Source: Rhizophagus irregularis
Lineage: Eukaryota; Glomeromycota; Glomeromycetes; Glomerales; Glomeraceae
NCBI RefSeq assembly: GCF_026210795.1
Contig: NC_089450.1
Coordinates: 248,001-312,000 of the forward strand
Reading direction: 5' to 3'
Length of the DNA stretch: 64,000 nt
Shown: positions 1 to 64,000 of the stretch, one piece after another
How positions within the stretch are numbered: the stretch's first letter is position 1
How the letters are laid out: each line of letters begins with the position of its first letter
Position numbers and translations under genes: made by a program
Notes under the pieces: generated by a model
Told to the model about the DNA's origin: nothing
What the model saw: the letters and a program-made list of their open reading frames with translations, nothing else
The model's database searches: none

Positions 1-52
1 TTTCAGATACATTATATATAAAATTACAATAAAATTTCATATTCATTACTTC

Positions 53-2070
53 TTAACATATTAAGTATATAGAGATATAAAAATTATCAGAAGAAAATGC
101 ATTAATTTTACTCTGACTAAAATTCTTATCACTTAAATAACAATTTACTTGTGAAATATCTGGAAATCTACATATGAAAGATGTAGGTGGTATAGTTTGA
201 CCATTTCAATTTTTATGATTATTTCGATATTTGTAGTTTTTTGCAAGCTTTACAATGTGTTTCTACATTGCAAAGGTAAAAATTATGAAAATTATTTCAT
301 TATAAATTCAAAGCAAAGATATCACATACTTCCAAAGCAATAACATGACTAATCGCAAACTTTACTAATAGGATTGAAGTCTTTTCAACTGGCAGCTTTA
401 TTGTAAGAAATAGCCAAAAATGGTAAAATCCATCATACTGTAAGTTCATGAAAAATGATTCCATCTATTTACCTAGTTATCACAAAATTTTAATTCAATA
501 ACATACTATAAAATATAACAACTTCTTTGTAAGAATATACTTATATTCAAAAATATATTAACTTCAGCCAAACTGTCTTTTCTTTATAATTGCATATTAA
601 TCAATTTGCAGGTTTGCAACTGTGCTTTCATGATGTCCTTTTTTTGTTGGAGTAGTATACATTTTAGCAGTTTTATTTTTGAATTGAGAATTGTAATATC
701 ATTAACTACATAAAAAAAGTCAGGCCTTTTTCTTGACTCTGGTATAACACAATTTAAGACAAGTTTGTACTCCCTTAGTAGATCAAAAAAGAAGAGTTTA
801 TAATTGGATAAAGAACCATGTAATAGTACTCTTCTTCTGTTATTTTTTCCATTATGTTTGATGAAACTATTAGTAAGCCATTATATCTGTGTAATGTATC
901 AGAGAAAGAACTTTGTGAACCACAAACTCGTAGATAGCAAACAAAATATGATGAAACAAGCATACTTATAAATTATTGAATAAGCATATTACATCTCTAC
1001 TTAGCTTCATTTTTCCACCATTCATAAAGATATCTTCACTAATGAAATGGTTACAAGTTGCTTCATGAAGAAACATTGAAATCTCTTGTGAAAGCAGAGA
1101 GTTTTTAATGGTATATGAATTTAATTTTGTAATTTCTGCCCATTCTCAATTCGTAAATATCTTAGGATATAGACATGGCCAACAGAAAACCATGATTGAT
1201 GATAATGCTCTAAATGAAATGATGAAAAATTTTAAAAATCTTGATATAATTAATCATTATAAATATGAATGTTATACTTTAGAAATACTTACAAAGATTC
1301 GTAAATATTTTCGTAATTTAGACTTTCTTGTTTCACTTTTCTGAGTACATCTTTTTGATAATTCTAAAATTTATCTGTTACATTAATATCACTGACTTTT
1401 CACTAAAAAAAAAAGAAAACTGAGATATGCACAAAATATAAACAAAAATCTGACGTGAAACATACTTTAACTGCTAGCTCGTATTGCAATTCTATTGAAA
1501 TATCATTAAGATCAAATTTTATTTTCTCATCCTCAACACTTATGGCTGAATTAATATACTCATCAAATGAGATATTAGACAATTTTGCCTGTATTGACTG
1601 TATTGTAAAAAATTATTTTTCAAAAGCATTATCATGATAATTAATAAACATAATTAGTACTTACTCTTTCAGAATAATTCAAACTATTTACTTTCCCTGC
1701 TTTTTGGTATTAAATTCTTTGGATTCATCAACTATTTACCCATCATTAATGATCACATCTTTTATATCATATAGTATACTATCTTGTAACTTGTTATTAA
1801 GGTTAACAGGTATGATCTCTGAGTTAGATAATGAATTCTCATCCTAGTATTTCTTCAAATTTCACAGAGCACTTTAGTATGATTTATTACTGCCATATTA
1901 GGATAAAAAATTTAATACTCACAGTAACATTAAGCTTGGGCTTATCACCTATAGCTAGGAGAAGAAGAGCATATTCTGACCTTTCTAGATAGTATAGAAG
2001 CGTAGGTTGCATCCTTATTAGAAAGTTTGTCATCAGCATCATCATTAGAAATGTCATTACTATTGGAAAA
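53..2070 (-). pseudogene. Decayed multi-exon PD-(D/E)XK-like family gene
   Basis: On the minus strand several coding stretches lie in order. An acidic Ser/Asp-rich part is at about 2070-1980. A disrupted stretch with in-frame stops is at 1842-1681. A clean 44-codon exon is at 1597-1466 and a 16-codon basic exon at 1340-1293, both phase 0 with good GT-AG borders. Further coding lies at about 1090-970 and 963-584, and a last part is at 167-53. Around 790 the frame slips: one frame ends with a stop after LYPIINSSFLIY while the other continues as YKLFFFDLLREYKLVLN. The following RPDFFYVVNDITILNSKIK resembles a PD...(D/E)xK site in which the Glu before IK is Lys. From memory, related Rhizophagus proteins have SEIKP there. 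The frameshift, stops and lost catalytic residue suggest a dead copy. The function is at most nuclease-like and unproven. Confidence 0.55.
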
Positions 2071-2079
2071 GTTACATTA

Positions 2080-5000
2080 ACGTTTATATGATGCTAGTTC
2101 ATCAATTTTTTTGGTGACTAAGTTAATAGCAGAAACAGTGGTTCGTTATTGCTTAATAATTCCTTTCTGTTAAATTTTAGCATTATTAGCTTTAATCTTC
2201 TTATTGTTACGTTTACGCTGGATGGCTTTTTTTGCGAGCTCTTAAAATTAAATATATTATATAATTTAATAAAAAAAAAATTGAAAAAAAATTGTATTAA
2301 ATAAGTCAAAAATAACATTTAAAATTATCTTTAATACTTTAAGTAAACTTGTAGAGTAGGCAAAAATACATATATTATATATTTTTTAAAAAAAATTGTA
2401 TATTAAAAATTTTTTTTTTATAAATTTTTGTTAAAATTTACACATTTATTCTTAATAAAGAATTTAATAAAATGATGTAATAAAAATTTTAAAAAATGCA
2501 TAATGAAAACTTTAATTACTAATATAATACAAGTTACAAATTAGTAACTTTATTTTAAAAGTATAAAATTAATATGTTAAATTTATATTTAAATTGCTTA
2601 AATTATTAATTATAATAATAGGTTCTATTATAATACTAATATTCTTAATAATATAAAATTAATAATCATTTTTAAAGAAAAGTAATGTACAGTCATCCTC
2701 CCATATAGTCACTACCCTCTGTATAATCACAACTCCCTTATTACTTATTAGCACATTTAAATTAATTAAAAGCCTTCCCTTTAATCACATCATATATAAT
2801 TTTTATAGTCACACCATTTTTTTTGGTTCCAAAGGGTGTGATTATATGGGAGGATGACTGTATTAACTTTATTAATAAAAAAGCTTATTTATTATTACTA
2901 TTATAAAATATTATACTTTTGATATTAAAAATTTCAGAATTATAATTAAAAATGAATTATTAGTAAGTCCCTAAATTTGTTAAATTTGCTTGTTATAAAA
3001 TTACCAATAGTATTTTATAAAAGAATTCCAAAAGGACTCAACACTTTCATATTTATAATCTTTAAAATAACACTATCTAATATATCTAATAGATAAGTAG
3101 GATAGCTATTCTAACAGGATGGTGTCTAAGATTACTTGAAACTTTATCATATTAGCTTACTATTGCATTAATTCATAATTTAAGATACTTTCACCAATCC
3201 AGAATTTCATTAGTCATTACTGCTTTATTACTATCCATTTAGCGATCCCAAGGAAAAGACAGTAAGCATAGATTCTTGATTATAAAGCAAGAAAATCAAT
3301 TTTTGGGTTGTTCCAAAGGTCGCAAATATTTGTCAGAGGCATGTGTGCAACAACATTCATCTATTAATCTTAATTATCCATTTGGTTAAGTTCCAAACAA
3401 CAATGTTTATACAAGTTATCATTATTTAATTGAAACTTTCCTTAATTAATATGATTTGCGTTTTACAGTAATTTCCTATCTAATTTCTAAAAAAAGCAGC
3501 ATGTATAGTTATTAAATTTATAAGAAAATCGAGTGAATCTGCGAATATCCGAATATCCGGACTTTATCCAATTAATATCCAGATTATTCGGATTCACATT
3601 AATATCAACGGATAATCCTAATTGATCTTCATATTAAATAACACAACTGATATTGAAAGTTATTATGCAGCCAAATTAGGATCATGTTGTTTTGAACATA
3701 CTTATATTTTTTAGATAAATTATTATTGCGTAAATATTTTTGATATTTTTGACGCATTACGTCATATAGACTATTATCACATGTTTACTATGCTTTTCAT
3801 ATTGGTTATTAGGTATGGTGGTTAAAATATCATCCGAACTGCTTTGCAGTTTTGGGGGATATTCCTACCCAATAACTATTATTTACCGGCGGTATATAAC
3901 ATAAATGTATTTTTGAATGAAATTTGACGATATAGAAGTAGGAAAGAAAGAAAGCATAAGTGTTAAATATTATATAAAAAGCATTATTTACTAAATATAA
4001 TTTCATTTACCAAGTATAGTTAAAGTTTACTGGAATATTCATTGAGGTATATAAAGAAAATCTTTTCTTTCCATTGAGGCATTAATATCACATTACCTAC
4101 ATGAATTATATATTATTGTTCGTTGGAGGTTGATCGAAACCCTTCGTACCTAACTTATTTTTTTCCGAGGAAAAAAAAGAGAGTCAAATCACGTGAGCAC
4201 CAGTTTTTGAAACGCAGTCAGGGAGAAAAAAAATTCCCGATTTATTTGCTATTTATTTCTACACAAACCAAAACAATATATAAATATAATTATTTAACTT
4301 GCAGTCATTTTATTTTTGATTCATAGTCTGTTGCAAAATTCCATAATATGCATGCAACAGGAAAAAATAAATAAATAATAGCCGAAAGTTTGATATACAT
4401 TAGAATGATTGGTTATACTGCATCAAATAAAAGTTATGATAAAAAGCACTTAGTCTCATGCAAACGAATATGCGAATATCAGAAATGGTAAAATGTCCGT
4501 TTTAACTTTGAAACATCTTACAAATCCGATTAATAATTTATATTATAAAAAGAAAAAAAATAAAGGAAAACTCAATTAACAATTATAAATATTAGTTAAT
4601 TGAGTATGGATAAATAATGAGATCATAAAAATGATATTAATATATGGCTGTAATAAGTCAAAAATGTCTGCGAGATATTTTTGTGCAATATTAAATTATT
4701 ATCTAAAATTAGTACATCAAAAACAGTATGCACAATAGCCAAGTTTAGGAGAAAAAAAATGTTTTTATTTATCCAAAGTTAATCAACTTGCACTATTTAC
4801 CATTTTAAAACCTTATTAAACGCGTATTGTACATCCGAGTTTTTATCTTTTTTTCATAATAAAAAAGATCTTGTATTATCAGATAACGAATTATTAATAA
4901 CAAATCAAATAACCTAATACTGAAATTCCTAAAATTTCCGAAATTCCGTAACGATAAGATGAATTGTATCTTGTATACAAGAATCTAAGGTTAATGTTAA

Positions 5001-5155
5001 GATATTTTTATTTTATTTTATTTCATTTATTTTTTATTTTTTTTTCTTAAAAGGATGATAATTGAATTTATTTACAAAAAAAAGTCCTTTCATTAAGAAT
5101 ACTCCTAATTTTTAGTATATTACCTACATATATATATACTGTGTAAATTTTTTTT
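2080..5155. other. AT-rich intergenic region with one MITE
   Basis: No convincing gene is seen here. It holds the MITE at 2690-2860 and a GAATATCCG-rich hairpin near 3534-3596, where GTGAATC on the left pairs with GATTCAC on the right. Long homopolymer runs fill the rest. Short reading frames, such as one at 4123-4326, have biased composition and no splice or promoter support. Confidence 0.5.
2690..2860. mobile_element. TA-flanked MITE (Tc1/mariner-type ends)
   Basis: A 171-bp non-coding element starts CAGTCATCCTCCCATATAG and ends with its inverted match CTATATGGGAGGATGACTG, apart from one mismatch. It is flanked on both sides by TA (2688-2689 and 2861-2862), as expected for a TA target duplication. 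Inside are sub-terminal repeats of the form GTCAC...CCCT. TA duplications and CAGT ends are typical of Tc1/mariner/pogo elements. No transposase is present, so it is non-autonomous. Confidence 0.75.
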
Positions 5156-6449
5156 TTATGTTTCAATCGTTGAATTAGTTTGTACGATGGAACTTTGAGA
5201 CCATCTTACATTTGAAATGGTACTTAAACTCATATCAGCATCATTTATATCTTTTGGATATAATTGACTATAAAACCAAAGAGTAAATTAGTATAAAAAA
5301 GTATAAAGTATGCACAAAAAATCAATGAATTAATTACTCAAAAACTCACCCACGAATAATACCAATAATAGCAGCCATTATCATAATTACATAACAATTA
5401 TTTGTTATAAAACTCAATATAGTTGGTAAATCAAAATTTGCTTTGACTTTAATAGAGCAAATAGCCCATGATAAAAAAGAAATAGAAGACCAGCTTACGA
5501 TCACCATCAGAGCAAAGTTTATTGTCTTTAACTACAAGTATAAAAAAAGTTAAAAAAAGTTAAAAAAAGTTAAAAAAAAGTTTAAAACAGTTTAAAACAG
5601 GTTAAAAATAAACTTATTTAATTTACCTTTTTAAGATAAGCATTATAAGGTTCATTTCTTCCATTCGTCAATTTAACACTCTCTTGAGTTAAAGCAACCA
5701 ACAATCTTCCATACTTAAACAAACATAAGTTAAAAACTATGTTTGAAATACTTAATATAATTAATAAAATTCCTTGAGATATTACAAAACTATTCCGTTC
5801 ATTTATTGATTGAAAATAACCTCTTAAACATGAAAGAACAAAAATTAACGATCCAACAGTTATAATAAATATCCAATAAATAAATAAAACTGATTGATAT
5901 GCTGGAATGAATTTTGCCTGTTTACAAGCCGTTTGTCGATGAAAGGTTAGTTTTGGTATTGCTTTAAATCTAAATAGAGAAAAATTTTTTAGCATAAGAA
6001 TTCATAAGAGAGGAGTAGTAAATTAATTTTGTACTTACATTCCTGCAATATATGTTGCGATGGCGAATTGAACAAAAGCCCAGCCCGAAAAGTTTATAAT
6101 ACTTCTCAATATAAAAGCATTTGGCATTAAATTAAAGGCAACAAATATTAAATAACAAATTCTAACTAAAAATTAAATCAAATTTCTTGTTATTAAACTT
6201 TATAAAAACAATAAAGAATTCTTTCTTTCAAAACAACTCACATGAAGAATGTAGAACAACCCAAAGAAGGAAACCAGTTATAGGTTCAAAAATTCGATCA
6301 CTCCATAAAAGAGAATTATCATGAAAACGTTTATATAATAATAATGAGAAAGCGGACAAGCTTTCTATTGCACAAAATATAATCATTATATAATATAATG
6401 GTAATAACGGTAATGATGGGGTAAAGTTAAAATGTGAATTAGGTGACAT
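5156..6449 (-). CDS. Multi-pass membrane protein, five exons (paralog 1)
   Basis: Five exons can be joined: 6449-6242, 6165-6039, 5969-5627, 5531-5350 and 5267-5156. They give 323 residues with GT-AG introns of phases 1, 2, 0 and 2. The start is the ATG of MSPNSHFNFT. The protein has about seven hydrophobic helices separated by short loops and ends with a Ser/Thr-rich tail ending STIET. Conserved blocks shared with the gene at 25286-26639 are FEPITGFL.W, FKAIPKLTFHR and a LV.LT.ESV loop. No enzyme motif is visible. A receptor or transporter role is possible but not shown. Intron 3 (5626-5532) holds short tandem repeats of GTTAAAAAAA and AGTTTAAAAC. I do not recognise a named family beyond a Rhizophagus-type paralogous group. 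Confidence 0.85.
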
Positions 6450-7649
6450 TTTTTTATAGAGAAACCGTAGTTAATTGCGGGAATATTAATACGATATGAA
6501 AAATATGAATTATGAATGGGACAAAGAAATGAATTCTAAAAAAAACAAAGAAAAAATCTTATATAAATAATACGTTCGTAATAATAATTAAAGAAAGTTT
6601 TTTTTTCTTAAAAAAAAAGAAAGAAAATATTATATTAAAATTATTAAAAAAAAAATATTTTGCAATTAATTATAATTATATTTATATCGTTTTTTTTTCC
6701 ATTTCGTTTTTTAGAATATTACGTAAAAATCAATAAAAACTGGCAATGTAATGATCTTCATTAATGCACCCATTGATGTAAATAGATGTAAATAGTGAAA
6801 TTCCGGAATAGTTTCCATTTATAAATTCTTATTCACGTTTTCATTAATTGGATAATTAATTTGTGCATAACATTTTAAGTACTATTATTAATCTGATAAG
6901 GGTCGGATTTTGAACGGATTTACCTTTATAAATTTATATGTACAAAAATGTTACCTCCCTAAATAAACACATTGGCTTTTTATAATTGTATCACAAAAAT
7001 ATTTCAAACCGTTACCGGACCATTTAACTTTTTCAAATGTTACAAATAATAATACGACATTTTTTTCTTTCTTATATTATAAATATTTATTATTTTATTA
7101 AACTTAAAAATTCTTTTTCTTTTTTACTTCAATAAATCTTTTTCTGAAATTCATTATCGATTAGAATTTTTAATGCTCGTTAAAGTTAATTATGAGATAT
7201 CGTACAATTTCACTTTAAGAAGCACAGGAAATAAACAATTAGTCACTTGTGTACGATTGTTTTAAAAATAGATCGCAATTCGTGGGGAATGTAACTTAAA
7301 ACCTGTTTTACTTTATCGAGAGATTGTCGATTATATACAATTTTTTAAAAAATGTTTTTATGATTAATTCGATGCTAATCAAAATTTGTCATTTAGATTT
7401 GGTAACATAATATATTTTAGGAAAGCGGCTAACAAAACGTGCGTAATTGGGAAAAATCAATGGTTTTATATGTTGTAGATCTTCCAAAGAAGTGTTTTTT
7501 TATCATCCAGATTTTATACAGTATATGTTACGGTAAAATGTTTAGAAAACAATGATCCAAAAGATTTTTTTTTTTTGCTTTGATTTTATTTTATTTATCA
7601 CTTCAGAAATTCACAAATAAAAATCATGCGGCTTCATTTCTAATTCTGT
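6450..7649. other. Intergenic region
   Basis: This is an AT-rich stretch between the membrane-protein gene and the 3' end of the ATPase gene. I see poly-A/T runs and no supported gene, repeat or RNA. It should contain the promoter of the membrane-protein gene, but no clear TATA element stands out. Confidence 0.4.
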
Positions 7650-9091
7650 TTACGTAGTAAAGTTGTACTCGTTGGCACTCTCCGCAATGTATTGCGGGAA
7701 CTTAAACTTACTCTTAATGTATAATTCTATTGGACGAGATTGGAATGTTACGCTACGTGCTTTATGATGGTATGTAAATATGTTCATTCCGTTAAATCCT
7801 TCAACTTTCCCGAAAACTTTCTTAAATTCTAAATAGCCAACCTCTTTTGATTTAAGCAATGTGCCAATGATGCTCCTCCCTTCTTGAGTTAAATCAAGTT
7901 TCGCAATATCGAATTTTTTCTCAACTTCAAGTAAGATATTCTCTTTTATATCTGTATAAAAAGAGTAAAATCATGTATGTGCTTTAAAAAATATATACTG
8001 TATTATCAAATTCAATTTTACCTTCAAGAAGTTCTCCATTTTTTAATCTTTCTGCTACAAATTTCAACTCCCTAATATTTCCTCCAACTAATCCATAAAT
8101 TTTATCCGCATCTTCAGGACTAATCTTAAGTTTTTGGATCAAAAAATTCACTGACTCATCCTTATTAAGGTCTTCAACTTCAAATATATGTGACTTTCGT
8201 GCTAAAAATATATATACATATATATATATTATTATTAGTTATACTTATAAATTCAGTATTTCTAAATTTCATTACTTACATGATTGCAATATTTGAGTAA
8301 ATTTTTCACCACCACAAATAAATACTGCAATATATGTTCCGTTATTAGCATTATACTCTGCATCATCTTGAAGAATTTCAAGAATTTTTGGATCTATATT
8401 ATCAATATTATCATAAATAATAACTGGCGGGTTGTCATACTGTTCTTTGTATATCTTTGCGGCTTTTGTAAAGGCATTCAATGCTCTCTTCAATTTATCA
8501 ATTTTATTAACTCCTGCTTTATCTGCAAAAAGTATTAATGATTATTAGCAACAATTATTAATAATAAGTTAATGATAAGTTTAAATCAAAAACTTTTTTA
8601 CCAAAAAATTTCTGTATCAATTGAAATAAAAATGAACTATCTTCTTTAAATGTGAAATCATGTATACTTCCAAATGATTTTTCAAAATTTTCAATATTAT
8701 AAGGAGTATCAACATATATAACTCCTTGTCCAACTTCATTTGCCATTTTTTTAGCTAATGTTGTCTTTCCATTTCCTTTATTTCCATAAATAATATGGTA
8801 ATTTGATTGATCTTCACCTGGTTGAAAAATTTTCTCGAAATATTTTGCAATTTCAGGTCGAGAAATAAATTTACTATCTGGTATATCCATTTCAGGTCTA
8901 GTCCCAATTTCCATTCTTTCATTAATTTTACGCTTATTGGTCCGATTTATATAGGGATAAAGAAATTTATCAATTACTAAATAGAGACAAATAGATCTAG
9001 TTAAATATGTAAAAGTAGTAGTAATAAAGGCACCAATAACAGTAAAATTAATAATTAAAAGAATGGGATCAATAACCATCTTCCTCCACAT
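7650..9091 (-). CDS. Membrane-anchored AAA-type P-loop ATPase
   Basis: Exons 9091-8602, 8522-8280, 8201-8022 and 7951-7650 join in frame (all introns phase 1) to 404 residues. Residues 8-47 contain one or two hydrophobic helices, followed by a basic stretch. The ATPase core follows. The Walker A motif GNKGNGKT is at 103-110, a YVDTP strand is near 126-130, and the Walker B-like VIIYDNID is at 197-204. A strand ending FICGGEKF is near 231-238, and a C-terminal lid with LVGGNIREL is near 281-289. This layout fits AAA/STAND-type ATPases (ATPase_2 or AAA_16-like). The start is uncertain. The same frame runs on upstream from M9091 through SSPISNNWSTQK until an in-frame TAA at 9220-9218, beyond which another open stretch begins at 9487. 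The N-terminus may therefore be longer in an intact allele. Confidence 0.8.
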
Positions 9092-9217
9092 ATAAAAAGG
9101 AAATGTATAATATTCTCTTAAAAGTAAAGTTTGAAATGTATTAATTTTAACATTTTTATATTTTTGAGTAGACCAGTTATTAGAAATTGGAGATGATGTT
9201 AAAAATGAATAATTTTT

Positions 9218-9487
9218 TTAAAAAAAAAAAGTTTGAACTTTTGTATTTTTATTTATCAAATTGGACAAATTGAAAGTTGAATAATTTGTTTTTAAAAATA
9301 AAGGTTGATTTTTATTTTTCCAATTAAACAAATTAAAAGTTGAGTAATTTAAAAGTAAAGGTTGATTTTTATTTTTCCAATTAGACAAATTGGAAGTTAA
9401 GTAATTTGTTTTTAAAGACAAAGGTTGAAATAGATTAAATTTTGCATTTTTTAATACAGAATTTTGTAAAACTTTAGTAAAATACAT
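9218..9487 (-). pseudogene. In-frame upstream reading frame of the ATPase gene, with internal repeats
   Basis: This 89-codon frame begins MYFTKVLQNSVLKNAKFNLF and ends at a TAA (9220-9218) inside a T11-A7 tract. It is in the same frame as the ATPase start downstream. The beginning is Lys-rich and free of acidic residues, which would suit a mitochondrial presequence. The remainder consists of about three copies of a ~20-residue unit of the form NLSNWKNKNQPL, also seen as DNA repeats. It could be a broken N-terminal extension of the ATPase, a sequence error, or an unrelated short ORF. I favour a broken or mis-sequenced extension. Confidence 0.4.
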
Positions 9488-12400
9488 TTTTCTTTTCTTT
9501 TTTTAATTTTTTTTTTTTAAAAAAAAAAGATATAAATCTATTTATATATATATATTAATTAACAATACCTTATTATTTGCAATTATTAAAAAAAATTGTT
9601 TTATTAACAAATATGACTTTTTTAATATAAATTGTGATTAATTTTGACTTTTAATATCTAAAGCAATAAATAGAGTTATGAACTGAATGATTAATAAATC
9701 ATCACATTTTAATAATTATATGCAATCAATTAATAAAGGAATAATTTTTTTTTGAGATATTTTGTAAGTATATCTTAATATATAATTTAATAAACTTAAA
9801 TATCTCCTTCAGAAATAAAAAAAAAATAAATTAGAAAATGAAAACTCATCAAAAATCAGAAATATTCATCCATATAGATAATAAAATTCAATCTGTTTGA
9901 ATTATATTTCATTTTTAATATTTAGTCAATAGAATAATTCATTTTTTTAAGTTATCCTATAATGTTAAATATAAACCCTAATAGCCAATATATAATTTAG
10001 GAAATGTAGTTATCTCTTTCCAAAAATAGATAGGAAATATTTGAATAAATTGGCCATCCGTTAATCATCTGAATTATAACATTAGCAATAAATAGCCAAT
10101 TTTAATAAAATTTTATAAAAATATATATTATATATTACAATATTATATTGCAATTTCTATTTGAACACAAGGTGTTTGAATTAAGGTTGCTGGAGAAATT
10201 AGGGGGTTTTGGCAAGTTGGCAAAATGCCGAAATGCCAAAACTTTGCTGAAACTATATGAAAGTTTTATTAAAAAGTTGGCGAAACTCTGGAGAAAAGTG
10301 AAACCTGACGAAACTTATTATAAATGCTGAAATTGCCAAAACCTTGCCGAAACTATAATAAAATTATAGTAAAATCTTGGAGAAACTAATCATAGAATTT
10401 TGAGTTTAGTTTATTACAGGAATAACTTTAGTTTGAATCTGGATTATATAATTATTGTTATTTTAACTAAAAATATAAACTTCAAAATTAGTAGATAAAT
10501 GGATTTTTACCTATTTTACAAGTTTATCTAAAGTATCAAAGGTGCTTTTGAATGTCAGTTTTGACTTTATTTATGAATAATTAATTTTGCTAATTATTCT
10601 TAAAAAAAATTTAGGAAATAGTCATCAAAGACAATTTTTTATATATAAGTCAAAAATGGTATTTAAAACCCATTTAATGCTTTAAATAAACTTGCAAATC
10701 AGTTAAAAATACATATATTATATAAAAAAAGTAAAAGGGTATATTTATCATTCGATGTCATTATATTTTACATTTGACCATACTTCAAACACCTTATATA
10801 AACTTAAAATTTTATATTATTTTATAAGTTTTATAATTACTATTTTTATATTTTTATATAACTAGTAATTTATTCTAATAATGAATATATATGTCACAAT
10901 TATTTTAAAGATAAGAATAATTTATGAAGTTGTAATATATTATGTAAATCTGTAATTCACAAAGTTGCAATATATCATATAAAATTTATAAAGAATTTAG
11001 ATATAATTATTTATATTATTCAAATAAGAAAAATGTATAATTAATTTGTATTATTACTGCAAAAAAATCTTCATTATATATATGCTATCTAAATTATTTC
11101 AGAATGCCATAATTATAATTTAAGATGCTATAATTCATTCAATTATAAAAATTCTAATTTTAGCTAAAATTATATATTACTTATATCTTCAATTAAAAAT
11201 ATTTTTATATTCATTTTTATAATCTTTGTAAATTTTACCATATAATTATTATTAGTAATAACTTTTTAATTTTTATTATTATTCTAGATTTTTATTAAAT
11301 CAGATAAATATTTATATAAGTTATTTATATAAGAGTAAATTTATTCATCGCACGTGCGATGCATCGCCACTTTCCTTTTTTGTAAATTATTTATGTTGAT
11401 CAACCTGCTTATACATCGCCACCCCCCTTAAAATGGCAATGATAAACATAAAAATTTGCATCGCACGTGCGATAAATAAATTATTTCTTTATATAAAATT
11501 AATTATTTATACTTTGCAGATTTTTTTAAAAACTAATAAAACTAATAAAATTTATATAGTATTTCAAATTTATTATTTATACTATTTTCTATTTTTTTTA
11601 AAATATTTTCAATATTTTCATTATTAGTATTTTTACTTAAACTATTATTATTTTTATCTTCAACTAAAGATTTTTTATTATCTTTTAATGGTATTAATAA
11701 TTTTTTTTTAAAACTATTTAATATTTAATAATAAATAATTAAAACAATGTTCATGATTATTCTTTAACAAATCCAAACATTGTTTATGATAAGCATATCC
11801 ATATATTATTAAAACAATATTATTATTAGATAATAGATCTACATTATTAGATAAACATTTATTTACATTACAAAACCTATTTTCAGAAGGTTTAATTTTT
11901 GTATTCTAAGTAAACTTTTATATCAATACTAATTTTAAAAGTTAGAAAACTAAAAGTTGAATATTTGTTATTACAGTATATACAACCTAGTTCCAATAAA
12001 AAAATTTTTAAATGGCCAATTTTTTTATATTATGTAATACTTAATCCTATAATTTTATTGGTCAGATTTATTTAATTTAAGTTATAATTCTTAATTCTAG
12101 TTAGAATTATACACAATTTTAGTTAGATTTACATAGTTAATAATTAAATAAAAGTAATTTTGACCAGATTTACATGTAATTCTGGTCAGAATAAAATGGC
12201 CAAATATTTAATTTAATAGTAAAATATTTCAACTTTGAATTGCTACTACTTTATTAAAAAATACTTTACAGAAAATTTAAAAACATAGTTTTATTAACAG
12301 TTAAACTTAATCTGATTTATTGTTGTATGTTTATACTTTATGTTTATCTTTTTTTTTAAATGAATAGTAATGATTTAAATTTCATCAAATTTAATTGTTA

Positions 12401-13840
12401 AAACTAAGTTATATGCACTATATTAGTTTGTTATTTTCTATATTATTATAAATATTATTAAAAAGAGATAATAAAAATAATGATATTTTTTTTTCTAAAT
12501 AATCTAATTTAATATGAGAACAAAATAATTGGATTTTTTAAATTAACAAAAGTTTTTTTAAAAGAAAATTTATTTGTTCTTTCAACATTAATAACTTTTG
12601 TTTTTTGAATAATTTGTTGGATAAAATTTGATTCAATTGTCTGATGTTTTTAATGAAATTATAAAAGTTTTCAATAAAATAATCATTAAAAATTGGTAAA
12701 TTATTTTTTAAAATATTAATTATAGAATTGAAATTCAGTAAAATACATCACTTAAATATAAGTTATGCTTTATTATAATTATGTTTTCTTAACTTTTAAA
12801 ATAATACTCAAATTCTTATAATACTTTCTAAATAACCTTCAAAAAATCTACTTTGTATAAATATCTAAAGTAAATGATACAGAATTATCTAATAAATCTA
12901 TTATTATTCTATATTTTGCATTTTTAGAATTTTTAAAGTACTTTTTAATAACATTTTGAACTTTTTTTTTAAATTTTAAAATATTATATTTAATATAAAA
13001 TTAATTGTTGTTTATTTTGGTTTTTGTGATAAAAATTTTTTTTTCCTAATAAATTATGATATAAATTTTCAAAAAAAAAATGATATATTTGAAATAATAT
13101 TTCTTAGCTATTAAGAAATATATGAGATAGAAATTAAACTTAATATTTCTAAAGGAATTCCAGTTTCTGATTTTTTATTATTTCTTAATACTATAGCTCT
13201 TCTAATATTTATTTATTCTGGTCAGTTACAAATTATTGAAATAATATAATTACTTAAATAATTTTCTTCTCCATTATTTTTAAGCCTTTCAAATACTTTA
13301 AATAAAAGATTTATATATTTAATATAACCTTTTATACTATGTAAAGAGTGTAATAAAATAAAATTAATTAATTTACTATTAATTATTAATCTTAATTCCT
13401 AATGGTCTTGAACATAAATATACAATCATTATAATTATAGATAGTAAGTAACTTCATTCTATTTTTATAGAAATCTTCTATTAAAAATTATTTTTATAAT
13501 TTATTTTATTTATAATACTAACTTTTATTTAATTTATTCATAAATACTTCATTAATGTTTTTAATAATTAATTCAGAATCAATTTTATAGAATTATGAAC
13601 TGAAAATAATTAAATAAATTAGCAGACATTTTAAAAGTACTAAGATTTGTGATAATTATTAATATTAAAAAAAACATTTTTCAATATTTTGTAAGTAGTA
13701 ATTATCAACAGTTTCTTGATATTATCTGAAATAATTTTTTTTACCTATTTACAATTTTTCTTGATACTGATAATTCTATATTTGCAAATATATTAATAGA
13801 AGTAGATGATTCATCAGAAGTTTGTAAATATGATCTAATA
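9488..13840. other. Long gene-poor AT-rich stretch
   Basis: No gene can be supported. A patch at 10140-10390 repeats units such as GCCGAAACT and GCCAAAAC and resembles the ends of the hAT-like element at 15294-15866, so it may be an old relative. A small palindromic element lies at 11337-11481. The rest is very AT-rich and looks like eroded repeat sequence. Confidence 0.4.
11337..11481. repeat. Short element with palindromic ATCGCACGTGCGAT ends
   Basis: The left end reads ATTTATTCATCGCACGTGCG and the right end is its inverted match, ending CGATAAATAAAT. Each arm itself contains the perfect 14-bp palindrome ATCGCACGTGCGAT. The interior holds CATCGCCAC twice. No target-site duplication is clear. 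It may be a small inverted-repeat transposon or a hairpin-forming repeat. Confidence 0.5.
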
Positions 13841-13844
13841 TTAA

Positions 13845-14515
13845 TTGGTGATCCGCGAGTCAAGTAGCGAAAACGATAATAAAATTTGACGGAAATTTAT
13901 TAATTAAAAGCCGCATTTCCGAATGTGGGGTTGTTCATGAATTTCTCTAGCCAAATATTTAAATAACGCCATTTTGCTTTAATGAAATAGTTTTCCACAG
14001 TTTTCCCACCAATCTCATGCAAAAAAAACCATAATGTAACATTGGAAAAAAGTCCAATTTCTAAGAGATCTGAGATTCGAAAGACAAAAACTAGTTTTAT
14101 CATACCATATCACTTGTATAATGAGTGTGAAAAAGTCTTGAATTTGTCGAGTTAGAAGTTATTACAGCATAGTTTACTAATAAAATATATCAAAAATAAA
14201 GCAATATGCATGAAAGTTTAGTGAAATATAAAAAAATTTCCATAATTTGTACTTTTAAAACCTTAGTTTACCTAATAACATAGTAAATGCCGCGTGCTTC
14301 CAAGGTAACTTCGTCAAAAAAAAGTTTTACACTTTGTAGCTTTGAAAAATAAAAGTGTGACATTTACTTTATTATTTGTGTTATTTTTAGTAAACTATGC
14401 TTATAGTTTTTGTTACATCAGAAATCATTAAAGTTGGCATATTATGACAAATTAGTATATGATTTGCGTCAAATTTTATATGTAATTTCTCTAGTTGACT
14501 CGCGGATCGTCAATT
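13845..14515. mobile_element. TTAA-flanked inverted-repeat element
   Basis: A 671-bp element is flanked by TTAA at 13841-13844 and 14516-14519. Its ends are inverted repeats: the left end reads TTGGTGATCCGCGAGTCAA and the right end, reversed, reads TTGACGATCCGCGAGTCAA. An inner inverted repeat (CATAGTTTACTAA at 14169 and TTAGTAAACTATG near 14390) adds a second hairpin. The short minus-strand frame at 13900-14103 inside it shows no transposase motif. TTAA duplications are typical of piggyBac-type elements, but the end sequence alone does not prove that family. Confidence 0.6.
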
Positions 14516-14602
14516 AACTTTAATTTCATTAATATATATATTATTAATACTAGCTAAAAAATAATACAAAAAACCTAATTTTTTTCTTGTTACTACTACA
14601 GT

Positions 14603-15126
14603 CAGTGTTGTCATAGAGACGGGACATGTCCATGGACGGGACGGGACGGAACAGTCCAGGACACGTCCAAAGATTTTAGCAATGTCCAGGACATTGGGAC
14701 ATTAAAATCACGTGATCTTAATTATAAATTATATCTTTCCCAGTATCGCCAGAAAATTTTTTCACCCCACGTGACCCTAAATAATTTGTCACCCGTGTCA
14801 CATCCCTCCACTTTCTCATTTTTTATAAGTATTCTGGGGACTTAGATTTTTTTCGGTGTCTAAAATCCTATTCGTCACATGTTATTCGACACATGGTTAA
14901 TTTCTTAATTCCAGCCAAATCTCATAATGCCGGCCAAAGTCACGTGGGGGTGAAAAAAATTTCTGGCGATACTGGGGTAGATTATAAATTATAGCCCATT
15001 TGGTGCTGTCTTGATAAGACAAATTATAAATTTGGACAATTTTTGGACGGGACGTGGACGGGACATGGACGGGACAATGTCCGGGACATTAAAATTTTGG
15101 CGGGACATGTCCCATGTACAACACTG
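14603..15126. mobile_element. Non-autonomous hAT-like element 1
   Basis: A 524-bp element starts CAGTGTTGT and ends ACAACACTG. It is flanked by the perfect 8-bp duplication ACTACAGT (14595-14602 and 15127-15134). Sub-terminal regions are full of GGGACATGTCC and GGACGGGAC repeats, in inverted orientation at the two ends. An 8-bp target duplication with CAGTGTTG ends is characteristic of hAT elements. No transposase is encoded. The target is the left tip of the MITE beginning at 15131, so the first 4 bp of that MITE (CAGT) are present on both sides. Confidence 0.85.
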
Positions 15127-15130
15127 ACTA

Positions 15131-15908
15131 CAGTGACACCTCTCTAAGTGCACCCTCCTTGGGACCATAGTAAAAAAATAGTAGAATGTGCACTTAGAGA
15201 GGGTGTGCATTTATAGAGAGTAAAATATTAAGAGCTTTTATAAGTTGGGACCAGGCCCACCGTGCACTTAAAGAGAATTTATATAGTATGTGCTAAAGCT
15301 GCCGCCCGAAATTAGGGAATTTTACCATTTGCCGAAACCGAAATGGTAAAATTAATTTAGGAAAAATACTTAATTCCGAAATGCTGAAACTATTCCGAAA
15401 TTCTGATTGGCTGTTATAATATCACGTGACAAAAATTAAAATTTTTACCAAAATTATAACTGTATTCTAATACCATAATTCTGGCTCCGTAGCGATCTTC
15501 CTGGCACGTGTAGCTTCGATTTAAGCCTATGTTCGCTTTGTGTAACGTATATACCATATAAGGAAATTATGCGTCTTTATGCACTGATGTTACACAAAGT
15601 GAACATAGGCTTAAAACGAAGCTACACGTGTCAGGAAGATCGCTACGGAGCCAGAATTATGGAATTAGAATACAGATAAAATTTTAGCAAATTTATAAAG
15701 TCATGTGATTTTATAATAGGCCAATCAGAAGTTTCGGACAATTTCGGGAGTTTCGGAAAGATTTCGGGATTTCGGAAGAATTTCGGGATTTCGGAATTAG
15801 TTTCGGAAACAAAATTCTGGCCGAAATTATTTCGGAATTAGGAAATAATTTCGGGCGGCAGCTTTAGTATGTGCACTTATAGAGGGTGCACTTATAGAGG
15901 TGTCACTG
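15131..15908. mobile_element. TA-flanked MITE carrying a nested insertion
   Basis: The left end CAGTGACACCTCTCTAAGTG and right end (reversed) CAGTGACACCTCTATAAGTG are terminal inverted repeats, with TA on both sides (15129-15130, 15909-15910). Without the nested element at 15294-15866 and its 8-bp duplication, it would be about 197 bp. That matches the 193-bp sister copy at 22180-22372, which lacks the insert. Tc1/mariner-type, non-autonomous. Confidence 0.85.
15294..15866. mobile_element. Non-autonomous hAT-like element 2, nested, strongly palindromic
   Basis: A 573-bp insert lies inside the MITE, flanked by the 8-bp duplication GTATGTGC (15286-15293 and 15867-15874). Ends are perfect inverted repeats starting TAAAGCTGCCGCCCG, fitting the hAT terminal pattern YARNG. 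The whole element is close to one long imperfect palindrome. The outer arms carry GCCGAAA-type repeats. Inner arms of about 85 bp (near 15450-15535 and 15590-15675) share GGCTCCGTAGCGATCTTCCT. No coding capacity is seen. Confidence 0.85.
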
Positions 15909-15910
15909 TA

Positions 15911-17286
15911 TTTGTTTTTTTTTGATTTATTAGTAGAATTAGTTTCTTCATATAATTCATCAATAAATCCAATTAAATATTTATTTGCTTTTTCTAATAT
16001 CATTTTAAAATTTGTAAAGTTATATATTGGCTTTTGATTTAATTGACGCTAATTTATATAAAAAATATCTGATATTATTTTAATTTTTTTACTTAAACTA
16101 ACTTTATATCTTATTCTAATTGTTTTAATTCTATTTGATTATAAAATATCATTTCTTAATGAATAAATATAATTTCCTATTTTTAATAATTATATTATTA
16201 TTATTTTTTTTAAAAAAAACTGGTATATTATATTCTTTTAATATAATATAATCTGAATTACTATTTTTTATTCTATATAAATTATAGATTTTGATATTTT
16301 CACCTAATTGTAAAATTGAAATTAATTTTTTTAAAACTTTTTCAAAATTATGTTTTTTAGCTTCTTATTTGTATTTTTGATTGAATTTTATATTTTTTAT
16401 ACTTTAGATAAAAATAGACTTGTAATATTTTTTTTAATCTATAATTTTTATTAATAATGAACTTATTATAATGAAAAATATTCCATATGAAATTATCTTA
16501 ATATTAGTTTTATTTTGAAATTAATATTTTATTTTTAACTTTATAAACTTTTTCATTACATTTATTAGAATCAAATATACAGGTTTATATATTATCAGTT
16601 AACATTTTTTAAATTTAAATTTACATTTAAAAATTAAAATTATAAGATAAATTTAATTTAAACAAAAATTTAATTTTTTAATAAATTTTAGTAATTTGTA
16701 ACATATATTTTAGTCTTATTTATTGAATTTGTAATTTATTTACTTTTCATAGTATCAATTATTTAATTTTATGGCATTAATTTATTAATTTATTAATTTT
16801 TATGGCATTAGTTTATTAATTTTTGTGACATTTACTTAATTTTGTGATACTAATTTATTTGATTTTTATTTATTCAATTTATGAAATTATATACTAAATA
16901 TCTTACTAGTAAAAAATTTGCATTACTATGGATCAGATCATTACATTATTTTTGCCATATATTATATATAATATAAAGAATATTTGTACAAAATTTCAAG
17001 TTTTACAGATGCATATTCATCTTCACAAATCAATTTTTGACTAATAATTGAAAAAAGTAATTGAATTATTATATATGAATATATAATGTAATAATAATAT
17101 TAAAAGATTTTACTAATAATTATATAATTAAATTTATATAATAATTTAATATTTTAATTTAGATTTCCATTATTTTTTTGCCACATTATTTTAAAAATAT
17201 TTGTAGTTTTTTAACAAGTTTTTAAAATCTGAAATTAAGTGATTAGTAAATAATCAGCAAGGTAATATAAATATATTTGCTATAAA
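15911..17286. other. Gene-poor AT-rich stretch
   Basis: Nothing coding is supported. Direct repeats of TTTATTAATTTATTAATTTTTATGGCATTA type occur near 16770-16830 in broken form. Otherwise it is plain AT-rich sequence. Confidence 0.35.
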
Positions 17287-17390
17287 CAGGTCAAAAAGTG
17301 AAAAATCAGGCATCAATCAGTTACCAATTGGTTAGCTGATTGGTGACTGATTGGTGACTGATTGATGCCTGATTTTTACTTTTTGACCTG
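17287..17390. repeat. Short palindromic element, CAGGTCAAAAAGTG family (copy A)
   Basis: A 104-bp near-perfect palindrome begins CAGGTCAAAAAGTGAAAAA and ends TTTTTACTTTTTGACCTG. The centre has repeats of TTGGTGACTGA. It shares both ends with the larger palindrome at 19091-19503. No target duplication was found. It is probably an internally deleted member of the same mobile family. Confidence 0.6.
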
Positions 17391-19090
17391 TGATACTGGG
17401 ATAACCTATCTTAGAAGTATATAAAATTCTAACTAATCTTTTATATTCATCTTTAAAAAATTATTAGTTTTGACTTAATATACTTGGATTTTCATTAAAT
17501 ATAGTAAAATATTAGATGGCCTTTCAAAATGTATTTGTATTAAAGAATAGATAGATACATTATACACATTGCTTAAATTATTTTGGGCTGCCATAATTAT
17601 AAGTAAAATCCCAAATTCAATTATAACATCCCAAATTATTTTGCACTTTATATAGTAAATTACATATAAACTAAATGAATTACAGCATTCCAAATTATAA
17701 TTATAGCATTCCAAATAATTTGGATAGCATGTATAGGATACATTAAAACTTGAACTAAAATTATGCAATATATTGGCTCTAGCAAAGAAATAATTGAATA
17801 ATATTAACACTAATAATTTGGTTATATAGGATTTTACAGTATGTAGTAAATAATTAGTTTTTATTTATTTTATTAATTCTTTAACTTATAGATTGATAAT
17901 TAACTAATTAGATGAATAAATGTTCAGAATATTCAATTTGAATTTATGTTCTTATCATCATTGGTAAATTAATACAGAATCCTAAAGATTATTAAAAAAA
18001 CTCAGATCTGAATTTATATAAACTTTATGATTAATTTCATGTAAATTTTAGCTTCAAATTTTGCTATTTCTGAATCCAGTGATTGGAATTTAATAATATT
18101 TGGTTTGTTAAATTCATCTTAACAAGATGAATATTTTAATATATAATTCATCTTTTTTAGGTATTATAACTGCTAGATACTAAGCATAACTTAATTAAAA
18201 TAAAAGTCATAGGTAATGTAGAAATTAGAAAATTAAAGTAATAAATTTAGAAGGCACTAGAAATATAGATAGTAATACAAATCATTTCTGTCATATAAGT
18301 ATAAACTAGACATATAATGTCATTTATTACATTATAGTTCAAATTCTATAATTTTTATATTTTTATTTAATAGAAGATCTATATTTATTATTAAATAAAT
18401 ATTATAGTTTAATTTGAAGTTGTATTTTTGTTAATTATGTGTTTTTTATTAATTTCATTTGATTTATTATATTACTAATTTTTATTTTGTGAAGGATGAT
18501 CTGATGTGGCAGAAATCATGACACTTCAGTGTGATATTGACTGAATCATCATACAAAATTTGAGTTGTTTTAGTAATCTTCAGGATACATCTTATATTAG
18601 CATAAGACATCAATTTTGTTGGTTAGTTGAAATATATATAATATAAAAATTGCTTATTATATAATATTAGGATATCTGAAAAAATCAAATTCTATTAAAA
18701 TAATATTAGACAATCTCAATAATAAGAAGGTAAGATTGTTGTACTGTAAAATTAGAAGAGAAATATTTGTTTTATTTTCTTTTTCACCAATTATAGCAAT
18801 ATCACAAAAAAAAAGTGAAGTGAAAAATAAATTTTTTTTATAATATATTGATTTTCCTATACATATTTGTATTTTTATTATTTAATTTGTAATTTTTATA
18901 TATAATATATATACTGTTAAATGTTAATTAACTACTAAGTTAAAATTAATATAATTTTATTTCTACATTATATAATTATTTCTTAAAATTTCTAAAGCTA
19001 ATTTGTTTCTATTATAATTAATATAGAAATAAATTATCATATTTTACTTTGTAAAGAAAGCATTTTCAAAATTTTTTTTCAAAACAATAT
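17391..19090. other. Gene-poor AT-rich stretch
   Basis: A minus-strand open frame at 17475-17810 is compositionally odd. It overlaps tandem GCATTCCAAATTATAATTA-like repeats near 17670-17720 and is not supported as a gene. Nothing else is recognised. Confidence 0.35.
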
Positions 19091-19503
19091 AGGTCAAAAA
19101 GTGAAAAATCAGACATCAATTAGTCACCAATTGGCATTTTTGTTAAAAACCATCACCAATCAGGCAGTTTGCTAACTTTTAACCCAGTAATCAGAAAAGA
19201 ATAAAATATAACTTATTGGAATCAGCTTAATAAGACATAGTAAAATTGCATTTTCAGAATTAATACTTGATGAGAAATTAAATAAAATATAAAAATAAAA
19301 ATATATCATTTATATTTTATTTAATTTTTTATTAACTATTAATCCTAGAAATGCAATTTTACTATCATAAATTTGTCTTGTTGAGACGATTCCAATGAGT
19401 TATATTTCATTCTTTTCTGATTACTGGATCAAAGGTTAGCAAACTGCCTGATTGGTAACCAATTGGTGACTAATTGATACCTGATTTTTCACTTTTTGAC
19501 CTG
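19091..19503. repeat. Long palindromic element, CAGGTCAAAAAGTG family (copy B)
   Basis: A 413-bp inverted-repeat element has the same termini as copy A (AGGTCAAAAAGTGAAAAATC and its reverse complement). Its arms extend inward through GGCAGTTTGCTAAC and TTTCTGATTACTGG to an AT-rich centre near 19270-19340. It is entirely non-coding and foldback-like. Confidence 0.6.
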
Positions 19504-19884
19504 TGCAAATCAAAGTAATATATTTTACAAGCAATACAAATATATTTCTTAGCAAAAATTATTAATAGTGATTTATAATAAAAATATATGCCAGAACTTT
19601 TAAGCAAAAATCATGCTGAAAGCAATGCAAACTATACAAATATTTTTATTGCTAAAGCTAATTTATTAATAAACTGTAATACACTAAAATAAACTATTTA
19701 GTTGCATCAGTAAAAACTGTAGTACAGGATTAATATTATAATATTATACATGAATATATAAAATAAATAGTAGTAATAAAAAGTTTCAAGAGTTTTAGAA
19801 GTTCAATAAATATTTGGTAAGAACTAAGAAGTATTTATTTGTTTCCTTTTTATTAATGTAATAATAACTAATATATTGATTTAC

Positions 19885-21273
19885 TTAGAAAAATATTACA
19901 ATGTTCTCATTTAGAAAGGATGTTGTTTTTAAGACTCGCCTCAGATCATTTGTTGTTTTAACCTGAAATTGGTAATAACATCAGGTTTTGGACGAATTAT
20001 AAAAAGCTAGTTATCCTCAACTTACATTCGAAAATCGCATCATAGAATCTGCAAAATTATGATTAACCTCTGGAAATTTTTTGACTGCACGCTTGATTTC
20101 ATTCCATTCTTCGGTTGTAAATAACGACTTTGCTTCCCGATCGTCAAGATCAATAACTCATGAATGTAAAAGTGATTCAACTTGCAGTCGTTCACAATAT
20201 TCGAAAAGAATTTTGTGGGATTCCCGAAAATCTTCAAGCTGTGATGATATCAACAATGGTGAAGGATTCTGACTTTCGATATCGCTTGTATTATGAAGGG
20301 AAGTGAGTTGTAAGCCTAAGAAAAAAATCAAATCAATAGAATTAGTCTTTTTTGATTGCTATGAATAGTGAGAATATTGTGACATCTGAACAACTTGTTT
20401 CAATATGAACCGTACCTTGTCTTTCTCGCCATCCGCTCCGTTGGAACCCCGTTCATTGCTTGGTTTCCGCCGTTTCTTGGATGAGTTGTCCGTTTTTTGC
20501 AAAAACAGACTGGACGATTTTTTTTCGGAGGAACTTTTAAAGAAATTATCTATCTCATCACTTTCATCATGATCATACTAAAACATTAAAATGCAAAAAT
20601 TAGTTCTTTTGGTAGATCACTTTACATTTCTATCATAAGAGCATACATACATCCAGTGACTTCGGATTCTCATCAGAATTATTATTTTGGTAACTGAACA
20701 ACTCTTTTTTTTCATGAATGGTTTGATTCAACGCGTACATAGAATAATCCAACTATATAAAGTAATAAAGTTAATTCTTTATGATGGTATAAGCTAAAAA
20801 GATGATAGTTCAATAACCTTGGTAGGTTCCATTTTGGTTGTTATCCAAAATTTCTCTACTGGCTTGGATGATTTCTCGTCCCCAAATAAAAATAATATTA
20901 GTAAATACTGTAAAATTAAATAAATTACTAATGTTACTCAAAGACAGTAAATTAGACGCCATGAAATGGCCGGAGCCTAACTACCATTGAGGCGGACCCC
21001 CAGGTAGCAACATGGAGCAATATATACACAGATATATATTTGGAGGGAGGCGGACCCCACTATCACAAGCAAAGCGGACTAAGCCTGCTTACTCCAAATT
21101 CTAATTTAGACTATGTGTTTGGCACATTTCTCTTGTTATTAAACTTACTTCAAAACTAATGAGACCCTCCTTAGCTTTAACGTGATTTGAATCATATAAA
21201 AAATAATTCTTTCGAGTGCTGTTCTGCATTAAAATGTTCAGTAGCTTTATCTGTGAAGTTATTGGCGTATTTT
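19885..21273 (-). pseudogene. Disabled multi-exon gene of unknown family
   Basis: Exons found on the minus strand are 21273-21149, 20907-20818, 20752-20651, 20577-20416, 20315-20026 and 19962-19885. All have GT-AG borders, and the first four junctions agree in phase. The encoded protein is hydrophilic, with a Ser/Lys-rich nuclear-signal-like part (SSKKRRKPS) and acidic runs. Its C-terminal region includes SLFTTEEWNEIKRAVKKF and VKTTNDLRRVLKTT. Two defects appear in the 20315-20026 exon. The coding frame there does not match the incoming phase, and a TGA interrupts it before VIDLDDREAKSLF. A different acceptor inside the exon (before LEDFRESHK) could cure the first problem but not the stop. 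The 5' end was not found. The intron 21148-20908 holds a GC-richer insert. Confidence 0.55.
20950..21105. repeat. GC-richer insert inside an intron
   Basis: Within the first intron of the disabled gene lies a locally GC-rich patch with two GGCGGACCCC units. They face the same way at about 20992 and 21050 and are separated by TATATACACAGATATATATT. It stands out against the AT-rich flanks and may be a repeat fragment. No ends or target duplication were identified. Confidence 0.35.
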
Positions 21274-21603
21274 CTAAACTTTAAAAACGAAATAAGCGAC
21301 CAATCCGTATATTCTTTGAAATAAGCTAATATCTGTGGCTTGCGGAAGACATTTTTTTATTCTTTTATATATCAAGTTAAGAAACTAAATATTTTCAACT
21401 ACCAACTTAAATGTACTGTATTATATGTAGAAAGAATATTTTTCATAAAAATTTTCAATAGACGCGTTTTTTGTACGAAAAAAAAACAATCATCGGGTGA
21501 CGATCACGTGGCGGACAGAGAAATTCAAACTACCCCAACGGCACCCAGAAAATTCTTCGAACTCGGCCGGCGTTATGCACTGACACGTGATCAAAGAATT
21601 TAG

Positions 21604-22179
21604 GATGTGATGAATAAAACGTGACAAATAGAATTTCAAAAATCTGTACATAAACAGATTAACTCAGATGGGGTGTGACGATGTGATAAATAAAACAGAT
21701 CCCGGGATTGAAGAATTTTTCTGGATGCTGTTGGATTATATGAGAAATTTATATGATAAATTTTTTTTTAATAATGGCAGACATTTTTTAAACATTTCAA
21801 TACAGGTACTTTATAGTATAATTGGCATAATTGGCGTAATTTAAGTACTTGGAGTGAATAAAACTTGCTTTTATCAAGAATTTGGAACTATATGAATATT
21901 AATTTTCATGATACAAGAGTAAATATTTATGGAACTATTATTATTTTTTGCAATAAAATTTACTGTGCGCATATATATTATTTATTTTACAAAATAATTT
22001 CTGTATATTAGTTTAGAATTACGCTATACATAATGGCTTTTATCATATAAGTAGAATTGTTCAGAAGGTATAAGATATTTAAATGCTAGTTTTTATTAAA
22101 TTAATTGAACTTTATTTTGGATAAAATTAGTTTAATTTTTTTGTATCTATTTATAAAATTTTAATAAATAATATAACTA
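21604..22179. other. Intergenic region
   Basis: No gene is supported. The sequence just upstream (21480-21720) is less AT-rich and includes GATCACGTGGCGGACAG, but the frame through it has no recognisable domain. Confidence 0.3.
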
Positions 22180-22372
22180 CAGTGACATCTTTAAAGCTAC
22201 TACTCTAGACCATAGTAAAAAAATAGTAGAATGTGCACTTAGAGAAGGTGTGCATTTATAGAGAGTAAAATATTAAGAGCTCTTATAAGTTAGGACCAGG
22301 CCTACCGTGCACTTAAAGAGAATTTATATAGTGCGTGCATTTATAGAGGGTGCACTTATAGAGGTGTCACTG
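22180..22372. mobile_element. TA-flanked MITE, sister of 15131-15908 without insert
   Basis: A 193-bp element starts CAGTGACATCTTTAAAGC and ends CTATAGAGGTGTCACTG-like (reversed CAGTGACACCTCTATAAG). TA lies on both sides (22178-22179, 22373-22374). The interior matches the MITE at 15131-15908 closely, for example ATAGTAGAATGTGCACTTAG. It reads straight through the point where that copy carries the 573-bp hAT-like insert. Confidence 0.85.
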
Positions 22373-22374
22373 TA

Positions 22375-25285
22375 TAAAGTACTTTATTGATTTAAAATGG
22401 TAAAATTAAAAATGTTAAAATTTTTAAGTCTTTGATATTTAAAATTAAAATATTGTAAAATTAGGAAGAACTTGCATATTATGTAATTATTAAAGGAAGG
22501 AAATAACTAAAATTTTATGTTACACTTAATAAAATTATATGATTTATAAATATTATAATTTGATTGGTTATTAAATCTGACAGGAGAGGAAGAGGAGTAA
22601 GTTTATATTAAACTGAATATTACGTGATATGTGTAACTCATCTTATTTTTATTATTTTTTTGTGTATGTGAAACAAAATTTTTTATAATTTTATGGCTAA
22701 TAAAAATTAATTGTACCATACTTTAAGCCAATTATATCCTAACTTTTAGAATCATATTTTGTATACATATTCTTATTATTTTTCTACTTTAATAAAACTG
22801 CAAATGTGCTGTGATTAAAAAAAAAAAATTATTATATATTGTAAATTATAGTATTCTAAATATAATACAAATTTTGATTGTATTATCACATTTATAATTT
22901 AAAATTTTATTATAATAATATATATTTCAAAAGCTTGTATTTGAATAAAATTCAATTTTTTAAATAGTAAAATTGATGCTTTTTCATGTAAAAAAAGAAG
23001 GAATACTATATGTAAAAAGTACTATAATTTATAATATATAGTATATAAAATTACAATAATATTTTATTAGTTAAAATAGAACTTTACCTAATGTTACCAG
23101 TGGAAATTTCACTTTCATATAAAATTTTACTTTGGAATTTTCTCAATTTCTATTATTAATTAAAATAATAATAATAATAATAATAATAATATAATATAAA
23201 ATTTCCTTTTATAATAGGATTTTTAAAGAGTTTTATATGTATACCTTACCTTAGGCACTCCTTAGGCTATAAAAAAAAATAAAATGCAAAACTTTAAAAT
23301 TAAGTATTATATGAGAATTCCAAATATCTTTCATATGGGTTAATCTGATTCACTAACCAAATATTACATGAAAATAAGTGTGACAATATCAAACCAATCA
23401 AATTTAGTGTAACAAGCGAAAAAAATCAAAAAAATATTTTGAACGCTTTTTTATGTAATAAAACCATTATAAAATACTGTCAAAAATAAAGAATAACCCT
23501 TAAAAATAAGCTGTTTATTATATAAATATATATAATATATAACAATTACAATAATTATTAAATAATAATGCCTAAAAAATAAAAATAAATCTATTAATAT
23601 ATTTAAAAAAAGTTTTATAGTGTTGTTTAAAATGCCTTAATAAACGTAATAATGTGCAAATAATGTTATAAAAATAGAGCACATTATACTAATTTTAACA
23701 TGTCACATATTTACAACATCCAATAGGAAAATGATTTTCCGTCGATTTCCCACCATATTGTTTTTTTTAGAAAACTTATCTAAGTTTATTTTATTTGCAG
23801 ATCATCACAAATTTCATATATATTCCTCAATTATATCACCTGATCATTAATTAATGAAATGAGTCAGATTGGCCCATATGTTATTTATACAAATAAAAAT
23901 TACTTCATATTGTATCTCAGTAAATATTAAAGTTAAAAAATAAAATTATTACTTAGATATAAATTTTATTGAATTTGAATTATTAATTAGCTAAAAAACA
24001 GGGGAGTATAGTTTAAATTCTTCTCCTAAAATAAGCAATTTTTTGAAAATTATATATTTTTATATAATCAATAATTATTCATAAATATTTAAGATTTTAT
24101 TATATGTGATTATAATATACAGTCAAATCTTTATATAATGATATGTCGGAACATATATAAAATTTTTAGAAAATATCACTATATCAAAGTTATACTGATA
24201 TTTATATTCTCACATATAGTGGGAAAAATAAAATTTTATCAGTATATCAAGTTTTTAATAGTATATTGGTATTCAGTATATCAAATATTGAAAAATTTTA
24301 AAAAAAACTAAAAAAATAAAATCTAAAAATTTTAAAAATATTAAACATTAAATATTATATAATGTAAAATGCCATTCATTAAAAAATTTTATTTATTTAA
24401 ATAATTTCAATTGGTTTATATCTTTATTAAACCAAATATTACAAAATAATTTTAAGTAAAATTCAAAAATTTTGTAATATTATTATTTATTATATTTAGA
24501 TTAAACTTATTTACTAATCAGTTGATAAAATCAGTATGATTATGTAATTTTAATTATATAAATTGAAATTGAAAGAAGAATTAATATCTGGAATTATGCT
24601 GTAATTTAATTATTCATAATGTTATTTATTTAAATAATTATATATTTAATAATACCAGTATGATGATGTATATAAATTGAAAAAATAAATTGATGACTGG
24701 GAATTATGCTGTAATTTCAAAAAAACACTGTTAAAAACCTAGACAAATCATTTACCTTTTACTATATTTATACTTTTTTTAGATAGCTAATTTTTTAATT
24801 TTTTTTCTTCATTTTTTCATTTTATTTTCTAAAAAAAGGTTTGAAGTAATCAAATTAATTATATGAAGTTTAAAATATTTAAGTATTTAATACAGATTTG
24901 TATAACGAAATCCCTGCAGATCACAACAGAGAAGTGCGACGCGGGAGACAATTTGTCAAATTTGTCATTATCCTGAGTTTATTTGCAAAGAATAAAAAAG
25001 GTTAATTCGTGATTCATGCAGAAAAAGGGTGACAAATAAAAGTGAAAAAACTATTTTAAAAGATAAAATATTTGAAACTTTAGGATAAATATTTATATAT
25101 TAAAATATGTTGGGTTCATACTTTAAGGAATGTTACTAATGATCGACATAAATTTGCACCGTGCAATTGACACACGAATCACGAATTAATTATTTTTTTA
25201 CAAAAAAAACATTCTTATTTATTAAAAACAAACAAGAACCACATAAACTTTATACTTCATTTGTAATTCTTATGATCATTTAAAT
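22375..25285. other. Gene-poor stretch with possible LTR and pogo-like remnants
   Basis: The part at about 22515-22575 (TTACACTTAATAAAATTATA followed by a TTTGATTGGTTAT block) resembles 43367-43420, suggesting a shared old repeat, possibly an LTR. At 24119 a TA is followed by CAGTCAAATCTTTATATAA, like a Tc1/pogo end, but no matching second end is seen. An ATA microsatellite lies at 23166-23190. No gene is supported. Confidence 0.35.
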
Positions 25286-26639
25286 TCATGTAATACTATG
25301 GTTAATATTGCCAACACCGCCGAAACCTTCAATTTCATTACTATCTGAGCAAGTAGTAACAAAACTTAAAATTTCCGTATTACCCATATATTTTGGACAT
25401 AATTCGCTATAAAAATCGAAAAACGAATTGATTAATATCACAATATTTTTTTTTTAAAAAAAATGTATAAATTTACTTACCCATGAATAATAGCCAGAAT
25501 AGAGGCCATCATCGTAATAGAATAACCAATATGTGTCGTAAAACTTAGTATCATGGTAAATAAAGATGCCGGCGAAGACTTCAACGCATAAGATGATTTT
25601 GAGTAGGCTAATATTACAACAGCCCATGTAATACAAATGATAGAAGACCAAGTCACAATCGCCGTTAAAGCAAAATTAATAATCTTTAACTGTAAATGTA
25701 CAAAAAAATTTAATCTTAAATAAAAAAAAGAATTATTTTGGGGAGGAATTTTATGTGATTGAAATACCTTTTTTAAATGGGTTTTATGAGTTTGTTGTTT
25801 TTCTTCTCCACTACTCACCAATCTAACACTTTCGGTTGTCAAAACAACCAAGAATCTTCCATATTTAACTAAACCCAATATACAAATAATATTGGCAATG
25901 CTTAAACTAATAAGTAGGATTCCTTGTGTTAATTTATATAGTATTAAATTTTCCTTTTGTACGGCATATCCCTTAAGACATGAAAAAACCGTAACAATCA
26001 CTCCAATATATATAATATATCCCCAATATACTATCAGGACTGTTCTATGACCTGGAATTAATGGTTCCCTACCATGTCGAATGTCCGTTGGACGATGGAA
26101 GGCTAGTTTTGGTATCGCTTTAAAACTAAATAAGAGGAAAGGGAAGAAATATTTAACGTGGCGTAATAAAGAAATTGACTAATATATATATACTTATATA
26201 CTTACGTTCCCGCGATATAAGTCACGATAGCAAATTGACCACAAGTCCAACCGGCATAATTTATAAAACTTTCAAATATGATGCTATAAGGGAACAGGTC
26301 AATGGCCACAATAGTCAAGTCCAGAGCCCTGACTAAAAAGAATTAGTTAATTTCAACAAAATTAAAGAGATACCATTTATTGCGCCTAAGATACTTACAT
26401 AACGAATGTATGGTAACCCAAAAAAGGAATCCAGTTATGGGTTCGAAAAGATGATCGCCCCATAAAGGAGATTTGTCGTGAAAATATTTATATAATAAAA
26501 CGGAGAGGGCAAATAAACTTACAACAATACAAATTATTATTGCTGTATAATAAACCCATAATTGAGAACCACTTACACGACATAATAGTTTCGTGAATGA
26601 TAAACTCCCACTACAATCGGATAAAGTAGAAGGAGGCAT
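25286..26639 (-). CDS. Multi-pass membrane protein, five exons (paralog 2)
   Basis: Exons 26639-26399, 26332-26206, 26125-25768, 25689-25481 and 25406-25286 join to 351 residues. Intron phases are 1, 2, 0 and 2, the same as in the paralog at 5156-6449. Hydrophobic helices lie at about residues 28-50, 66-86, 88-123 (one or two), 150-175, 187-212, 247-271 and 285-311, so seven or eight passes are likely. Conserved signatures with the paralog are FEPITGFLFW, FKAIPKLAFHR and GRFLVVLTTESVRL. The cytosolic-looking loop after the fifth helix contains EEKQQTHKTHLKK. The tail after the last helix is Gly/Asn-rich (GFGGVGNINHS) and unlike the paralog's. No catalytic motif is visible. A receptor-like or transporter-like role is only a guess. 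Confidence 0.88.
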
Positions 26640-28093
26640 TTTTTTACATTATTTATTAAAGAGGGTATAATTAGGAACGATACTTTTAATCTTTTTTATC
26701 GTACAAAAAATATAGAGAAATAGAGAAATAAGGAAAATAAGGAGGGATATAAAGAAATATGGAGTAAGTCACAAAAAAATCAATAATTCGTTTTATAAAG
26801 GGAGGAGGATATCGACTTATCGTTAATTAATTAATTAATTAATTTTTTTTTTCTTAATAAAATCTATAATTGATTAAAATATATATAATTAAAGACGAAT
26901 CTTTTTCGTTTCGTTTGTTCGTTTATAAAATATTTTCGTTTTTATTTTTTAATTATTTTAATTATTCTTTTTCTTTTTTAGAGAAAAAAAAAGGGAAAGA
27001 ATAAAAAATAAAAAAAAACTTACCACTTGTTATTAAAATAATTCAGATTGTATAAATAATAAATAAACTTGTAATACGTTTAACAATTTTGATCTTTAAA
27101 TGCATGATTCTATTACCTGTAAAACATTGCAATTTTATCCATTTTTCCATTTTATGAAAATCCTAAATTTAGTTTCCTATTTTCATAACTTTCGGTAAAT
27201 CCGTTCAAATTAAAAAGAATTTTGAAAGATAAATAAAAGATAAAATAACTGTCAACTTACGGAATTGGATTATTGTTTAGTTACACTTTAAAAACGCCAA
27301 AATTATAGATTCAATTGTGATAATATTTTTTGATGACCGGGGAAGTTCTCCTTTATGTTTTTTTAATCGTAAATACGTAAACAATGTTATTAATCGTTAT
27401 ACCAGCACCAATTACCAAACTTTAGATTAGTAAATAAAATTTTACTGGAAAGTTCCTTATTTTTTTAAATTTACCTGCAAAAAATGTATTGTTACGCGAT
27501 TTAATTATCTTGGATTACTTTTATAGACTTGTGCGAAATAAAATATTTATTAAATCTTTTAAATTTTTAATTTTTTTTTTTATGTAATAAATGTAAATTT
27601 TTCCGCATTGCATAATAAAAAGTATCTGTATGATATGTCATTGGGCAAAAAAAAAACTTTATTATTTTTGGTAATATAATAAAGAGTTTCAGAAACACAT
27701 TGTGGCACGTATTTGGAGACGAGCGCCATAACTTTGTAATCGGTAATAAGGCACACTTATTTTATTATAGAATTTGAAAAAAAGGAAATATATATTTATA
27801 TAATTTGTAATAAAATGAATCGAGATAACAAAGATAAATAAATAAGTAAAAAAAAAGTTTATATAATAAAGTTAAATAAGTATAATAAAGTTAAAAATAA
27901 GTATAATAAAGTTAAATAAAATAAAGTTAAAAATAAGTGTAATAAAGTTAAATGACGTTAAATGATATAAAATAACATTAAATAACGTTATAACGCTAAT
28001 CTCTCCCTCATAAAACTAAATAAAAAAAAAAGAAATATTTAATAAAAAATCAAAATTTAACCAAAATAATATTAAAAATATAAAATTCTTACC
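26640..28093. other. Intergenic region
   Basis: This AT-rich spacer separates the membrane-protein gene from the zinc-finger genes. It holds TTAATTAA repeats at 26823-26844 and a tandem array of AATAAAGTTAAA-type units at about 27855-27990. No gene is supported. Confidence 0.4.
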
Positions 28094-29227
28094 TTATTTT
28101 CTTTGGTGCACACTCGTATAATGTTCTTCTAACGATTTTTGTAACCAAAATTTCTTACCACATTCTCTACAAAAAATAGTTTTATCATGTTTAATCATAA
28201 TATGAAAATCTAAAGTAGATTTCTCAAAGAAAACTTGTGAACAAAAACGACATAAAACTCTATAACCATGTGTCTTTGCATGTTTATTAAATGATTTATT
28301 ATCTTCGTATTCACTTTCACATAATTTACATTTCAATTTAGTTATTATAGAAGGATCAATTTTTGTTGCAGAAACTTCGATCATATGCGTAGGATTTTCG
28401 GTTTTAGGAACTTGGGTTGTAGGAACTTCGGTTTTAGGAACTTCAGTCGTAGGAACTTCAGTCGTAGGAACTTCGGTCGTAGGAACTTCGGTTGTAGGAA
28501 CTTCCGTTTTGATTGTATCGGTAATTTCCTCCACTTTTTCATCTTTTTCTTTCGTCTTCTCTTTTTCTTCTTTTTCTTCTTCTTCACTTTTCTCTTCCTT
28601 TTCCTCTTTTTCTTCAATTATTTCCTCAGTTTTTTCCTTTTCTTCTTCTTCTTTTTCTTTAGATTTTCCTTCCTTCTTAATAAAAAATTTGATTTCTTCC
28701 TTTACAATATCATGAATAAAAAATTCTTCTTTTAATTTTAATGATGAATGATTAATTTTTTTTATTATTTCAAAACTATTATCAACTCTAAGTGTATCAG
28801 TTTTAATATCATAATGAACATTTCTAATATGTAAATTTAAATCTTTTTGTTGCCAAAATTTTTTTTGACAAAATGGACATCCATATTCTTTTTCATGTTT
28901 TTGTTCTATATGATCCATTTTTGATTTTTTATCTTTTAATACTATAGAACAAATTTTACATAAATTTACTAAATTATGTTTACTTTTAGCATGTTTATTA
29001 AATTCTGATATATCCGAACTTATGGTATTACATATTGTACATTTTAAATTTGTAGGTTTTTCTTCTTCTTTTAATTTAAAATTTGTTGTTATATTATATG
29101 ATTCTGGAATTTCTATTTCATGAATAAAATATGGTTTAAATTCTTCTTCTTCATTTTCTTCTTTTTTTGATAAACTTAATAAACTTGTTGAACGAACTTT
29201 TTCTTGAGGAAAGATTTTTTTACTCAT
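28094..29227 (-). CDS. C2H2 zinc-finger protein, two triple-finger modules
   Basis: A single uninterrupted frame of 377 residues. A module of three C2H2 fingers spans about residues 63-138 (fingers start LKCTIC, NLCKIC and YGCPFC). A second spans 298-374 (LKCKLC, VLCRFC, IFCREC). Between them lie a Glu/Lys-rich segment (185-235) and a run of TTEVP repeats (240-275). A short motif, FIHEI at 34-38 and FIHDI at 170-174, precedes or follows the modules and is shared with the larger neighbour. C2H2 fingers usually bind nucleic acid, so a nuclear regulator is likely; the target is unknown. It lies in tandem with the paralog at 29805-33158 on the same strand, which suggests local duplication. Reading frames on other strands here are artefacts of the low-complexity coding. 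Confidence 0.9.
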   Translation of the reverse strand: MSKKIFPQEKVRSTSLLSLSKKEENEEEEFKPYFIHEIEIPESYNITTNFKLKEEEKPTNLKCTICNTISSDISEFNKHAKSKHNLVNLCKICSIVLKDKKSKMDHIEQKHEKEYGCPFCQKKFWQQKDLNLHIRNVHYDIKTDTLRVDNSFEIIKKINHSSLKLKEEFFIHDIVKEEIKFFIKKEGKSKEKEEEEKEKTEEIIEEKEEKEEKSEEEEKEEKEKTKEKDEKVEEITDTIKTEVPTTEVPTTEVPTTEVPTTEVPKTEVPTTQVPKTENPTHMIEVSATKIDPSIITKLKCKLCESEYEDNKSFNKHAKTHGYRVLCRFCSQVFFEKSTLDFHIMIKHDKTIFCRECGKKFWLQKSLEEHYTSVHQRK

Positions 29228-29804
29228 TTTTTATTTTTTTATTTTTTTTTATTTTTTAAATAAGAAAAAAAAAAAGAAAAAAGAATAAGAAAGAAAGAAA
29301 AAGAAAGAAAGAACTTTTTTTAATGTACAATATATACTCTGTAAAGAAAATTTCAGTAGTGTATCGTTTTACAACATTCATTTTTCTACAAATCGTAAAC
29401 AAAAGCATTAACACTTATGGAATAATCCGTTAATGATAATAAATGATGCGAAGACAAAAGCAATTAACACTTTTAAGTTTCCCCCCAGTATTACAATGCT
29501 ATTACCAAATCAGTAGGGACTAGGGACCCTGACTAGAAACCCAAACAAATAATGCGTTATGAAATATTATGTATTATGTATTGTTTCACAAATGTTACGG
29601 ATCAGCAAAAAGAATTTATTAATATATATAATATTTAGCAGTTAGTAAAAAAAAAAATGTCCGAAAAAAGTAATAATTTCTTTTGCTATTATTAACTATA
29701 AACAAACTACTTGCTGAAATAAAAAAATTTAACACGTTATCACTTATCAGCAAATGAATACGCCTTAATGGCGATCAATTACATGGATAATATTAGTATT
29801 ATAT
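29228..29804. promoter_or_regulatory. Spacer upstream of the smaller zinc-finger gene
   Basis: This non-coding spacer between the two zinc-finger genes must carry the promoter of the downstream one. Purine-rich AAGAAAGAAAG runs occur at 29261-29315, on the template side of the start codon. No TATA box is obvious. Confidence 0.3.
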
Positions 29805-32800
29805 CTACGAAATTGACATTCTATCAACCTCCTTTTTCAATAAAAAAATTGATTCATTATCATCTATCATTTTAAATTTTTTAAACGAAACTTCAGGTTC
29901 GTCTTCTTTAATGCTATCATACTTTCTAGATTTTACTTTTTCATAACATAAAACACTACCCATATCCAAGTCTTTCGATCTCAAACGTGCGGCAATAGGT
30001 TCATACGAAGTCTCTTCTTGACGTGAATTAATTTTATTATCATTTTGATGATGTTTTTTATCTCTACAATGATTCATTAAACTTGCTTCACAAACAAACC
30101 GTTTCCCACAATCTTGACATTCAGAAACATGATCTCGTTTCTCATGTGCCTTTCCAAGTTCTTTATTAATAAATATTTTAGAACAATAAGAACATAAAAA
30201 TTTACAATTATGTTTCTTTTTAGCATGTGTATTAAAATTCGAATGATTTTTATACGTCAATTTGCAAATTCGGCATTTCAATTTGTAGGGAGGTGTTTTG
30301 TTTGTTGGAATATTGTAAGGTATAATATCATGAATGAGGGACTCTTCTTGTACAGTAACAGTTTGTGATGTTGATGATGTTTGTGATGGAATAGGTATTT
30401 GTGGGAAAATTGTAAAATCTATTACACCATAATCGTCAAAAAATGAATCTCTATCCTCATCCATTTCATTTTCAAGTGTCATATCCATTTCTTCATTATC
30501 ATTAGGTGTCATCCTCAAACGCGCAGAAATTGGTTCATCAAAAGTAGAGGTCCCAGGAAGCTGTGGAAGTGATGTGTAGACAGTTTCTGTTTGACCTGAA
30601 TTAATATTCATCTGATCATGCTTGGCCTTAAAATGACTCATTAAACCATTTTCACTACGTAATTTTTTTCCACAAACTTGACAAGTAACACCATGTTCCC
30701 GTCTTTCATGTACCCATTTAAAACCTTTTTTAGAAAATATTTGAGAACAAAAAGAACATAAAAACTCAAATTTGTGTGCCGTCTTAGCATGTTTATTAAA
30801 TTGTAAATGAGTATTAAATATCTTCTCACAAATTTTGCATTTCAATTTATAAGAAGGTTTTTGGTTTGGAATTTCACAAGGTATAGTTTCATGAATGAAG
30901 GCAGCGACAGCTTGCGATGTCGATGAAGTTTGTGATGGAATAGATGTTTGTGGTAAAGTTTCACGATAATGTTCTCTTGGTGATCCCTCTTTGATATCAT
31001 AATTGTTAAAAAATGAATCTCTATCCTCGTCTGTTTTATCCATTTCATTATTTTCATCCATTTCATTATTTTCATCCATTTCATTATTTTCATCTATTTC
31101 ATTATTTTCATCTTTAGGTGAGATATTATTCCTTTTGCTCGATCTCAAACGCGCGGCAATTGGTTCATGTTGGGTTTCAAGATGTTTCCTTAAACCATTT
31201 TCACTACGTAAATTCTTTTCACAAATTTGACAAGTATAAACATGTACCAGTCTCATATGTTCCCTCTTAGACCTTTTTTGAGAAAATGATTGAGAACAAA
31301 AAGTACACAAAAACTTACAATTATGAATTGCTTTAGCATGTCGATTAAATAATGAATGATTTTTAAATATTTCTTCACAAATTTTGCATTTCAGTTGATA
31401 AGGAAGTTTTTTGTTTGATGGTGATTCATAAGGTATAATTTCATGAATAAAGGTTTCTTCTTGTAATTCTGGTGATGGTGGTGATGGTAGTGATGGAGGT
31501 GATGGTAGTGATGGAGGTGATGGTAGTGATGGAGGTGATGGAGGTGATGGAGGTGATGGAACAGATGCAGTTGTTGGTATAGGTGTAGGTATTTCACTAC
31601 GATGCTTGGAATGAAGATGTTCTATTAATCCAGCTTTATCATAAAATTTCCTTATACATAAAGTACAAGAAAAATTCTTTTTATGATATTTTCTCATATG
31701 TTTTCCACGATTACTTCCAGATGAAAATACTAGACAACAAACCAAACATAACCATTCATAGTTATGTTCTGATCTAGCATGATATCTAAACATTGTAAGA
31801 CATTCGAATGTTTCCTTACATTCTTTACATTTTATGATTGTACCAGAATTATCTTGAAGTGTTTCATGCAAGAAAAATTCATCATCCGCGTTTGTAATAG
31901 TTGTATTGATATTTTCTTCATGATTAACCTCCCGTGGATCATCATCTAAATTTAATTTCTGAAATCCATAGATAACTTCCGAGTCTTCTTGAGGATTTGA
32001 ATGAAATTCTTGAATATGTTTTTCTAAACTTTCATCCACATTAAACCTTTTTACACAGTAAGTACAATACGTCGAATGATATTTATTAATATGTCTTCCC
32101 CATAATTTTTTATCATGAAATACTTCAGAACAACCAAAGCATAGATACCTTATTTTATGTTCTGTTTTTGCATGCCTATTAAATTCGTTATTTGATATAA
32201 AGATATCTTCACATAATTTACATTTCAACATTACGTCATCATCGTATACGTACTCATGGATAAGTACTGCGTTGTCATCATGTTTTTTCTTAATAATCCT
32301 TTTATGATCAAATTTTTCATTATTATCGAAAATGATTGATGGTTGATTTTTAAATAATCCAGAATGAAAAGAAGCTGATCCCGGAATAGTTGTTATGGTA
32401 TTAGCAGATGTCATATCATCAATCGTATAAGGAGCAGTCGTCAAATCTACAACGGTAGCAGCAGCCATAGTATTGGTTAGATCAGTAATGGTCATGTCAG
32501 TATAGGTCATATCAGTAATGATCGTATCTGTAACGTTCATATCAGTGATGGTCGTGTCAGTAATGATCGTATCAGTAACGTCCATATCAGTGATGGTCGT
32601 GTCAGTTACGTTCATATTAGTGATGGTCGTGTCAGTAACGTTCATATCAGTGATGGTCGTATAAGTAACGTCCATGTCGTCCGTCGTATAAATAGCATCC
32701 ATATCAGAATCAACAAGTGTACCGTATAGATTTAAATCAGATCTAATTGAAGCGGAAGGAAGTTCCATTCCGGGATGGTTACCTTTAATATGATCTTTTA

Positions 32801-33158
32801 ATCCACTATAGTCCCAAAATTTTTTTGTACAATATTCACAAGTAAATAATTTACCGTGAATATCTCTCATATGAACTTTTTGTTGTTTTTTATTATAATA
32901 AACTTTATAACAAACTCTACATAAATGATGAAATTTATGTATCTTTTTAACATGAATATTAAATAAAGGTAAATTGTCAAAGAAACTTTCACACAGTTTA
33001 CATTTAATAACTACTTTTCCTATTGACGTTAAGAATAATAAGTGTAAATAGTCCGGATCGTCTTCAGTAAATGAAGATAAGTGAGAACGTGTAGGAGACG
33101 AAGGTATAGCGGGTAAAGATATAGGGGAAAATGGACGTGAATTTGTATTTTTAAGCAT
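29805..33158 (-). CDS. Large C2H2 protein with six triple-finger modules (18 fingers)
   Basis: One intronless frame of 1117 residues. Six modules of three C2H2 fingers lie at about residues 52-128, 311-386, 442-519, 589-664, 772-847 and 960-1037. The first finger of each module starts KC.(I/L/E)C and ends H..K. Modules 2-6 are preceded by an (F/L)IH(E/D)-type motif (near 299, 430, 570, 754 and 941). Modules 4-6 are each followed by EPI(A/S)ARLR (665, 875, 1053), and DEDRDSFF occurs at 710 and 900. This shows recent internal duplication of a 180-210-residue unit. Linkers are low complexity: a Thr/Asp/Met repeat (163-230), a PSPPS repeat (533-563) and a NNEMDE repeat (684-707). A nuclear nucleic-acid-binding role is likely; fingers of this regular type may also bind protein. 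Confidence 0.9.
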   Translation of the reverse strand: MLKNTNSRPFSPISLPAIPSSPTRSHLSSFTEDDPDYLHLLFLTSIGKVVIKCKLCESFFDNLPLFNIHVKKIHKFHHLCRVCYKVYYNKKQQKVHMRDIHGKLFTCEYCTKKFWDYSGLKDHIKGNHPGMELPSASIRSDLNLYGTLVDSDMDAIYTTDDMDVTYTTITDMNVTDTTITNMNVTDTTITDMDVTDTIITDTTITDMNVTDTIITDMTYTDMTITDLTNTMAAATVVDLTTAPYTIDDMTSANTITTIPGSASFHSGLFKNQPSIIFDNNEKFDHKRIIKKKHDDNAVLIHEYVYDDDVMLKCKLCEDIFISNNEFNRHAKTEHKIRYLCFGCSEVFHDKKLWGRHINKYHSTYCTYCVKRFNVDESLEKHIQEFHSNPQEDSEVIYGFQKLNLDDDPREVNHEENINTTITNADDEFFLHETLQDNSGTIIKCKECKETFECLTMFRYHARSEHNYEWLCLVCCLVFSSGSNRGKHMRKYHKKNFSCTLCIRKFYDKAGLIEHLHSKHRSEIPTPIPTTASVPSPPSPPSPPSLPSPPSLPSPPSLPSPPSPELQEETFIHEIIPYESPSNKKLPYQLKCKICEEIFKNHSLFNRHAKAIHNCKFLCTFCSQSFSQKRSKREHMRLVHVYTCQICEKNLRSENGLRKHLETQHEPIAARLRSSKRNNISPKDENNEIDENNEMDENNEMDENNEMDKTDEDRDSFFNNYDIKEGSPREHYRETLPQTSIPSQTSSTSQAVAAFIHETIPCEIPNQKPSYKLKCKICEKIFNTHLQFNKHAKTAHKFEFLCSFCSQIFSKKGFKWVHERREHGVTCQVCGKKLRSENGLMSHFKAKHDQMNINSGQTETVYTSLPQLPGTSTFDEPISARLRMTPNDNEEMDMTLENEMDEDRDSFFDDYGVIDFTIFPQIPIPSQTSSTSQTVTVQEESLIHDIIPYNIPTNKTPPYKLKCRICKLTYKNHSNFNTHAKKKHNCKFLCSYCSKIFINKELGKAHEKRDHVSECQDCGKRFVCEASLMNHCRDKKHHQNDNKINSRQEETSYEPIAARLRSKDLDMGSVLCYEKVKSRKYDSIKEDEPEVSFKKFKMIDDNESIFLLKKEVDRMSIS

Positions 33159-33808
33159 TTTTAATTATTGAATATTTCTTTTTCTAGAAAGGATATATTT
33201 TGAGGAATGTTTTTAATTAGAAAAATGGAATGAGATCCATAATAAATTACGTATAATTCCACATGACTACTTACTGATAATGATAATCAAAACACATCAT
33301 CTGATAAAGTTAACAATAACTTTTGTTTGCGCGTAGTGGATTGGATTATTTTTAATTTTATCGGTGGATGATTTCTAAGGCGACCTTTATAACATTTTTA
33401 ATATTCTACTTTAAAATTTACATGAATACGAGTTCCATTTAGCTATAAAAATAGGTTATATACATTGGATAATGATTCAGCATTTCTCACGCGATAAGAC
33501 ACATTTCATTTAATATGACAAATTCCTTAACTCTAATGAGTCTAATCTTAACTAACTCTAATCTTAACCGACTACAGAGTATCAAAAAAGTCATGTGCAA
33601 ATTGCAGAATGATTATATACTTATATCTGAGACCCACCAAACTTTTCTCATATGCGTTAGTGTTATTTATTTGCTGGATGAGATGAATCTCACCAGTAGG
33701 TCTGCGATAAATTAATAAACCTTTCGGTAATCGTTATAAGATGATGATATACAGTACTTTTATATATTCTGATACGGAAATAATCCTTCTTTAGTTTTTT
33801 TTCAAAGA
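33159..33808. other. Intergenic region
   Basis: The promoter of the large zinc-finger gene should be near its right-hand end, but no box is clear. The plus-strand frame at 33515-33715 has no supporting evidence. Confidence 0.3.
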
Positions 33809-33900
33809 CAATCAGTGGAGTGGGAAAAAAGCTATTACGGAAATTGAGTTATTAAATTTTACTCCAAACAAGATATTACAATTCGATGATGTATATATGT
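33809..33900 (+). promoter_or_regulatory. Conserved upstream element, copy 1
   Basis: Reads CAATCAGTGGAGTGGGAAAA and then AAATTTTACTCCAAACAAG. This matches the element found upstream of at least five other small genes (CAATC(A/T)GTGGGAAAA, then AAGTTTAATTTT...ACGCCAAA). It faces the small gene at 34376-34595. Confidence 0.6.
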
Positions 33901-33965
33901 CTACGCACTATGATGATCTATGGAAATAACGTGTAAATTTTCAATCACGTGAGTTTCTCTGTCCA

Positions 33966-34045
33966 GGAATTCCAAGGCGTTATGCTGCTAATCAGCAGAA
34001 AATTACCGGAATTCCAAGGCGTTATGCTGCTAATTAGTAGAATAT
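33966..34045. repeat. 42-bp tandem repeat
   Basis: GGAATTCCAAGGCGTTATGC recurs with a 42-bp period at 33966 and 34008. The second copy is slightly diverged and incomplete. It lies between the conserved upstream element and the TATA region of the small gene to the right. Confidence 0.8.
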
Positions 34046-34103
34046 CGCTACATCTTTATTTATTATACCTCGCTCCGGACTTACAACGGTTCCCGTTTCC
34101 TAG

Positions 34104-34160
34104 TTATAAAAGAGGATCGATTTGGTTATTAATATAAAACGATCAATTATCTTTTTCCAA
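34104..34160 (+). promoter_or_regulatory. TATA-type core promoter
   Basis: Contains TTATAAAAGAGG (34104) and AATATAAAACGATCAATTAT (34131). The second string recurs, with small changes, upstream of the small genes at 37231 (TATAAAAAAGGCCAATTT) and 58740 (ATATAAAACGACCAATTC, minus strand). Confidence 0.6.
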
Positions 34161-34375
34161 GTTTATTTAATTTTCTCAATTCTCGGAATTTCTGGATTTC
34201 TGAATTATTTTGTAAGTGGTATTTTTAATTTTTTTTTTAGTATTAAAAATTCATGAATCTAAAGAGGTTCTTTGATATTTATTATATTTGAATAGATGAA
34301 TCGAATAATCTTTTTAAGTGAAGAGTTTACCATATTTTTTTTTTTGATTGAGAAATCCCTCTTATTAAAAGAAAC

Positions 34376-34595
34376 ATGTTCGGAATCGTGAATTTCATCA
34401 TGTCTTTTTTTTTTTCCAAAAAGTAATTCTCCTACACGAAATGTTGATCCTCCTTCAAACGATCAATTTCATGAAGAAAGTCAAGAAAATCAAAATGTGA
34501 ACCAAAGACAGAAACGATACTTGGAATTTCGATATATTGACCTTAATAATAATAATGCAGTGTATTCAAGCACCCCCGCAATTTTAAGTAAATAA
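34376..34595 (+). pseudogene. Small promoter-sharing family member with RQKRYL tail, frame broken at T11
   Basis: An ATG at 34376 opens a short frame (MFGIVNFIMSFFF) that runs into a stop just after an 11-T tract at 34404. A different frame starting in that tract continues with PKSNSPTRNVDPPSNDQFHE and ends RQKRYLEFRYIDLNNNN...ILSK at 34595. The tail RQKRYL.FRY is shared with the intact gene at 40424-40780, so the second frame is real coding. A one-base change in the T run would join the halves. This may be a genuine lesion or a sequencing error. The usual low-complexity Asn/Gln linker is short here. Confidence 0.55.
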
Positions 34596-36645
34596 CATCA
34601 GTATTTCAGAAATATATTTATTGTATCGTCATGGGTGTATATCTGATATCGTGACATAATACTGTTTAAGAGGTCTAAATTTATTGTTTAAATTGCCTAA
34701 ATAAAAGTGTGTGGTCAGTAATCCCACTGATCCCTGCATCAAATGTCGCTGGTTATTACTAGTATATGTCAAATGTCAATCTGCCTCATAAAATCATATG
34801 TAAATTAAATAATTGGTTAGTTTATTAGCTTAAATGGATATAACCAATAATGACATATACAAAAAATATCAAATTTTGCTAACTTGTAGCATGGTAGAAT
34901 GATGCAATTTTTACAGTGTATAAAGATAATAAGTATGCAATACTTCTCAGCCTGGCTTAACAACTATATTGTGAGGAACGTCAAAATGTTTAATTATAGC
35001 CGTTCTTCAATTTGTAAAGGAGAGATACCCTATACGTCAAAGCTTCTTCCCAATAAGAGATTATCTGTAACATCTCCACATTTTCTCACGGAATATATGT
35101 TCACAATTATTTTTTGTTTTATACTTTATTAGGGAGTACGAAATTATAACCTGAAATTTTTTCCAAAGATCTATCAACATTTGATCTTTTACCGAATTTG
35201 AAACTAGGTTCTTGGAAATTACATAGACAAATGCAAATATACAATAGGATTTGCTGGGAAAAGATTAAAATTTTACGCCAAATAAATATTTTAATGAATT
35301 ATCAGCTGATTACAAATGAGCCGATCAAATAATCATTCCTTCATTTCTTCATCATATCTAAATGTGAAGTACTTGAATACTGCTGCGATAAAGTTTAATC
35401 TCTCAAAATTCTATAATTTCCCCACCCACGAAATGAATAATGAGACATATGTCAGACAAAGATTTTAAGCAAGGTCAAACAACGCATTTTAAGTAAATTT
35501 TGTTATGGGATAAGAATGAATTTTTATGAGAGTATATTAAAGTTTATCATCGTTCATTTTATTAGATCAATTTGATTTTAAAGTTTCATCAGGGGAGTTG
35601 TACCCGTTGTGTCACTTGATCTTTTATGTAATTGTTATTTATTCTGGGAAATATTTCGGGTCAAGAACAATGTTTTACACCATATATAATAATTTCCTAT
35701 ATGAGATAAACTTGGTCTCCATATAAGAAATCCAATCAATTTCTCTTAATCATTTATTCATTTTCTAAATTCGTTATTCTAAACTTTTAAATACTTTATT
35801 ACTTGGTTATTCTAACTATTCTATAAATATTATAATAATAAATTTCACAAAGAACTTGAAGTTTTTTTTTGCTATTTTAAAGGTGGGATTCACTTGGAAG
35901 AAAAGATATATATCAGATTTGTCTCATCATAATGGTTTAGAATGTTATTTGGATTGTAATTAAAATTTTTAAAATCAAACTTTAAATCACAGAATAATTA
36001 CATAGAATTAATATGTAATTATTTTTGTTATAACAATTTTATAAATTTTATTAAAAAATTTTATAATACAAATCTTTGTATATAGAAGGACGATTAGGAA
36101 TGTGGAATTTCACATTTGACCTCGTATAGGTAATTAATATACGGTTATTATAGAGAGAAAAACTAGTACTTAAACGTTCGATTTTCAGCGGGTAACGACG
36201 GGTGGTTCTTTACTAGTAGTTTTATCCGTGATTATCATTCTGCTCAGTGATAGAAATATTCGATCTTAATTTTTCATATATCTCCAAGTTCATTAAAATT
36301 TCTCTTTTTGAGAATTAATTCAAGAATGTTCAAGCTGAAAACCATCGGAATAATATTTATTCTGATAAACATTAACTTCTACAAATAAATAAATATTTTA
36401 AACGTAATCGAACAAATTAGACAAAGTAGCAACCAAAAGCAAATACTTTTTTGAGTTCATTGTTCATATTTATTTATTTTTCACATTCAAATGTCTGAGA
36501 AATGTATAATTTTTAGTTCCGCATAAAAATCGCGAATAGAATGAATGGATGGAAGATTTTATGTTTTCTTAATTAAATTAAAATTTAATTTTTAGCAATC
36601 CAAAAAAGCTTCCTAATGCTGTATGCTTTATGTTCTTATAAGATA
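34596..36645. other. Intergenic region with a partial upstream element
   Basis: No gene is supported. At 35252-35290 the string TGCTGGGAAAAGATTAAAAT followed by TTTTACGCCAAATAAAT resembles the conserved small-gene element in plus orientation, but no small gene body follows. It may mark a lost copy. Confidence 0.35.
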
Positions 36646-36846
36646 CTATAAGAATATTGTTCCGCTTAAGGATTCAAAATCTGCGTCCAATTGGACAATA
36701 ATATTTCCTAATCGCTCAACTGCGCTGTGATAATCGGTTAACGTATCCGTGGATCTACGTGACGCCAAATTTTTAACAGATCCTTCAGTAATTGTTATAC
36801 TCTTTTGGGAGATAATATCAATTGAAAATCGGCTGGTATAGAACAA
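36646..36846 (-). pseudogene. Divergent coding remnant
   Basis: A 66-codon minus-strand frame without an ATG at its start encodes a well-balanced sequence including TEGSVKNLASRRSTDTLTDY and VQLDADFESLSGTIFL. It begins right beside the conserved element of the small gene at 37231, but on the opposite strand. The composition is unlike random AT-rich frames. I read it as one exon or the truncated end of a helical protein whose other parts are missing. Confidence 0.4.
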
Positions 36847-36861
36847 TACCTATTTTCTTTA

Positions 36862-36935
36862 CAATCAGTGGGAAAAAAAAATATTACGGACTTAAAGTCC
36901 AAATAAAGTTTAATTTTACTTTTTTACGCCGCATA
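36862..36935 (+). promoter_or_regulatory. Conserved upstream element, copy 2
   Basis: CAATCAGTGGGAAAAAAAAA is followed by AAAGTTTAATTTTACTTTTT and TACGCC. It faces the small gene at 37231 and is followed by a TATAAAAAAGGCCAATTTAT core at 37031-37050. Confidence 0.65.
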
Positions 36936-37230
36936 TAATAATTAAATAAAGTTTGAATTATTGATTTAACAGATGATCTAATGATTAAATAAAGTTTGAA
37001 ATTATTTTATTTAACAGATGATCCTAATAATATAAAAAAGGCCAATTTATCATTTATATTTTTCCTATCGTTCATTTTATCAAATTCGCTAATTTTTTAT
37101 TTTATCAACTTCTAAAACATTTTGGTACGTTATTATTATTATTATTTTTATTTTTATTAAATATAATATTTCATAATAAAGAACTTAATCGTCTTCATAA
37201 TTTTTTATATATTAAATAGGAAAACTAAAA

Positions 37231-37374
37231 ATGAACAATAGAATGAACCAATTAATCTCTTATGCGAATGACATGTGGAATTGTGTTAAAACAATATTTG
37301 GAGTAATTATCGACGAGGTAAATCGTTGCGCTAAGTTCCTGTGGAATTCATTAAAATCATATAACATTGTATAA
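37231..37374 (+). CDS. Very small helical protein, promoter-sharing family (47 aa)
   Basis: The ATG follows AAAACTAAAA, as in the paralog at 40424. Forty-seven residues, MNNRMNQLISYANDMWNCVK and so on, align by pattern with the first 45 residues of the 40424 protein (MNRM start, regularly spaced Ile/Val/Trp, LKSY versus IKSF end). The low-complexity linker and RQKRYL tail are missing, so it may be truncated or spliced on to a further exon not found. A GAG|GTAAAT inside could act as a donor. It lies downstream of a conserved upstream element and TATA core in the right orientation. The short amphipathic helix suggests membrane or protein contact; the role is unknown. Confidence 0.5.
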   Translation: MNNRMNQLISYANDMWNCVKTIFGVIIDEVNRCAKFLWNSLKSYNIV

Positions 37375-38553
37375 AAGCAATATTTGTATCAATGTTTTCA
37401 AAATTTTCAAAAGTCTTTTTTTTATTCACAACATTCTTCACGAGAACGACCTCAAAATTTAAATGAATAATAAACCATAAGAAACATAAGCGGTTACTCT
37501 GACTCATAAGGTTAAACTAATAATAATTCCCATAAGATTTAGATAAATTTACTACTACTACTACTTTATTTAGTATATAATATCAAACAGTCAACTCTTC
37601 ATAAATGCACCCTCTGTAAATGTACACATTATATGTAAATATTACCCTCTCTGTAAATTCATACTCATGTATATATCCTAAAGGGTGGTACATTTATGGA
37701 GAGTGACTGGTATATAAGATTTATGTAAGATATGTAAGATATTAAAATTAAAAAAAAATAAATTAACCATTTTATTATTATAATTCATATTTAAAAATAA
37801 AAAAAATATATATATATTATTTTATTATAATGTACATATTTTTACTAGCAAATTTATTTTTTTGTTTTCATAAATAATTTTTTAAGATTTTTTATTTCAC
37901 AAAAATCGTGTGAGAAAATTAGAATAAGAAAATCCATATTTTGCAAAATAAGATCGTATTCAGTAAAAGGTAAGGCCCTATAATACAACTACGTTATTCA
38001 CAAATTTAAATAAAATATATCGATGTATATTTATGACATACCTGCAAATTATAATGTCCCTTGCAAAACAATAAATGGTATCCCTCAACTTTCAAGAATT
38101 TTTTGTATTATTGAATTCATGAAATTTTTCTTTAAAGCATAATTAGTTCCGAGATAATCCATTGAATATGTTACAATAAATTTAAAGATGGACTAAATAA
38201 TCTTTTGCACGAAAAAAGTCCTGAAATATGTTGAGATAAAATTTTCAATTAGACAATCTTACGTATTAGGAGATGCGAGCGGAATCCGTAAATTTGTTAA
38301 TTGCGAAAAGAGCCTGGAATTTTTTTTTAATAAATGACAATTTCTCTCCACAAAATGATAATTACTCTCAATGCGATCGTGACGTAAAGGTTATTTATAA
38401 AAAATTGATTTTAAATTAAGAATCTATGTAAAATTTTCAAGAATCTTAGGTAAATTTGTTGTTGTAGTTTTAATCTATGAAAATTATAGGGAATTAAGTT
38501 GAGAAACTTATCATAAATATACAGAATTAATCTGATAAATAATAATATTTTGA
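37375..38553. other. Intergenic region with a degenerate MITE
   Basis: No gene is supported. It holds the MITE-like element at 37588-37709 and a CTACTACTACTA microsatellite near 37551-37564. Confidence 0.35.
37588..37709. mobile_element. Degenerate MITE related to the CAGTGACACC family
   Basis: A 122-bp element starts CAGTCAACTCTTCATAAATG and ends with the approximate inverted match ATTTATGGAGAGTGACTG. The sub-terminal CACCCTCTGTAAATGTACA units resemble the MITEs at 15131 and 22180. The left side is not flanked by TA, so one border is eroded. Confidence 0.55.
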
Positions 38554-38727
38554 TGTGGACCAGGAATTGGTGATGATGATAGTGATGGTAGTGATACTTC
38601 TCCATCGGAGAATAATAATATAACGGGTAGATTAGTTGAAAGTGCTTATCATCATCTTCCTTATCATATATTACATCAACAACAATATCATTATAAAAAT
38701 TTTTTAATTTACTTCACTGTATGCTAA
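38554..38727 (+). pseudogene. Duplicated coding remnant, copy 1
   Basis: A frame of 57 codons without an ATG encodes GIGDDDSDGSDTSPSENNN followed by GRLVESAYHH. A second copy lies about 1.16 kb downstream (39711-39890). Both keep the DTSPSENNN...GRLVE block, and neighbouring non-coding sequence is also similar (AATAGAC.TCTCAGTAATT at about 38900 and 40185). The family is unknown. An acceptor-like site may precede it, but no partner exon was found. Confidence 0.4.
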
Positions 38728-39710
38728 GGCGAGGCATTTACAATTTAATCATAATTTTTTTTAAAAGAAAAAAAAAACTTTCATTAGCTAATCTTTTATT
38801 CTTATGGATATGGTCATTGGATTTAAATCGCTTTTGTGAAACAGAATTTAGTTTTGATAAGATAATGCAATCGAGTTGTGAGACAATTTATTTAACCAAT
38901 AGACTTCTCAGTAATTATACTCACGTTTTGGGAAAACAATATTAATTTTGGATATTGACATATTTAATAAAGATGAAAAAGGTAATAAACCGTCCCCTTA
39001 ATTGTTTCATTTTCATTATAAGAATTTTATAGTTCTGTGTTATGCTAGACTTATCTTACGGAGTCGATCTAACCAAAATAATTTTTGAAATTATTAATTA
39101 TAATAAAATATACTTTCAGAGGACAATATTAAAAGTACTTTTCTGGTATAAAAAGTGTGGCTTTACAACCTTTAATTTCCTTATAAAACAATTAAATTAT
39201 ACCATTAATCGTTTAAGTTCGTGTAATTCTTTAATGGTATGTGATATCATAATCATTAAATATAAATAATAAGAATTTGTGAAGAACTTAAAATGCGCTT
39301 ACTCTTTTATTTATTACATTGAATAATTAATGATGGTCTAAAATAATTGAAAAATGTCCTTTGAAGTATTTCATTAAGAAATTCACGCATTAAAGAAAAA
39401 TGTGACCTTAATCTGAATTCTGAAAACTTTCAAATGACGCGTGAAAAGAACGTCTTTTTTTTTATTATGTATTTTTTCGAAATTTCATTGTAAGTAAAAA
39501 ATAATTAATTATCGTAAACCCATTCAACTACAAAAAAAAACATTCTATAGTTTGTTAGCGCCTATGTTAAAAAGTTTATGTACATATGATTTCTTGTAGA
39601 TTGTATAATCTACGGTTATATTAATTAGAAATTAAGTTATACAACACTTATTAACAATATGAATTAAGAAGCACAAAGCGATATTAATTTTTTTTAATGA
39701 TAAATCATAT

Positions 39711-39890
39711 TTTGATGTGAATCGGGGACTCGGTGACGATAATAGTGGTGGTTATGATACTTCTCCATCAGAGAATAACAATATGGCAGGTAGATTAGTT
39801 GAATTTGATGATGTCATGGTGAAAGTTGCTTATCATCATCGTTCATCCTCAATTAGAGGTGCTACTTCACGAGTTATAACCTTTCATTGA
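39711..39890 (+). pseudogene. Duplicated coding remnant, copy 2
   Basis: A frame of 59 codons, FDVNRGLGDDNSGGYDTSPS and onward, ends at a TGA after GATSRVITFH. It matches copy 1 at 38554-38727 in DTSPSENNN(M/I)(A/T)GRLVE and AYHH, but has an inserted EFDDVMVKV. The direct duplication unit spans about 38.55-39.0 kb and 39.7-40.2 kb. It has no start codon in frame near its beginning, so it is an exon or relic. Confidence 0.4.
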
Positions 39891-40230
39891 CTTAAAATGA
39901 GTGACGTAGCTAAAAAAAAAGAAAAAGTCTGCACCCCCTAATCCTCATCATATATTTTATCAAACAACATATTATTATAAAAATTTTTAATAAAAAAAGT
40001 CATTTATTTCACTGGTATGCTAAGACAAAATATGGTTATTTATTTCTGGAATGGTTATCATTGGATAATAAAATTTATACAAGTTAACTTACCGGATCGG
40101 TACTAAATGATCGAGTTTTGTGATACAGATTATAAATTGATTAGAGATCTGTTTGTAGTAAAACTTAATTAACCAATAGTTAATAGACCTCTCAGTAATT
40201 GTATTTTACATTTTAGGAAGACAACATTAA

Positions 40231-40285
40231 AATTTTTGAATAATGAAAATTCTACGCCAAACAAAAATAAAACTAAAAGGGGATT
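40231..40285 (+). promoter_or_regulatory. Partial conserved upstream element, copy 3
   Basis: TTCTACGCCAAACAAAAATA lies about 170 bp before the ATG of the gene at 40424 and matches the ACGCCAAA part of the element. The CAATCAGTGGGAAAA part is not seen here. Confidence 0.4.
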
Positions 40286-40423
40286 AAATATTCCTTTAAT
40301 TGTTTCATAACATTTTGTACATGGGAATACTAATTATATTATAAATAATAAAAATTCATGAAGAACCTTGGAAGGATAGTTCTGCCATTTTATTACTGTA
40401 TATTGAAAAGGTAAAAACTAAAG

Positions 40424-40780
40424 ATGAACAGAATGATCCTTCATATAAAGTCGTCGGCGAAATATATCAAAAAAAACCCCAAAGGGTTTATTAAGTGGGC
40501 AATCAATCGCATAATTGATAATGTGAAAAATATCTGGAAATATATCAAATCTTTTTTTCAACAAAATGACAATTCTTCTAATTCTTCCGATTCTCAAAAT
40601 GGTGATTCTTCCAATTCTCAACAAAATGATGATTCTTCCAATTCTCAACAAAATGGTGATTCTTCCAATTCTTTCAATTCTTCCAATTCTCCTCCGCAAA
40701 ATAATTATGACGTAAACAATTATCGAAGACAAAAACGTTACTTGGTTTTTCGATATGTTCCTATAATTTCCACTCGATAA
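40424..40780 (+). CDS. Small basic-helix / Asn-Ser-Gln repeat protein with RQKRYL tail (118 aa)
   Basis: The ATG follows AAAACTAAAG, the same context as other family members. Residues 1-45 are Lys/Ile/Trp-rich and likely helical. Residues 46-92 are Asn/Ser/Gln/Asp low complexity built from a repeated 24-27-bp unit (GATTCTTCCAATTCTCAACA). Residues 101-111 are RRQKRYLVFRY, the tail also found in the broken copy at 34376-34595. No signal peptide is evident. It lies convergent with the related minus-strand gene at 41682-42077. A repeat-length polymorphism would be expected. Function is unknown; I regard it as the best intact member of the RQKRYL branch. Confidence 0.7.
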   Translation: MNRMILHIKSSAKYIKKNPKGFIKWAINRIIDNVKNIWKYIKSFFQQNDNSSNSSDSQNGDSSNSQQNDDSSNSQQNGDSSNSFNSSNSPPQNNYDVNNYRRQKRYLVFRYVPIISTR

Positions 40781-41681
40781 GTTATTACTGTAATTAATTT
40801 TATGCAAATGACGAACCAACTTATCTACTTCGTAATTTTTATAATTTTATTATTTTTTTATTTATAAAATTATTATGAGTATATAAGATCAATATAAGTT
40901 TATATGGATTGTATATTTATTGTATACAACTTTTATTTTATTAAGGTTAAATAAAAAATAATTTTATGATAATTCAACATTACTTTATAGGTACTGTATA
41001 TTAAAATGTTGACATTAAGTGAGGTCGTCATGTGCACTTTCAATGACATCAGCATTAAATTTATCAATTCAAGAAATCAATAAAATGAATACTTCATATC
41101 AACTAATTTCTCAACAAATGCGATAAGCCGTTTTGTTCGATAAAGATTTGTAAGTATCACATAATGATTGGGACATTTTGTATGAATTTACATTTGATGT
41201 GAATTTGATGATGTTCATCTTTGAATTGGATGAATAAAGGTTACATAGATAGAGGGACAGGGACTACACAAGAATTTCTGAAATTATCGAAAGTCCAATA
41301 AGGTCTCGTCAATGTCAATGTCAACGAAAAAAACGTACTGAAGACCCAAGATCTTCTAATATTGGTTATACCTCCTTTTGAGTTAAATCATATACATAGC
41401 ATACAATCTCTTGATTTAATATAATACACGACCAATATTTACAAAATTTAAACAAAGATTTATTAGAATTTTTCAAATATATACAAATTTAAAATAAGAA
41501 TTTAAAAACTATGAAATAATCTTTACAAATATACATCAATTTGAATAATTATTACGAAGGTATTAATTATATCTTCTCCAATACTAATTACTTTAACAAC
41601 CCATTTTTCTCATCACCGTTTAATAAAATTATTATAGCCTCATCAATAAATTACTCTTCATTACTTTCCATTACTTATCAT
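40781..41681. other. Convergent intergenic region
   Basis: This lies between two convergent small genes and marks the point where the small-gene copies change orientation. No gene is supported. Thr/Ile-like AT-rich frames only. Confidence 0.35.
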
Positions 41682-42077
41682 TTACCTAAAATAACGACTA
41701 TGTTGTCTGTTTTTCATAGAGGGACGTTTAACGGAACGTTTATATTGCGGCAACTTGTTCATATTAGATGAAGGTTTGAAACCTCTTTGAAATTCATCTT
41801 GCGGCTTCTGATTCATAATAGAATATAACTCCCGGTCTACACTGGATGAATTAATTGGACGTCTTGGAGCTTTAATTAATTGATATAGTGGCTTCTGATT
41901 CAAAATGGAACGTATCATCACGTTCATGACGGGTGGAGGATTGAAACGTTGAACTACAACTACATCCCGTTTCTTCTCGGATAAAGAATCGGAAATTTGA
42001 GGGTTTAGGAACTTCGTTTTGACCCAATTTAAAGCTTCCTCACATCCCTTCAAAAATTTTCGGATTACTTCGCTCAT
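41682..42077 (-). CDS. Small basic protein with MNQKP repeats (131 aa), promoter-sharing family
   Basis: I place the start at the ATG at 42077 (MSEVIRKFLK), because the context AAACCAAAGATGAGCG matches the start of the gene at 58740 (AAACCAAGGATGAGCG). A splice acceptor (TTATAG) lies just before it, so there is probably a 5' UTR intron. Residues 1-25 form a basic helical leader like MSDLIRTRW of the 58264-58740 gene. Later there are LNQKPLYQ and MNQKPQDEFQ units; the latter matches MNQKPQNEPQ of that gene. The C-terminus is Arg/Lys-rich (KRSVKRPSMKNRQHSRYFR) and has no zinc finger. A conserved upstream element lies at 42368-42452. Function unknown. Confidence 0.65.
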   Translation of the reverse strand: MSEVIRKFLKGCEEALNWVKTKFLNPQISDSLSEKKRDVVVVQRFNPPPVMNVMIRSILNQKPLYQLIKAPRRPINSSSVDRELYSIMNQKPQDEFQRGFKPSSNMNKLPQYKRSVKRPSMKNRQHSRYFR

Positions 42078-42367
42078 CTTTGGTTTTATTAATTTCACTA
42101 TAATAAAAATGTCGAAAAATACTTTTAGTCCTTCCTGAAATATTTTTTTTTTTTGATATTAAAATAAAACATCATAAAATAATTAAAAATAATACTCACA
42201 AAATAATTTAGAAAAATTAAAAAAGATTTATTGAAACTTTTAATAAAAAAATATAAAAAATAAAAAGTGGGAAGTTAACGATAATTTGGATTATTTTTAT
42301 ATTCGAATTTCGAAACGAAACGACAAAAGCATAAACATGTAAATATTGATAATCTACAATCTTTTTT

Positions 42368-42452
42368 CTAATATAGGAATAATTTCCGTAATTACATCAT
42401 CATCAGAGGTTTGGCGTAAAATTAAACTTTTAATTGTTTTTTCCCACCAGAT
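42368..42452 (-). promoter_or_regulatory. Conserved upstream element, copy 4
   Basis: In gene sense it reads CTGGTGGGAAAAAACAATTA, then AAAGTTTAATTTTACGCCAA, GATGATGATG and AATTATTCCTATATTAG. It lies about 290 bp upstream of the ATG at 42077 and in the same orientation. Confidence 0.65.
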
Positions 42453-44175
42453 AATACTATACTTTTTATGTCATCATCTAGAAATTTCGTGTGAAATGCT
42501 AACGAAAATGGAAATAATCGGGGCAAGTTTTCATTTATGAATATCTTAAAACCGGTAATTGAACATGTTGTCATATGTATGGTATGATTTTTATTATAAC
42601 ATGTCTTTGACGTTTTGAATTTGTCTTTGACGTTTTTGAATTTGTATAGTTACATTACATGATTTTTAAAACTTTAATTTTCTCGAGTTAATTCTAGAAT
42701 ATTTTAATCTTAAAGACTGAAAAAAAAAAAAAGTATCTATCGAAGATTTTGAAGGTGGTATTAAAAAAAAAATAGGTTTTGCGGTTTAGAAATCTTTTAC
42801 AATTTTAGATATTTTCAAAATTGACCTGTTAGCAAAAAGGCTGATTAATTCTAAGAATTTTTTTTTGAATTCTTTAAAAAGGTTTATAATAATTTATACA
42901 TAGTCTAGACCATATAAATATAATATTTATATATTCAGTAAGACAAAATTTTCTTTGTTTGAAACAAAGAAATTAAATTAGAGAAATATTTCACAGAACT
43001 TAAATAAAAATAGCTAACCCAATATTTATTGATAAAAGTCTCGATTTGATTGTAAATTCCCAACATTCTATCTATCCCAATAAGATTGCCCCAATAATAA
43101 ATCGCTTCTAATGATGCTCCATACCTAATGAAGGAACATTTCATCACAATCAAAGAGGGTAACTAGACTTGAAAGGAAGTAAGATGGAAACTCCTCGCAT
43201 TCTACATATTCTGTAAAATGACATCGTGATAAGTAAATACCTAAACTCTATTTAACTAAAATTTAGTACTTATTACGCTAAACATCTTATTTTTGAGAAT
43301 CCAATAAGGACATTGATATTTATTACGTAATTTTTTAGGGGGGAGACTGTGTAGCAAATATCTTGCGTTACACTTAATAATAAATCATGTGATCTAATGT
43401 TGTAATTTAATTGGTTATGGTGTATAGTATGGGTAATAAATTTAACTAAAAACGAAATATAAACAAAAATAAATATTAAGTTTAGAAAAAGTTCAAAGGA
43501 TCTAAGGAAAGATACATTAGGTTATTCGTGCTCTTATTATCATATGATCCATAAATTCTTTTTTTAAATGAACTTAGTTTAATATATTATATTTAAATTT
43601 TATCGCCGTTTTCAAAAAAATGGTGGGCAGTTTATTTGTTCGAATTACGAATATCAATTTTCGTCCTGTTTTCACCCGGTTATCGTCCCGGTTTTCGGAT
43701 TTCCTTTTTTTTTTTTATTAATTCGCAGATCATAAGATCAGGTCATGAAAATCGTCAGGTTATTGAAATCGTCAGATCATAATATACTCCAATAATCATC
43801 AAATAATCGTAGCTCAATTTTAAGAAGTACAATTCCAATTATAGGTAATGAAAAAGTTTATGTAAAAAATCAAAAAATACGAGAATGCGCCAAAAAACAC
43901 AAAATAAATTTTACTTTTAAAACCTGTTTCATGCAAGCTTGCAAAAATATCTATTTTTTTTACCCCTTAGCCCCTGCTCTCCAAATCTAATAAATAAATT
44001 TGTGTTCAAAATAATCAATAGAATATAAATATTTGAGACGTAATATGTAAATACATCAATTTTATAAGGCCTTATGGCCTTTTATAGTTTTAGTAAAAGT
44101 GCAAAACTATTTATAGCTCGCGACAATAAACAAATAAAACAAATAAATTATACTGTACGTGTATTATCAATTGAT
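42453..44175. other. Intergenic region with an LTR-like relic
   Basis: No gene is supported. At 43336-43350 a purine tract GGGGGGAGACTGTG is followed by TAGCAAATATCTTGCG, which looks like a polypurine tract and LTR start. Sequence at 43367-43420 recurs in diverged form at about 22515. No gag or pol coding was seen. Confidence 0.35.
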
Positions 44176-44271
44176 CTATAAGACTATAACCCTTACGAAG
44201 ACAAGTAGAACCGGATATTCAATTTGTGAGTCCTGATTCGTATGATCAAACTGAAGTATTTCAGGTTGCAT
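44176..44271 (-). pseudogene. Relic of a promoter-sharing small gene
   Basis: An ATG in the family context (AAACCAAAGATG) opens only 31 codons, MQPEILQFDHTNQDSQ and on, unlike the leaders of the other members. The 5' region (AAGGGCTTAAAGTAATGTTC, CATTTTTTAATACTC) matches the 5' leaders of the genes at 42077, 57340 and 58740. The upstream element at 44481-44610 is well kept. I infer that the promoter and leader survive but the coding part has been replaced or lost. Confidence 0.4.
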
Positions 44272-44430
44272 CTTTGGTTTGAGTATTAAAAAATGACGGA
44301 ACATTACTTTAAGCCCTTCTTGAATTTATTTATTTTTTTTATTATCACATTATAAATTAATTAGAATCACACATACAGATATACTAAAAAGTTACAAATC
44401 TTCTAAAAAAGTGAAATTATAAATGATGAA

Positions 44431-44610
44431 TTAATCAATTTATATTAAATAAACAGTAAAGCATATTATATTTATTTTTCCATATAGGAACAATTTTCCA
44501 CTTACATAGAATTAAAGTATGTCAACATCATCAAACGTTTGACGTGAAATAAATACTAATAAATTTCCCACCGATTGTCTGTCTTTTCATGTTATCGCCT
44601 GAATTTCAAG
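44431..44610 (-). promoter_or_regulatory. Conserved upstream element plus core, copy 5
   Basis: In gene sense, the distal part CTTGAAATTCAGGCGATAAC is followed by CAATCGGTGGGAAA, TACTTTAATTCTATGTAAGT, GGAAAATTGTTCCTATATGG and the core AATATAAATTGATTAATTCA. Almost the same string stands at 60592-60790 in plus orientation. This is the most complete copy on the minus strand. Confidence 0.7.
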
Positions 44611-44929
44611 ATGCAGAAGCGAAAATTAGAGAAAAACCATAAAATGATTAAACAAGTTTCATTGATGGATAATAGTATACCTAAGAATAAGAATTTTGGA
44701 AGACTCTGTAGTTCTTGTCAAAGCACAAGGCATGACGAAGACGCAAGATCTTACGCACCACTACACTCATACTACTCATACTTTCGAAATTTTAGCATTG
44801 GAAGGCATATTCTGTTCTATAGACGAATCTTCAATAAGAATTTCTTCTATATTCATCGCATGTAATAGACCATCTGATTCATATTCGTACTTTATATACC
44901 ACTGTAAATCGGATATCGCCAAATCCTGA

Positions 44930-45920
44930 GTTTTCACAGATATTAAAAAAATGTATAAATAGGAAAATTAAGAAAAAAGTTTTTTTTTTATTAATGGTCA
45001 GTTATTACAATTGACAATTGTTATAATAAAGTTAAGTTTAACGACCTATGTTTAATTAAAGTTAAAATTACCTTTTGTATACAATACGCATTTGTCTCAT
45101 TTGAATTTACTTTTTGATCATGTTATTAATACATTTGCGAAAATTAAAAAATTGAATGAGAAATTAGATAAAAATTCTATTTTTAATTCATAGTTATAAA
45201 TATCGCTAATATTTGTTGCTGACTTATTCAAGTCTTTTAAAAAACTTGTTGCCAACTGATTACCACGTTAACATTGATCAGGAGGGAAAGGGAAAGGGGA
45301 AGGAAAGGGGAAGGGAAAATGAAAGGGGAGGGAAAACGAAGAGGTGCGGGACTTCTTGGTGCGTTCAGATATTGCAATACAAACTGGTACCGATAATCCG
45401 ATATGTAAAAATGAAAAGCAAATTTTATATGTAATATAGTAATAATTGGCTTGATTAATAAATTATTAAAATTATACTTTTTTTTGTATTTAATTAATAA
45501 TTTATATCATAAAACATATTGTTAATATGAGTAAAATTAAAATTTTTAAAAACAGCAGGATTTTGGGAGTAATTAAAAAACTAACCAATCAATTTACATC
45601 AAAATTTATATCATGTTAGGTTAGGTATTATATTAAATATGTTTGAAATTCATTTTATCCAGATTTTAATTTGACCTCAAATATATGTAATTTATGGTCT
45701 TCTTTAGTACATATTTACGTTGTATAAGATCTTGTGATCATTTTTATTTAGAATGATCTACAACTGTGACACCTGCTTTTACGTGAAAAAGATTTTCTTT
45801 TTTTTTTCCTTATAATGAAATTAAAAGAAAGGAAAAAGAAATAAAAAATAATTATAAATACACTGTGTATAACGTTATGAATAAATTAGTGAGAACTTTT
45901 TTTAATGAAATTATGATTTA
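44930..45920. other. Intergenic region with a G/A-rich tract
   Basis: At 45281-45345 there is a purine tract of GGGAAAGGGGAAGG type on the plus strand. The frame through it is low-complexity and not supported as a gene. The rest is AT-rich. Confidence 0.35.
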
Positions 45921-46464
45921 AATTGTAAAATTCAACTCTCTCTTTCCTTCAAGTGTATGGTATGTTAATTTACTGCGGAATAATATGAAAAACGTAAGGA
46001 AGATGATGAGAGTTTTATCCGACGGATGTGAAATTTCAATTGTTAAGAACGGTGCTTGGCTTGATAAAGATCGTGAATATGTCAAAAAAATTAAAGAAAC
46101 TCTGACGAATGTATCTAAAGATGCTCTCATGAAGTTCAAACAGGCATATGATAAGAGGATATGAGATATTTATCTTTAACTATAAAGAAGTACTGTTCTG
46201 AAAAGCTCGGGTATATATTAGCCAAACTTAGGAGTGATATAACCGAGTATGAAAAGAATATATTAAGTCTTTCTTAGATTATGATAAGACTAAAATCAAC
46301 ATTGTTGACATATTTGACGCGCGGTTTGTTACGAGTATTATAAAATAGCAAAAAAAATTCTGCAAATCCCGGAAAAATTTCTAAGTCGCACCAGAAAGGT
46401 GGGATCATACGTTGGATCTTTAGTTAATATCATAAATTGCGTACGTAAGTGTAAAGCATTCTAG
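45921..46464 (+). pseudogene. Decayed coding region of unknown family
   Basis: Three or four well-formed plus-strand frames follow one another with frame changes. First comes a frame containing SVWYVNLLRNN and, from an ATG at about 45985, CEISIVKNGAWLDKDREYV to a stop at 46164. The next contains KLGYILAKLRSDITEYEKNI and the next INIVDIFDARFVTSIIK. The last contains KILQIPEKFLSRTRKVGSYV and ends near 46464. The charged, heptad-like composition resembles a coiled-coil protein. Repeated frameshifts in such a short distance imply a pseudogene rather than introns, for which splice sites are lacking. Confidence 0.45.
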
Positions 46465-47016
46465 TTTCATGACCACTTTGTGAGTTATCATATGATGGGG
46501 ATGCAAAATGCTGATTTGAGGGTTTATCACCCTGCGAAACTTTGTTCTTAACGGTTGATTGAGCAACCTTTTTTCTTCTGTTTTAGTGGCTGGACATTCA
46601 AGACAAACACTATGATCATGCGTTTATCTGTAAGAATAGTAATATTTTTTTGTTACGAATTTGTGAAAATAGGTTCGTGGCATTCTAGGCATAAAAGCAA
46701 TTCACGAATTCTTCCGGTTAAAATATCCCACTATATCCAACTAGGATTCTCTAAAAGGATTTAATGTACATATAATATGATACATTCTAATGATGAATTT
46801 ATTTTATTTGTATTATGTTTAAGTAATAAAATCGCACTAACTTCGTGAAAAATAAAATCATATGACGTGAAGAAAATTCACGCACTTTTTGCCAAGTTTA
46901 TTAATAGTAGTGTAATGTAACACGCAAAAAATAAATATTCCTCAATCCAAGATTTCGGAAGGTACAGTACATGTATAAGTTGAATTTATAAACCTATCAA
47001 ATAAAACACTGCTAAA

Positions 47017-48165
47017 TTAACCTTTCAAAAGATATTGACGAATCTTGATAAGATCCGTTATCACCGTTTTTCTTCCAGATGGTTCAGCAAGATTTAAACT
47101 ACTATTTCTACGATTATTTTCCTTTGGCCACCTTTTAATCACGATTGACTGTTTTTTTGGCAGTCCTACAACAATTTCCTTCCAATATGATGCGGGAATT
47201 TTAGCTCGGTAAAACGTTACATACGTAGAAATGACACGGAGGGCAAAAATTTCTTGATCAACATAATCCTCAAGCATATTCTCATACCCGCAGGCTAGTA
47301 TTTCAGCAGCGAGTTGATATTCTCCAAAACCATTCAAGGAGTAGATATGTTTATTTTTAAAGTGTTTATCCTGTTTTAAAAAGCTGTTTGAGTGAATAAT
47401 AATTAAGATTTCTTAAGAGATATATATCACAAGACAAATGCCGTAATACCTCTACACATATAAAAGCGATGTTTTTCTTATTAACCACAAATTCAGGTGA
47501 TGCTGACACAGATCCATTAGTTATGAATAGTTTGAGGGGTGGTTCAAGTCTAAAATTTAAAATAAACAAATTTAAAAGAAGTTCACCACACAAACAAAAA
47601 AATTTTCTCATAGTTAGGTCACAACCTAACTTTAAAGGGCCAATTATCAAAGTTGACAACACGAACTAGCAGATCGTTTATCAGTGTATCAGTCATGTTC
47701 CTGTAGCGGCAGGCGGTATTTCGATAACATCGTGCAGCTTATCAACAAATGTTCTGACGCAGTCATCCTCAATTTCAAGATTTTCAACGTTGAAATATTC
47801 ATCTTTAAGTATATCACGATCAACCTTTGGGAGAATGTATTTTTCCGGAATGGTGACTAGACAATATTCAAATTATTTATCCGCATTAAATGGATTGTTA
47901 ACATAATGTCATAATGTAATTTGTACCTTTAATATCTATCCTGTGGTATAACTTCGTTCTTGTCAGCTGGCTCATAACTCACTCGCAGTGCATCAAGATG
48001 TTTTTGTTGGAACATAGACGCATATTCAGGGAATATTATACTCGACTCAGGGAAATCGTATGTAGGCTTAGCTTGTTTGAATCTTTTTTGCAATGTTAAG
48101 GGAAAGGTTTTTGGCTGGAGAGTACGTAATGCAGGGCGAAAAATTCTTGCAACTAGACCAGACAT
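47017..48165 (-). pseudogene. PD-(D/E)XK nuclease-like gene, left copy (disabled)
   Basis: Exons are 48165-47927, 47856-47626, 47549-47450 and 47370-47017. The N-terminus (MSGLVARIFRPALRTLQPK) is Arg-rich and presequence-like, suggesting mitochondrial import. The likely active-site region is SASPEFVVNKKNIAFICVE|DKH. The E-D-K motif is divided by an intron placed exactly between GAG and GAT, followed by GEYQLAAEIL, as in PD-(D/E)XK folds. The last exon is open for 117 residues to the stop. Defects: near the end of exon 1 two bases appear to be missing (GATAGATATT), giving a premature TAA. Exon 2 lacks 10 bp that the other copy has after GCTACAGGAACA. The conserved upstream core promoter is also missing. 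From memory this belongs to a large Rhizophagus-type family. Confidence 0.65.
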
Positions 48166-48391
48166 TTTAAAATATGAATATGTTCTATATCTATGTTCTA
48201 TATCTTGAAAAAAATTTATTCTGTGCGTTAATATAGGTCTTTATGTCGCACAGGATGACAGGCATTGCATCATTGCACGTAACCTTCGTGACTCACTCTC
48301 AATATATTCGATAAAATAGTACTTTTACACTAACGGCTAATATAAATAAAACTATAAAACGTGCATACTATACATCGACAGGAGCTCAGCT

Positions 48392-48430
48392 GATTGTCTG
48401 TCTTTTCATGTTATCGCCTGAATTTCAAGG
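48392..48430 (-). promoter_or_regulatory. Isolated distal piece of the conserved upstream element
   Basis: In gene sense it reads CTTGAAATTCAGGCGATAAC and on to GACAGACAATC, identical to the distal part at 44574-44610 save the last base. The rest of the element is absent, so it is a deletion remnant upstream of the nuclease-like pseudogene. Confidence 0.65.
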
Positions 48431-48598
48431 AGGGGGTTCATTCGTTAATTGACTTAGATCAAGAAAAAATGGACCTTGATCTTTATTTTGTGAAACTTGA
48501 GCGGGAGTAGAGATGGTTGAAGTACGACCACAAGGCACTTCGACCAATTCTACGATTTTTTCTTCAGACGGTTTACTTTTGTTAACGATTTTCTCCAT
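48425..48598 (-). CDS. Small Pro/Ser protein of unknown function (57 aa), possibly 3'-truncated
   Basis: The ATG at 48598 begins MEKIVNKSKPSEEKIVELVE and the frame ends ...FFLDLSQLTNEPPP with a TGA. That TGA lies inside the conserved-element fragment (CCTTGAAATTCAGG), so the stop may have been supplied by a junction and the natural protein may be longer. Two diverged remnants follow to the right on the same strand (near 48975-49090 and 49145-49220). They share the 5' string AATATACAGAAATT(A/G)GTC and a SQ..(K/D)..GRDQ-like part. The end of this gene (AAGTCAATTAACGAATGAA) recurs at about 60571-60590 in the right duplication block. No domain is recognised. Confidence 0.4.
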   Translation of the reverse strand: MEKIVNKSKPSEEKIVELVEVPCGRTSTISTPAQVSQNKDQGPFFLDLSQLTNEPPP

Positions 48599-48969
48599 GA
48601 CGACCAATTTCTGTATATTAACAATTTCTTTATTATCTTTATTATGATGTCATGTGATCATCATGTGCCGGTTCGGAATTACGAAAGTTTTGACATGATT
48701 AACATATCGATCATGATTAACATATTAACATCATGATTAATGATAGATATATTAGATATTAGACTTGTTAAATATGTTTAAAAGTAATAGAAGGTTATCT
48801 CGTAATTGTTCATTGATAAGTTTATTTGTGTGAAATCCTTTATTCGTGGTTGAACGTATATGCCGACGTAAAGTGGATATTTTTCGATATACCATATATA
48901 AATGTACCGTTTATTACACATAAACCTTCTGCTTACATAATTAAATAATTATATTTTTAAGCGTTAAAG

Positions 48970-49220
48970 AACTGATCTACATACGGACAAAAATTTGATC
49001 TCGACCTTTTTTTTGTGAACCTTGACTGGAAGTACTTTTCATTGCCGATTTTTCTTCATGATGACTAATTTCTGTATATTATCAAATTCTTTATTATATT
49101 TATTATAGTACAATTAATTATCATAAACAACCATTGAGAATAAATTCAATCTTGACCTTTTTTTTTCGTGAACCTTAGATTTTTTTTGTGATGAGTCATT
49201 TCTTTATATTAATTAATGTT
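48970..49220 (-). repeat. Two decayed tandem copies of the 48425-48598 gene
   Basis: Both keep the leader AATATACAGAAATTAGTCAT or a variant, an ATG nearby, and the string AAGGTTCACAAAAAAAAGGTC. They are broken by stops and indels. In the first, a frame giving KSAMKSTSSQGSQKKGRDQI is readable. They show that this small gene has been triplicated and two copies have decayed. Confidence 0.5.
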
Positions 49221-49710
49221 TTATTCAATACAATTTTTTACACAATTAGTTTGGATTAGCGCAAAATACTATTTCTTTAATAGGGTTAAGAATATGTAAA
49301 TCATTTATGACCTGCATATTATTTTCTAAAATTGATAAACGATTGATTAATTATAGCTTTGGGGAATTTGTGTCATGCATAAAATGAACTTTAAAATTAG
49401 AAAATAAATTTATTAATAATATCTTATTCAATATAACTTAAATATACATTTAAAATAAGTCTACTGTAACTTTAATATAACGTAAATATATATTTAAATT
49501 AGCTTTAATATTTATTCAATATAAATTAAATATACATTAAATATAAGTTTACTGGGCTGAAAATTATTAAAACCAGTTGTATTTTATAGAAAATAAATTG
49601 TATAAAAAAATAATTATAAAAAGGTCTCTTGTTTTTATCTCATCGCAACTAAGATGATATTTTAATTCATAAATATCATAATAACAAACAATTTGTAAAC
49701 TCTATTAAAA
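49221..49710 (+). promoter_or_regulatory. Upstream region of the Asn-rich gene with TATA box
   Basis: TTATAAAAAGGTCTC at 49615-49629 looks like a TATA box about 95 bp before the ATG at 49711, followed by a short leader. AATATAACTTAAATATACATTT units repeat at 49430-49540. No coding is seen in the remainder. Confidence 0.5.
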
Positions 49711-50211
49711 ATGAATAATAGTAATAACTTTATTAATAATGGATTTAATAGTGATTTGCAATCCCAAACAACTGATATTCGCTCAGAAAATTCAGATATT
49801 AATTATCATAATGCAAATACTCCTCGCGATTACAATAATGGATATCCTGTGATGAACGATAGTGTATACCCAGCATCTTACACCAATACATCTGCTTACA
49901 CCGATACACCTGGCAATGTTATTATTTCTGATTTATCTCAATCTTATCCTACCGCTCCTCTGCAATATAATGATCAGAATGCAGCGCAATTTTTTCAAAA
50001 CAATTCTTCACTATTTAACCCACTTAATATGACTAATTATTCTCAAAATAACCCCTCTGAAATTTTTACATTTGAAATTCCTGGGATCAAAATTATCGTT
50101 ATACCTACTTTCCCTCCAATGGCTTCCTCTTTTCAAACGAACCATTCTGAAATCTTCACTTTTGATATTCCCGGATCCAAAGTTATCATTATCACACTTT
50201 CTTTCCAATAA
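49711..50211 (+). CDS. Asn/Ser/Tyr-rich protein with repeated FTFEIPG motif (166 aa)
   Basis: One uninterrupted frame starts MNNSNNFINNGFNSDLQSQT. Residues 1-110 are Asn, Ser, Tyr and Gln rich and probably disordered. The C-terminal part holds a duplicated unit: SEIFTFEIPGIKIIVIPTF (about 117-135) and SEIFTFDIPGSKVIIITLSF (about 146-165). A third, out-of-use DNA copy (TTGATATTCTCGGGTTCAAA) stands just after the stop, so the gene once had at least three units or has been shortened. A TATA box lies at 49616. The hydrophobic beta-like units after a disordered region could serve in self-association; that is a guess. No known domain recognised. Confidence 0.65.
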   Translation: MNNSNNFINNGFNSDLQSQTTDIRSENSDINYHNANTPRDYNNGYPVMNDSVYPASYTNTSAYTDTPGNVIISDLSQSYPTAPLQYNDQNAAQFFQNNSSLFNPLNMTNYSQNNPSEIFTFEIPGIKIIVIPTFPPMASSFQTNHSEIFTFDIPGSKVIIITLSFQ

Positions 50212-50834
50212 TTAATAGTTGATATTCTCGGGTTCAAATTATCAACTCCGTTCAATTATTCATCGAATATGGTTACTTGAAATATTTTTGTACGTACTAA
50301 AATTATCATAATTTATTTTTATTACAGTACCGTACTGCTTAACTGCTTAAGATACCCCTTTTTGACTTAAAATACTCGACTTAATAATATATCAAATTTG
50401 TAATATGTAGATTTATTTCATATATTAAATCCTTCTAATACTGTCAGTACGCCCGCCGTGAGCCTAATTAAGTAATGCAACTTTGGCGTTTATTCCTATA
50501 TTCGCCGTAAATTTAGATGTACGATGAAAATATTTTTTTCATGATTGAGTGCTCTTGTTCAGAATTTTCATCATTTTTCGTCAATACGTTGCAATTATAA
50601 AAGTTACATATTTGCAATGCACAATTAGAAAATAATTATTTTATTAATTGTTTTTACATGATTGTTTTACAAATTTTTAACAATTAGATTAAGTTTGAGA
50701 AATAAGCGTTAAAGAAATAAAACATTATATTTTAAAAGAAATTTATAAAAAAAAAATGCATTATAAAATTTACTCGCACAATTACAGATTAGGAGTTGAT
50801 TAACTTCCAATGACATCATCCTTTCCTCCCCTGA
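50212..50834. other. Intergenic region
   Basis: The first 70 bp carry the leftover FEIPG-type unit of the preceding gene. After that only AT-rich sequence is visible, with no supported gene. Confidence 0.35.
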
Positions 50835-51365
50835 TTAATCTGTAAGATCTTCAACCTTCAATGCCATCAACCTCGCTTCTTTCGCAAGTTTTTTTCTCTC
50901 CTCCTCCGGTAACGTTTTAGGCAATCTGCCACTTGCATTGTGAAATAACAAAGTTTTTCATCATTTATTCCCACTTCAAAATCTTTATTCTCAGTTTTCT
51001 CGAACGTGATGGGCAAAGGCTTAGAACCAACAAAGAGAACTTCCACTTCATCACGATCTTCAGGATAAAAAGCGAATGGTGGTTTATTATCAATCGTTTC
51101 TGAAGTTTCAAATAAGCGGCAACATAGTAACTCTGATGCTTCATAAATATCAACAGATACTATCTTGTCATCATTGTCATTGTAATTATTAGCTTCATGA
51201 GAATAACTGACGACGCTGGAAAACTGTGAAATAACAATCTATTGTTTCACCGTGGACCAGACAGTTAATTGTGATCCTTGTAGGTGGCTTTTTAGGAGTA
51301 ATGTGAGTTTTTGTAGACTTAGAAGGAGCATTGTGGACCTTGATTTCATCTTTAGAAAAATAGAT
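50835..51365 (-). pseudogene. Frameshifted gene with a Crinkler-like start segment
   Basis: Three good coding stretches follow in order on the minus strand but in different frames. From 51365 there is KVHNAPSKSTKTHITPKKPP, then RITINCLVHGETIDCYFTV. Then, after a shift near 51228, SSVVSYSHEANNYNDNDD is followed by an acidic region ending GINDEKLCYFT. After a shift near 50948, ASGRLPKTLPEEERKKLAKE leads to a TAA at 50835. The string ITINCLV.GE resembles the beginning of Crinkler (CRN)-type proteins, which are abundant in Rhizophagus, but the rest does not. No convincing splice sites join the parts, so I call it a pseudogene. Confidence 0.45.
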
Positions 51366-52736
51366 TTTTTTTTAATACACTCGGTAATATGGTATAAGTA
51401 AGCAAATATATTGATAGCATATCCGTATCTTCATAATATCTAAAAATTGTATCTTCACTTGTGCGCTATATAAAACAATGTAGCAATGTTTTAATGTTAT
51501 ATCTTGGAATATGAAACATTTCATAACCTATATAAGAATACGTACCGAATATTATGCAAATTATGTTCCTTCAAATTTATATTTACAGAAATTTGATTAT
51601 TGCCCAAATGTTTATTAGAAGACAACATCCTTGGGACTCTTTAAAAAATCTTTTTCAGACAAGGCTGTCATATTCTCCAAATTTTCTGATTATTTGCTGC
51701 CTCTGGTAAGTATAATGATAAGTAACGATTCTCCAAGGAGAAAATTAAATGTAAGATGCGCTTTATATGGGGCCTGTTACCTCTGAATTCTTTATTAAAA
51801 AGTTCCTTGCCTTTACTATATGAAGTAAAATATTTTTCAATTGTATATGTGATAACTTTTATTTTTTCAGTATACAGTAAGTATTTTTTTTTGTGTGTTC
51901 TGACTTCTGACCAATTGTATTTAAAAATGTTGTTTCAAGACTCATTAATGTTAAAGTCTTTGTAAATATTTATCTTGGGTAAATGTTTAACTGTCTAGAT
52001 AAACATGTTTCTATAAAGTATTATTTCACAAGGTTACAGTAAAAATTACAAAGAAATTATTAGATAAAATCAAAAGTAACTCTAATAATTGATAACCAAA
52101 CTGCTACAAAGCAATATCACCTTGGTGGTTAAATGAAGTATACTGTAATAAGTTTATGATTAATATGATAATATGATTAAACTGCAGTATTCTCATAAAC
52201 ACGTGATTAACAATAAGTTTGACTGCAATGTACTCATAAATAATAAAGATAAAACATGTCATCATGATTAATAATGATTAATAATAGTATAATAAGTTTT
52301 TATTTTTTTATTTTTTATATCGCGGTATTTTATAAACATGATTAATTTGATTGTGATGCTTGTGTACTCAAAATTAGAGTGTGTAATTTTACCCCAGTAA
52401 ATTTCTAATAAATTCCATTATTTTTCCTTCTATTAGAAATAAGTAGATTGTAACTTTGGACCACTCTTATTTATTATGTTATAAAAACTTTTCAATTCAT
52501 TTAAAAACTTACAATTTTTCAAAATGTCAAAATGAATATAGTACGTTATTATCCCCATCCAGGTCGATCTTTTCCATTTAGTCCAATAATGATGCATAAA
52601 TTATCATTTTCTCTTAAAATTGATCAAATTTACTGTATATTCTTTTTTTTCTTAAAATTGATCAATCAATTACTCGTTTTTTTTCCCTAAAATTGATCAA
52701 TAAATTATTCTTTATATTTTCCTGTTTCCTTTAAAG
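51366..52736. other. Region upstream of the Uma2-like gene
   Basis: A short coding-like piece (KKSFSDKAVIFSKFSDYLLP, 51640-51705, followed by GTAAGT) may be an orphan exon on the plus strand. Repeats of TCATGATTAATAATGATTA occur at 52260-52285. From 52609 to 52700 the unit TTAAAATTGATCAA occurs three times, in the likely 5' leader or intron of the next gene. An ATGAATATAGTACGTTATTA start near 52532 may belong to a 5' exon. Confidence 0.35.
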
Positions 52737-53941
52737 ATGTCTCGTGCACGTACTTCAGACGATATTTGGTGGGCAAGGATTTTTGATAGGCTTGACGAGT
52801 TCTTACATAACTATCCGAAATTTCGGTAACAGAGAGCAGGTAAGTGTATGAGAGTATTTCTTTATTACTTAAGTACCACTTAATGTTGACTTTGTATGGA
52901 ATGCAGTTTGCCTCTCCACATTGGCTCTAAAGTAACGATCAAAAATTATAACACCTTCCTTCACAATTACGGATCAAGTGGATACAAGTTCCGGTTTCAA
53001 TTAAACAGTGACAATACAACTGGCGAAGTGTATATAATTGATATGACTTCAGCTGTACATGGGGATATTATTACCCGACTTCAAAATTTTTTTGAAGTTC
53101 CTAATAATGGCGTTGTTGATAATCCCCCAATAGTAGTCACTGGTCAAGTTCGTAAGTGAATATATTCTATTTTGCTTCTTTTATTGAATTTTCAATATTC
53201 TCATATAGTTCACTATGTGCCTGGTGGAAATAGGGTTGAAACAGCTCCTAGTGCTTGTGTACGTCCAGATGTGGCATTTGTTCCAAAACCTGCCGCTTCC
53301 ACTGTAATACCTCGTCCTCCTGGTGATACATGTGTATGTTGAGTTTGATGTGTATTATTGTATTATTTTTTTTTATGTGATTTTTATTATTATGATTCAT
53401 ATAGGGAAATCCACATGCACGGATAATGTGTGAGGTAACTGTAGGCCGAAGTGTTGGTGAATCGGGACGAAAGTGCTTATCTTGGATGCGAGAGCCATAT
53501 GTCCGTGCTGTCATTAGCATCAAGATTTTAGAACCAAGACTAAACATGCAAGAACCTACAACCGGTTATTTTTACAGAACAATGACGGTATATATTATTT
53601 ATTGTTCAATAATACAAAGTTAAGCATGTAGTTTCTTATCTGATTAGTTTGTTTTTAAATATTAGGCCAAACTTTACCGTCAAGGAATGCCAGTACAACG
53701 TTGGGATTTTGGGAACATTAAAAAATATTCACGTGATCCTATCACTGATCCTCCCGGTTGCAATGCGCCAAACTTGGCAGCTTATCGAATAACTATACCT
53801 ATAAGTGAAGTATTCTGGGATCCACCGTCTCCTATCCCACCTGGATATACTCCAGCAATTCCCCCAAACGTAGTTGGTATCAATTTTGTTATTGACTTGT
53901 ACCGGATTCAACGAGTCGCCTTACAAGCTCAAACACCCTGA
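52737..53941 (+). CDS. Uma2-like PD-(D/E)XK endonuclease-fold protein, five exons
   Basis: Exons 52737-52825, 52907-53151, 53209-53333, 53405-53587 and 53666-53941 join in frame to 305 residues. The fold signature is RPDVAFVP (Asp132) followed after about 30 residues by ARIMCEVTV (Glu163), preceded by a HGDIITRLQ helix (81-89). This matches the layout of Uma2/DUF820 proteins. The usual third residue is not Lys here (E-V-T), which is common in Uma2-like proteins. C-terminal residues 215-305 are Pro-rich and include PISEVFWDPPSPIPPGYTP and NVVGINFVIDLYRIQ. For exon 1, a donor at CG|GTAACA must be used; a downstream GTAAGT would leave a TAA in frame. Uma2 proteins are mainly bacterial, so ancient transfer followed by intron gain is possible. 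From memory, Rhizophagus has several such genes. Confidence 0.8.
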
Positions 53942-54190
53942 AATGGGTCTTTATAAATACAAATTAATTAATAAATAAAGTTTACTTCTGTATCTAACCT
54001 TATTGCTAAAGTAGTATATCGTAAAAATGAAATAGGATTGTCCGTTTAAAATTTTTTTTAGTGCCTTAGGGTGATATTATGCAAAAATAAGAGTAAAAGT
54101 TACAGAAACGTTTTATTAATACCATAACAGCGTGATGATACACTAGAAAATAAATATAAATGATCGGGTCTACAGTACATTATGACGCTT
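53942..54190. other. Short intergenic spacer
   Basis: This contains the 3' region of the Uma2-like gene (AATAAATAAAG at 53974 may serve as polyadenylation signal) and the end of the pseudogene to its right. Nothing else is seen. Confidence 0.4.
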
Positions 54191-55401
54191 CTATGCAAAT
54201 ATACTGTACATGATTATTCTTTTCGAAATACCCTTGAACTGTTGCCTTTTTATCGCCGGCTCCTTCTCTACCCTATCCTTCAATAACCCAACAATGACCT
54301 CCATCACCCGCTTCACGTTTTTACACAACTCTGAATCCTCTTCCAAGGCATACTCGGTAAAGCGTATATTAAGAGGATTTTACTCGTACATGAAATCCCA
54401 TCCGAGGTAAATATAAAATACCATTCCGTAACGATTCCGTTGTTATAGTCGAAGTCATCCCCAAACGCTTCACCCGATTTACGTTTTCTCTTATTCTTAT
54501 TCACCTGTAATGCACTTTCACATTGAACCAAATTCTGAGCAAAACTTCATGAAGCTTTCCTCCGTGATGTAAATAAGTCCCTCGATGGCCTTGAATGCGT
54601 AATCAACTCAACTAGTATTTTCTTCACCAACAACTTCGAGTTGAGGAGCTAAGGTAAGTTCTTTATCGGTTATTCTTTTGACGATATAAAGCAAAGCATG
54701 AAGAATGGCTGAGATATATTCACAGCGCATAGGCAAGTATAGTCCCCATATTTCCCAGTCTGCGCTTTATTTCTTTTAAACATTGTTGCAACTCTTCGTC
54801 TTCATCTTCGAGCGGATAGGTTGCTTAGAATTCGAGTGAAAAAAAAGGAGTGCACTTAGAGAGATGTCACTGTATAGGTTTTTATGTGATAAAAGTTCTT
54901 GCAACAAACTCTGTACGTATTCGGTTACTATGTTCGAGTTTTCGGAAAAACCGTTAACATTGTTAACAGGTTTTTATATCACGTGATTCCTCTAACTTTG
55001 CTTCTTCGGATGCAATATTAAGTGCAGAATTACATTAGCGTTCTCGGATTCGTCCTCGCGGTCTGTTCTGTGAAACAACTTAGAGGAAAACCCGTTAACA
55101 ATGTTGTGGTTGCTCTGAATGAAATCCGGCATCCTTCACCGAAGAGCCCTCGCAAGTCTAGATTTAAAATCCTCTCTACTCTTCTCCAACTCCTCGATTC
55201 TACTCCCATGTTCCTCGTTACACTCCCTGAGTTTCGCCACCTCGCGTTTAAGATCAAAATTCTTAGAAGATAGGTCACTAATCACCCTCTTAAGCTTGTC
55301 AATCTTTTCACGATCTATCCAAGCTCGACCTCCAGCTCAGAGATACGCTGTCTCAAAAAATCAAGCTCAGATGGGTTAGTTGCAGTATCACTACCTGTCA
55401 T
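54191..55401 (-). pseudogene. Coiled-coil family pseudogene with MITE tip inserted
   Basis: The start MTGSDTATNPSELDFLRQRI is followed by a coiled coil (SRIEELEKSREDFKSRLARA). The frame slips after ELEVELG, and a TGA follows ...RLARALR. After a middle part containing FQSNHN-like and HRTDREDESEN strings comes a C-terminal domain. It has PMRCEYISAILHALLYIVKR, APQLEVVGEEN, then a TGA, FAQNLVQCESALQVNK after another shift, FGDDFDYNNGIVTEWYFIF, and NVKRVMEVIVGLLKDRVEKE up to the TAG at 54191. At 54850-54872 lies the tip of a CAGTGACATC-type MITE. From memory this domain set is a multi-copy Rhizophagus family, but its role is unknown. It has at least four lesions. Confidence 0.6.
54850..54872. mobile_element. 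Orphan tip of the CAGTGACACC-type MITE
   Basis: GTGCACTTAGAGAGATGTCA followed by CTGTATA matches one end of the MITEs at 15131 and 22180, including the TA flank. No second end is nearby, so it is a truncated insertion inside the coiled-coil pseudogene. Confidence 0.6.
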
Positions 55402-55569
55402 GGTTACACATACAGGGTAAAAATATTCAATTTTACGTGATAAATGTAATCAAACTTTATTAATAAAAGAATCGGGACGTTACCCGTGATACATGTAAAA
55501 ATAAATCGTTGCCGGAAGTGAAACGAGACACGGCCTACAATACATAATAAATGCGAACATATCACATTA

Positions 55570-56822
55570 CTAGTTATAAATACTATGAATATCTTCCTCT
55601 ATAAGAACGTGGCGAGGTTCTTCAGGTGCAGACGCGGGCGGACTGTCACTGAAATATTGAGAAATCAAGTTCCCTCGATGCATAACTCTGTATCCTACAA
55701 CCGTAGGATGAAATGCGCGAAGATAAAACGGAACATTTCTGTATTGGTGCGGCAACAGTTGTTGGACCTGAGCGTGAAGATTATTGACCAGTGGGCATGA
55801 TAAGGTACGTGAAGGTAATAGTTGCCATTTTTCCCAATTCTTTAGCTCCTGCGTCACCAGATATATATATATATGGAGGACAAAAATTTAGAGTTAGAGC
55901 TCAGCGAGAGTGGGCAGTCCTCCATTACTATCTTATGAACGCGACAAAAGGCATATACGCACTTTAATTTTTTCGCGGGAAAGTTGAGTCAACTTCTACT
56001 CATTGCCGCTTTATATCTTGTTTCTGTGGGGATCGCGGAATAAAAACCGAGGGTTGAAGATAAGGAAGATGATTATCGCTATGATATCAAGAAGCCTTTC
56101 AAAGCACATGAAGTCGGAATTTTCAAACCTTTTCACATCTTCCTCGCAAGTCTCAAAGTAGCTTTACGCCTGGCGATCTCGGAATTGCAAAGTCCTCAGC
56201 CCTTCATAGCATATGCTTTTGCCGTCAGTATTAACTTATAGGGTAGGTCCTGTGTCGTAACAACGCATTTTTCATATTCCTCTTGCGTTTGTATGGGAAA
56301 AAAGATAGAGGAATATGAAAAATTGCTGCGTATTTATTTCTTTCGAAATTGTTCTGTCGCACAAACCCAACCAACTCACATGACTAGCGGTTCTTCCGAG
56401 CTGCCCTTTTGGGCGCTAGTGATCGTCTCTCCGGAGTGCAGTAACTACTCGACCTGCTCGTTTCATCTGATGAAACAAATTAATCGGGGGAGACTTCAGA
56501 CGATTCTGAGACGAGTCCTTTACTTTCCATAATAAAATATAACTCTTCTGCCTGTTTTTCTAACTCGTTCAAAAAATAAATGCTTGCGAATTCAACTGGT
56601 TGTCAATCTGACTGAAGAGCTAGTTTTTGTCAAAGAGTTTGAATGGCTCTTGCTCTCGCAACTTGGCTACAATTTTAGAACGATCAAGAACATAGCACCA
56701 TTCCCTTTTTCTACCACTGCGCAGCTGTTTGCGCTCAATACCTATTTGGGAAAATTCTTTCCAAGTATATTACTAGAAAATGCCTTTTCACCATTACTTT
56801 TCACACCATTCAGAGTAATCAT
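55570..56822 (-). pseudogene. Large decayed gene of unknown family
   Basis: In order from 56822: MITLNGVKSNGEKAFSSNIL, a frame slip after GKNF, then IERKQLRSGRKREWCYVLDR and KLREQEPFKLFDKN. After stops come EFASIYFLNELEKQAEELYF, MESKGLVSESSEVSPD, a stop, and SSDETSRSSSYCTPERRSLA. Further on are EEYEKCVVTTQDLPYKLIL and a stop after AYAMKG. The last open frame, 55857-55570, contains ELKNWEKWQLLPSRTLSCPL and ends EEDIHSIYN. The local GC content is higher than around. All parts lie on one strand in one direction, so they come from one or two former genes. The family resembles Rhizophagus proteins I recall but cannot name. Confidence 0.5.
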
Positions 56823-57010
56823 AATATAATTCATTGCATCTTGAAAGCCAAAGATTACTCCAAGTAATTAAATTTAAACTCGCGATTTAAAATATATATA
56901 TACAAGTTTTTATTTGAATAATTTCTTTGGATACAATATAAATACAATAAATACAAGGTTCTTTCAAAATATCATTTTAATATAAATCGCAACAAAACCA
57001 TAGTTATTTT

Positions 57011-57340
57011 TTATCTGCGCCTATTGCGGCCATTATGACGACTATGATGTTTGTTCATATCGTCAATTGTTTTGAAAGTTCTTGTACAACCTTTACGAGG
57101 ACAAGTATAAGGTAAATAACTGAAATGACTTTGATATGAATTTTGCGACTGCTGGTTCGTACCGAATGATGGACCAGAATTTGACCTACCAGATGAAGAA
57201 TGTTTTGGTGGTGGTCTCTGTGGTCCCTGAATTAAGAAACGAAGTTTTCTGAGTATTAGAATAACCAAGATTTGACCAAATTAAAAGTATCCTACATTTA
57301 ATGTTAACATTTCCCATAACTTTTGGATTAATTCGGCCAT
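57011..57340 (-). CDS. Small single-finger protein, two exons (86 aa), promoter-sharing family
   Basis: Exon 1 57340-57296 encodes MAELIQKLWEMLTLN. An intron with GTAGGA...TTCAG borders follows, and exon 2 57226-57011 gives the rest. The N-terminal leader is short and helical, like MSDLIRTRW of the neighbour. The middle is Ser/Gln/Pro rich. The C-terminus is one C2H2-like finger with spacing C-x4-C-x12-H-x3-H (C57, C62, H75, H79), in the string CPRKGCTRTFKTIDDMNKHH, followed by a basic tail. The neighbour at 58264-58740 has the same finger. Upstream element at 57513-57614 in the right orientation. The finger may bind nucleic acid; one finger alone usually binds weakly. Confidence 0.7.
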
Positions 57341-57512
57341 CTTTAATTTACCTATTGAGTATAAAAAATTACTTCAGTTCTTGAATTTTATTATTACTGT
57401 ATAACAATATTAATTAAAATTTACCGAATTTTTTTTTTAAAAAAAATCGAAAGTTATAATTTTATAATTTTATATTAAAACAATCGAATAAATATAACCA
57501 TAATTGCTTTTT

Positions 57513-57614
57513 TCCTATATAGGAATAATTTTCCATGTACAGTGAATTAACATCATCAAACATTTGGCGTAAAAATAAAACTTTCAATCTGTAATGGTTT
57601 TTTCCCACTGATTG
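57513..57614 (-). promoter_or_regulatory. Conserved upstream element, copy 6
   Basis: In gene sense: CAATCAGTGGGAAAAAACCA, GATTGAAAGTTTTATTTTTA, CGCCAAATGTTTGATGATG, and GGAAAATTATTCCTATATAG. An AATATAAAATT core stands at about 57465-57478. Confidence 0.7.
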
Positions 57615-58263
57615 TTTTTGAATACTGCTCGTGTTACAGCCTAAATTTTGCCAATTCTACTAAAGATAGCAAATATCTTAGAGACCATTCCATTTTCTTT
57701 CTGAGATTATTATCCAATATTACAGTAGGAAGCTGTAACATACTTCGAGATGCAGAAGAAAAATTAGTAAAATAATATATCTAGAATAATGGTAAACATA
57801 TGAATGGTATAAATTTTTTGAATCGCAAAACTCAGTAAATTCTCATTAAAGCTCAAGACGTGATATTGGTTGTACTAAACGCACTATTTTAGAGTTACAT
57901 TTTTAAATTATGTTTCAGAAGTTAATCCAAACTTGACGAAATAAAAAGTCATACGCGTAGAAGCCTGTAAATATGTTTATTTTTTTTAATCTTAGACTTT
58001 TATCAACTTTAGCGGCTTCGAGTATTAATCAAACTTGACCATTTGCAATTAGGTAAATTTATATTCAAAAGCAACATAATAAATTGTAATATGAAATTTG
58101 GACACACAAAGTTTAATTATACAAATTTAACAGCAGCACATTAATTTCTGTACATGTATTTTTATTTGAAAATTTTCTATTGTTACAATATAAATATAAT
58201 ATTCTTTCAAAAACTTGCTAATTTTTGTAGGTCACAACAATATAATACTATAGTTATTTTTTT
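57615..58263. other. Spacer between the two finger genes
   Basis: Contains a distal region repeated beyond the neighbouring element at 59024-59430: GACCATTCCATTTTCTTTCT, TCATCCAATATT-like strings, and TTCTCATTAAAGC.CAAG. This shows that the 57-58 kb and 58-59.5 kb units are tandem duplicates of a whole gene plus upstream region. No separate gene is supported. Confidence 0.45.
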
Positions 58264-58740
58264 TTATCTACGCTTATTGCCGTTATGACGACTAAAATGT
58301 CTATTCATACTATCAATTGTTTCAAAAGTTCTTGTACATCGTCTATGAGGACAAGAGTAAGATGAAGAACTGGTGCGACTTTGAGGTTCATTTTGTGGCT
58401 TCTGATTCATATCGGAACGTTTATTATTTGGCACCTTGTTCATACCAGATGATGGACCGGAACGACTTTGAGATTTGTTTTGTGGTCTTTTTGGTGAACC
58501 CTGGCTCATAACGGATGAAGGACTAGGACTGAAACTACATTGAGATTGTCTCTGGCTCGTACCGGATGAAGGACTAGGACCGGAGCTCGATGCATATGAG
58601 GAGCTATATGTTTGCTTTTTACCAGACTTTTTACCAGACGGTAGTCCGACCATTTTTCTTATCCAATTTAAAACATTATTAATTCGTCTTTTAATCTCTT
58701 TCCGTGTCTTCTCCCACCGAGTACGGATTAAGTCGCTCAT
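58264..58740 (-). CDS. Small single-finger protein (158 aa), promoter-sharing family
   Basis: The ATG at 58740 lies in the context AAACCAAGGATGAGCG. Residues 1-32 form a basic, probably helical leader (MSDLIRTRWEKTRKEIKRRI). Residues 35-127 are Ser/Pro/Gln rich with repeats of the PSPSSGTSQ, PSPSSVMSQ and GPSSGMNK type. A block MNQKPQNEPQ (111-120) matches the 41682-42077 gene. The C-terminal finger has C130, C135, H148 and H152 (C-x4-C-x12-H-x3-H) in CPHRRCTRTFETIDSMNRHF, with a basic tail. A TTTTTATAG acceptor lies just before the ATG, so a 5' UTR intron is likely. It unites the finger branch and the MNQKP branch of the family. Confidence 0.75.
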   Translation of the reverse strand: MSDLIRTRWEKTRKEIKRRINNVLNWIRKMVGLPSGKKSGKKQTYSSSYASSSGPSPSSGTSQRQSQCSFSPSPSSVMSQGSPKRPQNKSQSRSGPSSGMNKVPNNKRSDMNQKPQNEPQSRTSSSSYSCPHRRCTRTFETIDSMNRHFSRHNGNKRR

Positions 58741-58879
58741 CCTTGGTTTATCTATAAAAATGACAAAAAACTTTAAATTCTTTCCCGAATTTTTGCATTA
58801 AAACACACCAAAACAATTAGAATTACACCTACAAAAAGTCGGATAACGAAAAATTACCAAACTTGAAAAAAAAGTATAA

Positions 58880-59023
58880 ATGAAGAATTGGTCGTTTTAT
58901 ATTGAAAACAAAAACAACATAAATAATCCTTTCCAATATAGGAATCATTTTCCACTTACATTAAATCAAATGTTTGGCGTAAAAATTAAACTTTCAATCT
59001 AACAGTTTTTTTCCCACAGATTG
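58880..59023 (-). promoter_or_regulatory. Conserved upstream element and core, copy 7
   Basis: In gene sense: CAATCTGTGGGAAAAAAACT, GATTGAAAGTTTAATTTTTA, CGCCAAACATTTGATTTAAT, GTAAGTGGAAAATGATTCCT and ATATTGGAAAGG. The core ATATAAAACGACCAATTC is followed by TTCATTTATAC. It lies about 140-280 bp before the start at 58740. Confidence 0.7.
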
Positions 59024-60159
59024 TACTTGAACACTGCTTGTGTTACCACAATTCTTTCTTACAAATCATTCCATTTTTCTTTCTGAGAATATCATCCAAT
59101 ATTGTGCTAGGAAGATGTTAACGTAAGAATAATGGTAATTCGCAATACGTTTTTTATTATATATAGATGAATTATCCTCTGGAAAATTCTGATTTTACGT
59201 TTTCGTTATACTACACTTTTCCGAAGTCTGAGAGACACTCTCTTTCTATAAGCTTCTGATAAGGGTTGTTGATGAATTCTACTTCACTAGATGTGTTGAA
59301 AAGTATATCTTGAAATTAGATGGAAATCAAGAATTTCTGGAATGATTGCAAGACTCGGTAAGTTCTCATTAAAGCGCAAGGCATATTGAAGACGTCTGAT
59401 CTTTTAGATTATTGGTTGTACTAAACGTTAGAACTACAACAATGTTACAATTATACTTTAATTAAGTCATACGCATAGAGCTTGTAAATATATTTATTTG
59501 TTTTCACCTTCAGTACTTATCAACTTTAACTGCTTAACGTGAATATCAATCATTTAATCAAATTAAAATCGATCGAGCACTCAATCTTTAGATGCTGACC
59601 AATTGTAATTAACTATATATATATTCTTTGATTCAAATAAAATTGTGGCACAATGTTTAATTTTTCGATTGTATATGTATTGAATAAATATAAAAGCTAA
59701 GTATTGATAACCCATTTATAATACTACTAGATCAGTAAATACTAATACATATATATCTACGTTATATTAAAGTTACAGTTGACTTATTGTTATATTGAAT
59801 AGATAAAATTAAAGTTATAATAAAGTTATATAATAAATTTATTTTCAAAGCTGTAAATAAGTCGTAAAGTAATCTATAAACTCTATTTAAGAAATAGTAG
59901 TAGTGCTCTAATCCAAACTAATTGTAAATACTGAAATAATCTATTATTATGATTCAAATGTAAAAAATGTTCTGTCAGTAATAAACATTAAACAGTCTTG
60001 AAGAAATAAAAATTTCATTAATTATTAAGAAAATTACATTTAACATATAAAATGTCTTGCTCAAAATTATCTAATATGGATAACCATCATACATTGCAAC
60101 AATAAAAGAATTGGACTATTTAACTAACAATTTGATTATTCAAAATTTAACACAAAAGG
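59024..60159. other. Intergenic region
   Basis: The first 430 bp repeat parts of 57615-57900. Beyond that the sequence is AT-rich with no supported gene. Confidence 0.35.
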
Positions 60160-60405
60160 ATGACTTCAATAATCAAATTAATATATTTGGAACACCACAA
60201 AGATGTCGTATGCGTTGATCACGCAGATAAAATATTTATAACTAATGGAAAATGTGTAAATATAATTGATATTTATCATACCATAGATCGTGCAAGTGCA
60301 CAGAAAATAATAATGGATATAAAATGCATAGATAAAGATATACAGTATCAACATGTATATTATGATTATCTATTAAGAGAAAAAAATATGATAATTATTG
60401 CATAA
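60160..60405 (+). CDS. Hypothetical 81-aa protein
   Basis: An open frame starts MTSIIKLIYLEHHKDVVCVD and includes KCVNIIDIYHTIDRASAQKI and YQHVYYDYLLREKN. Its balanced composition is less AT-driven than nearby frames. No promoter element, splice site or known domain is visible, and the last residues (MIIIA) run into AT-rich sequence. It could be a small gene, a fragment of a larger one, or chance. Confidence 0.3.
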   Translation: MTSIIKLIYLEHHKDVVCVDHADKIFITNGKCVNIIDIYHTIDRASAQKIIMDIKCIDKDIQYQHVYYDYLLREKNMIIIA

Positions 60406-60591
60406 TACTTGACAATTATCATTTTGTAATGATTTATTACATTAATATTATAATTCAAAAACCTGTCAATATTCATGTTAACATACTGCATGTATATGTC
60501 AACATTATGATTACATGGATGGTATAATGATTGTAAAATCATGTCAAAAAAATTGGCCTTGACAGCAAAGTAAGTCAATTAACGAATGAAT

Positions 60592-60790
60592 CCTTGAAAT
60601 TCAGGTGATAACATGACAATCGGGGGGAAACATTATTACACATTAAGAGTATTTATTTCACACAAAATGTTTGATGATGTTAACATACTTTAATTCTATT
60701 TAAGTGGAAAATTATTCGGGAAAAAAAAATATATTTATTTCAATATAAATTGATTAATTCATCATTTATAATTTCACTTTTTTAGAAAAT
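60592..60790 (+). promoter_or_regulatory. Conserved upstream element and core, copy 8
   Basis: CTTGAAATTCAGGTGATAAC, then CAATCGGGGGGAAAC, TGTTTGATGATGTTAACATA, TACTTTAATTCTATTTAAGT, GGAAAATTATTC and the core CAATATAAATTGATTAATTC ATCATTTATA. It is nearly the same as 44431-44610 (other strand). Here it stands directly in front of the nuclease-like gene copy rather than a small gene. Confidence 0.7.
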
Positions 60791-61002
60791 TTGCCGCATC
60801 ATGTAACAACCCTTTCCCGGCAACGTTTTTTATTGTATAACGAAGTACTATTTTTATATACTGAGAGCGGTCACGACGGTCACGTGCAATGATGCAATGT
60901 CTGTCAGCCTGTGCGACATAAAACCTATATTAACGCCCAGAGAAATAAATTTTTTTCAAGAGGGACTTCCTATATTGTTTTCGAACATATTCATATTTTA
61001 AA

Positions 61003-62035
61003 ATGTCTGACCTAGTTGCGAGAATTTTTCACCCTGCATTACGTACTCTCCCTAAATATGCGTCTATGTTCCAACAAGAACATCTTGATGCACTGCGAGT
61101 GAGTTATGAGCCAGCTAACAAACACGAAGTTATACGTCACCTGATATTAAAGGCACAAATTACATTATGACATTATGTTAACAATCAATTTAAAGCGGAT
61201 AAATAATTTGAATGTTGTCTAGTCACCATTCCGGAAAAATACATTCTCCCAAAGGTTGATTTTGATATACTTAAAGATGAATATTTCAACGTTGAAAGTC
61301 TTGAAATTGAGGATGACTGCGTCAGAACATTTGTTGATAAGCTGCACGATGTTATCGAAATACCGCCTGCCGCTACAGGAACAAGCGATTCTATGACTGA
61401 TACACTGATAAACGATCTGCTAGTTCGTGTTGTCAACTTTGATAATTGGCCCTTTAAAGTTAAGTTGTGACCTAACTACGAGAAAATTTTTTTGTTTGTG
61501 TGGTGAACTTCTTTTAAATTTGTTTATTTTAAATTTTAGACTTGAACCACCCCTCAAACTATTCATAACTAATGGATCTGTGTCAGCATCACCTGAATTT
61601 GTGGTTAATAAGAAAAACATCGCTTTTATATGTGTAGAGGTATTATGGATTTGTCTTGTGATATATATATCTTAAGAAATCTTAATTATTATTCACTCAA
61701 ACAGCTTTTTAAAACAAGATAAACACTTTAAACATATCTACTCCTTGAATGGTTTTGGAGAATGTCAACTCGCTGCTGAAATACTAGCTTGCGGGTATGA
61801 GAATATGCTTGAGGATTATGTTGATCAAGAAATTTTTACCCTCCGTGTCATTTTTACATATGTAACGTTTTACCGAGCCGAAATTCCCGCATCATATTGA
61901 AAGAAAATTGTTGTAGAACCGCCAAAAAGGCAGTCAATTGTGATTAAAAGGTGGCCAAAGGAAAATCGTAGAAATAGAAGAAAAGCGGTGATAACGGATC
62001 TTATCAAGATTCGTCAATATCTTTTGAAAGATTAA
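61003..62035 (+). pseudogene. PD-(D/E)XK nuclease-like gene, right copy (disabled)
   Basis: It starts MSDLVARIFHPALRTLPKYA. Relative to the left copy, an internal segment of exon 1 is deleted without changing frame. Exon 2 (IPEKYILPKVDFDILKDEYF ... GTSDSMTDTLINDLLVRVV) keeps the 10 bp lost from the left copy. Lesions: the first donor is GC instead of GT. The acceptor before DKH reads AACAAGATAAAC instead of AACAGGATAAAC, which destroys the join of the E-D-K motif. A TGA stands where the left copy has Trp (ASYW), and 27 bp are missing near the C-terminus (SSLNLAEPS lost). Since the two copies have different lesions, each decayed independently after duplication. Confidence 0.65.
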
Positions 62036-62369
62036 TTTAGCAGTGTTTTATTTCAGTAATGTGTGATAGGTATATAAATTCAACATATACATATACCTTC
62101 CGAATCGATCTTGGATTGAGGAAGATTTATTTTTTGCGTGTTACATCACACCACTATTAATAAACTTGGCAAAAAGTGTGAGAATTTTCTTCACGGGGTG
62201 GGATCACATGATTTTATTTTCACGAAATAGTGCAATTTTATTCAAATAAAATAAATTCATCATTAGAATGGATCATATTATATGTACTACATTAAATGGG
62301 TAAAAACAAGAAATTTAACAAGAATTGGGTTAATAATAGAGAAAATTGTTTGAAAAAAGAACAATAGTA
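62016..62369. repeat. Direct repeat of 3' flank, unit 1
   Basis: AATATCTTTTGAAAGATTAA through GAAAAAAGAACAATAGTA recurs at 62932-63280. Its left part is also shared with the left duplication block (46860-47030). Unit 1 continues with GTAATTGTATTT, unit 2 with a new element. Confidence 0.85.
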
Positions 62370-62931
62370 GTAATTGTATTTTTTTCATGATTTTATGTGC
62401 TATGCAGTAAATACCTCCTTTCAGAAGGAATATGAAAAATAAACAAATCTGAAAAAAAATTATATGTGCACATGTGTGCACATGTGCGCATAAAGCATTT
62501 TTTTTTTTGTGCACAATCAAAAAATTTGTCATATTTTTATTAATAATTTTTTAAGGCAAATAAAAATTAAAATGTGCACATGAATTTTATACGATTCAGT
62601 TTACTACGAAACTGTAATGCAAGTGTTGATTTTGTTTACTTATGGCTTTTACGACTTTTAATGCTTATATTGTGCTTTACATGGAGCAGTTTTGCTATTT
62701 TTAAAAAAGTTTTAATGAATAAAATACCCAATAAGAGCTTATATAACTCCTGACTCATAAAACCAAGTCATCTAGACCATATGTGACGATTGTGACGCAT
62801 CAAATATGTAAATTTTAATCGACTTGCCCTTAATTAAATAATAATGGATTTTTAAAAAACGCTTGTTCCTTCAGATGTTTCTTTAAGTTCTCTAATAAAT
62901 CAGCTTTTAAATATATATAATCCTCTCAAAA
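62370..62931. other. Spacer between the two direct repeats
   Basis: Holds a TGTGCACATGTGTGCACATG simple repeat at about 62464-62490 and AT-rich sequence. No gene supported. Confidence 0.4.
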
Positions 62932-63280
62932 AATATCTTTTGAAAGATTAATTTAGCAGTGTTTTATTTCAGTAATGTGTGATAGGTTTATAAATTCAAC
63001 ATATACATGTACCTTCCGAAATCTTGGATTGAGGAAGATTTATTTTTTGCGTGTTACTATTAATAAACTTGGCAAAAAGTGTGAGAATTTTCTTTACGGG
63101 GTGGGATCACATGATTTTATTTTCACGAAATAGTACAATTTTATTAAACAAAATACAAATAAAATAAATTCATCATTAGAATGGATCATATTATATGTAC
63201 CATTAAATGGGTAAAAACAAGAAATTTAACAAGAATTGGGTTAATAATAGAGAAAATTGTTTGAAAAAAGAACAATAGTA
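62932..63280. repeat. Direct repeat of 3' flank, unit 2
   Basis: A diverged copy of 62016-62369. It ends exactly at AATAGTA, after which a CAGTGCGGTACC element start follows, so the end of this unit is a transposon insertion point. Confidence 0.85.
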
Positions 63281-64000
63281 CAGTGCGGTACCTCTATAAT
63301 AGGTACTCCTTATATCTTGTGATCTAATGGTCAGAATTTTATAAAATTTTAAAATTAGATAGCTTTTAAAAAGATAAATACATTAAGCAAATAAAAAAAT
63401 TTTCTCAATTTTTTTTTGCTGACATAATACAAAATCACATGACTTAAAATAAATTTGATTGGCTAATGCAATACCTAATGTTAATTAGAATTATGCATAA
63501 TTTTTTATATATAATTTATTATTCATTATAATTATTTAAAGTAATTTGATTAAGTATATTATCAGGAACTTTTCTATGGGATTTATATTTTTTTTAGCAA
63601 GTTTTCCCATGATTCCTTTTTGAGAAATAGATATAATATAATTTGTAATAAATAAAAACTACTAAAATTTTTTTTGAATTTTTTTTCAAAATTTTTTTAA
63701 CAAAGCATGGGTAAGTTTATAAGCTAAAATGATTTATTTGAATAAGCACTATCAAATGATTATTTTTTTTTTATGTTACATAAAAATCACTTATTCTCAA
63801 ATTTTTTCCATCATAATAAATTACCCGAACTTCAAACTTATGTAGCACTAGCAAAATTTATTATTTTTTAATCTAACCCGATAAGTTTAAAAGCTTTTGA
63901 TATGCTTTATTAAAATTATCGGTTAGAATTTTAAAATATTATTTTTTGCTAATGTGACATCTTTTTGAAAATGTCACATTATGACTATAAAATTGGGTTG
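63281..64000. mobile_element. Probable start of a TA-inserting element, cut by window edge
   Basis: Directly after the TA of AATAGTA, where the sister repeat reads on with GTAATTG, comes CAGTGCGGTACCTCTATAAT. CAGT ends next to TA fit Tc1/mariner/pogo-type elements. No inverted match of this end occurs before base 64000, so the element is over 720 bp, or the second end is lost. The enclosed sequence is AT-rich with no transposase frame visible so far. Confidence 0.5.

Follow-up and report, generated by a model that had tools for sequence, protein, structure and literature searches.

Fungi have locally duplicated clusters of lineage-specific small genes. The locus described here lies in a 64,000-nucleotide stretch of Rhizophagus irregularis DNA (the window). 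It resembles such clusters in its tandem and inverted copies, its diverging proteins, the pseudogenes among its intact members, and a putative promoter duplicated alongside the genes. The initial annotation proposed a family of small genes with a common upstream region, arranged in two opposed runs, and our analysis bears this out, with the genome searches finding the family at one locus of contig C22 only. We consider it probable that this is a single-locus small-gene cluster, in which a unit of promoter and gene was multiplied by local direct and inverted duplication and the intact genes are probably similarly expressed. The features are listed in window coordinates; each gene bears the name of the element copy upstream of it, and the positions of the TATA-like block, 5'UTR and intron are those we infer.

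33800–33945, + strand: element copy A33, CArG-like block degraded (TTTTACTCCAAA); leave-one-out 20.6 bits, best shuffle 8.9.
34377–34595 (approximate), + strand: A33 gene remnant or frameshifted gene, read in three frames, the frame broken at a T homopolymer.
35232–35400, + strand: possible element copy A35, weak, with an exact TTTTACGCCAAA near 35.25 kb.
36775–36935, + strand: element copy B36, internally rearranged, with the exact block CAATCAGTGGGAAAA.
37231–37374, + strand: B36 gene candidate, 47 aa, with a predicted amphipathic helix.
38893–39043, + strand: element copy C38, decayed, the sister copy to C40.
40182–40393, + strand: element copy C40, near-exact TTCTACGCCAAA retained, remaining blocks diverged.
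40424–40780, + strand: C40 gene, an ORF of 118 aa.
41682–42077, − strand: D42 gene, an ORF of 131 aa with an amphipathic helix, finger absent.
42345–42500, − strand: element copy D42; leave-one-out 40.7 bits, best shuffle 11.1.
44140–44290 (approximate), − strand: E44 gene, a decayed relic of the F57 type, read by eye.
44395–44612, − strand: element copy E44, CArG-like block minus one base; leave-one-out 86.7 bits.
48389–48429, − strand: X48, distal fragment of an E44-type element, 38/38 identical to E44.
57011–57340, − strand: F57 gene, 86 aa, exons 57340–57296 and 57226–57011.
57450–57658, − strand: element copy F57, carrying CCTATATAGG; leave-one-out 95.5 bits, best shuffle 7.7.
58264–58740, − strand: G58 gene, an ORF of 158 aa.
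58857–59059, − strand: element copy G58, carrying CCTATATTGG; leave-one-out 91.0 bits, best shuffle 9.5.
60593–60793, + strand: element copy H60, CArG-like block deleted; leave-one-out 87.6 bits, best shuffle 8.9.
61003–62036 (end approximate), + strand: unrelated multi-exon gene downstream of H60.

Leave-one-out profiles of seven copies were scanned over 94 kb, with 20 Markov-shuffled sequences of 94 kb as controls, and the best shuffle scores per run ranged from 7.7 to 11.1 bits. At least eight copies had been proposed at first. Six of the seven profiled copies (33.8, 42.4, 44.4, 57.5, 58.9 and 60.6 kb) exceed the best shuffle of their own run. The 36862 copy scores 8.4 bits, below its best shuffle of 9.6, and is retained by its exact block and by the alignment of A33 with B36 (score 85, shuffle maximum 69; better than 100 of 100 shuffles). 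The 40231 copy was missed in the 94 kb by the profiles of the seven and comes down to one near-exact block. The orientations of the copies were given correctly. Among 10 upstream regions, 15 of 45 pairwise alignments score above their 100 shuffles. C38 and C40 align with a score of 118 (shuffle maximum 79), and the TATA region of A33, in which a TATA-like AATATAAAACGA lies near 34130 beyond an insertion, aligns with G58 at 62 (shuffle maximum 48). A35 rises above the shuffles in 0 of 9 pairwise tests, and a family gene was not recognised downstream of it. A sequence-only covariance model (R1) recovers six copies, all contained in the model by construction, and gives the 42-kb copy an E of only 0.32; it does not count as independent evidence.

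Blocks inside the element were counted within the window and set beside their average over 100 shuffles. When one mismatch is allowed, TWYTACGCCAAA occurs 8 times against 1.6, two of the eight lying outside the copies (43271 and 53660); CAATCNGTGGGAAAA with at most two mismatches occurs 5 times against 0.7, and GTGGAAAATNATTCCTATAT with at most three occurs 3 times against 0.1. The element with fixed parts, as first described, is real, though less uniform: the distal CTTGAAATTCAGG is exact only at 44598, 60593 and 48417 (the last a fragment missing from the initial annotation), with 9 matches at up to two mismatches, and is a trait of a sub-group, absent from some copies. For CCWWWWWWGG there is no enrichment in the window: its count of 7 compares with 4.6 and is reached by 16 of 100 shuffles. 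F57 and G58 have a perfect CArG box and D42 one that differs by a single letter; in C40 none was recognised. The window contains GTGGGAA 13 times, with 6 of these sites inside copies. The comparison of block scores between copies is biased toward F57, the source of the block strings. The CArG and CSL readings of these blocks are presumptive, and so is an E2F-like reading of TTTGGCGTAAA on the reverse strand, which was also considered.

Within the 147-Mb genome, DNA, pattern and protein searches confine the family to a stretch of approximately 41 kb on contig C22; a truncated family copy lies outside the window at C22:322.6 kb. Two DNA and three pattern queries for the element match in the cluster only, as does the C40 upstream region, and the E44 element as a genome query gives 4 matches, all inside the cluster. 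Four proteins or exons, a query set without the B36 and A33 proteins, match at E <= 0.01 in the cluster only. On contigs other than C22, exon 2 of F57 finds weak zinc-finger-like protein matches with E from 0.013 upward, which are taken as apparent general C2H2 similarity. All these counts are lower bounds, valid at the sensitivity of the searches. The genome-wide co-regulated set that had been suggested did not survive: copies of the element elsewhere were not found, and such a regulon is rejected at this sensitivity. Since the family was found only at the C22 stretch, we regard it as a local cluster instead of a dispersed regulon or a mobile repeat.

That the element is a MITE, solo LTR or similar mobile repeat inserted beside small genes seems to us extremely improbable. 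Its copies do stand in both orientations, and one precedes an unrelated gene. However, DNA and pattern searches found no copy elsewhere in the 147 Mb. The homology runs on into the gene and the 3' part, and the unit is therefore element plus gene. Inverted repeats enclosing B36, C38, C40, D42, X48 and others, among the 25 longest of 67 pairs, are AT-rich and 70–79% complementary, with arms that differ from copy to copy. Moreover, 13 loci on other contigs that hold relatives of the 61003 gene gave no match to the element at E <= 1.

A viral origin was also considered and rejected: the comparison of the G58 protein with viral contigs gave 13 pattern matches, among which a relative was not found. 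Among the titles listed from the openly accessible journal literature on Rhizophagus (gene families, promoters, clusters, orphan genes, MADS/E2F), none describes the cluster.

Four genes of the family have intact frames of 86–158 aa, and a fifth ORF has 47 aa. The claim that the element stands upstream of small genes fails at 44.4 kb, where a relic follows, and at 60.6 kb, where a different, larger gene does. In the E44 relic, the start context and the start of the finger are recognisable by eye and the frame is lost; its global alignment is poor and unscored. The gene at 61003 belongs to a dispersed family, has one stop within a matched exon, and has an inverted duplicate at 48165–46759, upstream of which X48 is located. 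The 94 kb contain 11 ORFs of at least 118 aa, some of them outside the family, whereas 20 shuffles average 0.15; chance ORFs as long as that of B36 (47 aa) are common.

The C40 protein comprises an N-terminal amphipathic helix, an Asn/Ser/Gln-rich middle and an RQKRYLVFRY tail, with neither a finger in the protein nor a CArG-like box upstream. The A33 remnant ends in a similar tail, RQKRYLEFRY, and the gene DNA of the two aligns by a narrow margin (78, shuffle maximum 74). The G58 protein carries a long N-terminal helix, a Ser/Gln-rich linker and a C2H2-like finger, CPHRRCTRTFETIDSMNRHFSRH; D42 is related to it in coding DNA (113, shuffle maximum 83). AF2 models made without an alignment predict helices at residues 2–17 and 19–49 of C40 (block pLDDT 78–95) and at 2–31 of G58 (block pLDDT 78, 93 and 92), with the G58 finger unfolded in that model. 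The hydrophobic moment is reached by 4 of 500 shuffles for B36 (0.63), 5 of 500 for C40 and 9 of 500 for D42. Overall, four of the five members show the N-terminal amphipathic signal at no more than 9 of 500 shuffles; F57 is the exception, and its amphipathicity is not significant (90 of 500 shuffles reach it). Among other ATG ORFs of at least 45 aa, 8 of 138 have an amphipathic p <= 0.02 (Fisher p 0.0001 against the four of five). A signal peptide was not recognised in the family proteins on reading by eye.

F57 has a putative 69-nt GT..AG intron and a C-terminal C2H2-like finger, CPRKGCTRTFKTIDDMNKHHSRH. Its exon 2 matches Pfam zf-C2H2 with E 0.0035 and 18.2 bits, short of the 25.2 cut-off, and also scores 15.7 against a cut-off of 27; G58 reaches 16 bits, also under 27. 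In a pattern scan of the 94 kb, the motif C-x2-4-C-x12-H-x3-5-H occurs in F57 and G58 and not in D42, C40 or B36.

Conservation of the element was compared part by part in one intact pair, F57 and G58. Their elements are identical at 96/118 positions (81%) and their 5'UTRs at 84/133 (63%), the element being better kept (p 0.002). The linker has 76/120, the finger and tail 70/96, and the 3' part 78/102; the lead of the element over the finger (p 0.19) and over the 3' part (p 0.41) is not significant. The distal region keeps 84% over aligned bases (65/77), with 67 gapped columns. Because the finger, 3' part and distal region are comparably kept, duplication age or gene conversion could account for part of the likeness. 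The comparison of this one pair suggests that the promoter may be under selection.

On the other hand, the upstream likeness may be purely a leftover of local duplications without selection, most or all of the genes being in decay. We hold this to be unlikely, though it deserves the most weight among the alternatives. It would account for the elements of the dead E44 and of H60, which fronts a foreign gene, being 77% identical, with the intact pair at 69% by local alignment, and for the element lacking a significant excess over the finger and 3' part. It would also fit the C22:322.6 kb copy, which is similarly diverged from F57 throughout (intron 65/69, linker 95/101, finger 86/89, 3' part 102/111). 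Against it stand the better-kept element relative to the 5'UTR and the long frames of the cluster, which shuffles almost never produce. The finger gives dN 0.23 and dS 0.81 over 31 codons, a ratio of approximately 0.29 (Fisher p 0.015 on rounded counts). Furthermore, TTYTACGCCAAA is exact before 4/4 intact frames of at least 86 aa and 1/6 others (p 0.048, chosen post hoc). With the 47-aa B36 ORF counted as intact, the ACGCCAAA association stands at 4/5 against 1/5 (p 0.21) and so depends on the counting of B36. The early caution that duplication could explain the similarity was partly apt: gene and element were duplicated as one, and the element persists in dead copies.

A non-coding or structured-RNA locus with a transcribed conserved part is a very unlikely reading. 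In F57 and G58 the upstream part and the 3' part are indeed the best kept. However, there is no Rfam match at the gathering score in 33–64 kb, and long frames follow the element. As a TATA-like block marks the end of the element nearest the gene, the start would be expected downstream of the conserved blocks.

Returning to the local cluster of promoter-plus-gene units, it probably grew by direct and inverted duplication of that unit. The analysis shows the homology of the copies, their confinement to the cluster in the genome as searched, the presence of intact and dead members, a helix signal in four of five and a finger pattern in two; promoter activity, co-expression and protein function are what we infer for it. 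The element would be the proximal promoter of a transcribed gene. Read toward that gene, it presents GTGGGAAA first, then TTTTACGCCAAA, then the CArG-like GGAAAATTATTCC/CCTATATAGG and finally the TATA-like AATATAAA. Every intact copy would attract the same factors, so that the intact genes would probably be expressed in similar conditions. The units at 33.8 (probably), 38.9 and 44.4 kb, and that at C22:322.6 kb, are dead, and the 60.6-kb copy now fronts an unrelated gene; the element persists before the dead (44.4) and the foreign (60.6) gene. The products mostly have a predicted N-terminal amphipathic helix and a Ser/Asn/Gln-rich middle (a low-confidence prediction), with a C2H2-like finger in two. 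As most share the helix and only two have the finger, the helix is probably the working part, touching membranes or proteins. The finger is probably an optional contact to nucleic acid or protein.

A more far-reaching version appears to us rather doubtful, more so than pure inheritance. It describes a fast-evolving locus of amphipathic-helix microproteins, single in the genome, where one promoter design is kept better than the majority of the proteins and switches on a variable arsenal jointly. Both switch and helix would be selected, and the remainder of each protein could vary freely. Plant or microbial membranes are an example of a target proposed for such an arsenal.

If the genes of the cluster are co-expressed, they provide R. 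irregularis with a compact natural experiment: one putative promoter stands before live, dead and one unrelated gene, and its cis-elements can therefore be read by comparison. The locus also illustrates how a fungus can create new small genes in one place.

Compared with MADS/SRF (CArG) target promoters, two intact copies contain the candidate sites CCTATATAGG and CCTATATTGG; the CArG count, however, is not enriched in the window. MADS-box PF00319 has 5 matches in the genome at three loci (C29, C32 and C3), with SRF and MEF2 types not distinguished. As for CSL target promoters, GTGGGAA is present as a candidate site in 6/10 copies, and the EMSA probe of PMC3598750 contains GTGGGAA. F57 and G58 share C-x4-C-x12-H-x3-H with C2H2 zinc-finger proteins (PF00096/PF13894), from which they differ in scoring under the curated cut-offs and in having one finger, with none in C40, B36 or D42. 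Unlike other local small-gene clusters of fungi, the present one is a single locus with an amphipathic N-terminal helix in four of five members and an optional single C2H2-like finger. At present we see in it an orphan cluster, not a novel mechanism.

The initial annotation described at least eight copies of a conserved element upstream of tiny genes in two opposed runs. This observation is real in part and reflects a duplicated promoter-plus-gene unit. The unit is local and partly dead, and it encodes small, fast-changing proteins, most of which start with an amphipathic helix. We name the copies, and the genes downstream, by kilobase: A33, A35, B36, C38, C40 and H60 point rightward, and D42, E44, F57 and G58 leftward; X48 is a leftward distal fragment of an E44-type element.

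Leave-one-out profiles were built from seven copies (A33, B36, D42, E44, F57, G58, H60) and run on 94 kb and on 20 shuffles of that length. Six of the seven outscored every shuffle, and B36 fell short (8.4 bits vs 9.6 in shuffles). E44 and H60 reached 40.6 and 35.7 bits when both were withheld (shuffle maximum 6.5). The seven-copy profiles missed C40, C38 and A35 in the 94 kb (at most 5.0 bits each). In pairwise alignment of 10 upstream regions, 15 of 45 pairs outscored all their 100 shuffles, including all ten among D42, E44, F57, G58 and H60, those of A33 with B36, F57 and G58, and B36-C38 and C38-C40. B36 is the sole tie of the C38/C40 pair to the remaining copies, and A35 had no pair above its shuffles.

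The element, in F57 letters, contains the blocks CAATCAGTGGGAAA, TTTTACGCCAAA, GGAAAATTATTCC with CCTATATAGG, and AATATAAA. Every block lies within one letter of F57 in G58 and within two in E44; the other copies have lost part of the blocks. The distal block CTTGAAATTCAGG is exact in E44, H60 and X48 only, and the other copies carry no exact match. TTYTACGCCAAA is exact upstream of all four intact frames of at least 86 aa (C40, D42, F57, G58) and in one of the six remaining copies, A35 (p 0.048), a comparison picked post hoc on data already seen, with p 0.21 once B36 is rated intact. F57 and G58 carry a perfect CArG box, but the window shows no enrichment for this box; three loci of the genome encode MADS-box proteins.

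The G58 (158 aa) and F57 (86 aa, one inferred 69-nt intron) products end in C-x4-C-x12-H-x3-H, a C2H2-like finger with Pfam scores below cut-off. D42 (131 aa) lacks the finger, and its coding DNA is akin to that of G58 (score 113 vs shuffle maximum 83). The RQKRYLxFRY tail of C40 (118 aa) recurs in the broken frame of A33, where the alignment score clears the shuffle maximum by a narrow margin (78 vs 74). The B36 ORF has 47 aa, a length frequent by chance: 137 ORFs are at least as long, vs a shuffle mean of 68. Frames of at least 118 aa number 11 in the 94 kb, some belonging to other genes, vs a shuffle mean of 0.15.

B36, C40, D42 and G58 are significantly amphipathic at the N terminus (3-9 of 500 shuffles as high), whereas F57 is not (90 of 500). 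These four of five members compare with 8 of 138 control ORFs (other ATG ORFs of at least 45 aa) at p <= 0.02 (Fisher p 0.0001). Three of the eight controls also reach a moment of at least 0.63, with B36 just under (0.629); one of these three corresponds to exon 1 of the 61003 gene, described below. AF2 without alignment predicted one helix in G58 (residues 2-31) and two in C40 (2-17 and 19-49), the rest being mostly of low confidence.

For the single pair F57/G58, identities were counted over aligned bases. The element (96/118) is better kept than the 5'UTR (84/133, p 0.002), but not significantly better than finger and tail (70/96, p 0.19) or the 3' part (78/102, p 0.41). Distal identity is 65/77, with 67 columns gapped; exon 1 gives 27/45, the linker 76/120, and the intron 38/69, which is no neutral yardstick because the open frame of G58 has no matching intron. 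Over the 31 codons of the finger, 9 differences are synonymous and 15 non-synonymous, giving dS 0.81 and dN 0.23 (Fisher p 0.015, rounded counts).

Elements stand upstream of small genes at C40, D42, F57 and G58. At E44, however, a finger gene read by eye has decayed, and H60, whose similarity to E44 ends at 60793, precedes an unrelated gene:

61003-62036, + strand, multi-exon 61003 gene, unrelated to the family, downstream of H60
48165-46759, - strand, inverted duplicate of the 61003 gene, 84-89% identical

One exon of this gene drew 15 matches, of which 13 lay on other contigs. None of these 13 loci (about 3.1-3.2 kb each, possibly short of the full upstream region) held the element at E <= 1, whereas H60 and X48 did. 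By eye the gene has a nuclease-like or effector-like domain look; one exon had no Pfam match. Outside the window, at 322600-323020 of contig NC_089450.1, a broken F57 copy begins at the F57 start codon without the element, just after a splice-acceptor-like TTATTCTAG. It has lost the first cysteine of the finger and matches F57 exon 2 twice, in different frames.

Across the genome (146.7 Mb, 32 contigs), every DNA and pattern match of the element fell within the cluster and none beyond it. The 311 bases upstream of G58 and the E44 element gave four matches each, C40 upstream only itself, and three pattern searches 3, 1 and 3; reversed control patterns gave 0. Among the four protein queries, G58 recovered itself, F57 and the copy at 322,797 of the contig, and D42 and C40 themselves alone; F57 exon 2 matched four times in the cluster (E <= 2e-7) and, weakly, 18 times on other contigs (E 0.013 or higher). 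A missing match is not proof of absence, because the searches score best candidates only and skip common words.

G+C in the window is about 19-35% per 4-kb block. Two adjacent multi-C2H2 genes of repeated finger triplets adjoin the cluster (28094-33158, - strand; ORFs of 377 and 1117 aa). A 177-aa ORF (8558-9091, - strand) matches a P-loop/AAA or STAND-like NTPase (PF00004 AAA, 22.4 bits vs cut-off 21.2). A diverged direct duplication joins 5344-6395 and 25475-26552 (64% identity across 1.1 kb). A probable multi-exon gene (52740-53950, + strand) looks PD-(D/E)XK/Uma2-like by eye, with no Pfam match for two stretches searched.

The initial annotation also suggested a co-regulated, lineage-specific set; judged from the sequence, joint regulation of the intact copies would be the natural expectation.
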